Positions 1 through 64,000 of a stretch of 64,000 nucleotides of DNA are shown here, piece after piece (position 1 is the first letter of the stretch; each line of letters begins with the position of its first letter). The notes under the pieces were generated by a model. That model was not told the origin of the DNA, made no database searches, and saw only the letters and a list, made by a program, of their open reading frames with translations. This DNA comes from Patiria pectinifera. Lineage: Eukaryota; Echinodermata; Asteroidea; Valvatida; Asterinidae. The DNA lies in assembly GCA_029964075.1 (NCBI GenBank), contig CM057133.1, positions 12,300,699 to 12,364,698 of the forward strand. The letters run 5' to 3'. The position numbers were made by a program, and so were the translations under genes.

Positions 1-689
1 TACAGAGAAGATACTGATACAGCAAACGAGAGCAGGTTGTATAGAGAACCAGTATGGTAGGTGGTCCACATTTCCTTGGTCCGAGTTTGTGATCATCAGT
101 GGATCTAGCTTTCTTCATTCATCATAAACTCGGCCTCAATCCAAGTGAAGAAGATTCGATGGTGCACAGCGCTGTAAACCTGTCAGGAAGTGTAGAGGTT
201 CTGGGTGTGTTAACTTGTCTGCTTGTCCACAGGAGAATCAAGCAAATTAAACTGCAGTAGAAAGAAATTCAACCACTCATGGAAATGGTCATTGTTCTAG
301 AAGTAAGGTCTACTGTAGAACAACTGTACCAAGCATGCCAATTGTCAACACATTAAAAATATTCTTGTTGCTCAACTACATGTATGTACAATAAGTAGAC
401 AACTTTTTCCGAGCAACCTGATGGCTCAGATGACAGACACGCTAGCTGAAGGCTTACAAATACATGTACATGACATCCTCAAAGACTAGAAGATGACTGA
501 TGAAGTTTTTCTCAGACTTTCCTCTCCAGAATACTTGTTTGCTTTGTAGAACATGAATCACAATGAATTCAAACGAAGTGTTCATCAGCACTTTGATGAC
601 AACGTTCAGGCATGTGCCCTCTATGGGTGCACAGTGCTGTATATTTCCAGCCGCTGCGTGGAATGAGAATCAGCCAGCCACCACTGACA

Positions 690-765
690 AGCTCTGTAGT
701 TGAGCTGAGACATCTCAACTAGTAAGCAGGAGGTCGTTGGTTCAAGTCCAGCCTAAGCAAGCTAT
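690..765 (+). repeat. tRNA-like (SINE-head-like) segment repeated in every array unit
   Basis: A stretch with a pol III B-box-like GGTTCAAGTCC (739-749) whose flanks can pair as a T-arm (GTTGG/CCAGC around a 7-nt loop). Upstream is a near-perfect hairpin TAGTTGAG/CTCAACTA. The segment recurs with B-box-like cores at 4118, 7556, 10986 and 14308, so it travelled with the array units. The cloverleaf is not convincing, so I call it a tRNA-derived relic rather than a tRNA gene. Confidence 0.4.
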
Positions 766-1845
766 TTCCTCACAAGTTGTGCAGAGTGTACAGTGCTTAC
801 AAAGTTACATCAGTGAAGGGCAAAGTTGTCCATTGACAAAGTCACAACGAGGTACCAAAAAGTGCAGATAACAAGCAAATACGATGATAGGAGAAAAGTT
901 CTGGTTTTGCTGGCAGTACAGATCGGAAACTTCCTGCGCAGCGGAAAACATTCTCTTTTCTACAAAATCTCAGTCCTGCAAACTGCGATCCTGCCACAAC
1001 TAGACATTAATAAATGGCCTTCATTTTGAATGTGTAACACAGCCATCATTTGTTGTATACACAATGCTTCTACCTTAATTGATGCAGCAACCCACAAAGT
1101 CGAAGAGAGGAAGTCGACTGTCAGATACAGCTTCAGGGGTGCCACAGAGATAATGAGGGAAGAAGCTTTACTGCTGTCAACTAGAGAGAGGGCGTATTCT
1201 CTAGAAAAACAAATTTCGTGTCCAGGCCATTTGCCATATGACAAACTGGTTCCAGTCTCCTTGTAATTTCCCACTCAATATCCTGTTCACTAGTTCTGAT
1301 GCCTCAAATGCCGGAGATAATTCCCAAAACTTTATTAACTATGGTGACGGGTATAAAATATTAATTGTGATATCAAACAAGGAGGGAAGTTAATTTAAAG
1401 TACCAATTTAACTTGTAGTTTAGATCTTAGTAAGATAGGAAGGATGGTGTAAGGGTTAACTCAGGTTGGTGGAGGCTTTGATAACAGCTAATCCAAATTA
1501 AGACCATACCACTTTGATGATAGCAAATGATCAGAATATTACTTCTTGGAAAAATGAATTAGCCTGTAACCAACCTACACTTATAACAATTATTATGAGA
1601 AAATCTTGCTCAAAGGAAAGAAAGAACTAGAACCAAATACCTTGTGAAGTTATCAACCTAAAACAGCATCATTCATAAGAGAACAATGATGAAAAGGGCT
1701 TTAAAAGTGTGCCACTTATATTTGACAAACCCCGGCTCCTCATAGTAAGAGGTCACCACTGGTCAACATTTTCTTTCTCACCTCCTGGCCTACTGTGTGC
1801 AAACCAATGGAGGTCTTGAATCACTATTAAATCACAGTGCAAAGC

Positions 1846-2938
1846 TTACACATCCACTGGGATCTCAACGTCACCTACATTAACCGACTGAATGACAATC
1901 ATGTCCCGAGAGCTGACTTGGGGATTGTACACAAGACGATCTAACATCTTACACTTCAGTTTCTGAACAAGAGCTTGCCTTGTGCTTTGCAGAACTTTCC
2001 TGTGCTCTTCCTGCATAAATGTCAGAAAAAGCGTACCGTACATCAACTGGAAATTTGACACCAATAGGAACCCCATTACAACAGCTGTGTTTATTGAAGA
2101 GTCAATTTTCCATGAAGATGACCATGTTGAATATAATGGCAAAGGGTAACCAGGCCAAAGTGTAAGAACCCAGGTAAAGGATGTATCTGATGGTTTTGTT
2201 GGAGCCCTGTCCTAGCTGTCGGACTCTGTTTGCACCAATGTTTGGCAGCATGTTGAGTTCGTTTTGTATTTTTCTCTGCTGTTCTCTGGCAATGCGCAAC
2301 AAACCCAGCACAAACCCATCAATAATCAGTAGACCCAGGACAATGATGACAGTGGAAAATATGGCAAAAATATGATTAGGAGGGCTCGATATTATAGCTT
2401 CAAAATAGTATGTGGTACTATTAGCCGCAGAGACATTTACTTCACTAGTGAGAAACACAGCAGCAAAACATGAACAAACAATAACGGACAGAACCCAGCA
2501 GGCACCTATGAGACAGCCGCAAGTCTTATTGGTCATGAAGCCCAAATATCTCAATGGATGGGCCACTTTGAAATAGCGGTCACCAGCAACAACAGCAGAG
2601 CTGGACTTAAAGGAAACCGTAACAAACACAACAGGAATTAAAAAAAAGTTATGTGTCTGTAAAATTGTGGGGCTCGAAAATTCAACTGAAACTGGGGACA
2701 GAAAGAGCCACATTATTAATATGCATAATGAGTTTGAAAATACAACTGATGCACACAGATTGGCAAGTAAGTAATTTGACGCACTGTGCAGAGTTCTGTT
2801 GAAAATAACTGAGAATATGATATAGAAATGGATCAATAGACTTATAAAAGCCAGGGGTATAAAAAGTACTTGCAATGCATGAGATAAAGGACCCAAAGGT
2901 ACCAGTATGTCAGGGGAATCAGTTCCATTAGTTTCCAT
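1846..2938 (-). pseudogene. Olfactory-receptor-like class A GPCR, array copy 1, frameshifted
   Basis: An intronless 7TM receptor gene. The start ATG at 2938 has a good context (CCATGG) and begins METNGTD, with an N-glycosylation sequon. The first frame carries TM1-TM6 with GDRYFKVAHPLRY at the TM3 end, a TM4 Trp and LAWLPF in TM6. It then ends early at 2102. The rest of the loop, TM7 and the tail (FLTFMQEEHRKVL) continue in another frame from about 2115, so one single-base frameshift separates TM6 from TM7. The normal stop after KLKC is also lost (codon at 1948-1950), adding about 35 residues to a stop at 1846. It could be a young pseudogene or carry a consensus error. Compared with copy 4 it is otherwise nearly full length. 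Confidence 0.8.
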
Positions 2939-5337
2939 GGTTCACTTGTTTCTTCATAATCAGTTCATTTTTTAAGTAGCGCACGTTCAGTGAGAAATGA
3001 AAACAAGAATATCACAAATCAATGTCTCAAAAATCTAAAAAGAATTACAAAAAGGCTATGTGACTTTGTAAATATTGCACAATGGCAAATCGCTGAAAAT
3101 CAACCAGCTTACTCGTTGAGTTTCTATCATGAAACCTTTAAGTTTTTGGAGGTTATTTTTTTACAGCTGTGATGGTTCAGGCAGACATTATTTTCCAATC
3201 TTCACTAGGTCCTACATGTATGCAATTCTGCATGGAGGAACAAAAGTGCTCAAAAATGACATTTGCAATCGCAATGGTAGCTGCACGGTCATTGTGAGAA
3301 ACTGCTGGGAAACTGCATGACATCTGTCATTAAAAGTCTTGTGAAGTACCAGTACACCTCTGTTTGAAGTACTGCCGTTACAGAGAAGATACTGATACAG
3401 CAAATGACACTACATCTTATAGAGAACCAGTATGGTAGGTGGTCCAAACTTCCTGGTCCGAGTTTGTGATCAGTGGATCTAGCTTTCTTCATCCATCATA
3501 CACTTGGCCTCAATCCAAGTGAAGAAGATTCGCTGGTGCACATAACAGCGCTGTAAACCTGTCAGGAAGTGTAGAGGTTCTGGGTGTGCTAACTTGTCTG
3601 CTTGTCCACAGGAGAATCAAGTGAATTAAACTGCAGTAGAAAGAAATTCAATCGCTCATGGAAATGTTCATTGTTCTAGAAGAAAGGTCTACTGTAGAAC
3701 AACTGTAACAAGCATGCCAAGTGTCAACACATTAAAAATATTCTTGTTGCTCAACTACATGTATGTACAATATGTAGACAACTTTTTCCGAGCAACCTGA
3801 TGGCTCAGATGACAGACACGCTAGCTGAAGGCTTACAAATACATGTACATGACATCCTCAATGACTAGAAGATGACTGATGAAGTTTTTCTCAGACTTTC
3901 CTCTCCAGAATACTTGTTTGCTTTGTAGTAAATGAATCACAATGTATTGAAACAAAGTGTTTATCAGCACTTTGATGACAACATTCAGGCTTGTGCCCTC
4001 TATGGGTGCACAGTGCTGTATATTTCCAGCCGCTGCATGGAATGCCAATCAGCCAGCCACCACTGACAAGCTCTGTAGTTGAGCTGAGGCATCTCAACTA
4101 GTAAGCAGGAGGTCGTTGGTTCAAGTCCAGCCTAAGCAAGCTATTTCCTCACAAGTTGTGCACAGTGTACAGTGCTTACAAAGTTACATCAGTGAAGGGC
4201 AAAGTTGTCCATTGACAAAGTCACAACGAGGTACCAAAAAGTGCAGATAACAAGCAAATACAATGATAGGAGAAAAGTTCAGATTTTGCCGGCAGTACAG
4301 ATCAGGAGCTTCCTGCACAGCAGAAAATATTATCTCTCCTACAAAATCTCAGTCCTGCAAACTGCGCAATCTTGCCACATCTAGACATTAATAAATGGCC
4401 CTCATTTTGAATGTGCAACACAGCCAACATTTGTTGTATACACAGTGCTTCTACCTAAATTGATGCAGCAACTCACAAAGTCAAAGAGGGGAAGTCGACT
4501 GTCAAATTCATCTTCATTAGTCCCACAGAGCTAATGAGGGAATAAGCTTTCTTGCTGTCAACAAGAGAGAGGGCGAATTCTCTAGAAAAACTAATTTCGT
4601 GTCCAGGCCATTTGCCATTTGACAAACTGGTTCTAGTCTCCTTGTAATTTCCCACTCAATATCCTGTTCACTAGTTCTGATGCCTCAACTGTCGGAGATA
4701 ATTCCGAAAACTTTATTAACTATGGTGACTGGTATAAAATATTAATTGTGATATCAAACAAGGAGGTAAAGTTAATTTAAAGTACTATATTAACTTGTAG
4801 TTTAGATCTTTGTCAGAGCAGGAAGTTGGGGTGGGGGAGGGTTAACTCAGGTTGGTGGAGCCTTGGAAAACTAATCCAAACTAGGACCATACCACTTTGA
4901 TGATAGCAACAAGGTCAGAATATTACTTCTTCAAAATGAACTACCCTCAAACAAACCTACATTATAATACCAACTATTATGAGAAAATCTTGCTCAAAGG
5001 AAAGAAAGAACTTGAACCAAATACCTTGTGAAGTTACCCACCTAAAATAGCATCATTCATAAGAGAACAATGACGAAATGGGGCTTTGAAAAGTATGCCA
5101 ACGGGCACACTTATATTTGACAAACCCCGGCTCCCTTTGCTTAAGAGGTCACCAATGGTCAACATTTTCTTCCTCACCTCCTGGCCTACTGTTTACAAAC
5201 CAATGGGGGTCTTGACCAATATTGACCCAAGTAATAAGCAGGCTGACAATGCATAGGAGGGTTAATTAACCCACTGAATGAGAATTTTGTCCCACGAGCT
5301 GATTTGGGGTTTGCATGTACATGGGAGGATCTAACAT

Positions 5338-6331
5338 CTAACACTTGAGTTTCTGAACAAGAGCTTGCCATGTGCTTTGCAGAACTTTCCTGTGCTCTTC
5401 CTGCATAAATGTCAGGAAAAGCGTACCGTACATCAACTGGAAAAGTGCCAGCAAAAGTAACCCCATTAAAATACCCATGCTTGTTCCCAAGTCAATATTT
5501 GAGAAGATGACCATGTTGAACATAATGGCAAAGGGTAGCCAGGCCAAAGTGTAAGAACCCAGGTAAAGGATGTATCTGATGGTTTTGTTGGAGCCCTGTC
5601 CTAGCTGTTGGACTCTGTTAGCGCCAATGTTTGGCAGCATGTTGAGTTCGTTTTGTATTTTTCGCCGCTGTTCTCTGGCAATGCGCAACAAACCCAGCAC
5701 AAACCCATCAATAATCAGTAGACCTAGGACAATGATGACAGTGAAAAATATGGCAAAAATATGATTAGGAGGGCTCGATCTTAGGGCTTCAATATAGTAT
5801 GTGGTACTATTAGCCGCAGAGAGATTTACTTCACTAGTGAGAAACACAGCAGCAAAACATGAAGAAACAATAACGGACAGAACCCAGCAAGCACCTATGA
5901 GACAGCCGCAAGTCTTATCGGTCATGAAGCCCAAATATCTCAATGGATGGGCCACTTTGAAAAAGCGGTCACTGGCAACAACGGCAGAGCTGGACATAAA
6001 GGAAAGTGTAACAAACACAATAGGAATAGAAAAATTATATGTGTCTGTAAATTGTGGGGCTCGAAAATTCAATATAAACTGAAACTGGGAGCAGAAAGAG
6101 ACACATAAAAACTATGCAAAATGAGTTTGAAAATACAACTGATGCACACAGATTGGCAAGTATGTAATTTGACGCACTGTGCAGAGTTCTGTTGAAAATA
6201 ACTGAGAATATGATATAGCAATGGATCAATAGACTAATAAAAGCCAGGGTATAATGGCTACCAACAATGCACGAACCAATTGACTGAATTGTAGGTCTAT
6301 GTCAAGGGAAATCAGTTCCATTAGTTTCCAT
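5338..6331 (-). pseudogene. Olfactory-receptor-like class A GPCR, array copy 2, multiply frameshifted
   Basis: Homologous along its full length to the intact copy at 12106-13104. The ATG at 6331 is followed by an early frame break near 6303, a second near 6248 in TM1 (a C-run one base shorter than in copy 1), and a third near 6055 before TM3 (a T-run one base shorter than in copy 4). The longest open part, from about 6072 to 5338, covers TM3 to the C-terminus and keeps SDRFFKVAHPLRY, ARExRRKI at the TM5 base, LAWLPF and the KLKC end. With three breaks it is most likely a pseudogene. The TM3-TM7 part is intact, so decay or consensus errors are recent. Confidence 0.8.
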
Positions 6332-8781
6332 GGTTCACTGTTTCTTCATAATTAGAAGATGCATGTTCACTGGGGATAAAATCAAAGTGTAATCACAAAT
6401 GTCTCACAAACCTAAACAAAAAGGCTTTTTGACAATGGAATGATAAATGATACAATTGCACAATGGCAGATCAATTACACCAACCAGCCCCCAAAAAAGA
6501 AGGAAAAATAGAAATGAGAATTCAACAATATACAGTTGGATTTTAAGTTGTCAAATCAAAATACGCAAACAAATTACTAGTTGATTTTCCAACATGAGAA
6601 CTTTAAACATTTTGGAGGTTATTTTCAGTTCTACAGCTGTGATGTCCAATCTTCACTAGGTCCTGTGCAATTCTGCATGGAGAAACCACAGTGCTTGTGA
6701 AAGACGTTTGCAATTGCAAACGGTAGCTGCATGGTCATTGTGAGAAACTGCTGGTAAACTGCATGACATATTCTGTCATTAAAAGTCTTGTGAAGTACAC
6801 ACGTCTGTTTGAAGTACTGCCGTTACAGAGAAGATACTAATACAGCAAATGAGAGTAGGTAGTATACAGAACCAGTATGGTGGGTGGTCCAAATTTCCTT
6901 GGTCTGAGTTTGGGACCAGTGGCTCTAGCTTTCTTCATTCATCATAAACTCGGCCACAATCCAAGTGAAGAAGATTCGCTGGTGCACAGCGCTGTAAACC
7001 TGTCAGGAAGTGTAGAGGTTCTGGGTGTGCTAACTTGTCTGCTTGTCCACAAGAGAATCAAGAAAAATTAAACTGCAGTAGAAAGAAATTCAATCGCTCA
7101 TGGAAATGGTAATTGTTCTAGAAGTAAGGTCTACTGTAGAACAACAGGCATGCCAATTGTCAACACATTAAAAATATTCTTGTTGCTCAACTACATGTAT
7201 GTACAATATGTAGACAACTTTTTCCGAGCAACCTGATGGCTCAGATGACAGACACGCTAGTTGAAGGCTTACAAATACATGTACATGACATCCTCAATGA
7301 CTAGAAGATGACTGATGAAGTTTTTCTCAGACTTTCTCCTCCATAATAAACTTGTTTGCTTTGTAGTAAATGAATCACAATGAATTCAAACGAAGTGTTC
7401 ACCAGCACTTTGATGACAACATTCAGGCTTGTGCCCTCTATGGGTGCACAATGCTGTATATTTCCAGCCGCTGCGTGGAATGCCAATCAGCCAGCCACCA
7501 CTGACAAGCTCTGTAGTTGAGCTGAGACATCTCAACTAGTAAGCAGGAGGTCGTTGGTTCAAGTCCAGCCTAAGCAAGCTATTTCCTCACAAGTTGTCAG
7601 AGTGTACAGTGCTTACAAAGTAACATCAGTGAAGGGCAAAGTTGTCCATTGACAACGAGGTACCAAAAAGTGCAGATAACAAGCAAATACAATGATAGGA
7701 GAAAAGTTCAGATTTTGCCGGCAGTACAGATCAGGAGCTTCCTGCACAGCAGAAAATATTATCTCTCCTACGAAATCTCAGTCGTGCAATCTGCGCGACC
7801 CTGCCGCATCTAGACATTAATAGATGGCCTTCATTTTGAATGTGTGCTACAGCCATCATTTGTTATATACACAATGCTTCTACCTTAATTGATGCAGCAA
7901 CGCACAAAGTCAAAGAGGGGAAGTCCACTGTCAAATTCATCTTCATTAGTCCCACAGAGCTAATGAGGGAATAAGGTTTACTGCTGTCAACGAGAGAGAG
8001 GGCGTATTCTCTAGAAAACTAAATTTCATGTCCAGGCCATTTGCCATCTGACAAACTGGTTCTAGTCTCCTTGTAATTTCCCACTCAATATCCTGTTCAC
8101 TAGTTCTGGTGCCTCAAATGCCGGAGATAATTCCGAAAAAACTTTATTAACTATGGTGACAGTGGTATACAATATTAATTGTGATATCAAACAAGGAGGT
8201 AAAGTTAATTTAAAGTACTATATTAACTTGTAGTTTAGATCTTTGTCAGAGCAGGGAGTTGGGGTGGGGAAGGGTTAACTCAGGTTGGTGGAGGCTTGGA
8301 TGAAAAGTAATCCAAACTAGGACCATACCACTTTGATGATAGCAACACGGTCAGAATATTACTTCTTCGAAATGAACTACCCTCAAACAAACCTACATTA
8401 TAATACCAATTATTATGAGAAAATCTTGCTCAAAGGAAAGAAAGAACTTGAACCAAATACCTTGTGAAGTTACCCACCTAAAATAGCATCATTCCTAAGA
8501 AAACAATGACGAAATGGGGCTTTGAAAAGTATGCCAACAGGCACACTTATATTTGACAAACCCCGGCTCCCTTTGCTTAAGAGGTCACCAATGGTCAACA
8601 TTTTCTTCCTCACCTCCTGGCCTACTGTGTACAAACCAATGGGGGTCTTGACCAATACTGACCCAAGTAATAAGCAGGCTGACAATGCATGTTACCATAG
8701 GAGGGTTAATTAACCGGCTGAATGAGAATTTTGTCCCGCGAGCTGATTTGGGGTTTGCATGTACATGGGAGGATCTAACAT

Positions 8782-9770
8782 CTAACACTTTAGTTTCTGA
8801 ACAAGAGCTTGCCATGTGCTTTGCAGAACTTTCCTGTGCTCTTCCTGCATAAATGTCAGGAAAAGCGTACCGTACATCAACTGGAAAACTGACACCAATA
8901 GGAACCCCATTGAAAAACCCATGCTTGTTCTCAAGTCATCAATCTTTGAGAAGATGACCATGTTGAACATAATGGCAAAGGGTAACCAGGCCAAAGTGTA
9001 AGAACCCAGGTAAAGGATGTATCTGATGGTTTTGTTGGAGCCCTGTCCTAGCTGTCGGACTCTGTTAGCGCCAATGTTTGGCAGCATGTTGAGTTCGTTT
9101 TGTATTTTTCGCCGCTGTTCTCTGGCAATGCGCAACAAACCCAGCACAAACCCATCAATAATCAGTAGACCTAGGACAATGATGACAGTGAAAAATATGG
9201 CAAAAATATGATTAGGAGGGCTCGATCTTAGGGCTTCAATATAGTATGTGGTACTATTAGCCGCAGAGAGATTTACTTCACTAGTGAGAAACACAGCAGC
9301 AAAACATGAAGAAACAATAACGGACAGAACCCAGCAAGCACCTATTAGACTGGCGCAAGACTTATCGGTCATGAAGCCCAAATATCTCAATGGATGGGCC
9401 ACTTTGACAAAGCGTCACTGGCAACAACGGCAGAGCTGGACATAAAGGAAAGTGTAACAAACACAATAGGAATGAAAAATTATATGTGTCTGTAAAATTG
9501 TGGTGCTCGAAAATCCAATATAAACTGAAACTGGGACAGAAAGACACATAAAAACTATGCAAAATAAGTTTGAAAATACAACTGATGCACAAAGATTGGC
9601 AAGTAAGTAATTTGACACTGTGCAGAGATTCTGTTGAAAATAACTGAGAAAATGATATAGCAATGGATCAATAGACTAATAAAAGCCAGAGGTATAAAGA
9701 TTATCAGCAATGCTTGAGATAAACGACCCAAAGGTGGGTCTATGTCAGAATCAGTTCCATTAGTTTCCAT
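8782..9770 (-). pseudogene. Olfactory-receptor-like class A GPCR, array copy 3, multiply frameshifted
   Basis: Starts at ATG 9770 (METNGTDSD). The receptor reading then moves between frames near 9630 (after TM1), near 9475 (entering TM3) and near 9415 (inside the DRY-like motif, where one base is missing). From there a single frame runs to the stop at 8782 and encodes TM4-TM7 and the tail ending KLKC. Its 3' flank matches copy 2 rather than copies 1 and 4. Three frame breaks make it a pseudogene on present sequence. The motif order is otherwise the same as in the intact copy. Confidence 0.8.
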
Positions 9771-12105
9771 GGTTCACTGTTTCTTCATAATTAGAAGATG
9801 CACGTTCACTGGGGATAAAAGCAAAGTGTAATCACAAATGTCTCACAAACCTAAACAAAAAGGCTTTTGACATTGGAATGATAAAAATTGCACAATGGCA
9901 GATCAATTACACCAACCAGCCCCCCAAAAAAGAAGGAAAAATAGAAATGAGAATTCAACAATATACAGTTGGATTTTAAGTTGTCAAATCAAAATACGCA
10001 AACAATTTACTCGTTGATTTTCCAACATGAAAACTTTAAACTTTTTGGAGGTTATTTTCAGTTCAACACTATTGTCCAATCTTCACTAGGTCCTGTGCAA
10101 TTCTGCATGGAGAAACCACAGTGCTTGTGAAAGACGTTTGCAATTGCAAACGGTAGCTGCATGGTCATTGTGAGAAACTGCTGGTAAACTGCATGACATA
10201 TTCTGTCATTAAAAGTCTTGTGAAGTACACGTCTGTTTGAAGTACTGCCGTTACAGAGAAGATACTAATACAGCAAATGAGACTCTTATAGAGAACCAGT
10301 ATGGTAGGTGGTCCACATTTCCTTGGTCCGAGTTTGTGATCATCAGTGGCTCTAGCTTTCTTCATTCATCATAAACTCGGCCACAATCCAAGTGAAGAAG
10401 ATTCGCTGGTGCACAGCGCTGTAAACCTGTCAGGAAGTGTAGAGGTTCTGGGTGTGCTAACTTGTCTGCTTGTCCACAAGAGAATCAAGCAAATTAAACT
10501 GCAGTAGAAAGAAATTCAATCGCTCATGGAAATGGTCATTGTTCTAGAAGTAAGGTCTACTGTAGAACAACTGTATCAAGCATGCCAATTGTCAACACAT
10601 TAAAAATGTTCTTGTTGCTCAACTACATGTATGTACAATATGTAGACAACTTTTTCAGAGCAACCTGATGGCTCAGCTGACAGACACGCTAGCTGAAGGC
10701 TTACCAATACATGTACATGACATCCTCAAAGACTAGAAGATGACTGATGAAGTTTTTCTCAGACTTTCCTCTCCAGAATACTTGTTTGATTTGTAGAACA
10801 TGAATCACAATGAATTCAAACGAAGTGTTCATCAGCACTTTGATGACAACATTCATGCTTGTGTCCTCTATGGGTGCACAGTGCTGTATATTTCCAGCCG
10901 CTGCGTGGAATGCGAATCAGCCAGCCACCACTGACAAGCTCTGTAGTTGAGCTGAGACATCTCAACTAGTAAGCAGGAGGTCGTTGGTTCAAGTCCAGCC
11001 TAAGCAAGCTATTTCCTCACAAGTTGTGCAGAGTGTACAGTGCTTACAAAGTTACATCAGTGAAGGGCAAAGTTGTCCATTGACAAAGTCACAACGAGGT
11101 ACCAAAAAGTGCAGATAACAAGCAAATACGATGATAGGAGAAAAGTTCTGGTTTTGCTGGCAGTACAGATCGGAAACTTCCTGCGCAGCGGAAAACATTC
11201 TCTTTTCTACAAAATCTCAGTCCTGCAAACTGCGCGATCCTGCCACAACTAGACATTAATAATAAACGGCCTTCATTTTGAATGTGTAACACAGCCATCA
11301 TTTGTTGTATACACAATGCTTCTACCTAAATTGATGCAGCAACTCACAAAGTCAAAGAGGGGAAGTCGACTGTCAAATTCATCTTCATTAGTCCCACAGA
11401 GCTAATGAGGGAATAAGCTTTACTGCTGTCAACAAGAGAGAGGGCGTATTCTCTAGAAAAACAAATTTCGTGTCCAGGCCATTTGCCATATGACAAACTG
11501 GTTCCAGTCTCCTTGTAATTTCCCACTCAATATCCTGTTCACTAGTTCTGATGCCTCAAATGCCGGAGATAATTCCCAAAACTTTATTAACTATGGTGAC
11601 GGGTATAAAATATTAATTGTGATATCAAACAAGGAGGGAAGTTAATTTAAAGTACCAATTTAACTTGTAGTTTAGATCTTAGTAAGATAGGAAGGATGGT
11701 GTTTCAATGAGGTTGGCAGAGACTTTGATAACAGCTAATCCAAATTAAGACCATTACCACAATATTGATGATAGGGAAATGATCAGAATATTACTTCTTG
11801 GAAAAATGAATTAGCCTGTAACCAACCTACACTGTAACAATTTAATGAGAAAATCTTGCTCAAAGGAAAGAAAGAACTAGAACCAAATACCTTGTGAAGT
11901 TATCAACCTAAAACAGCATCATTCATAAGAGAACAATGATGAAAAGGGCTTTAAAAAGTGTGCCACTTATATTTGACAACACTATTAAATCACAGTGCAA
12001 AGCTTACACATTCACTGGGATCTCAACGTCACCTACATTAACCGACTGAATGACAATCATGTCCCGAGAGCTGACTTGGGGATTGTACACAAGACGATCT
12101 AACAT

Positions 12106-13104
12106 CTAACACTTCAGTTTCTGAACAAGAGCTTGCCATGTGCTTTGCAGAACTTTCCTGTGCTCTTCCTGCATAAATGTCAGAAAAAGCGTACCGTACA
12201 TCACCTGGAAATTTGACACCAATAGGAACCCCATTACAACAGCTGTGTTTATTGAAGAGACAATTTTCCATGAAAAGGTGGAAACAGGGAATATAATGGC
12301 AAAGGGTAACCAGGCCAAAGTGTAAGAACCCAGGTAAAGGATGTATCTGATGGTTTTGTTGGAGCCCTGTCCTAGCTGTCGGACTCTGTTTGCACCAATG
12401 TTTGGCAGCATGTTGAGTTCGTTTTGTATTTTTCTCCGCTGTTCTCTGGCAATGCGCAACAAACCCAGCACAAACCCATCAATAATCAGTAGACCCAGGA
12501 CAATGATGACAGTGGAAAATATGGCAAAAATATGATTAGGAGGGCTCGATCTTATGGCTTCAATATAGTCTGTGGTACTATTAGCCGCTGAGACATTTAC
12601 TTCACTAGTGAGAAACACAGCAGCAAAACATGAAGAAACAATAACGGACAGAACCCAGCAAGCACCTATGAGACAGCCGCAAGTCTTATCGGTCATGAAG
12701 CCCAAATATCTCAATGGATGGGCCACTTTGAAAAAGCGGTCACTGGCAACAACGGCAGAGCTGGACATAAAGGAAAATGTAACAAACACACTAGGAATAG
12801 AAAAAATGTTATGTGTCTGTAAAATTGTGGGGCTCGAAAATTCAATATAAACTGTAACTGGGAACAGAAGGAGATACGTATTAACTATGAAAAATGAGTT
12901 TGAAAATACAACTGATGTACACAGATTGGCAAGTAAGTAATTTGACGCACTGTGCAGAGTTCTGTTGAAAATAACTGAGAATATGATGTAGCAATGGATC
13001 AATAGACTAATAAAAGTCAGGGGTATAATGGCTACCAACAATGCATGAACCAGTTGACTGAATTGTACGTCTATTTTAAGGAAATCAGTTCCATTATTTT
13101 CCAT
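12106..13104 (-). CDS. Intronless olfactory-receptor-like class A GPCR, array copy 4 (intact)
   Basis: A 332-residue single-exon seven-helix receptor and the only intact member of the array. The start ATG sits in CCATGG; the N-terminus MENNGT carries an N-glycosylation sequon. Approximate helices: TM1 20-46, TM2 52-80, TM3 98-122, TM4 140-165, TM5 190-218, TM6 248-270, TM7 283-307. Family features are SDRFFKVAHPLRY after TM3 (compare olfactory-receptor DRYxAIxxPLxY), a TM4 Trp, AWLPF in TM6 and a short tail ending KLKC. Missing are the TM2 Asp, the TM3/ECL2 cysteine pair and NPxxY, which is replaced by GTLFLTF. By family it should couple an extracellular ligand to a G protein at the plasma membrane; the ligand is unknown. 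The nearest plus-strand paralogue starts 4.2 kb away, divergently oriented. Confidence 0.85.
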   Translation of the reverse strand: MENNGTDFLKIDVQFSQLVHALLVAIIPLTFISLLIHCYIIFSVIFNRTLHSASNYLLANLCTSVVFSNSFFIVNTYLLLFPVTVYIEFSSPTILQTHNIFSIPSVFVTFSFMSSSAVVASDRFFKVAHPLRYLGFMTDKTCGCLIGACWVLSVIVSSCFAAVFLTSEVNVSAANSTTDYIEAIRSSPPNHIFAIFSTVIIVLGLLIIDGFVLGLLRIAREQRRKIQNELNMLPNIGANRVRQLGQGSNKTIRYILYLGSYTLAWLPFAIIFPVSTFSWKIVSSINTAVVMGFLLVSNFQVMYGTLFLTFMQEEHRKVLQSTWQALVQKLKC

Positions 13105-14959
13105 GGTTCACTGTTTCTTCATAATTAGAAGATGCATGTTCACTGGGGATGAAAGCAAAGTGTAATCACAAATGTCTCACAAACCTAAACGAAAAGGCTT
13201 TTCGACGATGGAATGATAAAAATTGCACAATGGCAGATCAATGACATCAATCAGCTCCCCAAAAAAGGAAAAATAGAAATGAGAATTCAACAATATACAG
13301 TTGGATTTTAAGTTGTCAAATCAAAATACGCAAACAATTTACTCGTTGATTTTCCAACATGAAAACTTTAAACTTTTTGGAGGTTATTTTCAGTTCGACA
13401 CTATTGTCCAATCTTCACTAGGTCCTGTGAAATTCTGCATGGAGAAACCACAGTGCTTGCAATCGCAAACGGTAGCTGGATGGTCATAGTGAGAAACTGG
13501 CAGGAAGCTGCATGACATATTCTGTCCTTAGAATGCTAGTGTAAAACACCTCTGCTTGATACTGCTGTTACAGAGAAGATACTGATACAGCAAACGAGAG
13601 CAGGTTGTATAGAGAACCAGTATGGTAGGTGGTCCACATTTCCTTGGTCCGAGTTTGTGATCATCAGTGGATCTAGCTTTCTTCATTCATCATAAACTCG
13701 GCCACAATCCAAGTGAAGAAGATTCGCTGGAGCACTGGGCTGTAAACCTGTCAGGAAGTGTAGAGGTTCTGGGTGTGCTATCTTGTCTGCTTGTCCACAG
13801 GAGAATCAAGTGAATTAAACTGCAGTAGAAAGAAATTCAATCGTTCATGGAAATGGTCATTGTTTTAGAAGAAAAGCCTACTGCAGAACAACTGTACCAA
13901 GCATGCCAAGTGTCAACACATTAAAAATGTTCTTGTTGCTAAACTACATGTATGTACTATATGTAGACAACTTTTTCCGAGCAACCTGATGGCTCAGCTG
14001 ACAGACACGTAAGCTGAAAGTTTACAAATACATGTACATGACATCCTCAAAAACTAGAAGATGACTGATGAAGTTTTTCTCAGACTTTCCTCTCCAAAAT
14101 ACTTGTTTGATTTGTAGAACATGAATCACAATGAATTCAAACGAAGTGTTCATCAGCACTTTGATGACAACATTCAGGCTTGTGCCCTCTACGGGTGCAC
14201 AGTGCTGTATATTTCCAGCCGCTGCGTGGAATGCCAATCAGCCAGCCACCCCTGACAAGCTCTGTAGTTGAGCTGAGACATCTCAACTAGTAAGCAGGAG
14301 GTCGTTGGTTCAGGTCCAGCCTAAGCAAGCAATTTTCTCACAAGCTGTCAGAGAGTACAATGCTTACAAAGCTACGTCAGTGAAGGGCAAAATGCAATTT
14401 TAAATTGCTGTTCATTGGTCAAGTCACAACGAGGTACCCACAAGTGCAGATATCGAGCAAATACAATGACAGGAGTAAAAATTCAGAGTTTGCAGGCGGT
14501 ACAGATCAAAAGCCTCCTCTGCAGCAGAGAGCGTTCCTTTTTCTAATAAAAAAAAACTCAGTTCCACAAAACGCACGATGATGCTACCACTGGAGCATCA
14601 ATAAACAGCCTTCATTTTGGATGTGTAACACACAGCCTCCACAATGCTTCTACCTAAATTGATGCAGCAAAAGTCGGTGTGTAGGGGGTGGAGGAAGTCG
14701 GCTGTCTCATCCATCTTCATTAATCCAAGAGAGTTAATGAGGGAATAAGCTTTTAGGATGTTTGCAGGAGATAGGGCACGTCATTGCAATATGGGCACAG
14801 TCATGATTCTCTGGAAAACAACATTTTGTCAGTAGTCCGTCAGCCATCTGACGAACCGGTAATATATGCTCCAATTATCTCGTGTTTTCCAACACAATAA
14901 CCTGCTCACTGATTTTGATGCCTCAATTTTCGCTGGAGATAATTTAGAAGACTTAAATA

Positions 14960-17261
14960 TGGTGGCAGTGATATGATCAATAGTCATGACATCACAGGAA
15001 GGTAAGTTTATACAGCGCTGTAAGCCTTTAGTTTAAATCTTGGTAAGGCAAGGTTGAAGGGGGGGGGGGGCGGAGCTCATTAAAATCAAATGATATTTAA
15101 TATTATTCGTGATGCTTTTTGTTGCAGCATGTTTGCTGATGGAAACACAGTTTGCGTACAGGACAATGACTTTGCCAACATAAATGAATAATGCAGTGGG
15201 GGTGTCACACCCTTCTAGCAACTCCCCTGGTGACATGCTCAGAATACTGCCTCTAGGAATAATTACGTCTCGCAGCCTTATTGTAGACCTTTATCAGGAT
15301 ACGCCATCTTGAAAATCAAAGCCAGGCAATTAACGCACAGAAACATGGCGGCATAAATAGTGTGTGCAGTGAGCGAGTGACTCTCGCAAACTTACAGCAG
15401 ATTGACACTCTTATATAAATGAATGGCATACAGCTCAAATTCCCAGAATCATCAATCAACTTTCTTAAGGTACGGTCGGTCATGTCTTATTGAATTTTGA
15501 AGAATGATCTGATGAATATACAGCCCAAAACCAGTGGCCGAAATGAAGTTTTCATGTCTGAGTTTACCAGGCATCAGTAGCACCCAACTGTATCAGATCA
15601 GAGAAACGATCAAGCTTTTCTATTTTCCTTTTTCCGTCCACGGATTTTTCTGAGCTGAAATTGTTAGTAGGTACTTACATTAAGGGGCTATCTGCACAGG
15701 ACCTGTCATTTTGCAGAAATAAAAAGGAAAATTTGAGCCCGATCATGCGCATATGCGGGCACTTGACACATTTCTTTCACTGCCCAACATTAGCGCACTG
15801 TACCCCGACAAACCAGTTTGACCACTACAAAATAACTGTCAAAAGCTCTGGGGTGGTGTGTGTTAATTCTCGTTCACCAATTATGATGCCTCGATTGCTG
15901 GAGATAATTTTGAGGACTTTATTTACTATACAAGATCAATAGTTACATCAACATATGTTATAGTACTAAAATGAACACATAGTTCAGATCCGGGTGGGGG
16001 AGGGGTAGTCAGGTTGGTGGAGGCTTTGATACAGAAAAGAGCCCTCAAATTTAAACCATAAACTTTGATGATATATTCTTGTAATCTATCAATGTTGGTT
16101 AGGCCAAATGCAACCATCTTTTAATGAAATCTGACAGTGACCTCCCTTAATTTAACTTGGAGAATTAGTATCACTAGGCAACCTGTAAACACTGTAAATT
16201 TTCCATTGGCTAACGGTAGTGTTTTGACACGACTTTGTAATCGCACAGAACCGCCAAAGCTCCATCCTCCTTAAAAAAACTTTTTAAGTGACATAAATTA
16301 CAAGATGCTTCTTAAGAACATTGCCAAACACAAGGCAGCTGAACTCAAGGAGAGGGATGAATGTATATGGACATCAGAAGATATCAGAAAGACCTACTGA
16401 GAAGGAAGATATCTATTTGTATTTCTTTCGCAGATTGTGGTTCATTTGAAAACGAGACAGACTTAATGACTCCAGATGATGACAAAATGCAGGACATTGC
16501 AGGTAGTGAGTTCCAACACAAAACAGGATTAAAACACTGGAAGTCTTACGTCTCACTGCACTGACTCCTTTGGAGAAAAAAAAAGACAGTAAAACCAATG
16601 CGAGGTTGTGGAAAATGTGCAGTACGACTTAGAAGGGATCAGAGAGCTTCGAACACATGCTGAGGTGATGCCCGCAGGAATATAGCTGAGAAAAACGACT
16701 GAGTACCTGACCATAAGAAGTACGTGTGTGCTATAAGCAGCAAGCTTTTAGATTCTGGCAACTCGAAGGAGGGAAACTGCAGTCAGAACATCACCAGCCC
16801 AAAATATGACACACATGGAATTTGGCGATGCATGGTAAAGCTGTGGCCAGACAACATACCCAAGATGATGAGAGACTCACTTGGATGAAATGTCACAAAT
16901 GTATTTCTGAAATTCTGTCGGTAATATATCACACCGCGGTTTGATTTCATGGTATCGAAGAAAGAAATGCCATTCTGAAAGGAAAAATCTTCAACACGTT
17001 CAGCCCCATTCTCCCACAAATTGCACGTTTGTTTTTTACATCACTCATTGGAAAGCTAAGAAGAGAAGATGATAAGAGCAACATTTTGATTTTGATTTGA
17101 CACAAGATTTGGAGGATACAACACAACCTTCTAGAACAACGCGCTCTACAAGTCTTCTGAAATTATATGGAAGAAAGTTTATGAAATCAGGAAATCACAA
17201 CTGTACAACTGCAAAACATAAATTCTAGGAGTTCTAAACATCTCGGTTGAGCTACATCAAA
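14960..17261. other. Gene-poor spacer between the GPCR array and the plus-strand GPCRs
   Basis: To about 15,085 the sequence still aligns with the array spacer. A G-run lies near 15,060. About 750 bp follow that I do not recognise, then a second diverged copy of the spacer block at about 15,840-16,100 (shared phrase CAGGTTGGTGGAGGCTTTG). From 16,100 to 17,261 I see only short open frames and no recognisable domain. A minus-strand GPCR would be expected here by array logic but is not found. Confidence 0.6.
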
Positions 17262-18242
17262 ATGGAGAAAAACAATTCTTTAGTAACCCCCTCTCCTTTT
17301 GTTTTATCACTGCCAACTATACTCATAGTGCCCATGACTGTATTTGGAATGATCTTCTGTCTCATCTACTTGTGGCTTATATTCTCTATTGTTTTCTGTC
17401 GCAAACTCAGAAATCATTCCAATTATTTCCTGGTAAATTTATTTGTCAATGAATTTGTTTCTAACCCATTACTTCTGATTATCATCCATCAAGACACAAA
17501 TTACCTTTCCCCGAAAATATCGGTGTTGCTGGTAGCTAGTTTAAATGCAGTTTCTGCCTACGGTTATTTGTTATTTTCTGCTATTGTTGCCCTTGACAGG
17601 TATTTCAAAATTGCCAAACCCATGCAGTATGTACGCCTCATGTCTAACAAAGTGTGCACAGGTATTACCCTGATTGTTTGGGGCCTGTTGGCTGTTACCT
17701 TCATTGGTTCATTTGTCACTAATATGGGCAAGTTTGATTCAGATTTCATATCGATAGCTGATCTGTTTTTCAATGAAGCTTTCTTGTCACTCGTTATAGT
17801 CCTCTTGGATGTCTTTGCTTTTCCTTGCTTACTTACAATCACAGTGTCCGTTGTCGCTCTGGCCTGTATTGCCAGAAATCAACAGCGCAAGATAGAAGCC
17901 GAGAGAATCAATCTCGGAAATATTGCCACCGACCGCCAACCCGATATCCCTAATCAAGGGGCACGCCCCAAAAGAAAGCATTCATCCAAATTGGCACGCT
18001 ACTCAAGCATGTCCTTTAGCACAATCATTATCGCCTGGGTCCCAAACATTATGCTCATTAATTTTGTCACCCTTCAAGTTGTGGCCCTGACACAGGGTGT
18101 GTATATCGCGATGTTTGTTCTCAACGGTATCGCAGTAATGCAGATGGGGTTGGGGGCGCTATTTCTGGTGTACATGCAGAGCGAACACAGGCAGGTGCTC
18201 TGTGATACATGGAAGGCCATCCGTAACAAGTTCACCTGCTGA
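17262..18242 (+). CDS. Intronless olfactory-receptor-like class A GPCR
   Basis: A 326-residue single-exon receptor. I chose the ATG at 17262 (context CAAAATGG, A at -3 and G at +4). The frame stays open five codons further upstream but has no ATG there. The N-terminus MEKNNS has a glycosylation sequon. Seven hydrophobic helices are visible. LDRYFKIAKPMQY follows TM3, VWG marks TM4, ARNQQRKIEAE opens the third intracellular loop, AWVP lies in TM6, and TM7 ends GALFLVYMQSEHR where NPxxY is usual. The protein ends FTC. It is a diverged paralogue of the minus-strand array and close to the gene at 19958. No ligand can be inferred from sequence. The opposite strand to the array implies an older inversion or an independent duplication. 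Confidence 0.85.
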   Translation: MEKNNSLVTPSPFVLSLPTILIVPMTVFGMIFCLIYLWLIFSIVFCRKLRNHSNYFLVNLFVNEFVSNPLLLIIIHQDTNYLSPKISVLLVASLNAVSAYGYLLFSAIVALDRYFKIAKPMQYVRLMSNKVCTGITLIVWGLLAVTFIGSFVTNMGKFDSDFISIADLFFNEAFLSLVIVLLDVFAFPCLLTITVSVVALACIARNQQRKIEAERINLGNIATDRQPDIPNQGARPKRKHSSKLARYSSMSFSTIIIAWVPNIMLINFVTLQVVALTQGVYIAMFVLNGIAVMQMGLGALFLVYMQSEHRQVLCDTWKAIRNKFTC

Positions 18243-19957
18243 ACTGAAAACTAATACATGTATATTGTATACCTACAGAAGTAACACTAGATGTTGTAAT
18301 TAGGCAGCAAACAAAATTTGTATCAACCTAAACCTGAAAGTAGCATGGTAGGCAGTTAAGATCAGAATTTGTAGATGAGCTCTGAAGTCACTCAGTAGTC
18401 TTTTGCCCAAATTTGTAGGTTCGGCAAGTATGATTTGTTTGAAAAAGCAACCTTTGTAACATCAAGTTACGAAATGGCCAAAGACATCTGGGCTGCATTC
18501 CACTTGCGCAAACGTTCCAAACGTTTGTACTCTTTGTGTGCATATCCAACGGGAATCATTTGCAAAACTTGGCAAGCGTTTGCATTGCATGGAACACATC
18601 CTTGGTGTAGTCAAGTGGCTGTGTTATTAAGTAAATCTCTTTTTTTCACCGAGGTAATAATAATGACAGCCCATGACCTGTATTCCTAATTATCCCGTTA
18701 TGAGTCTCTGATCAGTCAGCTGCAAGTAATATCTCCACTGACAGCTCTTGTGCATCGTAATTGATGGACTGCAATCAATCTTGTCCCTGCAATGTTTACT
18801 AAATGGTTATTGCCAATAAAAAAAAATCTAAGAATAAAGTATGATTAAAAGCCGCGGGAACAGTGTTCTACTCAGTGTTTGAGCTACAATATCAATAACT
18901 AGACAACCGGACCCGAGCGTAAAGGACAGTGTCTACGCATTCTACTGAGCAAGGGGTTACTGCTTCTGAAATCCCCGGTAACTGTGCCCAAGACCTGAAC
19001 AAGACAGAATTTTGAGAGCGCGAATTGCATGAGAAGTGGCTACGACCAGCAGTATAAAAAGTGAGAGACCATCATACTGTCGAGTATCCATGAACAATCG
19101 ATGCTAGGATCTTCAGATGAAAAAAAAACAAGAAGTGAAGATTTCCACTGTCAGTTTCTACCTCGTTTTAGCTAATCTCTTTCATCAGTTAATACAATAT
19201 CAGCGACTTATTATTTGTTGTCATCCACAGCAGATTGCAGCTGAAGTCCTTTGTTACGACAGAACGTGTCGCTGCAAGATAACTTGTCAGGAACTCCATT
19301 AGAGTGGAGTCAAAATGCGGAATACGTTTGTGGAAAATAGTGCGTAAAGATGAAACAGGTTCTAGAAACAAGCGATCTGCGTTAGACTCAGTCCTGCGTG
19401 TCATGCCAGCTCCCATGTCACCTTTGATTCTCGATGCTAGGATCTTCAGATGAAAAAAAAAAGAGCGAAGATTTCCACTGCCAGTTTCTATTTCGTATTA
19501 ACTCATCTCTTTCTGACTATGAGATGACCGAGGCCGACTGTGAGTTAAAGCATAGCTTATGGTAGATGCGTGGCAGACATTCGTAGAGCAGAAAGTTTCA
19601 CCGCTACTGAAGTACCTCAACTAAATTTAACTTCAGAAATGATCTACCTCTTTCTTCATTACATTGCGGTTACGTCTCTAACTTGAAGACACTGCCATAT
19701 CAGTTTCAAACAGATTAAATCCATATCTTTGAATTCAGGACCGCATGCACTTTTGTCTAAACGGCAATCAGGTGATTTAACACACACAAAAAAACCAGAA
19801 AAACATAATAGAAAACTGAAAAACTGTTGGATTCTTTTCAGGTGAGAACTTGCGAGGGCCAAGTCTTACAAGGACCTGATCTGAATCTGGACACCCATTT
19901 GTGTGATCTCTTCGACTGTGGACCGTTATGATGTCATTGTCTGAGTAAAGAGGAACT
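18243..19957. other. Spacer upstream of the second plus-strand GPCR, with an ~82-bp direct repeat
   Basis: No convincing gene is present; open frames such as 18435-18689 show no domain and have no paralogue. An A-rich stretch with AATAAA-like hexamers near 18,815-18,840 could end the transcript of the GPCR at 17262. A direct repeat beginning TCGATGCTAGGATCTTCAGA occurs at 19098-19183 and again at 19431-19512, both upstream of the GPCR at 19958. Confidence 0.5.
19098..19512 (+). repeat. Two direct copies (~82 bp) upstream of a GPCR gene
   Basis: Copies at about 19098-19183 and 19431-19512 share TCGATGCTAGGATCTTCAGA, an A-run, GAAGATTTCCACTG and AGTTTCTA in order, 333 bp apart. They lie 450-860 bp upstream of the GPCR start at 19958. 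A duplicated regulatory segment is possible; a small repeat family is the alternative. Confidence 0.6.
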
Positions 19958-20932
19958 ATGGGGTTGAATGACTCGTCAGCAGATCAGCCTTCTCTCCCAC
20001 TACCATTAGCGCTTCGAGTGAGTGCATCGACACTTTGCGCAGTCCTCTCTCTCGTCTACCTGTGGGTCATCTTCTCTGTCGCTTTCTTTCGCCAACTCAG
20101 AAATCCCTCCAATTACTTTCTGGTCAGTTTATTTGTCAATGAGTTTTGTCTTACCTTGTTGTTGGCATCATCCTTCAGCACAAATGATATGACTACTCCC
20201 CAAAATGCAGCACTTATGTTGTTTGAATTAGGACTATCGTGCTCTTTTTTACTTGGCTTTATCTTGAATTCCACCGTCATTGCTGCCGACAGATATTTCA
20301 AAATAGCAAAGCCCATGAAGTATATGCGCCTCATGACTACTAAAGTATGGTCCTGCATTATTCTGCTCACATGGGTAGTTTCTTTAATTTCTGGCATCGG
20401 GACGTATTTTAGTAACTTTGGCAGCGTTGAGGGCAAGCTCATTTCAGCATTAGATGTTTTCAACAACCAGTACTACATGAAACTGGCAGTTATAGTGTTT
20501 GATATTTTGGCAGTGCCGTGCTTACTTGCAATGGCAATACTGGTAACTCAACTGGTGGTCATTGCCAGATACCAACAGCGTAAAATAGAAGCCGAGAGAA
20601 TTAACTTAGGACACATTGCCACCAACGACCCCACAAATGACAATAATCAGGTAGCACGACCCCGCCACGTGCGTACATCCAAATCCATCTGGTACTTATG
20701 TGCCTACTTTACGACTATCATCATGGCATGGCTGCCCCCCGTGATGATATCTAACTTAATAACGTTCAAACTTGTAAACATTCAGTTTGATCAGGCAAGT
20801 TACATTGCCCTCGCCGTAGCAACGCTACAAATGCTCTTTGGGGCCCTTTTTCTAACGTACGTACAGAAAGACCACAGATTGGTCCTGCGTAATGCTTACA
20901 AAGCAATCCTTAACCTGTGCGAGCGTCAATAA
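19958..20932 (+). CDS. Intronless olfactory-receptor-like class A GPCR
   Basis: A 324-residue single-exon receptor starting MGLNDSSADQ (sequon NDS). After TM1 comes LRNPSNYFLVSL, which resembles the olfactory-receptor LHxPMYxFLxxL segment. ADRYFKIAKPMKY follows TM3, ARYQQRKIEAERINLG begins loop 3, AWLPP is in TM6 and TM7 ends GALFLTYVQKDHR instead of NPxxY. It is the closest relative of the gene at 17262. It lies tail-to-tail with the coiled-coil gene 3.8 kb downstream. The 3' part from 20674 onward is repeated in inverted form at the far end of the window (63742-64000), so this locus marks the outer part of the inverted repeat. Confidence 0.87.
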   Translation: MGLNDSSADQPSLPLPLALRVSASTLCAVLSLVYLWVIFSVAFFRQLRNPSNYFLVSLFVNEFCLTLLLASSFSTNDMTTPQNAALMLFELGLSCSFLLGFILNSTVIAADRYFKIAKPMKYMRLMTTKVWSCIILLTWVVSLISGIGTYFSNFGSVEGKLISALDVFNNQYYMKLAVIVFDILAVPCLLAMAILVTQLVVIARYQQRKIEAERINLGHIATNDPTNDNNQVARPRHVRTSKSIWYLCAYFTTIIMAWLPPVMISNLITFKLVNIQFDQASYIALAVATLQMLFGALFLTYVQKDHRLVLRNAYKAILNLCERQ

Positions 20933-22074
20933 ATTGCAGATTCGGTTAAGGTAGAGTTGGTTCGCAATTGGGAGATCAGTGAATGGGTGCGAGTGTTGAC
21001 ATGACGCACAAGCGTGCAACCAAGTGTGTATTTGCCTGCAATCGGAGACCCCCTATTGTTCCTCTGTTGTTTGTACGTTTAACTTTTTAGGAATACCTCC
21101 CATATGTTTTGTACACGAATCCAAATTGGGGACCTCTCGGGAATTGGGGACCCTATTGTCCCCTATTGTTCAACGTCCCCTATTGAATGCAGAAACAAAC
21201 TCATGCGGCTCCTATTATTCGTCGGTTTAGTGTGTGACATCACATAGCTACAACTGGCTGAATGACATTCATGTCCTGAATCACACATGCGCCTCTGGCA
21301 GCAGTTAAAGTCACTTCCCACAAACACTTGCTAGCCACAGCCACTACTGCTGTACTGCTAGCCACAGCCACAATACAATTAATATGGATGCAACCTGCTC
21401 TGCCCTTTAAAGGCTTTCATTGACGAGTCGGCCATATTAAATTGAAAGCGAGGTAAAATGTTCATTTTTTTTGGAACTTGCGACTAAAAATTAAAGCAAT
21501 GACATAAAGTTAATTACAATTTAATACCAGTCTGCTTGGATGAATAATTTAAAATTTGTGATCATACCCCAATGTTTAAGCCACATTTAAAAAAAATACT
21601 GAAATTGAATGTATAAATAGTCTGGCACCATCCCATTCAACAGTTTACAATTTATAAAATACGTTCAGGGAACACGATCAAAAATGGCTCCCTGGTGAAT
21701 AAGGTCTATTTTAATTTGTTTTTGCCGTAGTGGTTATCAATTAATTTTGTTTTTACTTACCTTGGGCTTGGTTGGCGCTAGTCAATATTCTGCTGTCCTC
21801 CACTTTCTCGGCAATTTTCTGTCTCAAGAGCGGCGCTACCTGCTGCAGAAGGAGGTAGCTAGCAATATCTGGGCAAAGTGATTATTAAGGTGGAAAAAAA
21901 AAAATTCCTGTCCAGAATTTAATGTGACGTTCCTTGCATGAAAAACGGGTTAAAGTCAATTTTCGGATTGAATTGAAAATGGAGATTACAGGGATGTGCT
22001 CTTATTATGTTCAAAATTATCCCTCCACCCAATTTTTTTTTTTTTTTAAATTGAAGTATACAATTAAAGGAATG

Positions 22075-22375
22075 ATTATACCAGCGACTGTGCCAAAAAC
22101 CAGAACTCGTACCGGTGATAAAACGTTTCAAGCCCCTGGACCAGGTCTTTGGAAATGTCTGCCCAACCAACATCAGGGAGGCCAAAACCTTGAACATTTT
22201 CAAAGGTCTTCTAAAAGCACCTGTTGTCAAATTTCTTGTATATCTTTGTATTTCGCTTTGATGTTCTGTTTAGTGAGTGTCATTGTTCATTGTGTAATTT
22301 ATAATATATATTGCCTCGTACTGCGCTGTGTTCCTTGAAAAGCGCTTTATAAATGCCAAATTGTATTGAATTGTA
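22075..22375 (+). mobile_element. 3' end relic of a CR1/L2/RTE-type LINE
   Basis: A short open stretch encodes TGDKTFQAPGPGLWKCLP, matching the C-terminal tail of many non-LTR reverse transcriptases (pattern RLWNxLPxxIR...LxxFKxxLK). It is followed by a 3' tail with AAAGCGCTTTATAAATG and an ATTGTATTGAATTGTA end, typical of LINE/SINE 3' tails in marine animals. Only the last few hundred bases remain. The mirror copy is at about 62,325-62,640. Confidence 0.65.
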
Positions 22376-23351
22376 TCACTAAAAGACATCAAAGCGATGG
22401 TACAACAATTTTATTATATTAGAGACCATTACACATTTGATATTAAAATGAAAAATCTATTCTACTTTGGAAAGAAAACTCTAAGGTGGGATTGGTTTTA
22501 TTATCTGATGTTTATGTACATGTATACTTCTTATTATGCTGCTGTTGTGCACTAAAATGAATTATTATTAAAATGAAAGATCTGTGTCCTGATTAAACAT
22601 ATTTCATATTTACCTACTTTGTATTTAATGCTTATGCAAAGAAAATATTTTGAACTGTTTGATCAATTGTTAGCATAAAATTTGTGTAAATTTCTTTTTG
22701 AAATCTTATAAAAGAGAATGGTGACTTCTTAGTTTAAAATGATGTTTAAGGTAGAGTGAACCATTTGCAGCTATCCAAAATGTAACCGACCAAATTATTG
22801 TTAAAAATCTTACTTGGTTTAAAGATATTAATGACACTTTATTCCCTGTGAAATTATTTCTTCTGGCATGCTGTCATTTTGAAGAGAACAGTTAAAGAAG
22901 GATATTTCTAAAGGTGTGTCAAGTGACACGTTTTTGGAAATTTCCGTTGGTAGTTGGTTTGTAATTGGGCGAATCCATGAATGGGTGCAAGCGTTGACAC
23001 GACGCACACGCGCATGCGGTTGTTATTATTATTAGCGATAATCGTCGGTTAAGTGTGTGACATCACGGCTGAATGAGAATCATGGCCCGAATGCTGATTT
23101 CAGGATTGCGTCATGATGAGAGGATGCAATTCAAAATATAACTCAGCAAATTTTGAATTGAAATTGACTGAGATCCAGAATATTGTGTTTTCTTAAAATA
23201 TACAGCATTCACAGTGCTAAAACTTCATCAGGTCAATTGTTAAGCATCTGTGTTTAGATTTTGAGCACTTTTGTTGCTTCAAACGAAAAAAAAATGCACA
23301 AATGACAAATGGTCTATCCTGCCTTTAAAACAAAAGATCTACATTCATATT

Positions 23352-23667
23352 CAAGGGCGGATCGAGGGGGGGGGGGCCAAAGGGGGCCATGGCCCCCCCA
23401 AAAACGAAACCAATTTTTTTTTTATGTGACGTCGCAATAAAGGCAGGCAATGAGTACACCACCATCTTTTCCTCAAAAAACATTGGTTAAAGTGGTCAGA
23501 AATTGCCTCAGATCGCACCACAGAGCATCTAGAATCCAAAAAATTTTTTCGGGGCCCTTAAGCGGGCCCCGAACCCCACGCCGTAATTTTTGGACCCACT
23601 TTTTGGGGGGACCAAAAATGTTTTTTGGCCCCCCCCCCCAAAAAATTGTGTTCTGGATCCGCCCTTG
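23352..23667. mobile_element. Non-autonomous hAT-like transposon, present only in the left arm
   Basis: A 316-bp element with perfect 12-bp terminal inverted repeats CAAGGGCGGATC / GATCCGCCCTTG and an 8-bp target duplication TTCATATT at 23344-23351 and 23668-23675. Long G- and C-runs lie just inside both ends. The right arm has a single, slightly changed target and no element, which is a clean empty site. The 8-bp duplication and GGCGGATCC-type ends fit the hAT superfamily; no transposase is encoded. Confidence 0.85.
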
Positions 23668-24772
23668 TTCATATTCAGATCATATTTGTTTTTTTGATCA
23701 CTTGTACTGCATGTAGTTTATGTAAATACTTTTGAAATGCTTGGTGACTTGTAATGGTAAACTGACATCAAAATGAAAGATGTATATTTCATTTTCAAAT
23801 GTTTCTTGTGTTTCCAACTTTTGCAATTAGATTTTTCTGAACTGCACTAAATCTCACCACTTTTTTTATCAGTTTTATTACATGTAGGTTGCGTAAATAC
23901 TTGTTAAAAGTTGTAAAATAATTGGTGAATGTTCGCATGTGTGACTTTTGCTAGATTGTGAGATTATTCTCTTTTACATGTGTACATTGTAAGCAAAATG
24001 CGCATAGGGCAGGTTTTGTTCTTTAATGCTAGCTGCAAGAATGAATACATTAAAAAAAAAACAAGTACATTTTTTAAATAGTATAAATGTTGATTTCATT
24101 AATGTTCAAATTTGAATTGATAAAAATCTGTTTTGTTAGTATGTACTGACATATCGGTTAATCTGTAAAAAAATGTTGTTTTGTGAAAAATAAACTGAAT
24201 AAGTGCCAAGTTGTTATTTGACTGTTAAAATATATTTTTCCGGATTCCAGAGCAATTTTCTTTAGTGGTAGTTAATAGTTTGAGCTACAGGTACCGGTAC
24301 CAACAAGTTGGAATACCAATAATATTGATGTCCTGCTGTATGCTAAATGTAATAAAATAGTATTCACCAATTAAAATATAACAACATGAGAACTGGTGTT
24401 TTTTTTGCCAATTTCTGACTGTAATTTTGAAAAACAAAAAACACGCCAAAATCTGCATTGTTACAGTCTAGTGTACAAAACCCAACTCTGCCGTTACATA
24501 TTTGAGTGAGGATGCCAGCAGTATGGTCCCTAGGATGGATTCGAATCGCTGATCCCTATTGTGTATATACTGACTGGATACAGCACTATGTCATTCACAA
24601 AGAAGTGAAGCTGCCAAGAGTCACTTTTTTGGCCTCCCAATATGGCCGCTGCTATAGTCAGCCCTTACAGTGTTGTGCTCTATCTCAAAGTACTGTAAAA
24701 TTTGTATATATTTTAGGCCTCTCAAGATGGTGGTCTAGTAACTTCAACCGGTGATCTTGATGCACTGTCCCG

Positions 24773-27700
24773 TCAGTACATAGAGATCGGCGAGTGAAAA
24801 CTCGCCATGCAAGCCCCTACTACATTAGCAAGGATACGAGACAGACGCATGACGGCTACTTTAGGACCCTCACTACAGTGGGCTTGGGCCTCGGCAAACA
24901 GGCGATGCCGTAGTTTCTCGTTAGCGAGGGGTGACATGGCATCCACGGCCTCGCCGAATTCCTTCTCGCTCATCAGGCCTAGCTCCTTGCCGGGCCTTTG
25001 TAACAACTTGCTCTCAATCTAAAAAAAAAAAGAGAGTGTCCGTGTCAAAAATTTGTTTAAGGTTTTGTAAATTCTGAATGGCCTAGTGAGCCTTTAGCTT
25101 CACGGCCTGAAGTGCAACGCTGTAGCCGGGGCTGCAGTTAAGCCCATCACAAAGTCAAATCACAGATCAAATCACAAGGAGGTCACAAGTAAACTGGACA
25201 TGAATAATGACGAAGGAATGCCTTTGCTTGCAGTTCGTATGATAGCTTGCGACTTAGCTAGAAACCGAGTGACTTCCGATTGATTTACGACTGGATGACT
25301 TTAAACATTGAGGGGCTGTGGTCCAATGGTTACAGTGTTCGACTTGTGTGCTGTGGTACATGGGTTTGAATCCTGACGGGGAACATGGTCCTTGTAGTCT
25401 TGAGCAAGGCACTTTACTATTATTGCTTCGTCCTTCGGATGGGACGTAAAGCCGTAGGTTGTAATGCACATTTAAGAACCCAGTAACACTTATTGCTAAG
25501 AGAAGGGATTTGCCCCCGTGTTTCTGGCAGTGGCTGCAATATGCGCCGCAGCACCTTGTATACCCTTTATAAGGGTGCTACACATTGGGTCTCATATTTC
25601 TCATAAACTTCATTTACCTGTTTTTAAAATGGACTGGCGCCTTGAGTACCTAATTGTTGGAAGATACGTGCGCTATAAGACTTTGGTATTGTTATTATTA
25701 TTACTTGTATTCAGACTTGTTACGTGTCGTGAGACTGGGTGATTTGGATTGACCTGTGACACCTTGAACACAACTGTTTCACAGACGAATACAGTCACGT
25801 GATCTCTGTACACTCACAAGGCCCCCTTCAATGGAGGAACCATTGTGCTAGCTATTGTACAAAGCAACTTCCCCGTGACGGATTATCTGAACAATAGCTA
25901 GCACAATGCATTCGCCATTGAAGGGGGCCACCGTGACGGCGGTGACAGCAAGCCTGAATTGGTCTACAGGACACAGTTACACAATCTATTGAATTTGACA
26001 AAACAAAATTCAAACATACTTCTTGAAATCTTGGTTCTCGGTACTTGAGAATGATGTACATCAAGTATTCGTACACTAAGGCCTTGGAGACTTTGTTCTC
26101 ACTGAAGGACGTGTAGCCGAGATGCAGCTGGTCTATGTCATCCTCCTGGTTACCACGGAAAGCAAGAAAGAAAGGGTGGAGTTTTGAGAATGACGGCAGA
26201 CAAACACAATTTGATAATCTGAATATATGGTTCCAATTCTCATGACTTTGGACGAGGGGCGGCTCGTGCCATGCTTTCAATGGGGAGCGCTGATAAAATC
26301 CTTCAATCAGGCACACTGTATTAACTAAAAGTGTACAAATGCACCCTTCTCACGACTATTTATTTAGGAGGAAACCATTCGCATGTACGTCACATTCTTA
26401 AATTTGCTAGTGCAATTTCTTTTTATGGAATTTTTTTTTTGGGGTAGACAAAATTTGGGGGGGGGGCTAAAGCCCCCCCAACCCCCCGTAGAACCACCAC
26501 TGAGTATACATGTATGTTTGTACATCTAAGGGGAATTTTTAGAGAAATAATAATGCCTTAAAGATGAGGCTGAGTTGTCTTACATTTAAGAATGGATAGA
26601 TGGCAGTGGCGAACGCCTTGAAGTCCTCTACGTACTGCCAGTCCACTCTGTCGATCAAATCACAAACAACCAGCAGATATCGGAAGACTGCAGCATCCAA
26701 GTTACCGACGAGAATCTGAGCAAAGATCTGAATTGCCTGCAAAGAAGAATGGATGAAATTCATTTAATCGATACAGCAATCAGCACGTCAATTATAACTA
26801 CGGCCATGCGTAATTGGCGTTGAACAATGGCAGTTTTATAGTCTAGCGCTGTCCTGAATATAGCGAATATTTCGAATAATTGATCATCAACTGAATATTC
26901 AAATACCTTTTTGCCGGTTTGAATATTTGAAAACGAAAAAAACTACGCACATACACACACAACTGTGATGCTATTTTATCATAAGGTTGCAGCACTTTAT
27001 TGTCAGGTGCCCACTTTTTTGTCAACGGCGCTTCAGTGTTCACAGTACAAATGGGTTGTGAAAAAAAAAATGGATACAAAGATCAAAAGCTTACTTTGTT
27101 GACAACAGAGTACTCCATGAGTGCAGTGATGAAATCGTGGGCACACAGATACATCACATCTGGTAGAATGTAACGATCAGCCATGTAATTGTAGAAACCA
27201 GTCTGAGAAAAAAAAAGTCGAGAAAATTAAAAGAAAGCGCTATTTAAAATATGTATTCCAACAACTAGAAACACTGCAGGATGACAGACCAATACAAAAG
27301 AGTCAACATTTCTGTTAGTGAAATACTGAGAATTTGCCAAAAATATAACTTATTGAATGCATTCATCTCGACATATGTGGCATATCAGACTAAGTTTAAA
27401 AAAAAACATTTTTGACATAAGAATATTTCCTAAGTTTATTTGATCAAAACTTAAGTTACTGAAGAAACTCTCTTCTAGTAACCATGGCAACTCACCAGGA
27501 CACCAACTATTGGCTCGTCTTCCAAAGCGTGTTCGTCTTGCCACAAGGCATGGCCATAGAACTGGCCAATGATGGAGAGTGTCCTTTTCTGTTTTGAGGA
27601 GAACAAATCCAAAGTAAAAAGATTTATGTTTTATAAAAAAATTGCATTTATATAACGTACAGTATCCTAACATATGAATGCAACATGACATTTGTCAGCG

Positions 27701-30700
27701 ATAAAGAGCTGTTGTATTTTCAACATCAATTGTTCATTTTTTTTTCATTTTTCCTGAGCAAAGGTAATCCACTCGGTGGTCAGTCTTGGTAATTAAAAAA
27801 ACAAAACCAGTAGTCTTTGGGCCTTTGAAGTTTGTATTTTTTAGGCAACTATTCTGATACCATATGCCCAACAATTAGATGATATATCACAAGTCAATAG
27901 TAAAAATATTGGCCTGGTCAGTAGTAATCGTTTCAAAGTATTCCATGATCAACTGCTGTAACATTTTCCACTGGTTAATATTTTGTAACTATCTTTACAT
28001 TTAATATATGCATGTTGTGCCGGTCATAACAATCAATAATGTCTGGCATCCTTACCATGTCCAGTGGTTTGGGGATAGACCTTGTTAGACTGGTTCTCTC
28101 CTTGTAGTCATCCCACAGTGGCATAAAAGTGCTCATCTGAGAAAAGTAGTAAATTACATGTCATCAAAATCACAAAATCTCTTACAAAATTACAGGCTAC
28201 TTGCAACGGCACGTCCAGGTTTTGGATCGGGGGAGGGGGGGGGGTAATTTTTCTGAAAAGAAGTTACAATAATTTGTTAATTTTATTTTTTTAATGAGTT
28301 TTTGTCTGACCTGTTGGTCCTGAGAATGTTGCGCTTTTTCCATCCGCGTCGCGGAGGTGGGGGCGCTGTCAGCAACGCCTGGGGTGACGGAATCCCCATG
28401 GAATATATGCTGCTCGTTGTCCTTCTCCAATACAGAGTACCGGCTACGGATGCGTTTACCGGCCGGATCGCTGGCTGGCAGGTCGCCCGACTCGGACAAG
28501 GTGGAGGATAACTTTAAAGTTGGTGGTGGGTGCGGTTGGAGTGCTCTGTTAAAACAAGAGACGTTCAAATAATTTTTTTCTAGAATCGCAAGCAGGAATT
28601 GTTGTGTTTGTTGTTATTAGTTTGAGATAAATAGGAAAATTCATAGATATTACAGGTTAGAAAGAATTTTCAAATTTAGATTATACATATGTAATATTCA
28701 TAAACTCATATAACCCTTTCCAGAGAAAAGAAACCATACAAAAGGCATAATGCAATTTCCTTCGTACAGGACTTTTTTTGTTAAAAGTAAAAAATCTTTG
28801 TACTAAAAAGTACACAAATGATACTCAAATATCGTAGACAAAATGGTTAATTGTGATATTCATTATGAAGAATACGAGTGATATGAAGAATAGACTTGCT
28901 TCAAGTCAAGTCTCTGCTACTTTCATGAGAAAGTAGCAGAGTCCAGATCCTGAAGTTTGGTGGCCAAAGTGGCAAATGTAGCTTTTATCTCAAAATGACT
29001 CAGAAATCACTGATATGGACAGTTATATCAGTGAGGCGAGCCCAATATTAAAAATTTACAAAACACCAACACACTAATTTTTCATGACAAGAACAGCTTA
29101 CGTTTGTTCATCAAGAAAAAGCGACAACTTGGTCTTCAGACTTGTGAAGTCTAATGTTAACCCACTGGCGTGGACAGGAAAATATCATGATCAGCCGCGT
29201 CGATGAAAACATCATTTCATTAGCACGTGCGTTTTCATCGGTTGCTATGTGTTACCATTCAGCATTCCGGACTCACGAACCATCGAGTTTCAAGAAAATG
29301 GATCTGGACACTAGATAAGCTGTGTAAAATATCTCAGCATGTCCGTGCCCGCCTATACTGGCATTATATTCCCTGAATAAAATTGCTGACCTTTTTTTCA
29401 CGGCAAATTTCTTGGGATGACATACCTTTTGTTAGTCCTCTCCATGGGAATGCGTACCCCTGGGCGCGACAGCTTGATGTGACTGCAGTTATGTGGAAGC
29501 ATGATTATCTTCTCCCCGCTGACTTTGTGTGGACATAAAACTGTCTGATGAATAGACAAATACATAAACTAATGATGTTAAAGATCATTAAAAAAAACAC
29601 TAAGGCTGTGATGTTATTACATTTATAGCTCCACATTTTTGTCAATATAGTAAAGTCTGTCGTGAGTCAATGTGACCCATCAGGCCGGCGCTTATCTCCG
29701 GTTTCAGTAGCATTAAACGACTGAGAATATTTCTATTCCCCCTGCATGGGATGCCAGTCCATCGCAGGTTACTCCCCAGCTAATGCCGGTACCCATTTAT
29801 GCTCCTGGGTAAAGAGAGGCAAGTGGAGGTGAAGTGGCTTGCCCAAGGACACAACATATGACCAGCAGCTGGATTCGAACCCCTGACCCTCTGATCATGA
29901 GTCACGAACCCTAACCACTAGGCCACACTCCCCCAAAGGTCAATATATTGATCTTATTTTTGTCAATATTGATTAATTATTGTAATTTTATTACAAAGAA
30001 ATATTTGAAAATTTATGAAAAAGATGAGAAAAAAAAGAAGAAAAGTAATATGTATTAGGAAGAAATAGCTCTCTCTTCTTTGTTGTTGTCTCCAAGTTGT
30101 AATATTGCCCCCCTCCCCCCTCAAAAAAATTTCCTTTCCCCCCAATTGCCCCCCAAATTTTAGAGTCTGGCGCCGCCACCGACAGCAGCACCAGCAGCTG
30201 GTGTACCTTTTCCCCGCAGCTGGTGCAGAACTTGGCGTCTTTCAGCTCATGCCAGGTCTTCTTCTGGTTGGTGGTGGTGTAGATCATGACGCTGTACTTG
30301 CTCAGGATGGACTCCTGGGGCACGAAGGGATCCATCTCGCTGCTCAGGAGGTCCACGTTCTCAAAGTTGTCGGCCACTGAGAGCGCAGACTCTGATCACA
30401 GAATGAAAACACGAATGTGTTGACTGAACACAAATGCTAGTCTATGAAGTGTCCTCTTGCTCACGGAAAGGACAGAAAGAGTCGATATGCGAGGAGATTA
30501 GGCGAATAATTATGCAAAACAAGCCTACGTCTTGACCTCGAGAAAATTATTTTTATTTTTCAGCTAACCATGCTACTTGTACAGCAGTGCCATGAGATTT
30601 GTTCAGCACCTGCTAAGCAGAAAATATTGCTTAGCATGAATCAGATGAGAACCAGTCCTAAACAACATTGATAATTGGATGATGTTTTGGTTAGTAACCT

Positions 30701-33700
30701 GTTTTTGGTAAGCAAATAATTCTCACGCTTAGCAGATTTTGTGTTCAATAACACCGGCTGCTAGTCATTCCTACCTTTTCCGTTCACGCTGGGGACCTTC
30801 TCATCTCTCCCGTACCGATACCCTCCTTCCAGGGAGCTTCCCCCTGCGGGGCTGGGCTCCTTGAAGGCCACGCTGCGGGACCGGCTTGGCGTCTTGGCCT
30901 CCGGGGCCCGGGGCTTCTCCGCCTGCTGCTGGGTCTGCTGCTGGATGGCGTCCTTGTGCTGTCGGATCATGTCCAGCTCGGTGTTCAGGGCGGTGATGGT
31001 CTGCTGGAAGTGGTCTTGTGCGGTGCTCAACTAGTCATACAAAAAAATTAAAATCGGGTCATTAATTTGATTCCGCCTGCACAACGACCTTACTTTGGGA
31101 TAGTAGAGGTGTATTTACAACATCTGTATTTACATCATTCCGATCTTGACAAAGCAGTTCATCATTGAACACGATCTGTTGTGAGCCCGCCTTTGTTGAT
31201 GCTTAAAGATCAGGCCATGTGTCGCATGTACCTCTAACGCACTGTACCTCGGAAAGCTTGGAGTTATAGGGGTATAAGTGAACCTGTCTTTGTTCTATAT
31301 TCATAAATACACTTTTACTCATTCCTATTGGTCGAGCCTGTCATGTTGGTGGTTTTAAACTGCTGATAAAACAACGGCTGGTGTTAAACACTTTATTCCT
31401 GCACTGCTGCGTTCTGTGCCACATTGCGCAGTATGAGTCCCGCGCCCAAGCCAATCTCCATAAAAGGAGATTTTTAGCACTACGCGCACGAGGCACATAC
31501 CATCATCGTACAATATGTCTGCACTACTGCCCTCCCAGGCGGTCAATATTTTTTTCACACAGCATATACCTCTGTATCCAACCTCTCAAGCTCCATCTCC
31601 TCTTCGTCATACTCTCTATCCAGCAAGCCCCCGTCGGCGGTATCCCGCAGAACCTTGTGCTGAAGCTCTGACTTGTGCGCCTCCAAGAAAGACTCAAACT
31701 CCTCGATGGTCTGGTTCTGCACCTCCAGGAGCTGCTTCTCAAGCTTCTTGGCAGCATCGAAGTTGGTGAGCAGGTGGTTCTGTCGATTGCAAAGTTGAGA
31801 TTGAGGATGAATGGTGTTTGAGAAACATGAGGAGTTTTGAGGATTGAGGATGAATGGTGTTTTAGCACATGAGGAGTTTTGAGGATTGAGGATGAATGGT
31901 GTTTTAGCACATGAGGATTCTGGAGGATTGAGGATGAATGGTGTTTTAGCACATGAGGATTTTGGAGGATTGAGGATGACTGGTGTTTGAAGAAGAGGAG
32001 GATTTGTGAGGATTTAGGATGAATGCATTTTGAGAGGTTGGACTGTCTGACAATTTTGAAGGATTGAGGCGCTGGGTATCCTTCATTTGAACATAAGTGC
32101 ACAATTTTTGAGGATTTCGGAGGATTGACCATGGTTCCTAGCAAAAAGGCATTGGAATCGAGGCACCCTCAGAATGACGCTAACCCCTTCTCTGTCATTC
32201 CCTTGTAAGTCATAAATTCCCTCCTCTATAGAATCTGACCCTTCTTAACATTTGCTCTCTGACCTTTTTGTTCGCTAAGACCGATCTTCTGGATTTCCTG
32301 GACGTGTACTTGTCCTCTTCAATCTTGACATTGAAGGCTGTCCAAAAAAAAGGAAGATAATTAAATATATTGGTCAACCTAAAGTTCCAGTTCCCTGCAT
32401 CCAATCAGCAAAAATCGTGTTCAGCACAAAGCCCATTATGCAACTCTTCAAGTTAATTCTTCAAAATCATTGAGCCTCCTTTCCCAAAGAAATTGGAGCC
32501 TCCCACTAAAAAGAAAGCGTCTTGAAGTTTAGAAATTTGGAGTGTTGAATTGAAACATCACCTGGACACATTTTTTTTGGCCTTACCTTCTTGAAGGGCA
32601 TCGTAACCACTCTTGTACTGGCTCAAGAATTCCGTCTCTTTCTCAAGAGCCGTCACTCTTTCTTGCAGTTTGCGCTTCTGAAACTCCAAGTTCTTTCTCT
32701 CTCTGTCAGTGTCTTCTGTCAGCTCTTCCAAATCATCGTTGAGTCTTAAAAAAAAGAAATGCCCCAAAAATGAACATTGATTTGTGATAAGGTTGTCAAA
32801 CTTCAGATTTATAGCTGTTTCCATGGAAAAAGAACACCAGATGCTTTTGCTGACATTTCCAAGGCATTTTTTTCCAATTGATTTTGATTGGTCCCATTTC
32901 AAGCATAACATCAAAACTTATCTTTCTACTTGAAGTACTTTTAGATTTCCTTTTCTTTCCCTTCTTTGTGTAGCCTCCCTTGAATGGCCCTACAGGGCCT
33001 TGTGATGTTCGACTATCTCTCTCTCTCAAAAAATTAACAATCCTAACATAAGAAATAGATCAAGTAGCATAAGAAATAGATCAAGAAACTAGGGTTGGAG
33101 CATGCAAATTATGAATAGTCTGTCATTCAAAACTGAGACCAAGTTTCAAGAAGAGTGAAGTTAACAAGCAAAACAAAACACAAACTTACTTGCCAAATAA
33201 AACCTGATAAAAGTACCCCCAAAAAAGGCATTGGATATCATCTTCTTACTTTTCAATCTCCACATCCCTGTCTTCAACATCCTGCAAGGCCTTTGCGATC
33301 TCGTCTTTGAGTTCAGCGATCCGGGTGGTTTGTGATTCCACGACGGCCACGGTGTCCTCGTGCTGCTGAGTCTTGTCTGCAAGACGCTCCTCGAGGGCTT
33401 CAATCTCATCTCGTAGGTTAGCTGCCTCCTCGTGTCTACGATTCACACGGTGAGAGAGAATCGGTCACATCTCACTTAGAAATAAATTTGTCATTTTTGT
33501 CATCATATTGATCCAGAATGGTCACTTGTCTAGTTTTGGCGTAAGACATTCTGAACGTGGATTTTCAAGACCAGTGCCGGCCTTTTTGCAATCACAGAAC
33601 ATGTTAGATATTGTTCCAGTTGAGGGCATGGTGTTCCCGTGCACAAACCTAAATTGTTCGAACCGCATATGACGAATATCCTGAGATATTCTTGGGAACA

Positions 33701-36700
33701 TTTACTGGACTAAGGTGATACCAAACATGCATACGTCAACAGGCAGGTCAAGAAAATGGGGCACTGTGGTCCAATGGTTACAGTGTTCAACTCATGTGCC
33801 GTGGTGTGTGGGTTCAAACCCCGGTGGAGAACATGGTGCTTGGGTTCTTGGGCAAGACACTTTACTGCGTACCTAAGAAGGTAGAGACCAAATTGCGCTG
33901 ATCTCAAGCTGCTGCAAAAACTGGTCTCATGGCCTGATGAACAGGGGAAATAATTGTGAAGCGCTTTGAGACCCTTGGTGTAAAACGCTATATAAGCACC
34001 ACATTATTAATAGCACATGCGCACTAATGTACATTCATGTATTTGTAACAAGCTGGCTGGCAGGTGACATTCTAAGCAATGAATGCATGCAGCATTGTGC
34101 TATAACACAAAATACATCCCTGTAGCATAGCAGGGAGTGCAGCTCACGCGAATGGGCCAAAAGTAAGCAGACAGTACGATGACCCTCATAACACCTCCCG
34201 CCCCCACCACCCCCGGTTATGTAACCACTGTATAAAGGAAGATTTCCATTTTCAAATTCTCTTCAATCAAATATTACCCAATGCAATGACTCCTGGGTTG
34301 CTCAAAAGACAGACACTTCCAGTGCTCATACCTTTCCGCGTAAACTCTCTGGACCAAAGTGAAGTAGGGAATCCGCTGGATAAAAGTCCGATCTTCTTCC
34401 CTCCTGTCAGTGACCACGTTGGTGGCTGCGTTGTACGGCGTGTGCGTCTCCTTGGAGCTGGTGTACTGGTCACTGTAGACTGCCTCTGCAATCAAGGCAT
34501 CAAGAATCAGGAATTAAAAGTGGAGTTTTTGAGACTGAGTTGAGGCCTTGATCTTGATCTTGATTTATATACCTGAAAGCTCCTGCAGGATCATCACTCA
34601 GCTTGGAAGGGGTGGACATGCTATTGATGAGTGCTGAAAGATCTGAGGGCATCACTACATTGTTTGGTGTCTTTTATCCCAGTTATATGCTAAGGGAGGT
34701 TGTTCCAATCATTAATAGTCTGACAGAAGAATGAGTGTTGGAGTCCTTTGATACTGGTGAAGTGGACCTGCAGGTAGTTGGGCTTTGAACATCTGGTTGA
34801 TATAGTGAATGAGAATACTTAACTGTGTGAGTGACTCTACTTCTAGACCAGCATGTCCTTTTCCCCCCACAATTTACAGCATCTGATTAATTCTTTACAC
34901 ACAGTGCTCCGATCTTTCAGTGTGAAGTCCAACCCCCCCCCCACCCCAAGACAATGCACCAATATATAAGTGCAACCTTGGTTGTATTTTCATCTAAATT
35001 AACATTAATAAGATATTCAAACTTTGCCAATCAAATTCTCCAGATTTCATCTTTGTTAAGCTGTTCTCCAAGGTGAGCTCATATTTAGGATCAGGCTTCT
35101 TTACTATCTTCGTATTCTTGGTCCTTGATCTCTATTTTTATAAATTTCAAGTGAGACCTCAAACTTGGCTACTAAAGGCTTGGCTACTAAAGGCCTATGG
35201 AAAATTTGACAAATTTTATTGGCCAAGCAGAAAGTTACCTTTTGTCCTATTTTTTTTTTTTTTTTTTTTTTGCACTAAGAGTCTCTGTATGGCCTGATCC
35301 TTACTTTGATTCCAGGAATCTCTGTCTGTCTGTCTGTCTGTCGGTCTGTCGGTCTGTCTGTCTGTCCGTCGATTATCTCCAGAACCGGGCACCGTATGAA
35401 GTTGAAAATAGGCAGGTGTATTGCTCGGGACCACAGAATGTGCAGTGTCAAGTTCCGAGCAGTTCTCGAAAAAGCTGCAAAAAAGCAGTATTTTCTGAGG
35501 CAAACGTGGCAGTATATAGCTTAGAACACGCACAGTCCTTTTCAATTGTTTACGTCATAGTTGAGCTAAAGCGCGCGTCCTCGCATAGAATAATAAGCCG
35601 CGTGTAGAATAATATGCCGCGTCAATCATAGATAATAGTTCTATATCTATGGCGTCAATATGCCGCGTCCGTGCATAGAATAAAGGGTAAATAAACAATG
35701 GTACACTTTTCTTCCTCATAATCGTGCGCGTTGTTAGCACGAAAAGTTCTCAAAAAACGCAGCGGTCAAGCAATTTGCCCCTCCCGAACAGGCACATTTT
35801 CAACTTGCCCCTCCCGAACAGGCACATTTTCAACTGGCCCTGCACTAGTCTAAACAATTCTCTGAGGCCAATTAAAAAACACCAGTTTCTCTTCTTGAAT
35901 GTTTGAAGAAAAGGAAGGAGGTGGCCTTTTTTTCAGCTCTGGAACATGCTGAAACATATATGTGTCCTATGGAGCAGCTACCCTTTTATTTTGAAAAAAA
36001 GGACACTGGCGGAAAAATAGAAGCACACCGGGACGAGTAACACAGGCATGCAACTGGGAAATCACAAAAAAAGAGGAAATTCAAATATTTCCCAAACTTT
36101 GTACAGTGTTTTTTTTTATTTTCAATGGCACACATGGGAAGTAAAAAAAGAGGAAATCAGCTGATCAGAGGAAAAGTTGCATGCCTGGTAACAGGGTTTT
36201 TTTTTTTTTACTTGGCTTAAGGTCGTAGGTCAGAGATTGTAGGATATTCTCACCAAATATTTCATCCCGCACCATCTTGAGAACATTTCTGAAGATCCCC
36301 AGCTGCGGCAAGACTTCATCAAACACCTCAAAGAGGACCTGGGCTCTCTCTGCCGACAGTGTCTTCTCCTCCTGCTGCTTCACCTCCAGGAGACGCGTCT
36401 CAAAGATCTTGGCTGAAAAAAAGGCATCAAGCTTCTAATTTATGCGCCATGTGCCATGGTACATGGGTTCGAATTAATCCAGACAGGGAACATGGCGCTT
36501 GTGTCTTAGGCATATTGTTAGGCAAGACACATTAGCATGATTAGGGCCGGGAAAAATTCCATACTGGGACACAACTTTACCTGCCGCTAAACACATCAAT
36601 TTTCACCTCACCTTGTGATTTCACCCAAGAGGAATCCAGGAAGCAGTGTTGATGTAAAAAAAAATTAGGCAAAATGTGTTTTTACTTTAGGAATGTCAGA

Positions 36701-37066
36701 CAAGTCGACCGTTGAGACAACTCGACTCGGGACAAGTCGACCATTGAGACAACTCGACCGTTGAGACAAGTCGACCGTTGAGACAACTCAACTCGGGACA
36801 ACTCCTACTAGAACTATGAGGCTCCACTACGTGGAGCCTCATACTAGTTCTAGGAGTAGGCCTAGCCCTGGTGGACTCCCTTTCCTCCCTACGTTACGGA
36901 GTTAGTCGTATTGCAATGAAGACTTCGTCCAACCTGGGCTAGGAGTAGGCCTAACTAGGCCTATGAATGAATTGTGTGCAGTTGTGCTGATAAATTCAAG
37001 GGGACCACTTCACTTACCAGGTGAATAACCATCCAGAACGGTCATTTTTCCGCCATCGGAATCCAT
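24773..37066 (-). CDS. 17-exon coiled-coil protein gene, complete copy (863 aa), family unrecognised
   Basis: Exons in coding order: 37066-37018, 36412-36254, 34485-34332, 33435-33250, 32744-32587, 32337-32264, 31779-31570, 31030-30775, 30391-30207, 29544-29426, 28545-28311, 28136-28056, 27588-27496, 27202-27095, 26736-26584, 26145-26020, 25018-24773. All junctions are GT-AG and all phases agree, totalling 2592 nt with the stop. Residues about 17-120 form a compact conserved N-terminal region (PQLGIFRNVLKMVRDEIF, RIPYFTLVQRVYAER). Residues about 120-400 are charged heptad-like coiled coil. Residues 416-520 include CTSC and CPH in adjacent exons, a possible zinc site. After an S/P-rich linker, residues 596-863 are mostly helical. 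I see no signal peptide or membrane helix, so it is probably cytoplasmic, perhaps cytoskeletal or ciliary; that role is inference. The start ATG context is ATCATGG. Confidence 0.85.
25312..25705 (+). mobile_element. tRNA-derived SINE
   Basis: Begins GGGGCTGTGGTCCAATGGTT (A-box-like), with the B box GGTTTGAATCC about 50 bp on. It continues through a body with GAGCAAGGCACTTTACT and ends with GCGCTATAAGAC and a TTATTATTATTA tail. It lies in the last intron of the coiled-coil gene. The mirror copy is at about 59,227-59,611. Confidence 0.8.
25820..25929. mobile_element. Fold-back (palindromic) MITE in the last intron
   Basis: A 110-bp sequence whose halves are inverted: GGCCCCCTTCAATGG at 25820-25834 pairs with CCATTGAAGGGGGCC at 25915-25929, and inside these CATTGTGCTAGCTATTGT pairs with ACAATAGCTAGCACAATG. 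Only about 25 bases stay unpaired in the loop. The mirror copy is at 59001-59110. It would form a long hairpin in the pre-mRNA. Confidence 0.75.
26436..26512. mobile_element. Poly-G/poly-C fragment with a hAT-like end
   Basis: On the minus strand the segment starts CAGTGGTGGTTCTACGGGG, followed by G-runs and GCTTTAGCCCCCCC. The counterpart is at about 58,430-58,513. The CAGTGGTGG-type end with adjacent G-runs is typical of small hAT-like repeats. The other end is not clearly delimited. Confidence 0.4.
29668..29934 (-). mobile_element. tRNA-derived SINE
   Basis: On the minus strand it starts GGGGGAGTGTGGCCTAGTGG, reaches a B box GGTTCGAATCC, then CTTGGGCAAGCCACTTCACC. This is the head and proximal body of a tRNA-derived SINE in the intron between coiled-coil exons 9 and 10. 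Its counterpart is at 54,203-54,480 (plus). Confidence 0.8.
31799..32130. repeat. ~43-bp minisatellite in a coiled-coil intron (about five units)
   Basis: Units built on GAGGATTGAGGATGAATGG then TGTTT..CACATGAGGA repeat near 31,808, 31,850, 31,892, 31,937 and 31,977. They decay toward 32,130. The mirror array near 52,090-52,335 has about three units, so the arms differ in copy number. Confidence 0.75.
33758..34012 (+). mobile_element. tRNA-derived SINE
   Basis: Starts GGGGCACTGTGGTCCAATGG, has a B box GGTTCAAACCC, then GGGCAAGACACTTTACTG, and ends with AAGCGCTTTGAGAC and CGCTATATAAGCACC. It belongs to the same family as the SINE at 25,312 and sits in the intron between exons 3 and 4. The counterpart is at 50,152-50,441 (minus). 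Confidence 0.8.
35301..35849. mobile_element. ~550-bp insertion specific to the left arm
   Basis: Flanks that adjoin in the right arm (about 48,890-48,930) are separated here by about 550 bp. The insert holds a (TGTC)n tract at about 35,322-35,369 and the segment GTCCTTTTCAATTGT followed by TACGTCA and GAGCTAAA. It also holds several GCCGCGT/CATAGAATAA phrases and two copies of a CTTGCCCCTCCCGAACAGGC-type repeat near 35,772 and 35,803. No terminal repeats or target duplication were identified with confidence. Confidence 0.6.
36440..36535 (+). mobile_element. SINE fragment
   Basis: Contains a B-box-like GGGTTCGAATTAATCC followed by CAGGGAACATGGCGCTTGTG and GGCAAGACACATTA, matching the middle of the window's SINE family but without head or tail. 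The counterpart lies at about 48,050-48,145. Confidence 0.5.
36697..36802. repeat. GTCGA minisatellite at the inner end of the left arm
   Basis: Imperfect repeats of GACAAGTCGACCGTTGA alternate with GACAACTCGAC and end at GGGACAAC (36,802). The same array in reverse complement opens the right arm at 47,781-47,888, directly at the N gap. It lies in intron 1 of the coiled-coil gene. Confidence 0.8.
36802..36856. repeat. Strong hairpin at the boundary of the inverted repeat
   Basis: A perfect 12-bp stem ATGAGGCTCCAC (36816-36827) / GTGGAGCCTCAT (36831-36842) with a 3-nt loop, extended outward by CTAGAACT / AGTTCTAG-like pairing with small bulges. It begins at the last base shared with the right arm. 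Confidence 0.75.
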
Positions 37067-37691
37067 GATTTAACGTTTGCCTTTCTCCTGATGATGTATA
37101 TTATAAATCACATAAACCATGGAGCTTTATAAACCCGCAATCCATCGATTAAAAAATAGACTTCCCCCAACTTTTCAGTTGCTATAAACATTACATATGG
37201 CGCCCTCAAGAGCCAACGTTCGTTACTAAAAACCTAAAGAGGTTTCTAAACGGCGGTTTCGTCGCCACTTAGGCTTCAAACTTCTTGAGTTAGGTCAGTC
37301 ACCGTCAGTGACGTATTACGAAACACGGGCTGAGTATTGGGTCCATCTTTGCACTAAATATTAAAACAAATATATATAGTATGTTCAATTTTTCTCGAGC
37401 AATAAACACTTTTAAGTTCTTAAAAAAAATTCGCAGAGCTGACGAGCATGCCGAGGTTTAAAAAACCTTCCCGTTCATTTTGCTCCCGGATGGGTCAAGA
37501 GGGGGCGCCATTTACAATATACGGTGAAGGGTGCACTGAACCAATTCAAGCCCCATTGAAAACAGTGTAAAATCAACAAAGTTCAGGGCCAAATAACATG
37601 CAAGCCGACATCACTGGGGTTTCTCAAACAAAAATTAAATTATTGTCTTGTACATCTTTTTCATTTATTTTCAATTTTGGGTATATTAGCC
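37067..37691. promoter_or_regulatory. Probable promoter region of the coiled-coil gene
   Basis: 625 bp between the coiled-coil start codon (37066, minus strand) and the gypsy 5' LTR. No open frame stands out. GTGACGTATTACG near 37,309 is CRE-like, and GCGCC-type motifs occur. I see no TATA box at a convincing distance. Promoter function is inferred from position only. Confidence 0.4.
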
Positions 37692-37852
37692 TGTAGTAAC
37701 TTGTTCATCACTAAAAGTGTTATAGCGCCCTCTGTAGTTTGCCATTGAAAGCCTGTAACTGTGTGTTCCAATATGGCTGCCCACTGAGAAAGTCACGTAG
37801 AAATAAACAGTGATTGCAACTCCCAATTTAGTGTGTTTGCCTGGTTATAACA
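37692..37852 (+). repeat. 5' LTR of the gypsy element
   Basis: Starts TGTAGTAACTTG and ends GGTTATAACA. It matches the 3' LTR over its full 161 bp by eye and contains AATAAA near the end. Confidence 0.95.
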
Positions 37853-37869
37853 ATTGGCGACGAGGTAAA

Positions 37870-40800
37870 ATGAATACCTTCGGGAATATAGGAGAGTTTC
37901 ATGTCGAGAAGGAGACATGGCAGCTGTATGTGGACCGTTTGAGGCAGTTTTTTGAGGCGAATGATGTGAAAGCGCTGGGTAAGAAAAGAGCCATACTGTT
38001 GAGTGTCTGTGGGGCGGATACATTCAAGTTGATTTCCAGCCTAGTTGCGCCAGACAAACCGGGGGATAAGACATTTGATGAACTGCTTTCAATCACCAAG
38101 AACCATTTCAGCCCCAAACCATCTGTCATAGTTGAGAGATATAAGTTTAACTCCAAAGTTAGGCAACCAGGCCAGACAGTTTCTCAGTTTATTGCGGAAC
38201 TACGTCACCTCGCACAACACTGTGATTATGGGAGACTCTCAATGACATGTTACGTGATCGCTTGGTGTGCGGTATCAATGATGATCGGATTCAACGTAGA
38301 CTGTTGTCCGAATCTACTCTCAAGTTTGATAAGGCTTGGGAAATAGCTCGAGCTATGGAGCTGGCAGCGAAAAATGCCAAGGATATCCAGCAACATACAA
38401 GCGACTGGAGGCCCCCCATCCCACAACAACAAGAACAAACGCACAAAGTCGGCAGTGTAAAGCCCCAGGGGAAGGGTAGATCGAGGCCACAAACTCACAG
38501 TCAAGCACAAGGCAAGTCAAATGGGCCTCGCAAGTGCTATCGCTGTGGACGAACAGACCACACATCACAGAACTGCCGAGCTCGCACATATAACTGTAAT
38601 AACTGTGGAAAGCAAGGCCATTTGGCCAAGGTGTGTAGGAGCAGTAAACCCCCACAGACACCGTCCTCTACGCAGTCAAAGCACAACACGTACAACATTG
38701 ATGGAAATGTTGATGTGGATGAGAGTGAGCCAACTACGAATAACTACACCATGTACAAGACAACTTCACAGACGAAAGAGCCTCCATTGTTAGTAACTGT
38801 GTCCATCAACGGCAAACCGGTGACCATGGAAATCGACACTGGTGCCTCGGTTTCCATCCTCAATGAAAGCGCTTACGAGTCGGTGTTCGTTGACGACAAA
38901 CGGACACTCTGCAAGGACACGGACATTGAACTGCGTACATACACTGGTCAGAAAATACCAGTCATCGGTAGTTGCACCGTTGCAGTTGAGCACAACAACC
39001 AAACCGCTCAATTGCCGCTTCTCGTCGTGTCAGGCAAGGGACCCAATCTTCTTGGCCGGAACTGGCTACGCCATCTTCAGTTAGCATGGCACACAATCCG
39101 TCAAGTGAATTACACACCTGTTCCGATCGACATCACAGGACAGTACAGTGAGTTGTTTCGCGATGAACTGGGAAAACTCAAAGGTCAACAGGTGCACATC
39201 AGCGTAAAAGATGACGCAAAGCCGAAATTCTGCAAAGCCAGACCGGTACCCTTTGCCATGAAACAACAAGTGGAGGATGAACTCGATCGACTCCAAAGAG
39301 ACGGAGTCATCGAACCTGTCACATTCTCTCGCTGGGCATCCCCTATTGTACCCGTGATGAAAGAGTCAGGAAACTGCGGATCTGTGGTGACTACAAGGCC
39401 ACAGTAAACCAGTCAGCTAACACTGATACTTACCCGCTACCTCGCATCGAGGAACTGTTTGCTGACATGTCAGGAGGGAAGACCTTCAGCAAGCTGGATC
39501 TCAGTCATGCCTATCTCCAGCTTGAACTTGAGGAGGAGTCACGTGAACTCCTTACCATCAACACGCACAAGGGGCTATTCCAGTACACGCGTATGCCCTT
39601 TGGTGTATCTGCTGCACCGGCAATCTTCCAGAGGACTATTGAAAGTCTTTTGGCAGACATCCCCCAGGCAGTCGCATTTCTTGATGATGTACTAGTCACA
39701 GGAAAGACTGAAGCAGAACATGTCGCAAATCTCAACAAGGTCCTGAGTCGACTTCAGAGTGCAGGACTCCGTCTGAAGCGTGAGAAATGCGTCTTCTTCG
39801 CCCCTGATGTGGTGTATTTGGGGCACCGTATCAACGCAGCAGGCTTGCATCCTACAACAGAGAAGGTTCAAGCAGTCAGGGATGCACCGGTACCACGTAA
39901 CGTGACAGAGCTGAAGTCCTACTTAGGACTCTTGAACTATTATGGCCGATTCATGCCGAATCTGTCATCAGTTCTTGAGCCACTCCACTCGCTGCTCAAG
40001 AAAAACGTCTGCTGGTCATGGAGGCCAGTACATGAAGAATCCTTCCGAGCTTCAAAGGATTTGCTGTTGTCAGCCAGAGTGCTCGTGCACTATGACCCAG
40101 GTAAACAGTTAGTATTATCTTGTGATGCCAGCCCGTATGGTGTGGGCGCCGTGCTAGCCCACCGCATGCCCGATGGATCTGAGCACCCAGTCGCCTACGC
40201 TTCGCGTTCGCTATCGCCACCAGAGCGAAACTACTCACAGCTGGATAAGGAGGGACTAGCAGTGATCTTCGGGGTGAAAAAGTTTCACCAGTACGTGTAC
40301 GGTCGCCACTTCGAGATTGCTACCGATCACAAACCGCTGCTAGGACTGTTCAGTGAGGAGCGACCAGTATCCCCTATGGCGTCGTCCAGAATTCAGCGCT
40401 GGGCCCTCACACTCGCAGCTTATGACTATCACTTGGTGTACAAACCAGGTCACTTGAATGGCAATGCTGACGCCTTAAGCAGATTGCCACTGCCGGACAC
40501 CATCAGCCATACTCCGGTTCCAGCAGACTACGTCATGATCATGGATCGCCTTGAATCTACCCCTGTCAGTCCAGACAAGATTCGTCTCTGGACTGGAAGA
40601 GATCCAACCTTGTCACTCGTTCGCACCTACGTTATGAACGGTTGGCCACGTGACTGTCAAGATCAAGGACTGAAGCCATACACTTGCCGCTCAGAGGAGT
40701 TAAGCGTGCAAGATGGCTGCATCTTGTGGGGATCTCGAGTCGTCATTCCCCCACACGGCCGATCACAGATCATCGAAGAACTACACGATTCACACCCTGG

Positions 40801-41860
40801 AATCTCGCGAATGAAATCACTCGCTCGCAGCTACGTCTGGTGGCCTAGTATGGACAAAGACCTTGAAGATAAGGTCAAGCAATGTTCAGCCTGTCAATCC
40901 TCGCGGAAATCGCCACCAACTGTTCCACTCCATCCGTGGGAGTGGCCAAGTCGTCCATGGTCGCGCTTACACTTGGACTATGCTGGTCCATTCATGGGCC
41001 GGATGTTTCTTGTTATCGTCGATGCACACAGCAAGTGGCTGGACATCCACGCTATGCACACTGCAACATCGCAATCCACAGTAGAACGGCCGTCAGACTT
41101 TCGCGACTCATGGACTGCCAGAACTAATTGTCACTGATAACGGCACCAACTTCACCAGTGCAGAATTCGAGAAGTTTCTGCAAGTCAATGGCATCAAACA
41201 TGTCAGGTCTGCCCCATTCCACCCTTCGTCAAATGGTTTGGCTGAAAGGGCGGTCCAGTCCTTCAAAGCCGCTATGATGCGCATGAAGGAGGGCACTGTA
41301 GAGACAAAACTGTCACGTTTTCTGATGACATATCGCGTGACACCACATGCAACAACAGGCTTATCCCCAGCAGAGATGTTGATGAAACGCCAGCTTCGTA
41401 CCAGACTCGATGCAGTTAGACCAAACATCCAACGTCGCGTCGACAACAAGCAGCTAGCACAGAAAAGTACCATGACAAGCGTGTCAAACCTCGTACTTTC
41501 AATACTCATGAGGCGGTCTTTGCTGAAAACTTCGCCTCTGGTCCTCGTTGGATCCCTGGTTTCATCACCTCCGCAATCGGTAACTGCATGTACACTATTC
41601 AGCTTGAGGATAGTCGTGTCTGGAGACGACATGTAGACCAGATCCGACCCCGCCAGGTACCCGCGACATCCGTCATTGATCCTGTCGTACCTATGTCTTC
41701 ACCAAGGGTGGAGGAGTCGGACAGAAACGAGCCTAGTCCCAGTAGGAAGGAGGAACCTGTGGATCCGGACAAATCTCAGAACAATCCACCAACACCACAA
41801 CCTTGTCGATCTAAACGCACGCATAACAAACCAGATCGATATGGGTTCCCAGATCTGTAA
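37870..41860 (+). pseudogene. gag-pol of the gypsy element, interrupted by four frame breaks
   Basis: Gag starts at ATG 37870. Two CCHC knuckles (C-x2-C-x4-H-x4-C) lie at about 38535-38636 and the protease motif DTGAS at 38835. In RT the catalytic FLDD is at 39677-39688. The first RNase H Asp is in LSCDAS near 40124, and HKPLL and NADALSRL follow. The integrase His/Cys region is near 40,780-40,900, and catalytic-core segments LHLDYAGPF and VTDNGTNF are near 40,970 and 41,130. The reading frame changes near 38,230, 39,373, 41,090 and 41,464, and the last frame ends at 41,860. Domains on both sides of each break look well conserved. As written, no full polyprotein can be made. Confidence 0.9.
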
Positions 41861-42239
41861 CTGTTGGCTAGAACTCACAGATTGATTGCACGATTTACAT
41901 GTGCTGTTTAATTGTTGACCTTATTTAGGTTACTCCAGTTTAAATGTTCTGAACTGTTTCAAAGTTGACATTGTTAAGATTGTTTTGTTTAAAAGTTTAA
42001 AGTGTTTCATGTAAATGATTGAAATGCCAGTCTAGACTCATCATGTGATTATGGGAAAATTGTATGACGCTCATATTCAACTTTGGACATTACTTGAACA
42101 GTGCCAGTTTTGAGTGCAAAGCATCAAGTCGTTAAGCAACCAAATTTCCAAACTATCTCATGCATGTGTTAGGAAGAGATATTAGTTAAAGTGTAATTCC
42201 TAATCTGGAAATGTTAGGTTCAACTAAAGGGGGAGGAGT

Positions 42240-42400
42240 TGTAGTAACTTGTTCATCACTAAAAGTGTTATAGCGCCCTCTGTAGTTTGCCATTGAAAGC
42301 CTGTAACTGTGTGTTCCAATATGGCTGCCCACTGAGAAAGTCACGTAGAAATAAACAGTGATTGCAACTCCCAATTTAGTGTGTTTGCCTGGTTATAACA
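42240..42400 (+). repeat. 3' LTR of the gypsy element
   Basis: 161 bp, TGTAGTAACTTG to GGTTATAACA, preceded by the purine tract AAAGGGGGAGGAG and followed by the target duplication TAGCC. Confidence 0.95.
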
Positions 42401-44533
42401 TAGCCGATCTCATTTTTAAATATTCACACCAAAACAAAATCACCTCCCGAAAAGTGATAGTTCCCAAGCCTGCATGTAGCCGTTTTACAAGTGGCATCCT
42501 TCCACTTTCTCAGGCAAATAGGACCCATTTTTCAACCGTAATTTTATCAAGCCTGCCCTCAGATGGAAGCCCAAAAACCAGGGAGTTGATCCTTGGCTAT
42601 ATTTACACAATTCCACCGTTTTTTTAGCCAAACGGTCTCCGTTTTTAAAAGAAACTGTGGGTCACTTTTTATGCTAATCAGCTCGCGTAGAAATTCCCAC
42701 TTGAATTAGTTCACTGCACCCTGAAGTCTAGGGTTGCAGACCAGTAAATAGACTGCCATAGACCTCAGTGATAATTACGCGCACTTCCCAAAAATTAAAA
42801 TACAACTCTCGAAGGTGTTTAAAACACGCATCAAAGTAAAGCTTATTCCATCATCTTTCATTTGCGTTCAAGTTTTTGGGGGTTAACCATTGAGTTTTAG
42901 GGGGAAATTCCATCCAAAGACGATCACCCCTAAAAAGCAGTCCTGAGGCCCATCGCCATTTTGAAAAAGGACACCTACGCTCCATTGAAAAATAGAGCCA
43001 TTTTGTCATTTTGCCACATAGCCTAAATCCTGCGAAATTCTCCATTTTGCAAAGAGGAGATTAGAGAATTTGAGAAGTCGACCCCAGCTCTGACTCAAAT
43101 TTTTTTTTAATAGAAATACATTAAAAATAGTGTGAACCCCCCCCCCCCCCCTGCTCCGACACCCCCCAAAAATTGTGACAATTATACTGGTAATAGTATC
43201 CGCTTGTGCACAACATTCGGTCAGAGCCAGCTGGGTTGGGGGGTATTTGTACACTATTCTGTAATATAGAGTTGATGATTGTCGGATTTGAACAGCGCCC
43301 CCATAATGAAAGTATGGTACGAGCCCCCCCCCCCCCTTCCCCCCTTCTATTGATTTTACGGAGGCCCCGTCCGGAAAAACACAACTGTCTACATTTCAGC
43401 ACTGACTTGCTGACGACCCCCCCCCCCCTGCAAAAATTCCTGGATCCGCCCCTGGACGCCCGCCCAGGAGGTCAGGCGGTGTGAGCTGATGGGACCATTT
43501 GGGTTGAAATGGAATGGAATGATTATTATAAACATGTACTTTGATTGGCTAGATCTCAAACCATATCAATCGAACTAATTCATTCCCTGTGAAGTTTTGT
43601 CAAAGCAGATGGTTATCTGACATTCGGAGCATGGCGCGCAGTGCATCTTATCCGAAGGTCACTGTTGCATCCGTTCTTTGTCAGCATTTCATTTAGTTTA
43701 CTTAGCAGATAAGTCAACCATTAGTTCGACCACGTGATCTTCAGAGTTGGACTTGATTACTTATCGAACCTCTCTCGGTGCCGAACTAATTTTAGATAAA
43801 GCTGATACGTAAACAGAAGTTGTTTTTTGTTTTTCATTGTAGTAGACTTAATGAGCTATATGCCTATTTATGCCTATAACAATGAAAAAAAATGTACATA
43901 TCAGCTCTCTTTATTTGTGGCTAACTGTCATGCCAGATGATACGGTCCCAGCGCGGCGCGGTGGGATCCTAACTCGAATGCTTTCACTTAGACGATTCTT
44001 CAATTTTTAAAGGCAGATTTTCAGACAGGGATTTATTAAAACATAAATAGTTTAAACACAGAAAACAACGGTATTATCCTACACTAAATCACAGGCACCC
44101 ATAACCGTATTACATGTATCTTTATATAATATTTCCTGAATATACACAGTGTCCTTAGATTAAATTCATGGTAACTCTGTACAGACATAAACAGGTAAAT
44201 GCAGTTACTCGGGTGGGAGTTTTAAAAAGGCTTCGATTCAACGAGCTCACAAAATGGCGGTAGATCTGAGCTCTGCAGATCAAAATTTGTCGGATTTCAT
44301 GATTATAATTATGTACCCAAGTTCTGACTCTCCACCGCGGATAGTCTATACATGTATAACATTTGTCCCCAGACTTCTTGGTCTACTTTTAAGAGCAGCA
44401 AAAATCTTGATGGAAATGTTACTTCGCTGAAGACTTAATATTGGCGGTACTGCCCAAAAGCAGCACGGTAGGCCATGCACATGCTGTTTTGACGTTTGCT
44501 CTGCGATCGACAGAGGTACACATGTACATGTAG
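42401..44533. other. Intergenic region downstream of the class C GPCR, with poly-C tracts
   Basis: No gene recognised. Three poly-C runs lie at about 43,138-43,170, 43,325-43,345 and 43,417-43,430. The last leads into CCTGGATCCGCCCCTG (43,439-43,454), which in reverse complement is a hAT-type end like the one at 23,352. The matching other end was not found, so it is probably a fragment. The remainder is unremarkable. Confidence 0.5.
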
Positions 44534-47280
44534 TTAAATTTGAACACTTGGACAGATTGTAGTCGTACGTGTGAACAGTTTCTCTCCTCCCCGGCTGAAT
44601 GACCGATTCACGGCCCCGTGGTTGCTGTCGTCCCCCAGAGATGCTTCCTTCCCCTCTGGTCTCCTCCTGAACCGACAGCTGTACAGCTTGCGCAGGTAAA
44701 CGAAGACCAAAGTTAAGAAACCATTGAAGACAAAGGCAAATGACCACGTGGCGACTTTAAGCAGAGTCTCGCGGGCCGTGACGTAGACTGGCACAGCCAC
44801 CAGACACACCAGCACCATGGAGTACACGCTGATCGAGATGAACCGGGACTCGTTGTAGTTGTCTGGTACCTTGCGCGCCTTGAAGGCGAAATAGCAGCAC
44901 AGCAGGACCAGCACCAGGTTGTAGAAACTACTCACCAGGATGTTGTAAGTGAATGGGCAGTACAGTTCCCATGGAGACCTGGGAGGCACCGAGGGCTTGG
45001 TGGGGTTCAACACGCTGGCTACGGTAGATATAATAACCTGTGGAAAATTACACGTAAAAATTAACGAAATACTTAAAAACGTTATCGTTGTCAATTTCCT
45101 ACAAGTATCAGGTTTTTATACGGAATTGCACTTGTACTAGCATGAAAGCACAAGAGGAAACAAAATATGTCAATTCGAGGAAAGCGGGAGGAGGGGGCGT
45201 GGAATCAACCCACAGTTGTGAAAGAGCTAGAAAGTTTTTAACAGAAGTTCCCTCCTCCGTGAAGTTAACATCACTTGACGCCATCCCCCATGAAGATCCT
45301 GATTCAGCGGAGGAAAATGTAACATAGATTTGTTCTTGAGAATTTACGGAGTAGAGGGAGGCACAATAAGAGACTTTTGAGACGCTTGGTGGCAGCAAAC
45401 ACATCGGTCCTTTCCGATCGCTTACGTCATTTTGGACATTAGCTAAAACGCGACGTGTACAATTGAAAAGGACCTTTGTGTTTGCTGCAATCAAACGTCT
45501 CAAAAGTCTCCCATCGTTTATCAAACAAATCAGTATTTCCTCTTAAATGTGTTAATGGTAAAATCTTGTTATACGGCCGTGAAATCGTCCAAACAATTAA
45601 CCCACGTGTGTAAATTGAGACCCGTTCCGTGATTGTCGTTTATTTTGATCCGAACACGATCGCACCGTTGTATGACGGCAGGGGCTTTGATTTGCGGCAC
45701 GATGCACCTGTAAAACCGAGAGCATCTCCCAGCGTGCGTGCCTCGGGCACACGCTCGGTCACGTTTTGTCGTCGGAGATTAAGTGGTACAAAGTTGGGAT
45801 AAAAACAAGTTGTACAATGCAAAATTAAGTCTTGAATGTGCATGGCGTGATATAGTGGATGGTTACTCACGATAATACTTCCCCCAACGCAAACATCTTT
45901 AATGGTTTATATTCATCTTCAGCAATCTGCCGTTCTATTTGTTCAGGATTATGTTTCACATGTGCGTAATATTGGTATCACACGTCTAGGCCTAATCACA
46001 TATATTTGAAATACATACAAATGCTGCTAACTGCTTACTGACTGGGTTGACATCAAATTACATGACCGTAAATTAATATACAAATAAAAACAGTTAGATT
46101 GCCTGATGTTTCGACCTGGCATGATCTTTTAGAATGCCTCCCTCACTCAAACCGTTCATGAGTCCTCACTCATACCAATGACATTTCACAATCTCAACCA
46201 AAAAATCAATATTGTCAAGATGTCACAGGGTCCAATTTACCTGAATGGCTATCAAGATCAGGGCCAGAGCTAGCTGGTATCTGGGTGAGATCAATCGGGG
46301 CTTCTTGAGGGTCTTCTGACCGGCTTCAAAGACGCGATAGATGCGGTTTGCCTTCAAGAACGACGTGGCAAACAGCATCGTGATGGAGCAGGAGATCATG
46401 ACTTCGGACACCGTGCAGGAGACCACGGTAGGAGTAGCGTACAGCGGGAAGGTGGTGGAGAAAGTCAGCGTGACGCCCAGGAGGTTCACTGCCGACAACT
46501 CACGGCTACAGGCCTTGATGAGCACGTGGTTCCAGTAATAAAGAAGCCCAGCAACGGTCACAGCGACTAGGATCAAACCCAGCACGGCGAGGATGACGGT
46601 AGTGAGAACTATCGGATGTTCCCAGTTGACACCACGAGGGACGATATCCACACAGACAGTTCGGTTCTCGCTGGGAGTCTGGCGTTCGGGACAGGTCAAG
46701 CATTCGGTGCCGTTTACGATCTGTTCCCAGAGACACGGGGTGCACCCCACGCAGCACTTGGAGGGCAGACCCACGGGGACGTATCCCGGGCCGCAGTGCT
46801 CGGCACAGACCGAGCTGGGAGGCCCGTCCCAACCGTCTTCCCACTGCAGTTTGGAACGGTCAAGAGTCAGGCGTTCGTGTCTCTCGTAGATACTGGTATC
46901 CCATTCTCCTATGCCAACCTGCGCGTACCCCTTGTTGCGATACTGAATTTGCTTGAGGAGGTAACGGCCCGTCGGCTCTCCGTCCATGTCGAATCTAAAA
47001 TGTCCCATGCCGACATCAAAGCTGACATTGTGCAGAAAATCCATCAGAATGCTCCTGTCGATCAGGCAGTCGCTCGACCCTTGGCAATTGGTATTCACGT
47101 AGGCGTCCAGGGCGTAGGCAAACGCGTAGACGCAGTGGACGATAGCCACATCGTTCCCCTCAGCGTTGACTGGACACTGGCTCAGGTTTGTACAGCCAGG
47201 ATGAGAATCCCACCACTCCTGCATCCACGGGCTGACCTCCGTGAAACGCAAATCCTTCGATGAGATGTAGTCGTGGAGAC
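44534..47280 (-). CDS. Class C GPCR, mGluR-like; 3' two exons, 5' end lost in gap
   Basis: Exons 47280(partial)-46241 and 45037-44534, joined in phase 0 at a GT-AG intron (IAIQ then VIIST). The first exon carries the C-terminal part of the Venus-flytrap domain (SPWMQEWWDSHPGC, like the mGluR NPWFxEFW segment). Next comes a nine-cysteine NCD3G domain containing CCVGC, CLTCP and PSENRTVC. TM1 to TM4 follow, with SRELSAVNLLG, KANRIYRVFE and ISPRYQLA, all close to mGluR signatures. The second exon has TM5 to TM7 (ARKVPDNYNESRFI resembles mGluR R-x-VPxNFNEAK) and a basic, Ser-rich cytoplasmic tail. The frame is open to the gap, so the ligand-binding lobes lie beyond it. Agonist identity (glutamate or another small molecule) cannot be decided without them. 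Confidence 0.9.
45370..45510. mobile_element. Fold-back MITE in the class C GPCR intron
   Basis: Ends GAGACTTTTGAGACG (45370-45384) and CGTCTCAAAAGTCTC (45496-45510) are perfect inverse complements. Inside them GCAGCAAACACA..GGTCC pairs with GGACCTTTGTGTTTGCTGC. The 141-bp sequence has no clear target duplication. Part of its centre (GTACAATTGAAAAGGAC) resembles the left-arm insertion near 35,535 in reverse complement. Confidence 0.7.
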
Positions 47281-47780
47281 NNNNNNNNNNNNNNNNNNNN
47301 NNNNNNNNNNNNNNNNNNNNNNNNNNNNNNNNNNNNNNNNNNNNNNNNNNNNNNNNNNNNNNNNNNNNNNNNNNNNNNNNNNNNNNNNNNNNNNNNNNNN
47401 NNNNNNNNNNNNNNNNNNNNNNNNNNNNNNNNNNNNNNNNNNNNNNNNNNNNNNNNNNNNNNNNNNNNNNNNNNNNNNNNNNNNNNNNNNNNNNNNNNNN
47501 NNNNNNNNNNNNNNNNNNNNNNNNNNNNNNNNNNNNNNNNNNNNNNNNNNNNNNNNNNNNNNNNNNNNNNNNNNNNNNNNNNNNNNNNNNNNNNNNNNNN
47601 NNNNNNNNNNNNNNNNNNNNNNNNNNNNNNNNNNNNNNNNNNNNNNNNNNNNNNNNNNNNNNNNNNNNNNNNNNNNNNNNNNNNNNNNNNNNNNNNNNNN
47701 NNNNNNNNNNNNNNNNNNNNNNNNNNNNNNNNNNNNNNNNNNNNNNNNNNNNNNNNNNNNNNNNNNNNNNNNNNNNNNNN
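47281..47780. other. Assembly gap of exactly 500 N
   Basis: A run of 500 undetermined bases. The round length suggests a placeholder for unknown distance, as used by scaffolders. The left side ends inside a class C GPCR exon; the right side starts inside the GTCGA minisatellite. Confidence 0.98.
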
Positions 47781-47888
47781 GTTGTCCCGAGTCGAGTTGT
47801 CTCAAGGGTCGACTTGTCTCAACGGTCGAGTTGTCTCAATGGTCGACTTGTCCCAAGTCGAGTTGTCTCAACGGTCGACTTGTCTGAC
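47781..47888. repeat. GTCGA minisatellite at the inner end of the right arm
   Basis: Repeats such as GTTGTCTCAACGGTCGACTT, the inverse of the array at 36,697-36,802. The contig starts inside it. Confidence 0.8.
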
Positions 47889-48170
47889 ATTCCTAAAGTA
47901 AAAACACATTTTGCCTAATTTTTTTTTACATCAACACTGCTTCCTGGATTCCTCTTGGGTGAAATCACAAGGTGAGGTGAAAATTAATGTGTTTAGCGGC
48001 AGGTAAAGTTGTGTCCCAGTATGGAATTTTTCCCGGCCCTAATCATGCTAATGTGTCTTGCCTAACAATATGCCTAAGACACAAGCGCCATGTTCCCTGT
48101 CTGGATTAATTCGAACCCATGTACCATGGCACATGGCGCATAAATTAGAAGCTTGATGCCTTTTTTTCAG

Positions 48171-51100
48171 CCAAGATCTTTGAGACGCGTCTCTTGGAGG
48201 TGAAGCAGCAGGAGGAGAAGGCACTGTCAGCAGAGAGAGCCCAGGTCCTCTTTGAGGTGTTTGATGAAGTCTTGCCGCAGCTGGGAATCTTCAGAAATGT
48301 TCTCAAGATGGTGCGGGATGAAATATTTGGTGAGAATATCCTTCAATCTCTGACCTACGACATTAGACCAAGCAAAAAACGGTAATCCTTACTTTTAGGA
48401 CCCCGTTCCTATATAGGAAGGGAAAGACTCACCAAAACAGTTGACTAAATGACACTCAAAATTGACATTCTGATACTTCTTGGCACATCTGAACAATTGG
48501 CAATGCCACCTTCTTGACTTCTAAAGACTGCTTTAGCCTGCAAAAGTCACTTTGGTACTGGACAGACATCTGCAAAAGTCAGTTTTGAACAGAACTCCTA
48601 AAAAAAATAGAGGTGTCCTAAAAGTAAGGATTACCCAAAAAACACCTGTTTCTCATCCCCAATTTGCTATTTTCCCGCCAGCATCCTTTTTTGTTGTTTT
48701 TAAATCATACTTGTGCAATACATTTTGTCTTTTTATTTGTTCCCAGCAAAATTGTAGCGATGTACACAAGTTCAAAATAAAAGGTAGTGGCTTCTTAGGA
48801 CATAATATTTAAGCAACAGAGTTGAAAAAAAGGCCACCTCCTTCTTTTTTTCAAACATTCCAGGAGAAAAACTATTTTTTTTTACTTGGCCTCAGAGAGT
48901 TTGTTTAGGTCAGGCCACACAGAGACTCTTAGTGCAGAAAAAAAACATACAGAAAAAAAAATGGCAAAAGGTAACTTTCTGCTTGGCCAACAAAATTCCT
49001 CAAATTTTCCATAAAAGACCAAGCGTTCAGCAGCCAAGTTTGAGGTCTCACTTGAAATTTATACAAAAATAGAAATCAAGGACCAAGACTACGAAGATAC
49101 ATGTAGTAAAGAAGCCGGATTCGAAATATGAGCTCACCTTGGAGAACAGCTTTACAAAGATGGAATCCGGAGGATTGTATTTGCAAAGTTTGAATGTCTT
49201 ATTAATGTTAATTTAGATGAAAAAAACAATCAAGGTTGCACTTCTATATTGGTGCATTGTCTAGGGGGATTCACACAAATAAATCGGAGTACTGTGTGTA
49301 AAGAATTAATCAGATGCTGTAAATTGAGGAAAAAAAGGACATGGTGGTCTGGAAGTAGAGTCACTCACACAGCTAAGTATTCCCATTCACTAAGCCCAAC
49401 TACCTGCAGGTCCCCTTCACCAATATCAAAGGACTCCAACACTCATTCTTCTATCAGACCATTAATGATTGCAACAACCTCCCTCAGCATATTACTGGGA
49501 TAGGAGACACCAAACAATTTAGTGATGACCTCAGATCTTTCAGCACTCATCAATAGCATGTCCACCCCTTCCAAGCTGAGTGATGATCCTGCAGGAGCTT
49601 TCAGGCATATAAATCAAGATCCAGGCTTCAACTCAGTCTCAAAAACTCCACTTTTAATTCCTGATTCTTGATGCCTTGATTACAGAGGCAGTCTACAGTG
49701 ACCAGTACACAAGCTCCAAGGAGACGCACACGCCGTACAACGCAGCCACCAACGTCGTCACTGACAGGAGGGAAGAAGATCGGACATTTATCCAGCGAAT
49801 TCCGTACTTCACTTTGGTGCAGAGAGTTTATGCAGAAAGGTATGGGCGCTGGAAGTATGACTGTCTTTTGAGCAACCCAGGAGTCGTTGCATGGGGTAAT
49901 ATTTGATTGAAGAGAATTTGAGAAGAGAAATCTTCCATTATGCAGTGGTATAACCGGGGGTGGTGGGGGTGTTATGGGGGCCATCGTATTGTCTGCCCAA
50001 CTTTTGACCCATTTGCGTGGTCTGCACTCCCTGCTATGCTACAGAAATGTATTATTGTGTTATAGCGTAATGCTGCATGCATTCATTGCTTAGAATGTTA
50101 GCTGCCTGCCAGCTTATTACAAATACATGAATGTACATTAGTGCGCATGTGCTATTAATAATGTGGTGCTTATATAGCGCTTTACACCACGGGTCTCAAA
50201 GCGCTTCACAATTATTTCCCCTGTTCATCAGGCCATGAGACCAGTTTTTGCATCAGCTCGAGGTCAACACAATTTGGTCTCTACCTTCACAGGCACCTAT
50301 TTTTTACTCTTGGGTAATGAGAGGCAATTCACAGTAAAGTATCTTGCCCAAGAACACAAGCACCATGTTCCCCACCGGGGTTCGAACCCACGTACCGCGG
50401 CACAGGAGTTGAACACTGTAACCATTGGACCACAGTGCCCCATTTTCTTGACCTGCCTGTTCGATGTATGCATGTTTGGTCCCACCTTAGTCCAGTAGAT
50501 GTTCCCAAGAATATCTTAGGATATTCTTCATATATGCGGTTCGACCAATTTAGGTTTGTGCATGAGAAAAGAACGCCCTGTACTGAGACAATATCTTAAA
50601 ATGTTCTGCGATAAAAAAAAGGCAGGCACTGGTCTTAAAAATCCACGTTCAGAACGTCTTTTGCCAAAACTAGACAAGTGACCATTCTGGATCAATGACG
50701 TCAAAAATGTCAAATTTATTTCTAAGTGAGTCTTGACTTGTTCTCTCGCGTTGTGTTGATCGTAGACACGAGGAGGCAGCTAACCTACGAGATGAGATTG
50801 AAGCCCTTGAGGAGCGTCTTGTGGACAAGACTCAGCAGCACGAGGACACCATGGCCGTCGTGGAATCACAAACCGCCCGGATCGCAGAACTCAAAGACGA
50901 GATCGCAAAGGCCTTGCAGGACGTCGAAGACAGGGATGTGGAGATTGAAAAGTAAGAAGATGATATCAGATGCCTTTTTTGGTGGGTACTTTTATCAGGT
51001 CTTATTTGGCAAGTAAGTTTGTGTTTTGTTTTGCTTGTTAACTTCACTCTTGTTGAAACTTGGTCTCAGTTTTGAATGACAGACTATTCATAATTTGAGT

Positions 51101-54100
51101 GTCTCTGTTCAGCCACACTTACATGCTACGACCATATTAGGATTATTAATTTTTTTGAGAGAGAGATAGTCGAACATCACAAGGCCCTGAAGGGCCATTC
51201 AAGGGAGGCTACACAAAGAAGGGAAAGAAAAGGAAATCTAAAAGTACTTCAAGTAGAAAGATAAGTTTTGATGTTATGCTTGAAATGGGGCCGATCAAAA
51301 TCAATTGGAAAAAAATGCCTTGGAAATGTCAGCAAAAGCATCTTGTGTTCTTTTTCCATGGAAACAGCGATAAATCTGAAGTTTGACAACCTTATCACAA
51401 ATCAATGTTCATTTTTGGGGCGTTTTTTTTTTTAAGACTCAACGATGATTTGGAAGAGCTGACAGAAGACACAGACAGAGAGAGAAAGAACTTGGAGTTT
51501 CAGAAACGCAAACTGCAAGAAAGAGTGACGGCTCTTGAGAAAGAGACGGAATTCTTGAGCCAGTACAAGAGTGGTTACGATGCCCTTCAAGAAGGTAAGG
51601 CCCAAAAAAAATGTGTCCAGGTGATGTTTCAATTCAACACTCCAAATTTCTAAACTTCAAGATGCTTTCTTTTTAGTGGAAGGCTCCAATTACACGACAG
51701 CAATAACCAAAAAGACAATTTTTTGGGAAGAAAGGCTCAATGATTCTGAAGAATTAACTTGAAGAGTTGCATGGTGGGCTTTGAACTGAACACGATTTTT
51801 GCCGATTGGTTACAGGGAACTGGAATGTTAGGTTGACTGATATATTTAATTATCTTCTTTCTTTTTTTTTGGACAGCCTTCAATGTCAAGATTGAAGAGG
51901 ACAAGTACACGTCCAGGAAATCCAGAAGATCAGTCTTAGCTAACAAAAAGGTCAGAGAGCAAATGATGAAGGGTCAGATTCTATAGAGGAGGGAATTTCA
52001 GACTGACAAGGGAATGACAAGAAGGGGTTAGTGTCTTTCTGAAGGTGCCTCGATTCCAATGCCATTTTGCTAGGAACCATGGTCAATCCTCCGAAATCCT
52101 CAAAAATTGTGCACTTATGTTCAAATGAAGGATACCCAGCGCCTCAATCCTTCAAAATTGTCAGACAGTCCAGCCTCTCAAAATGCATTCATCCTAAATC
52201 CTCACAAATCCTCCTCTTCTTCAAACACCAGTCATCCTCAATCCTCCAAAATCCTCATGTGCTAAAACCCCATTCATCCTCAATCCTCAAAACTCCTCCT
52301 GTTTCTCAAACACCATTCATCCTCAATCCTCTGTTGGTTCTTATATCACTCTGGTTTGTAACATTGCAATCGACAGAACCACCTGCTCACCAACTTCGAT
52401 GCTGCCAAGAAGCTTGAGAAGCAGCTCCTGGAGGTGCAGAACCAGACCATCGAGGAGTTTGAGTCTTTCTTGGAGGCGCACAAGTCAGAGCTTCAGCACA
52501 AGGTTCTGCGGGATACCGCCGATGGGGGCTTGCTGGATAGAGAGTATGACGAAGAGGAGATGGAGCTCGAAAGGTTGGATACAGAGGTATGTGCTGTGTG
52601 AAAATATTGACCGCCTGGGAGGGCAGTAGTGCAGACATATTGTACGATGATGCTATGTGCCTCATGCTCGTAGTGCTTAAAATCTCCTGTTATGGAGATC
52701 GGCGTGGGCGCGGGACTCGTACTGCGCAGCAGTGCAGGAATAAAGTGTTTAACACCAGCCAGTGTTTTATCAGCGGGGTTTAAAACCACCAACGTGACAG
52801 GCTCTCGACCAATAGGAATGGGTAAAAGTGTATTTATGAATATAGAACAAAGACAGGTTCATTTACCCCTATAACTCCCAAGCTTTCCGAGGTACAGTGC
52901 GTCAGAGGTACATGCGACACGTGGCCTGATCTTGAAGCATCCACAAAGGCAGGCTCACAACGGATCGTGTTCATTGATGAACCACTTGGTCAAGATCAGA
53001 GTGATTGGCACAGGTGTTGTGAGTACACCTCTACTATCCCAAAGTAAGGTCCTTGTGCAGGTGGAATCAAATTATTGACACGGTTTTAATATTTTTGTGA
53101 ATGACTAGTTGAGCACTGCGCAAGACCACTTCCAGCAGACCATCACCGCACTAAACACCGAGCTGGACATGATCCGACAGCACAAGGACGCCATCCAGCA
53201 GCAGACCCAGCAGCAGGCGGAGAAGCCCCGGGCCCACGAGGCCAAGACGCCAAGCCGGTCCCGCAGCGTGGCCTTCAAGGAGCCCAGCCCTGCAGGAGGG
53301 AGCTCCTTGGAAGGAGGGTATCGGTACGGGAGAGATGAGAAGGTCCCCAGCGTGAACGGAAAAGGTAGGAATGACCAGCGGCCGGTGTAATTGAACAAAA
53401 AATCTGCTGAGCGTGGAAATTATTTGCTTACCAAAAACAGGTTACCAACCAAAGCATCATCCAATTATAAATGTTGTTTAGGACTGGTTCTCATCTGATT
53501 CATGCTTAGCAATATTTTCTGCTTAGCAGGTGCTGAACTAATCTCATGGTACTGCTTTACAGTTAGCATGGTTAGCAGAAAAATAAAAATAATTTTCTCG
53601 AGGTCAAGACGTTGGCTTGTTTTGTACAATTATTCACCAAATCTCCTCGCATATCATAGACTCTTTCTGTCCTTTCCGTGCAAGAGGACACTTCATAGAC
53701 TCGCATTTGTGTTCAGTCAACACATTCGTGTTTTCATTCTGTGATCAGAGTCTGCGCTCTCAGTGGCCGACAACTTTGAGAACGTGGACCTCCTGAGCAG
53801 CGAGATGGATCCCTTCGTGCCCCAGGAGTCCATCCTGAGCAAGTACAGCGTCATGATCTACACCACCACCAACCAGAAGAAGACCTGGCATGAGCTGAAA
53901 GACGCCAAGTTCTGCACCAGCTGCGGGGAAAAGGTACACCAGCTGCTGGTGCTGCTGTCGGTGGTGGCGCTAGACTCTAAAATTTGGGGGGCAATTGGGG
54001 GGAAAGGAAATTTTTTTGAGGGGGGAGGGGGCAATATTACAACTTGGAGACAACAACAAAGAGGAGAGAGCTATTTCTTCCTAATATGTATTACTTTTCT

Positions 54101-57100
54101 TCTTTTTTTTCATCTTTTTCATAATTTTTCAAATTTTTCTTTGTAATAAAATTACAATAATTAATCAATATTGACAAAAATAAAATCAATATATTGACCT
54201 TTGGGGGAGTGTGGCCTAGTGGTTAGGGTTCGTGACTCATGATCAGAGGGTCCGGGGTTCGAATCCAGCTGCTGGTCATATGCTGTGTCCTTGGGCAAGC
54301 CACTTCACCTCCACTTGCCTCGCTCCACCCAGGAGCATAAATGGGTACCGGCATTAGCTTGGAAGTAACCTGCGATGGACTAGCATCCCATCCAGGGGGA
54401 ATAGAAATATTCTCAGTCGTTTCATGCTACTGAAACTGGAGATAAACGCCGGCCTGATGAGCCACATTGGCTCGCGACAGACTTTACTATATTGACAAAA
54501 ATGTGGAGCTATAAGTGTAATAACATCACAGCCTTTTAATGATCTTTAACATCTTTAGTTTATGTATTTGTCTATTCATCAGACAGTTTTATGTCCACAC
54601 AAAGTCAGCGGGGAGAAGATAATCATGCTTCCACATAACTGCAGTCACATCAAGCTGTCGCGCCCAGGGGTCCGCATTCCCATGGAGAGGACTAACAAAA
54701 GGTATGTCATCCCAAGAAATTTGCTGTGAAAAAAAGGGTCAGCAATTTTATTCAGGGCATGTAATGCCTGTATAGGCGGGCGCGGACATGCTGAGATATT
54801 TTACACAGCTTATCTAGTGTCCAGATCCATTTTCTTGAATCTCGATAGTTCGTGAGTCCGGAATGCTGCATGGTAACACACAGCAACCGATGAAAACGCA
54901 CGTGCTAATGAAAAGATGTTTTCATCGGCGTGGCTGATCATGACGTATTCCCGCCCACGCCTGTAGGTTAAAAGTAAACTTCGCAAGTCTGAAGACAAAT
55001 TTATTGTGTTTTGTTTTTGAACAAAAGGTGTTCTTTTCATAAAAAAAATTAGTATACCGGTGTTTTGTGAATTTCAATATTGGGTTCGCCTCACTGATAT
55101 AACTCTCCATATCAGTGATTTCTGAGACATTTTGAGATAAAAGCTACATTTGCCGCTTTGGCCACCAAACTTCAGGATCTGGACTCTACTACTTTCTCAT
55201 GATTAACAGACTTGAAGCAAGTCTATTCTTCATATCACTCATATTCTTCATCTATACCACAATTAACCATTTTGTCAAGGCTATTTGAGTATCATTTGTG
55301 TACTTTTTAGTACAAAGATTTTTTACTTTTAACAAAAAAAGTCTTTTCGAAAGAAATTGCATTATGCCTTTTGTATGGTTTCTTTTCTCTGAAAGAGTTA
55401 TATGAGTTTATGAATATTACATATGCATAATCTAAATTTGAAAATTCTTTCTAACCTGTAATATCTATGACTTTTCCTATTATCTCAAACTAATAACAAC
55501 AAACACAACGATTCCTGCTTGCAATTCTTGAAAAAAAATAATTTGAACGTCTCTTGTTTTAACAGAGCACTCCAACCACACCCACCGCCAACTTTAAAGT
55601 TATCCTCCACCCTGTCCGAGTCGGGCGACTTGCCAGCCAGCGACCCGACCGGTAAACGCATCCGTAGCCGGTACTCTGTATTGGAGAAGGACAACGAGCA
55701 GCATATATTCCATGGGGATTCTGTCACCCCCGGCATTGCTGATAGCGCCCCCACCTCCGCGACGCGGATGGAGAAAGCGCAACATTCTCAGGACCAACAG
55801 GTCAGACAAAAACTCAAACAAAAATTAAAATGAACAAAAATTTGTGGCCTCTTTTCAGAAAAATTACTCCCCCCCCCCATCCAAAACCTGGATATGCCAC
55901 TGCACGTAGCCTGTAATTTTTTAAAAAGATTTTGTGACTTTGATGATATGTAATTTCCTACTTTTCTCAGATGAGCACTTTTATGCCACTGTGGGATGAC
56001 TACAAGGAGAGAACCAGTCTAACAAGGTCTATCCCCAAACCACTGGACATGGTAAGGACGCCAGACATTATTGATTGTTGACCGGCACAACATGCAGTAG
56101 TATTTGTATTAAGTGAAAAGATACTAACCAAATATTGACCAGTGGAAAATGTAACAGAAGTTGATCATGGAATACTTTGAAACGATGACTACTGACTGGG
56201 CCAATATTTTTACTATTGACTTGTGATATATCATCTAATTGTTGGGCATATGGTATCAGAATGGTTGCCCAAAAAAATACAAACTTCAAAGGCCTAAAGA
56301 CTACTGTTTTCTTTTTAAATTACCGAGACTGACCACCGAGTGGATTATCTTAGCTCCGAAAAAATGAAGAAAAAAAATGCACAGTTGATGTTGAAAATAT
56401 AACGGCTCTTTATCGCTGACCGTGTCATGTTGCATTCATATGTTAGGTTACTGTATGTTGTATAAATGCAATTTTTTTATAAAACATAAATCTTTTACTT
56501 TGGATTTGTTCTCCTCAAAACAGAAAAGGACACTCTCTATCATTGGCCAGTTCTATGGCCATGCCTTGTGGCAAGACGAACACGCTTTGGAAGACGAGCC
56601 AATAGTTGGTGTCCTGGTGAGTTGCCATGGTTACTAGAAGAGAGTTTCTTCAGTAACTTAAGTTTTGATCAAATGAACTTCGGAAATATTCTTACGTCAA
56701 AAATATGCCACAAATGTCGAGACGATTGCATTCAGTAAGTTTTATTTTTTGGCAAACTCTCAATATTTCCCCAACAGAACTGTTGACTCTTTTGTATTGG
56801 TCTTTTGTATCTTGCATTGTTTCTAGTTGTTGGAACACATATTTTAAATAGCGCTTTCTTTTAATTTTCTCGACTTTTTTGTTCTCAGACTGGTTTCTAC
56901 AATTACATGGCTGATCGTTACATTCTACCAGATGTGATGTATCTGTGTGCCCACGATTTCATCACTGCACTCATGGAGTACTCTGTTGTCAACAAAGTAA
57001 GCTTTTGATCTTTGTATCCAATTTTTTTTCTTCACAAACCATTTGTACTTCTTGATGCTGATCTGTTAAGTTCATTTGTTCCTATAAATTTTTTTGTTTT

Positions 57101-60100
57101 TGTACTCGAACTCGTACTCGCACTGATAAGAAAAAACTTGTGCTCATCCTCGCTAGAAAAAAATACCTGTACTCGTACTGGTAGCCATACTCGTGGCAAA
57201 GTACTCATACTCTTACTCATGAGTATGTTCTCCTGCGGGAATTTTAGCTTTTTTTCAAGGTACACTCGGGGAAAGAACTCTTTTTGATTTTTACTTTTGG
57301 TGGGCTTTTGCATATTTTTAATGCCAGTCTGACAGCAATAATCCTTGAAAACATGTACCAATCAAATTGGACTTGTACTCATTGAAATGTACTTAGGTCA
57401 AAAAAAAATAATTCTGCTTCCGGTTTCCCTACCTACCCTATTCTGACAGCCCCTACCCAATTTTTTTATGGGAAAAATGAGGAAAAAAAATCCCCAAATC
57501 CATCAATTTCTACCTTTTACCCATGACTACACGCAGACGCCTCCATATGATCGTACACAAAAAAAAGTGGCCAAAAAAAAAAATTCCTAGCTACCTACCC
57601 TATTTTCGAATGCCATTTAATCGGAAGCAGAACTATTTCTTTTTTGGCCTTAGCTATAATAGGGCTGTCCATTTTCAAATAATTTAGTATTCGTTTACTC
57701 AAAACTGCATTTGACCGAATATTCAGATAATCGAAACTGCCAGCTGCAACTGCGTGCTTCGCCGGTAAAAAGTTGCATGAAGAGCACGCCAGTTAAAATT
57801 TGCATGCAGCAATCCATATAAGACGCTGGAGTTTTTGGCAGCAAGTATTTTATGACTGCACAGGGCTTTCACCCGCTTAAAGGATGTGAACAGTGAAGCG
57901 CCGTTGACAAAAAAGTGGGCACCTGACAATAAAGTGCTGCAGCTTTATGATAAAATAACATCATAGTCATGTGTGTATGTGCGTAGTTTTTTTCGTTTTC
58001 AAATATTCAAACTGGCAAAAAGGTATTCGAATATTCAGTTGATGATCAATTATTTGAATATTAGCTATATTCAGGACAGCGCTAGACTATAAAACTGCCA
58101 TTGTTCAACGCCTATTACGCATGGCCGTAGTTATACTTGACGTGCTGATTGCTGTATCGATTAAATGAATTTCATCCATTCTTCTTTGCAGGCAATTCAG
58201 ATCTTTGCTCAGATTCTCGTTGGTAACTTGGATGCTGCAGTCTTCCGATATCTGCTGGTTGTTTGTGATCTGATCGACAGAGTGGACTGGCAGTACGTAG
58301 AGGACTTCAAGGCGTTCGCCACTGCCATCTATCCATTCTTAAATGTAAGACGACTCGGCCTTGTCTTTAAGGCATTGTTATTTCTCTAAAAATTCCCCTT
58401 AGATGTACAAACATACATGTATACTCAGTGGTTGTTCTACGGGGGGCTAGGGGGGGGCTTTAGCCCCCCAAAATTTTGTCTAGCCCCCCCCCCCAAAAAA
58501 AAATTTCCATAAAAAAAAATTGCACTAGCAAATTTAAGAATGTGACGTACATGTATGCGAACGGTCTCCCCCTAAATAAATAATTGTGAAAAGGGTGCAT
58601 TTGAACACTTTTAGTTAATGTAGTGTGTCTGATTGAAGGATTTTATCAGCGCTCCCCATTGAAAGTATGGCACGAGCCGCCCCTCGTCCAAAGTCATGAG
58701 AATTGGAACCACAAATTCAGATTATCAAACTCTGTTTGTCTGCCGTCATTCTCCAATCTTCACCCTTTCTTTCTTGGTTTCCGTGGTAACCAGGAGGATG
58801 ACATAGACCAGCTGCATCTTGGCTACACGTCCTTCAGTGAGAACAAAGTCTCCAAGGCCTTAGTGTACGAATACTTGATGTACATCATTCTCAAGTACCG
58901 AGAACCAAGATTTCAAGAAGTATGTTTGAATTTTGTTTTGTCAAATTCAATAGATTGTGTAACTGTGTCCTATAGACCAATTCAGGCTTGCTGTCACGGA
59001 GGCCCCCCTCCATGGCGAATGCATTGTGCTTGCTATTGTTCAGATTATCCGTCACGGGGGAGTTGCTTTGTACAATAGCTAGCACAATGGTTCCTCCATT
59101 GAAGGGGGCCTTGTGAGTGTACAGAGATCACGTGACTGTAATCGTCCGTGAAACAATTGTGTTCAAGTTGTCGCAGGTCAATCCAAATCAGCTAGTCTCA
59201 CGACACATAACAAGTCTGAATACAAGAAATAATAATAATAATACCGGAGTCTTATTTAGTGCACATATCTACCAACAATTAGGTACTCAATTCACTGGTA
59301 ATTATGTCTATTTTAAAGACAGGTAAATGAAGTTTATGAGAAATATAAGACCCAATGTGTAGCACCTTTATAAAGGGTATACTGCTAGAAATACACACTG
59401 CCAGAAACACCGGGGCAAACCCCTTTTCTTAGCGATAAGTGTTACTGGGTTCTTTAACATGCATTACACTACACACGGGACCTACGGCTTTGTGTCCTAT
59501 CCAAAGGACAAAGCAATAATGGTAAAGTGCCTTGCTCAAGAGCACAAGGACCATGTTCCCTGTGTACCACGGCACACGAGTCGAACACTGTAACCATTGG
59601 ACCACAGCCCCTCAATGTTTAAAGTCATCCAGTCGTAAATCAATCGGAAGTCACTCGGTTTCTAGCTAAGTCGCAAGCTATCATACGAACTGCAAGCAAA
59701 GGCATTCCTTCGTCATTATTCATGTCCAGTTTACTTGTGACCTCCTTGTGATTTGATCGGTGATTCGACTTGTGATTTGACTTTGTGATGGACTTGACTG
59801 CAGCCCTGGCTACAGCGTTGCACTTGAGGCCGTGAAGCTAAAGGCTCACTAGGCCATTCGGAATTTACAAAACCTTATAACAAATTTGTGACATGGACAA
59901 CAAGTTATCTCCCTTTTTTTGTGTTAGATTGAGAGCAAGTTGTTACAACGGCCCGGCAAGGAGCTAGGCCTGATGAGCGAGAAGGAATTCGGTGAGGCCG
60001 TGGATGCCATGTCACCCCTCGCTAACGAGAAACTACGGCATCGCCTGTTTGCCGAGGCCCAGGCCCACTGTAGTGAGGGTCCTAAAGTAGCCGTCATGCG

Positions 60101-60173
60101 TCTGTCTCGTATCCTTGCTAATGTAGTAGGGGCTTGCATGGCGAGTTTTCACTCGCCGATCTCTATGTACTGA
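48171..60173 (+). CDS. Coiled-coil protein gene, second copy, exons 2-17 (exon 1 absent)
   Basis: Exons: 48171-48329, 49686-49839, 50766-50951, 51437-51594, 51877-51950, 52377-52586, 53109-53364, 53749-53933, 54583-54701, 55566-55800, 55971-56051, 56524-56616, 56889-56996, 58192-58344, 58794-58919, 59928-60173. Each has the same length as its partner in the left copy, with GT-AG borders and an open frame. Exon 1 (start codon, 16 codons) would lie across the N gap. Substitutions are few and mild, for example LADK to LVDK and VESQTTR to VESQTAR in exon 4, RAPE to RAHE in exon 8, and PAGK to PTGK and GVAD to GIAD in exon 11. This looks like an allele or a very recent, constrained duplicate, not a decaying copy. 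Confidence 0.85.
48381..48635. mobile_element. Non-autonomous hAT-like MITE, present only in the right arm
   Basis: A 255-bp element with perfect 21-bp inverted ends (outermost GGTAATCCTTAC..., 48381-48401 against 48615-48635), flanked by the 8-bp direct repeat CAAAAAAC at 48373-48380 and 48636-48643. The corresponding left-arm site (about 36,195-36,215) has only an A/T run. The 8-bp duplication fits hAT; the A-rich target weakens that a little. Confidence 0.75.
50152..50441 (-). mobile_element. tRNA-derived SINE (mirror of 33,758-34,012)
   Basis: On the minus strand it starts GGGGCACTGTGGTCCAATGG and ends AAGCGCTTTGAGACCCGTGG then TATATAAGC. It is longer than the left copy because it keeps a GGTAATGAGAGG segment in the body. 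Confidence 0.8.
52090..52335. repeat. ~43-bp minisatellite (about three units), mirror of 31,799-32,130
   Basis: CATTCATCCTCAATCCTC recurs near 52,267 and 52,311, with a CAGTCATCC variant near 52,228. Confidence 0.7.
54203..54480 (+). mobile_element. tRNA-derived SINE (mirror of 29,668-29,934)
   Basis: Starts GGGGGAGTGTGGCCTAGTGG, B box GGTTCGAATCC, then CTTGGGCAAGCCACTTCACC. It sits in the intron between exons 9 and 10. Confidence 0.8.
57042..57888. mobile_element. ~845-bp insertion specific to the right arm, with a nested MITE
   Basis: The flanks join directly in the left arm near 27,045. The insert has imperfect TACTCG/ACTCGT repeats at about 57,100-57,230. A nested element at about 57,395-57,655 has imperfect ~28-bp inverted ends whose cores are TTCTGCTTCCG (57412-57422) and CGGAAGCAGAA (57622-57632). 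No reading frame of note. Confidence 0.6.
58430..58513. mobile_element. Poly-G/poly-C fragment (mirror of 26,436-26,512)
   Basis: CAGTGGTTGTTCTACGGGG followed by G-runs, GCTTTAGCCCCCC and further C-runs. It is present in both arms, so it predates their divergence. Confidence 0.4.
59001..59110. mobile_element. Fold-back MITE (mirror of 25,820-25,929)
   Basis: GGCCCCCCTCCATGG at the start pairs with CCATTGAAGGGGGCC at the end, with internal GCATTGTGCT..CTATTGT against ACAATAGCTAGCACAATG. 110 bp as in the left arm, with SNPs in one stem. Confidence 0.75.
59227..59611 (-). mobile_element. tRNA-derived SINE (mirror of 25,312-25,705)
   Basis: On the minus strand it begins GGGGCTGTGGTCCAATGGTT and ends in a TTATTATTATTATT tail. 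The B-box region is partly deleted compared with the left copy. Confidence 0.75.
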
Positions 60174-63100
60174 CGGGACAGTGCATCAAGATCACCGGTT
60201 GAAGTTACTAGACCACCATCTTGAGAGGCCTAAAATATATACAAATTTTACAGTACTTTGAGATAGAGCACAACACTGTAAGGGCTGACTATAGCAGCGG
60301 CCATATTGGGAGGCCAAAAAAGTGACTCTTGGCAGCTTCACTTCTTTGTGAATGACGTAGTGCTGTATCCAGTCAGTGTATACACAATAGGGATCAGTGA
60401 TTCGAATCCATCCTAGGGACCATAGTGCTGGCATCCTCACTCAAAGATGCTATGTCACGGTAGAGTTGGGTTTTGTACACTAGACTGTAACAATGCAGAT
60501 TTTGGCGTATTTTTTGTTTTTGAAAATTACAGTCAGAAATTGGCAAAAAACACCAGTTCTCATGTCGTTATATTTTAATTGGTGAACACTATTTCATTAC
60601 ATTTAGCATACAGCAGGACATCAATATAATTGGTATTCCAATTTGTTGGTACCTGTAGCTCAAACTATTAACTGCCACTAAAGAAAATGGCTCTGGAATC
60701 CGGAAAAATATTTATTTTAACAGTCAAATAACAACTTGGCACTTATTCAGCTTATTTTTCACAAAACAACATTTTTTTGACAGATCAACCGATATGTCAG
60801 TACATATTAACAAACAAATTTTTATCAATTCACATTTGAATATCAACAAAATCAACATTTACACTATTTAAAAAAAAATTGATTTGTTTATCTTTGATTG
60901 TATTCATTCTTGCAGCTAGCATTAAAGAACAAAACCAGCCCTCTGCTCATTTTGCTTACAATGTACACATGTAAAAGAGAATAATCTCACAATTTAGCAA
61001 AAGTCACACATGCGAACATTCACCAATTATTTTACAACTTTTAACAAGTATTTACGCAACCTTCGTGTAATAAAACTGATTAAAAAAGTGGTGAGATTTC
61101 GTGCAGTTCAGAAAAATCTAATTGCAAAAGTTGGAAACACAAGAACATTTGAACATGAAATATACATCTTTCATTTTGATGTCAGTTTACCATTACAAGC
61201 CACCAAGCATTTCAAAAGTATTTACATAAACTACATGCAGTGCAACCGATCGAAAAAGCAAATACGATCTGAATATAAATGTAGATCTGTTGTTTTAAAG
61301 GTAGAATGGACCATTTGTCATTTGTGCATTTTTTTTTCGTTTGAAGCAACAAAAGTGCTCAAAATCTAAACACGGATGCTGATTAATTGACCTGATGAAG
61401 TTTTAGCACTCTGAATGCTGGATATTTTGAGAAAACACAATATTCTGGATCTCAGTCAATTTCAATTCAAAATTTGCTGAGTTATATTTTGAATTGCACC
61501 CTCTCATCATGACACAATCCTGAAATCAGCATTCGGGACATGATTCTCATTCAGCCGTGATGTCACACACTTAACCGACGATTATCGCTAATAATAATAG
61601 CAACCGCATGCGTGTGTGTGTCGTGTCAACGCTTGCACCCATTCATGGATTCGCCCAATTACAAACCAACTACCAACGAAAATTTCCAAAAATGTGTCAC
61701 TTGACACACCTTTGGAAATATCCTTCTTTAACTGTTCTCTTCAAAATGACAGCATGCTAGAAGAAATAATTTCACAGGGAATAAAGTGTCCTTAATATCT
61801 TTAAACCAAGTAAGATTTTTAACAATAATTTGGTCGGTTACATTTTGGATAGCTGCAAATGGTTCACTCTACCTTAAACATCATTTTAATCTAAGAAGTC
61901 ACCATTCTCTTTTTTAAGTTTTCAAAAAGAGTTTACACAGACTGTATGCTAACAATTGATAAAACAGTTAAAAATGTTTTCTTTGCATAAGCATTAAATA
62001 CAAAGTAGGTAAATATGAAATATGTTTAATCAGGACACAGATCTTTCATTTTAATATCTATTTATTATAGTACACATATATTAGCATTATAGGCATAAAA
62101 GAAGTAAATTTTATCTCATCCGCCATGCAATGCTTCAAGTCATATATACATATAAGAAGTATATATAAATATCAGGTAATAAAACCAATGACAATTTAGA
62201 GGTTTCTTTCCAAAGTAGAATGGATTTTTCATTTTAAAATCAGATGTATAATGGTCTCAAAAATAATAATATTGTTGTACCACCGTTTTGATGTCTTTCA
62301 GTGATGAAAAAACAACAATACAATTAGGTATTTATAAAGCGCCTCTCATGGAACACAGTGCTGTACAAGGCAATATGTATAATAAAATACACAATGAAAA
62401 TTGAACTCAATAAACAGAACATCGGCAACAAAACGATAACACAAAGCAATCAAGAAATTAGACAAACAGGTGTGTTTTAGAAGACCTTTGAAAATGCCCA
62501 AGGTTTTGGCCTCCCTGATGTTGAAGGGCAGACATTTCCAAAGGCCTAGTCCAGTGGCTTGAAACGTTTTATCACCGGTATGAGTTTGGTTTTTGGCACA
62601 GTCGCTGGTATAATCATTCCTTTAATTGTATACTTCAATTTTTAAATTAATTTTTTTGGGGGGGAGGGGTTGAGGGATGTTTTTCAACATAGTAAAAGCA
62701 CATCCCTGTAATCTCCATTTTCAATTTAATCAGAAAATTGACTTAAACCCGTTTTTCATGCAAGGAACGTCACTTTAAATTCTGGACAGGAATCTGTTTT
62801 TCCACCTTAATAATCACTTTGCCCAGATATTGCTAGCTATCTCCTTCTGCAGCAGGTAGCGCCGCTCTTGAGACAGAAAATTGCCGAGAAAGTGGAGGAC
62901 AGCAGAATATTGACCAGCGCCAACCAAGCCCAGAGTAAGTAAAAACAAAATTATTTGATAACCCCTACGGCAAAAACAAATTATAATAGACCTTATTCAC
63001 CAGGGAGCCATTTTTGATCGTGTTCCCTGAACGTATTTTATAAATTGTAAACTGTTGAATGGGATGGTGCCAGACTATTTATACATTCAATTCCAGTATT

Positions 63101-63741
63101 TTTTTAAATGTGGCTTAAACATTGGGGTATGATCACAAATTTTAAATTATTCATCCGAGCAGACTGGTATTAAATTGTAATTAACTTTATGTCATTGCTT
63201 TAATTTTTAGTCGCAAGTTTCAAAAAAATGAACATTTTGCCTCGCTTTCAATTTAATATGGCCGACTCGTCAATGAAAGCCTTTAAGGGGCAGAGCAGGT
63301 TGCATCCATATAAATTGTATTGTGGCTGTGGCTAGCAGTGCACAAGTGTTTAATGTGAAGTGGCTTTACCTGCTGTCACAGGCGCATGTGTGATTCAGGA
63401 CATGAATGTCATTCAGCCAATTGTAGCTATGTGATGTCACACACTAAACCGACGAATAATAGGAGCCGCATGAGTTTGTTTCTGCATTCAATAGGGGACG
63501 TTGAACAATAGGGGACAATAGGGTCCCCAATTCCCGAGAGGTCCCCAATTTGGATTCGTGTACAAAACATATGGGAGGTATTCCTAAAAAGTTAAACGTA
63601 CAAACAACAGAGGAACAATAGGGGGTCCCCGATTGCAGGCAAATACACACTTGGTTGCACGCTTGTGCGTCATGTCAACACTCGCACCCATTCACTGATC
63701 TCCCAATTGCGAACCAACTCTACCTTAACCGAATCTGCAAT
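60174..63741. other. Repeat-rich intergenic region, mirror of 20,933-24,772
   Basis: Same order as the left arm in reverse, without the hAT element of 23,352. Extra AT-rich sequence lies at about 62,060-62,190. No gene is recognised. The 119-codon open frame at 61,010-61,369 has no counterpart in the left arm. Confidence 0.6.
62325..62640 (-). mobile_element. LINE 3' end relic (mirror of 22,075-22,375)
   Basis: On the minus strand it encodes a better-kept RT C-terminal segment (GLGLWKCLP, then IREAKTLGIFKGLLK) and ends GGCGCTTTATAAATACC. It is less decayed than the left copy. Confidence 0.65.
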
Positions 63742-64000
63742 TTATTGACGCTTGCACAGGTTAAGGATTGCTTTGTAAGCATTACGCAGGACCAATCTGT
63801 GGTCTTTCTGTACGTACGTTAGAAAAAGGGCCCCAAAGAGCATTTGTAGCGTTGCTACGGCGAGGGAAATGTAACTTGCCTGATCAAACTGAATGTTTAC
63901 AAGTTTGAACGTTATTAAGTTAGATATCATCACAGGGGGCAGCCATGCCATGATGATAGTCGTAAAGTAGGCACATAAGTACCAGATGGATTTGGATGTA
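63742..64000 (-). CDS. Olfactory-receptor-like class A GPCR, 3' part (window-truncated), second copy of the gene at 19,958
   Basis: The last 85 codons plus the stop of a receptor nearly identical to the one at 19958-20932: MAWLPPVMISNLITF in TM6, GALFLTYVQKDHR at the TM7 end, tail ending LCKRQ (LCERQ in the other copy). One further change is YIALA to YISLA. The gene continues past the window edge. Confidence 0.9.
   Translation of the reverse strand, partial: TSKSIWYLCAYFTTIIMAWLPPVMISNLITFKLVNIQFDQASYISLAVATLQMLFGALFLTYVQKDHRLVLRNAYKAILNLCKRQ

Follow-up and report, generated by a model that had tools for sequence, protein, structure and literature searches.

A 16-kb inverted repeat with one arm starting at a 500-N gap is probably an unmerged haplotig scaffolded backwards beside its allele

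The window studied here, a stretch of DNA of 64,000 nucleotides, contains two long segments that are reverse complements of each other (20,674-36,802 and 47,781-64,000). We consider that one of them is very probably an unmerged haplotig that was scaffolded beside its allele in inverted orientation. The inverted repeat would thus be an assembly artefact and not a real duplication, a reading to which we assign a probability of roughly 0.86. This interpretation had been advanced in an earlier note on the same DNA, and it stands as the best reading, short of proof, in view of the gap between the copies, the start of the right contig within intron 1 of a gene, and the lack of a breakpoint in view.

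The inverted relationship itself, which the earlier note had also described, was borne out by self-BLASTN of the window, which yielded four inverted matches (89.8-97.8% identity, E=0; Table 1). Global alignment of the arms with MAFFT in auto mode gave 93.6% identity over 14,930 aligned bases with 126 indels, and the localpair mode gave 92.4% identity over 15,119 aligned bases with 117 indel events, 62 of them of 1-2 bp; the unmasked differences are 6.4% and 7.6%, respectively. When 1,316 noisy columns of the localpair alignment were masked, the arms differed at 58 of 2,351 sites in modelled exons (2.5%) and at 692 of 11,840 sites outside them (5.8%). No indels were detected inside modelled exons in the localpair alignment. 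In the auto alignment, the inner region around 35,100-36,400 was badly scrambled (77-89% identity in its three 500-column windows), and the outermost 500 columns, up to the window edge, were 99.2% identical. Leaving aside private sequences and this kind of scrambling, which is confined to one stretch, the whole visible right contig is the reverse complement of the left arm. Because the repeat runs inwards to a contig start and outwards to the window edge, 16 kb is a lower bound for the length of the arms, and the right arm spans at least 16.2 kb.

Table 1. Features of the window, in order of position, with the inverted matches at the end (positions count from the first nucleotide of the window)
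Feature	Position	Strand	Remarks
Tandem GPCR copy	1951-2938	-	Divided over two frames
Tandem GPCR copy	5341-6331	-	Stops and frame breaks
Tandem GPCR copy	8785-9770	-	Stops and frame breaks
Tandem GPCR copy	12109-13104	-	Intact
Further GPCR gene	17,238-18,242		Assigned by tblastn similarity only
Rhodopsin-family GPCR	19949-20932	+	7tm_1 (Pfam); 3' end within left arm
Left arm	20674-36802	+	Interior of left contig; inverse homology to right arm (self-BLASTN, MAFFT)
Coiled-coil gene, exons 2 onward, left copy	21761-36412	-	15 modelled exons
MITE-like sequence	23354-23677	.	324 bp; left arm only
Minisatellite (17/32-bp unit)	36698-36804	.	Inner end of left arm, intron 1
Imperfect strong hairpin	36801-36857	.	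Left contig, intron 1, at the point matching the right-contig start, by the minisatellite
Coiled-coil gene, exon 1, probable coding part	37018-37066	-	Left contig only, outside arm; ATG and GTAAGT donor
LTR retrotransposon, Ty3/gypsy-like by domains	37692-42400	+	Left contig, outside arm
Class C GPCR	44537-47280	-	At least two pieces, 7tm_3 in both; end of left contig, cut by gap
Scaffold gap	47281-47780	.	Exactly 500 N; sole N run in window
Right arm	47781-64000	-	Opens the second contig; probably the other haplotype, homologous up to window edge
Minisatellite (17/32-bp unit), right copy	47782-47885	.	Opening sequence of right contig
Coiled-coil gene, same 15 exons, right copy	48171-62934	+	Lacks exon 1
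Private sequence	57049-57884	.	836 bp; confined to right arm; target-site repeat not evident
3' end of the same Rhodopsin-family GPCR	63742-64000	-	Right arm; cut by window edge
Inverted match 1	20674-23353 / 64000-61270		Self-BLASTN
Inverted match 2	23668-27044 / 61279-57885		Self-BLASTN
Inverted match 3	27044-35297 / 57049-48910		Self-BLASTN
Inverted match 4	36204-36802 / 48379-47781		Self-BLASTN; innermost 599 bp, 97.8% identical

The two copies lie on the same scaffold with a gap between them, and the right arm begins immediately after the 500 N, exactly as the earlier note had stated. Ko et al. 2022 (PMC9516828) include the separation of copies by a gap in their list of principal signs of false duplication. 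Spacers of 500 N between contigs have been described in assemblies scaffolded with 3D-DNA (PMC12879420, PMC10320752, PMC10421919), and another report mentions 500 Ns placed between unplaced contigs only (PMC9178229). Because a palindrome gapped in its right arm, or any contig cut within an arm, would yield the same coincidence, the start of the arm at the gap does not discriminate on its own and was set aside as evidence for a haplotig. As for breakpoints of duplication, none was found in the 64-kb window, where the repeat is bounded internally by the contig start and externally by the window edge. This observation fits a haplotig, which has no breakpoint; one could, however, be hidden by the gap or by the window edge. 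The 10.5 kb that separate the left arm from the gap match the right contig in a single 93-bp stretch (77% identity).

The main competitor of the haplotig interpretation is a genuine palindrome, a large inverted duplication whose arms span 16.2 kb or more and whose right arm contains or adjoins an assembly gap. Under this reading, which we regard as unlikely, the spacer would be made of the LTR element and the class C GPCR, and exon 1 of the right copy of the coiled-coil gene would lie inside the gap. Orientation and adjacency are those found in the assembly, and a gap in the right arm accounts equally well for the contig start and for the absent exon. On the other side, no breakpoint is in view (with the reservation made above), and an exact 500-N placeholder separates the copies, so that the assembled sequence is not continuous from the spacer into the right arm.

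The gene content of the arms provides additional evidence. All 15 modelled exons of the coiled-coil gene are of equal length in both arms, have intact AG/GT sites and contain zero stop codons. The equality of length previously noted was thus found in every modelled exon, although the count of sixteen given at the time was not reproduced. In turn, the statement that both gene copies are open holds for the modelled exons and must be qualified for the right copy, which lacks exon 1. Exon modelling did not find the 3' end of the gene. Coding changes between the copies amounted to 7.5 nonsynonymous and 49.5 synonymous (dN 0.0041, dS 0.106, dN/dS 0.039), an approximate ratio as the exon-picking script rewarded synonymous changes and probably biased dN/dS low and dS high. 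Judging from these substitutions, both copies look constrained. Concerning the protein, the first of two concatenated exon peptides gave six Pfam matches, none of them at the curated cut-off (the best was PF21037, E 0.0097, 16.3 bits against a cut-off of 27.1), and the second gave no Pfam match. A PDB search with the exon peptides gave 0 matches up to E 0.1. Outside the modelled chain, a segment that may well be an extra exon (29402-29568) is open in both arms, with 1 change in 167 bp. A minisatellite with a 42-43-bp unit adjoins a modelled exon in both arms, and has 5.5 copies in the left arm (31795-32025) and 3.4 in the right (52186-52331).

The probable coding part of exon 1 starts with ATG and comprises MDSDGGKMTVLDGYSP plus one split-codon base; its phase agrees with that of exon 2. 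BLASTN did not find a counterpart in 47781-64000, the best match of the region being 17 bp, and the right contig can therefore be said to begin within intron 1. The lack of the start exon in a contig where the other modelled exons of the gene are intact and constrained favours the haplotig interpretation. So does the place where the right contig starts, which corresponds to a strong hairpin by a minisatellite in the left contig. The fold of this hairpin (36790-36880) has a predicted energy of -23.8 kcal/mol (z -5.93), and 0 of 200 shuffles were as good. A tentative explanation is that the hairpin caused the right contig to end at this point.

The neighbourhood of the coiled-coil gene is rich in GPCR genes. 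As claimed in the earlier note, a GPCR 3' end is common to both arms: the shared portion is 259 bp long, shows 3 differences and reaches the stop codon in both arms. The class C GPCR that closes the left contig also has an NCD3G match, which is under its Pfam cut-off. At the beginning of the window, a tandem array (1-15069) is made of units of approximately 3.4 kb that are 79-96% identical and contain four related GPCR copies on the minus strand. Three of the four copies are broken by stops or frame breaks, and sequencing errors may account for part of the damage.

These genes bear on the palindrome in opposite ways. The first 13.1 kb hold four related GPCR copies arranged in tandem, a sign that local duplication has been active and a point in favour of the palindrome. 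However, neither arm shows damage or loss of constraint in the 15 modelled exons, while three of the four tandem GPCR copies are broken.

We also asked whether the divergence between the arms might tell alleles from paralogs. For comparison, four of the tandem pairs found on the same contig of the window were used, with coding sites kept in. These pairs showed a divergence of 3.0-6.8%, a variance/mean ratio of 2.8-3.2 per 100 sites and 0.125-0.19 indels per SNP. The two long arm segments yielded 4.5 and 6.0% divergence, variance/mean ratios of 3.1 and 3.3, and 0.15 and 0.14 indels per SNP. Because the arms and the tandem pairs are alike, the divergence pattern cannot separate alleles from paralogs, and the SNPs and indels invoked in the earlier note lose their value as a reason to propose a haplotig. 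For the same reason we discarded the clustering of mismatches as an indication of allelic mosaicism (the variance/mean ratio outside modelled exons was 3.1, compared with 2.8-3.2 in the tandem pairs) and the number of indels per SNP as a discriminator.

The amount of divergence may count against our preferred interpretation. Heterozygosity in amphioxus has been estimated at 3.2-4.2% (PMC12500494), a range that may not be that of the host, and both the 5.8% found outside modelled exons and the dS of 0.106 lie above it. The existence of equally diverged tandem paralogs may be read in the same way, and is an observation that a palindrome would readily accommodate. According to Ko et al. 2022, false duplications stem mainly from the more divergent haplotypes (PMC9516828). 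One would expect a haplotig left behind in an assembly to be of the more divergent kind.

Paralogs of similar divergence in the window also lend some plausibility to a different scenario, in which the right contig is a real duplicate from elsewhere in the genome that scaffolding misplaced here; a join across a scaffold gap need not be true. We view this scenario as quite improbable: homology spans the entire visible right contig, including the gene, its introns and the GPCR neighbour, with the exception of the private and scrambled parts. Finally, a library artefact in which one molecule was copied back on itself (by a missed hairpin adapter or an amplification chimera) would explain the inverted orientation and nothing else, and can be dismissed for practical purposes: the arms of such a molecule would be near-identical, while 6.4% of the aligned bases differ here, coding changes are mostly synonymous, and both arms have private sequences.

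Private sequences include the two largest single indels of the localpair alignment. The earlier note had spoken of clean TE indels between the arms. This description proved accurate for the 324-bp MITE-like sequence, whose terminal inverted repeats match almost perfectly and which has TGAATATGAA on each flank as a target-site repeat, but not for the 836-bp sequence, which shows none. Outside the arm, the LTR retrotransposon of the left contig has 161-bp LTRs that are 100% identical, and a 5-bp TAGCC repeat on both flanks. Its overlapping frames encode zinc-knuckle, protease, reverse transcriptase, RNase H and integrase zinc-binding domains. The insertion of this element is apparently recent.

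If the right contig is a haplotig, its history might be as follows. The arms would be the two allelic versions of a single locus, from a diploid animal of high heterozygosity. The assembler would have made separate contigs of both haplotypes, and the second would have been neither merged nor removed. Scaffolding based on Hi-C contacts may then have set the leftover haplotig beside its allele. The end of the haplotig that matches position 36,802 of the left contig is only about 10.5 kb away from the left-contig end (47,280), nearer than its other visible parts; hence, backwards placement after a 500-N spacer could have occurred because the nearest ends were joined. A difficulty is that 3D-DNA has an optional haplotype-merging step, and our interpretation needs this step to have missed the pair. 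Guan et al. 2020 state that, to their knowledge, heterozygous overlaps are not handled by Hi-C scaffolders such as SALSA (PMC7203741), a statement that does not name 3D-DNA. One amphioxus assembly, BraLan3 of B. lanceolatum, was built with Canu, purge_dups and 3D-DNA (PMC9673378), a combination that would be compatible with this history.

Left uncorrected, the join would create a spurious second copy of the coiled-coil gene and of one or more GPCRs, as well as a spurious inversion. Errors of this kind are relevant when recent gene duplicates and receptor expansions are counted in highly heterozygous animals. A different significance would attach to an old, real inverted duplication, 16 kb or more in length, whose coiled-coil gene and chemoreceptor-like GPCR had come to differ by about 6% between copies in the absence of homogenisation by gene conversion, with purifying selection acting on each copy. 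We consider that such a duplication is slightly less probable than a palindrome in general. The feature is most likely an ordinary assembly artefact that makes one gene seem two.

Palindromes of sex chromosomes and amplicons usually have arms that are near-identical through gene conversion. The structure described here resembles them in having long inverted arms, genes and a spacer, and differs in that the arms are about 6% apart and no breakpoint is in view. Another parallel is found in false heterotype (haplotypic) duplications, which likewise involve two diverged copies on one scaffold, a gap between them and a partly duplicated gene (PMC9516828; PMC7203741). The difference is that the second copy is inverted here.
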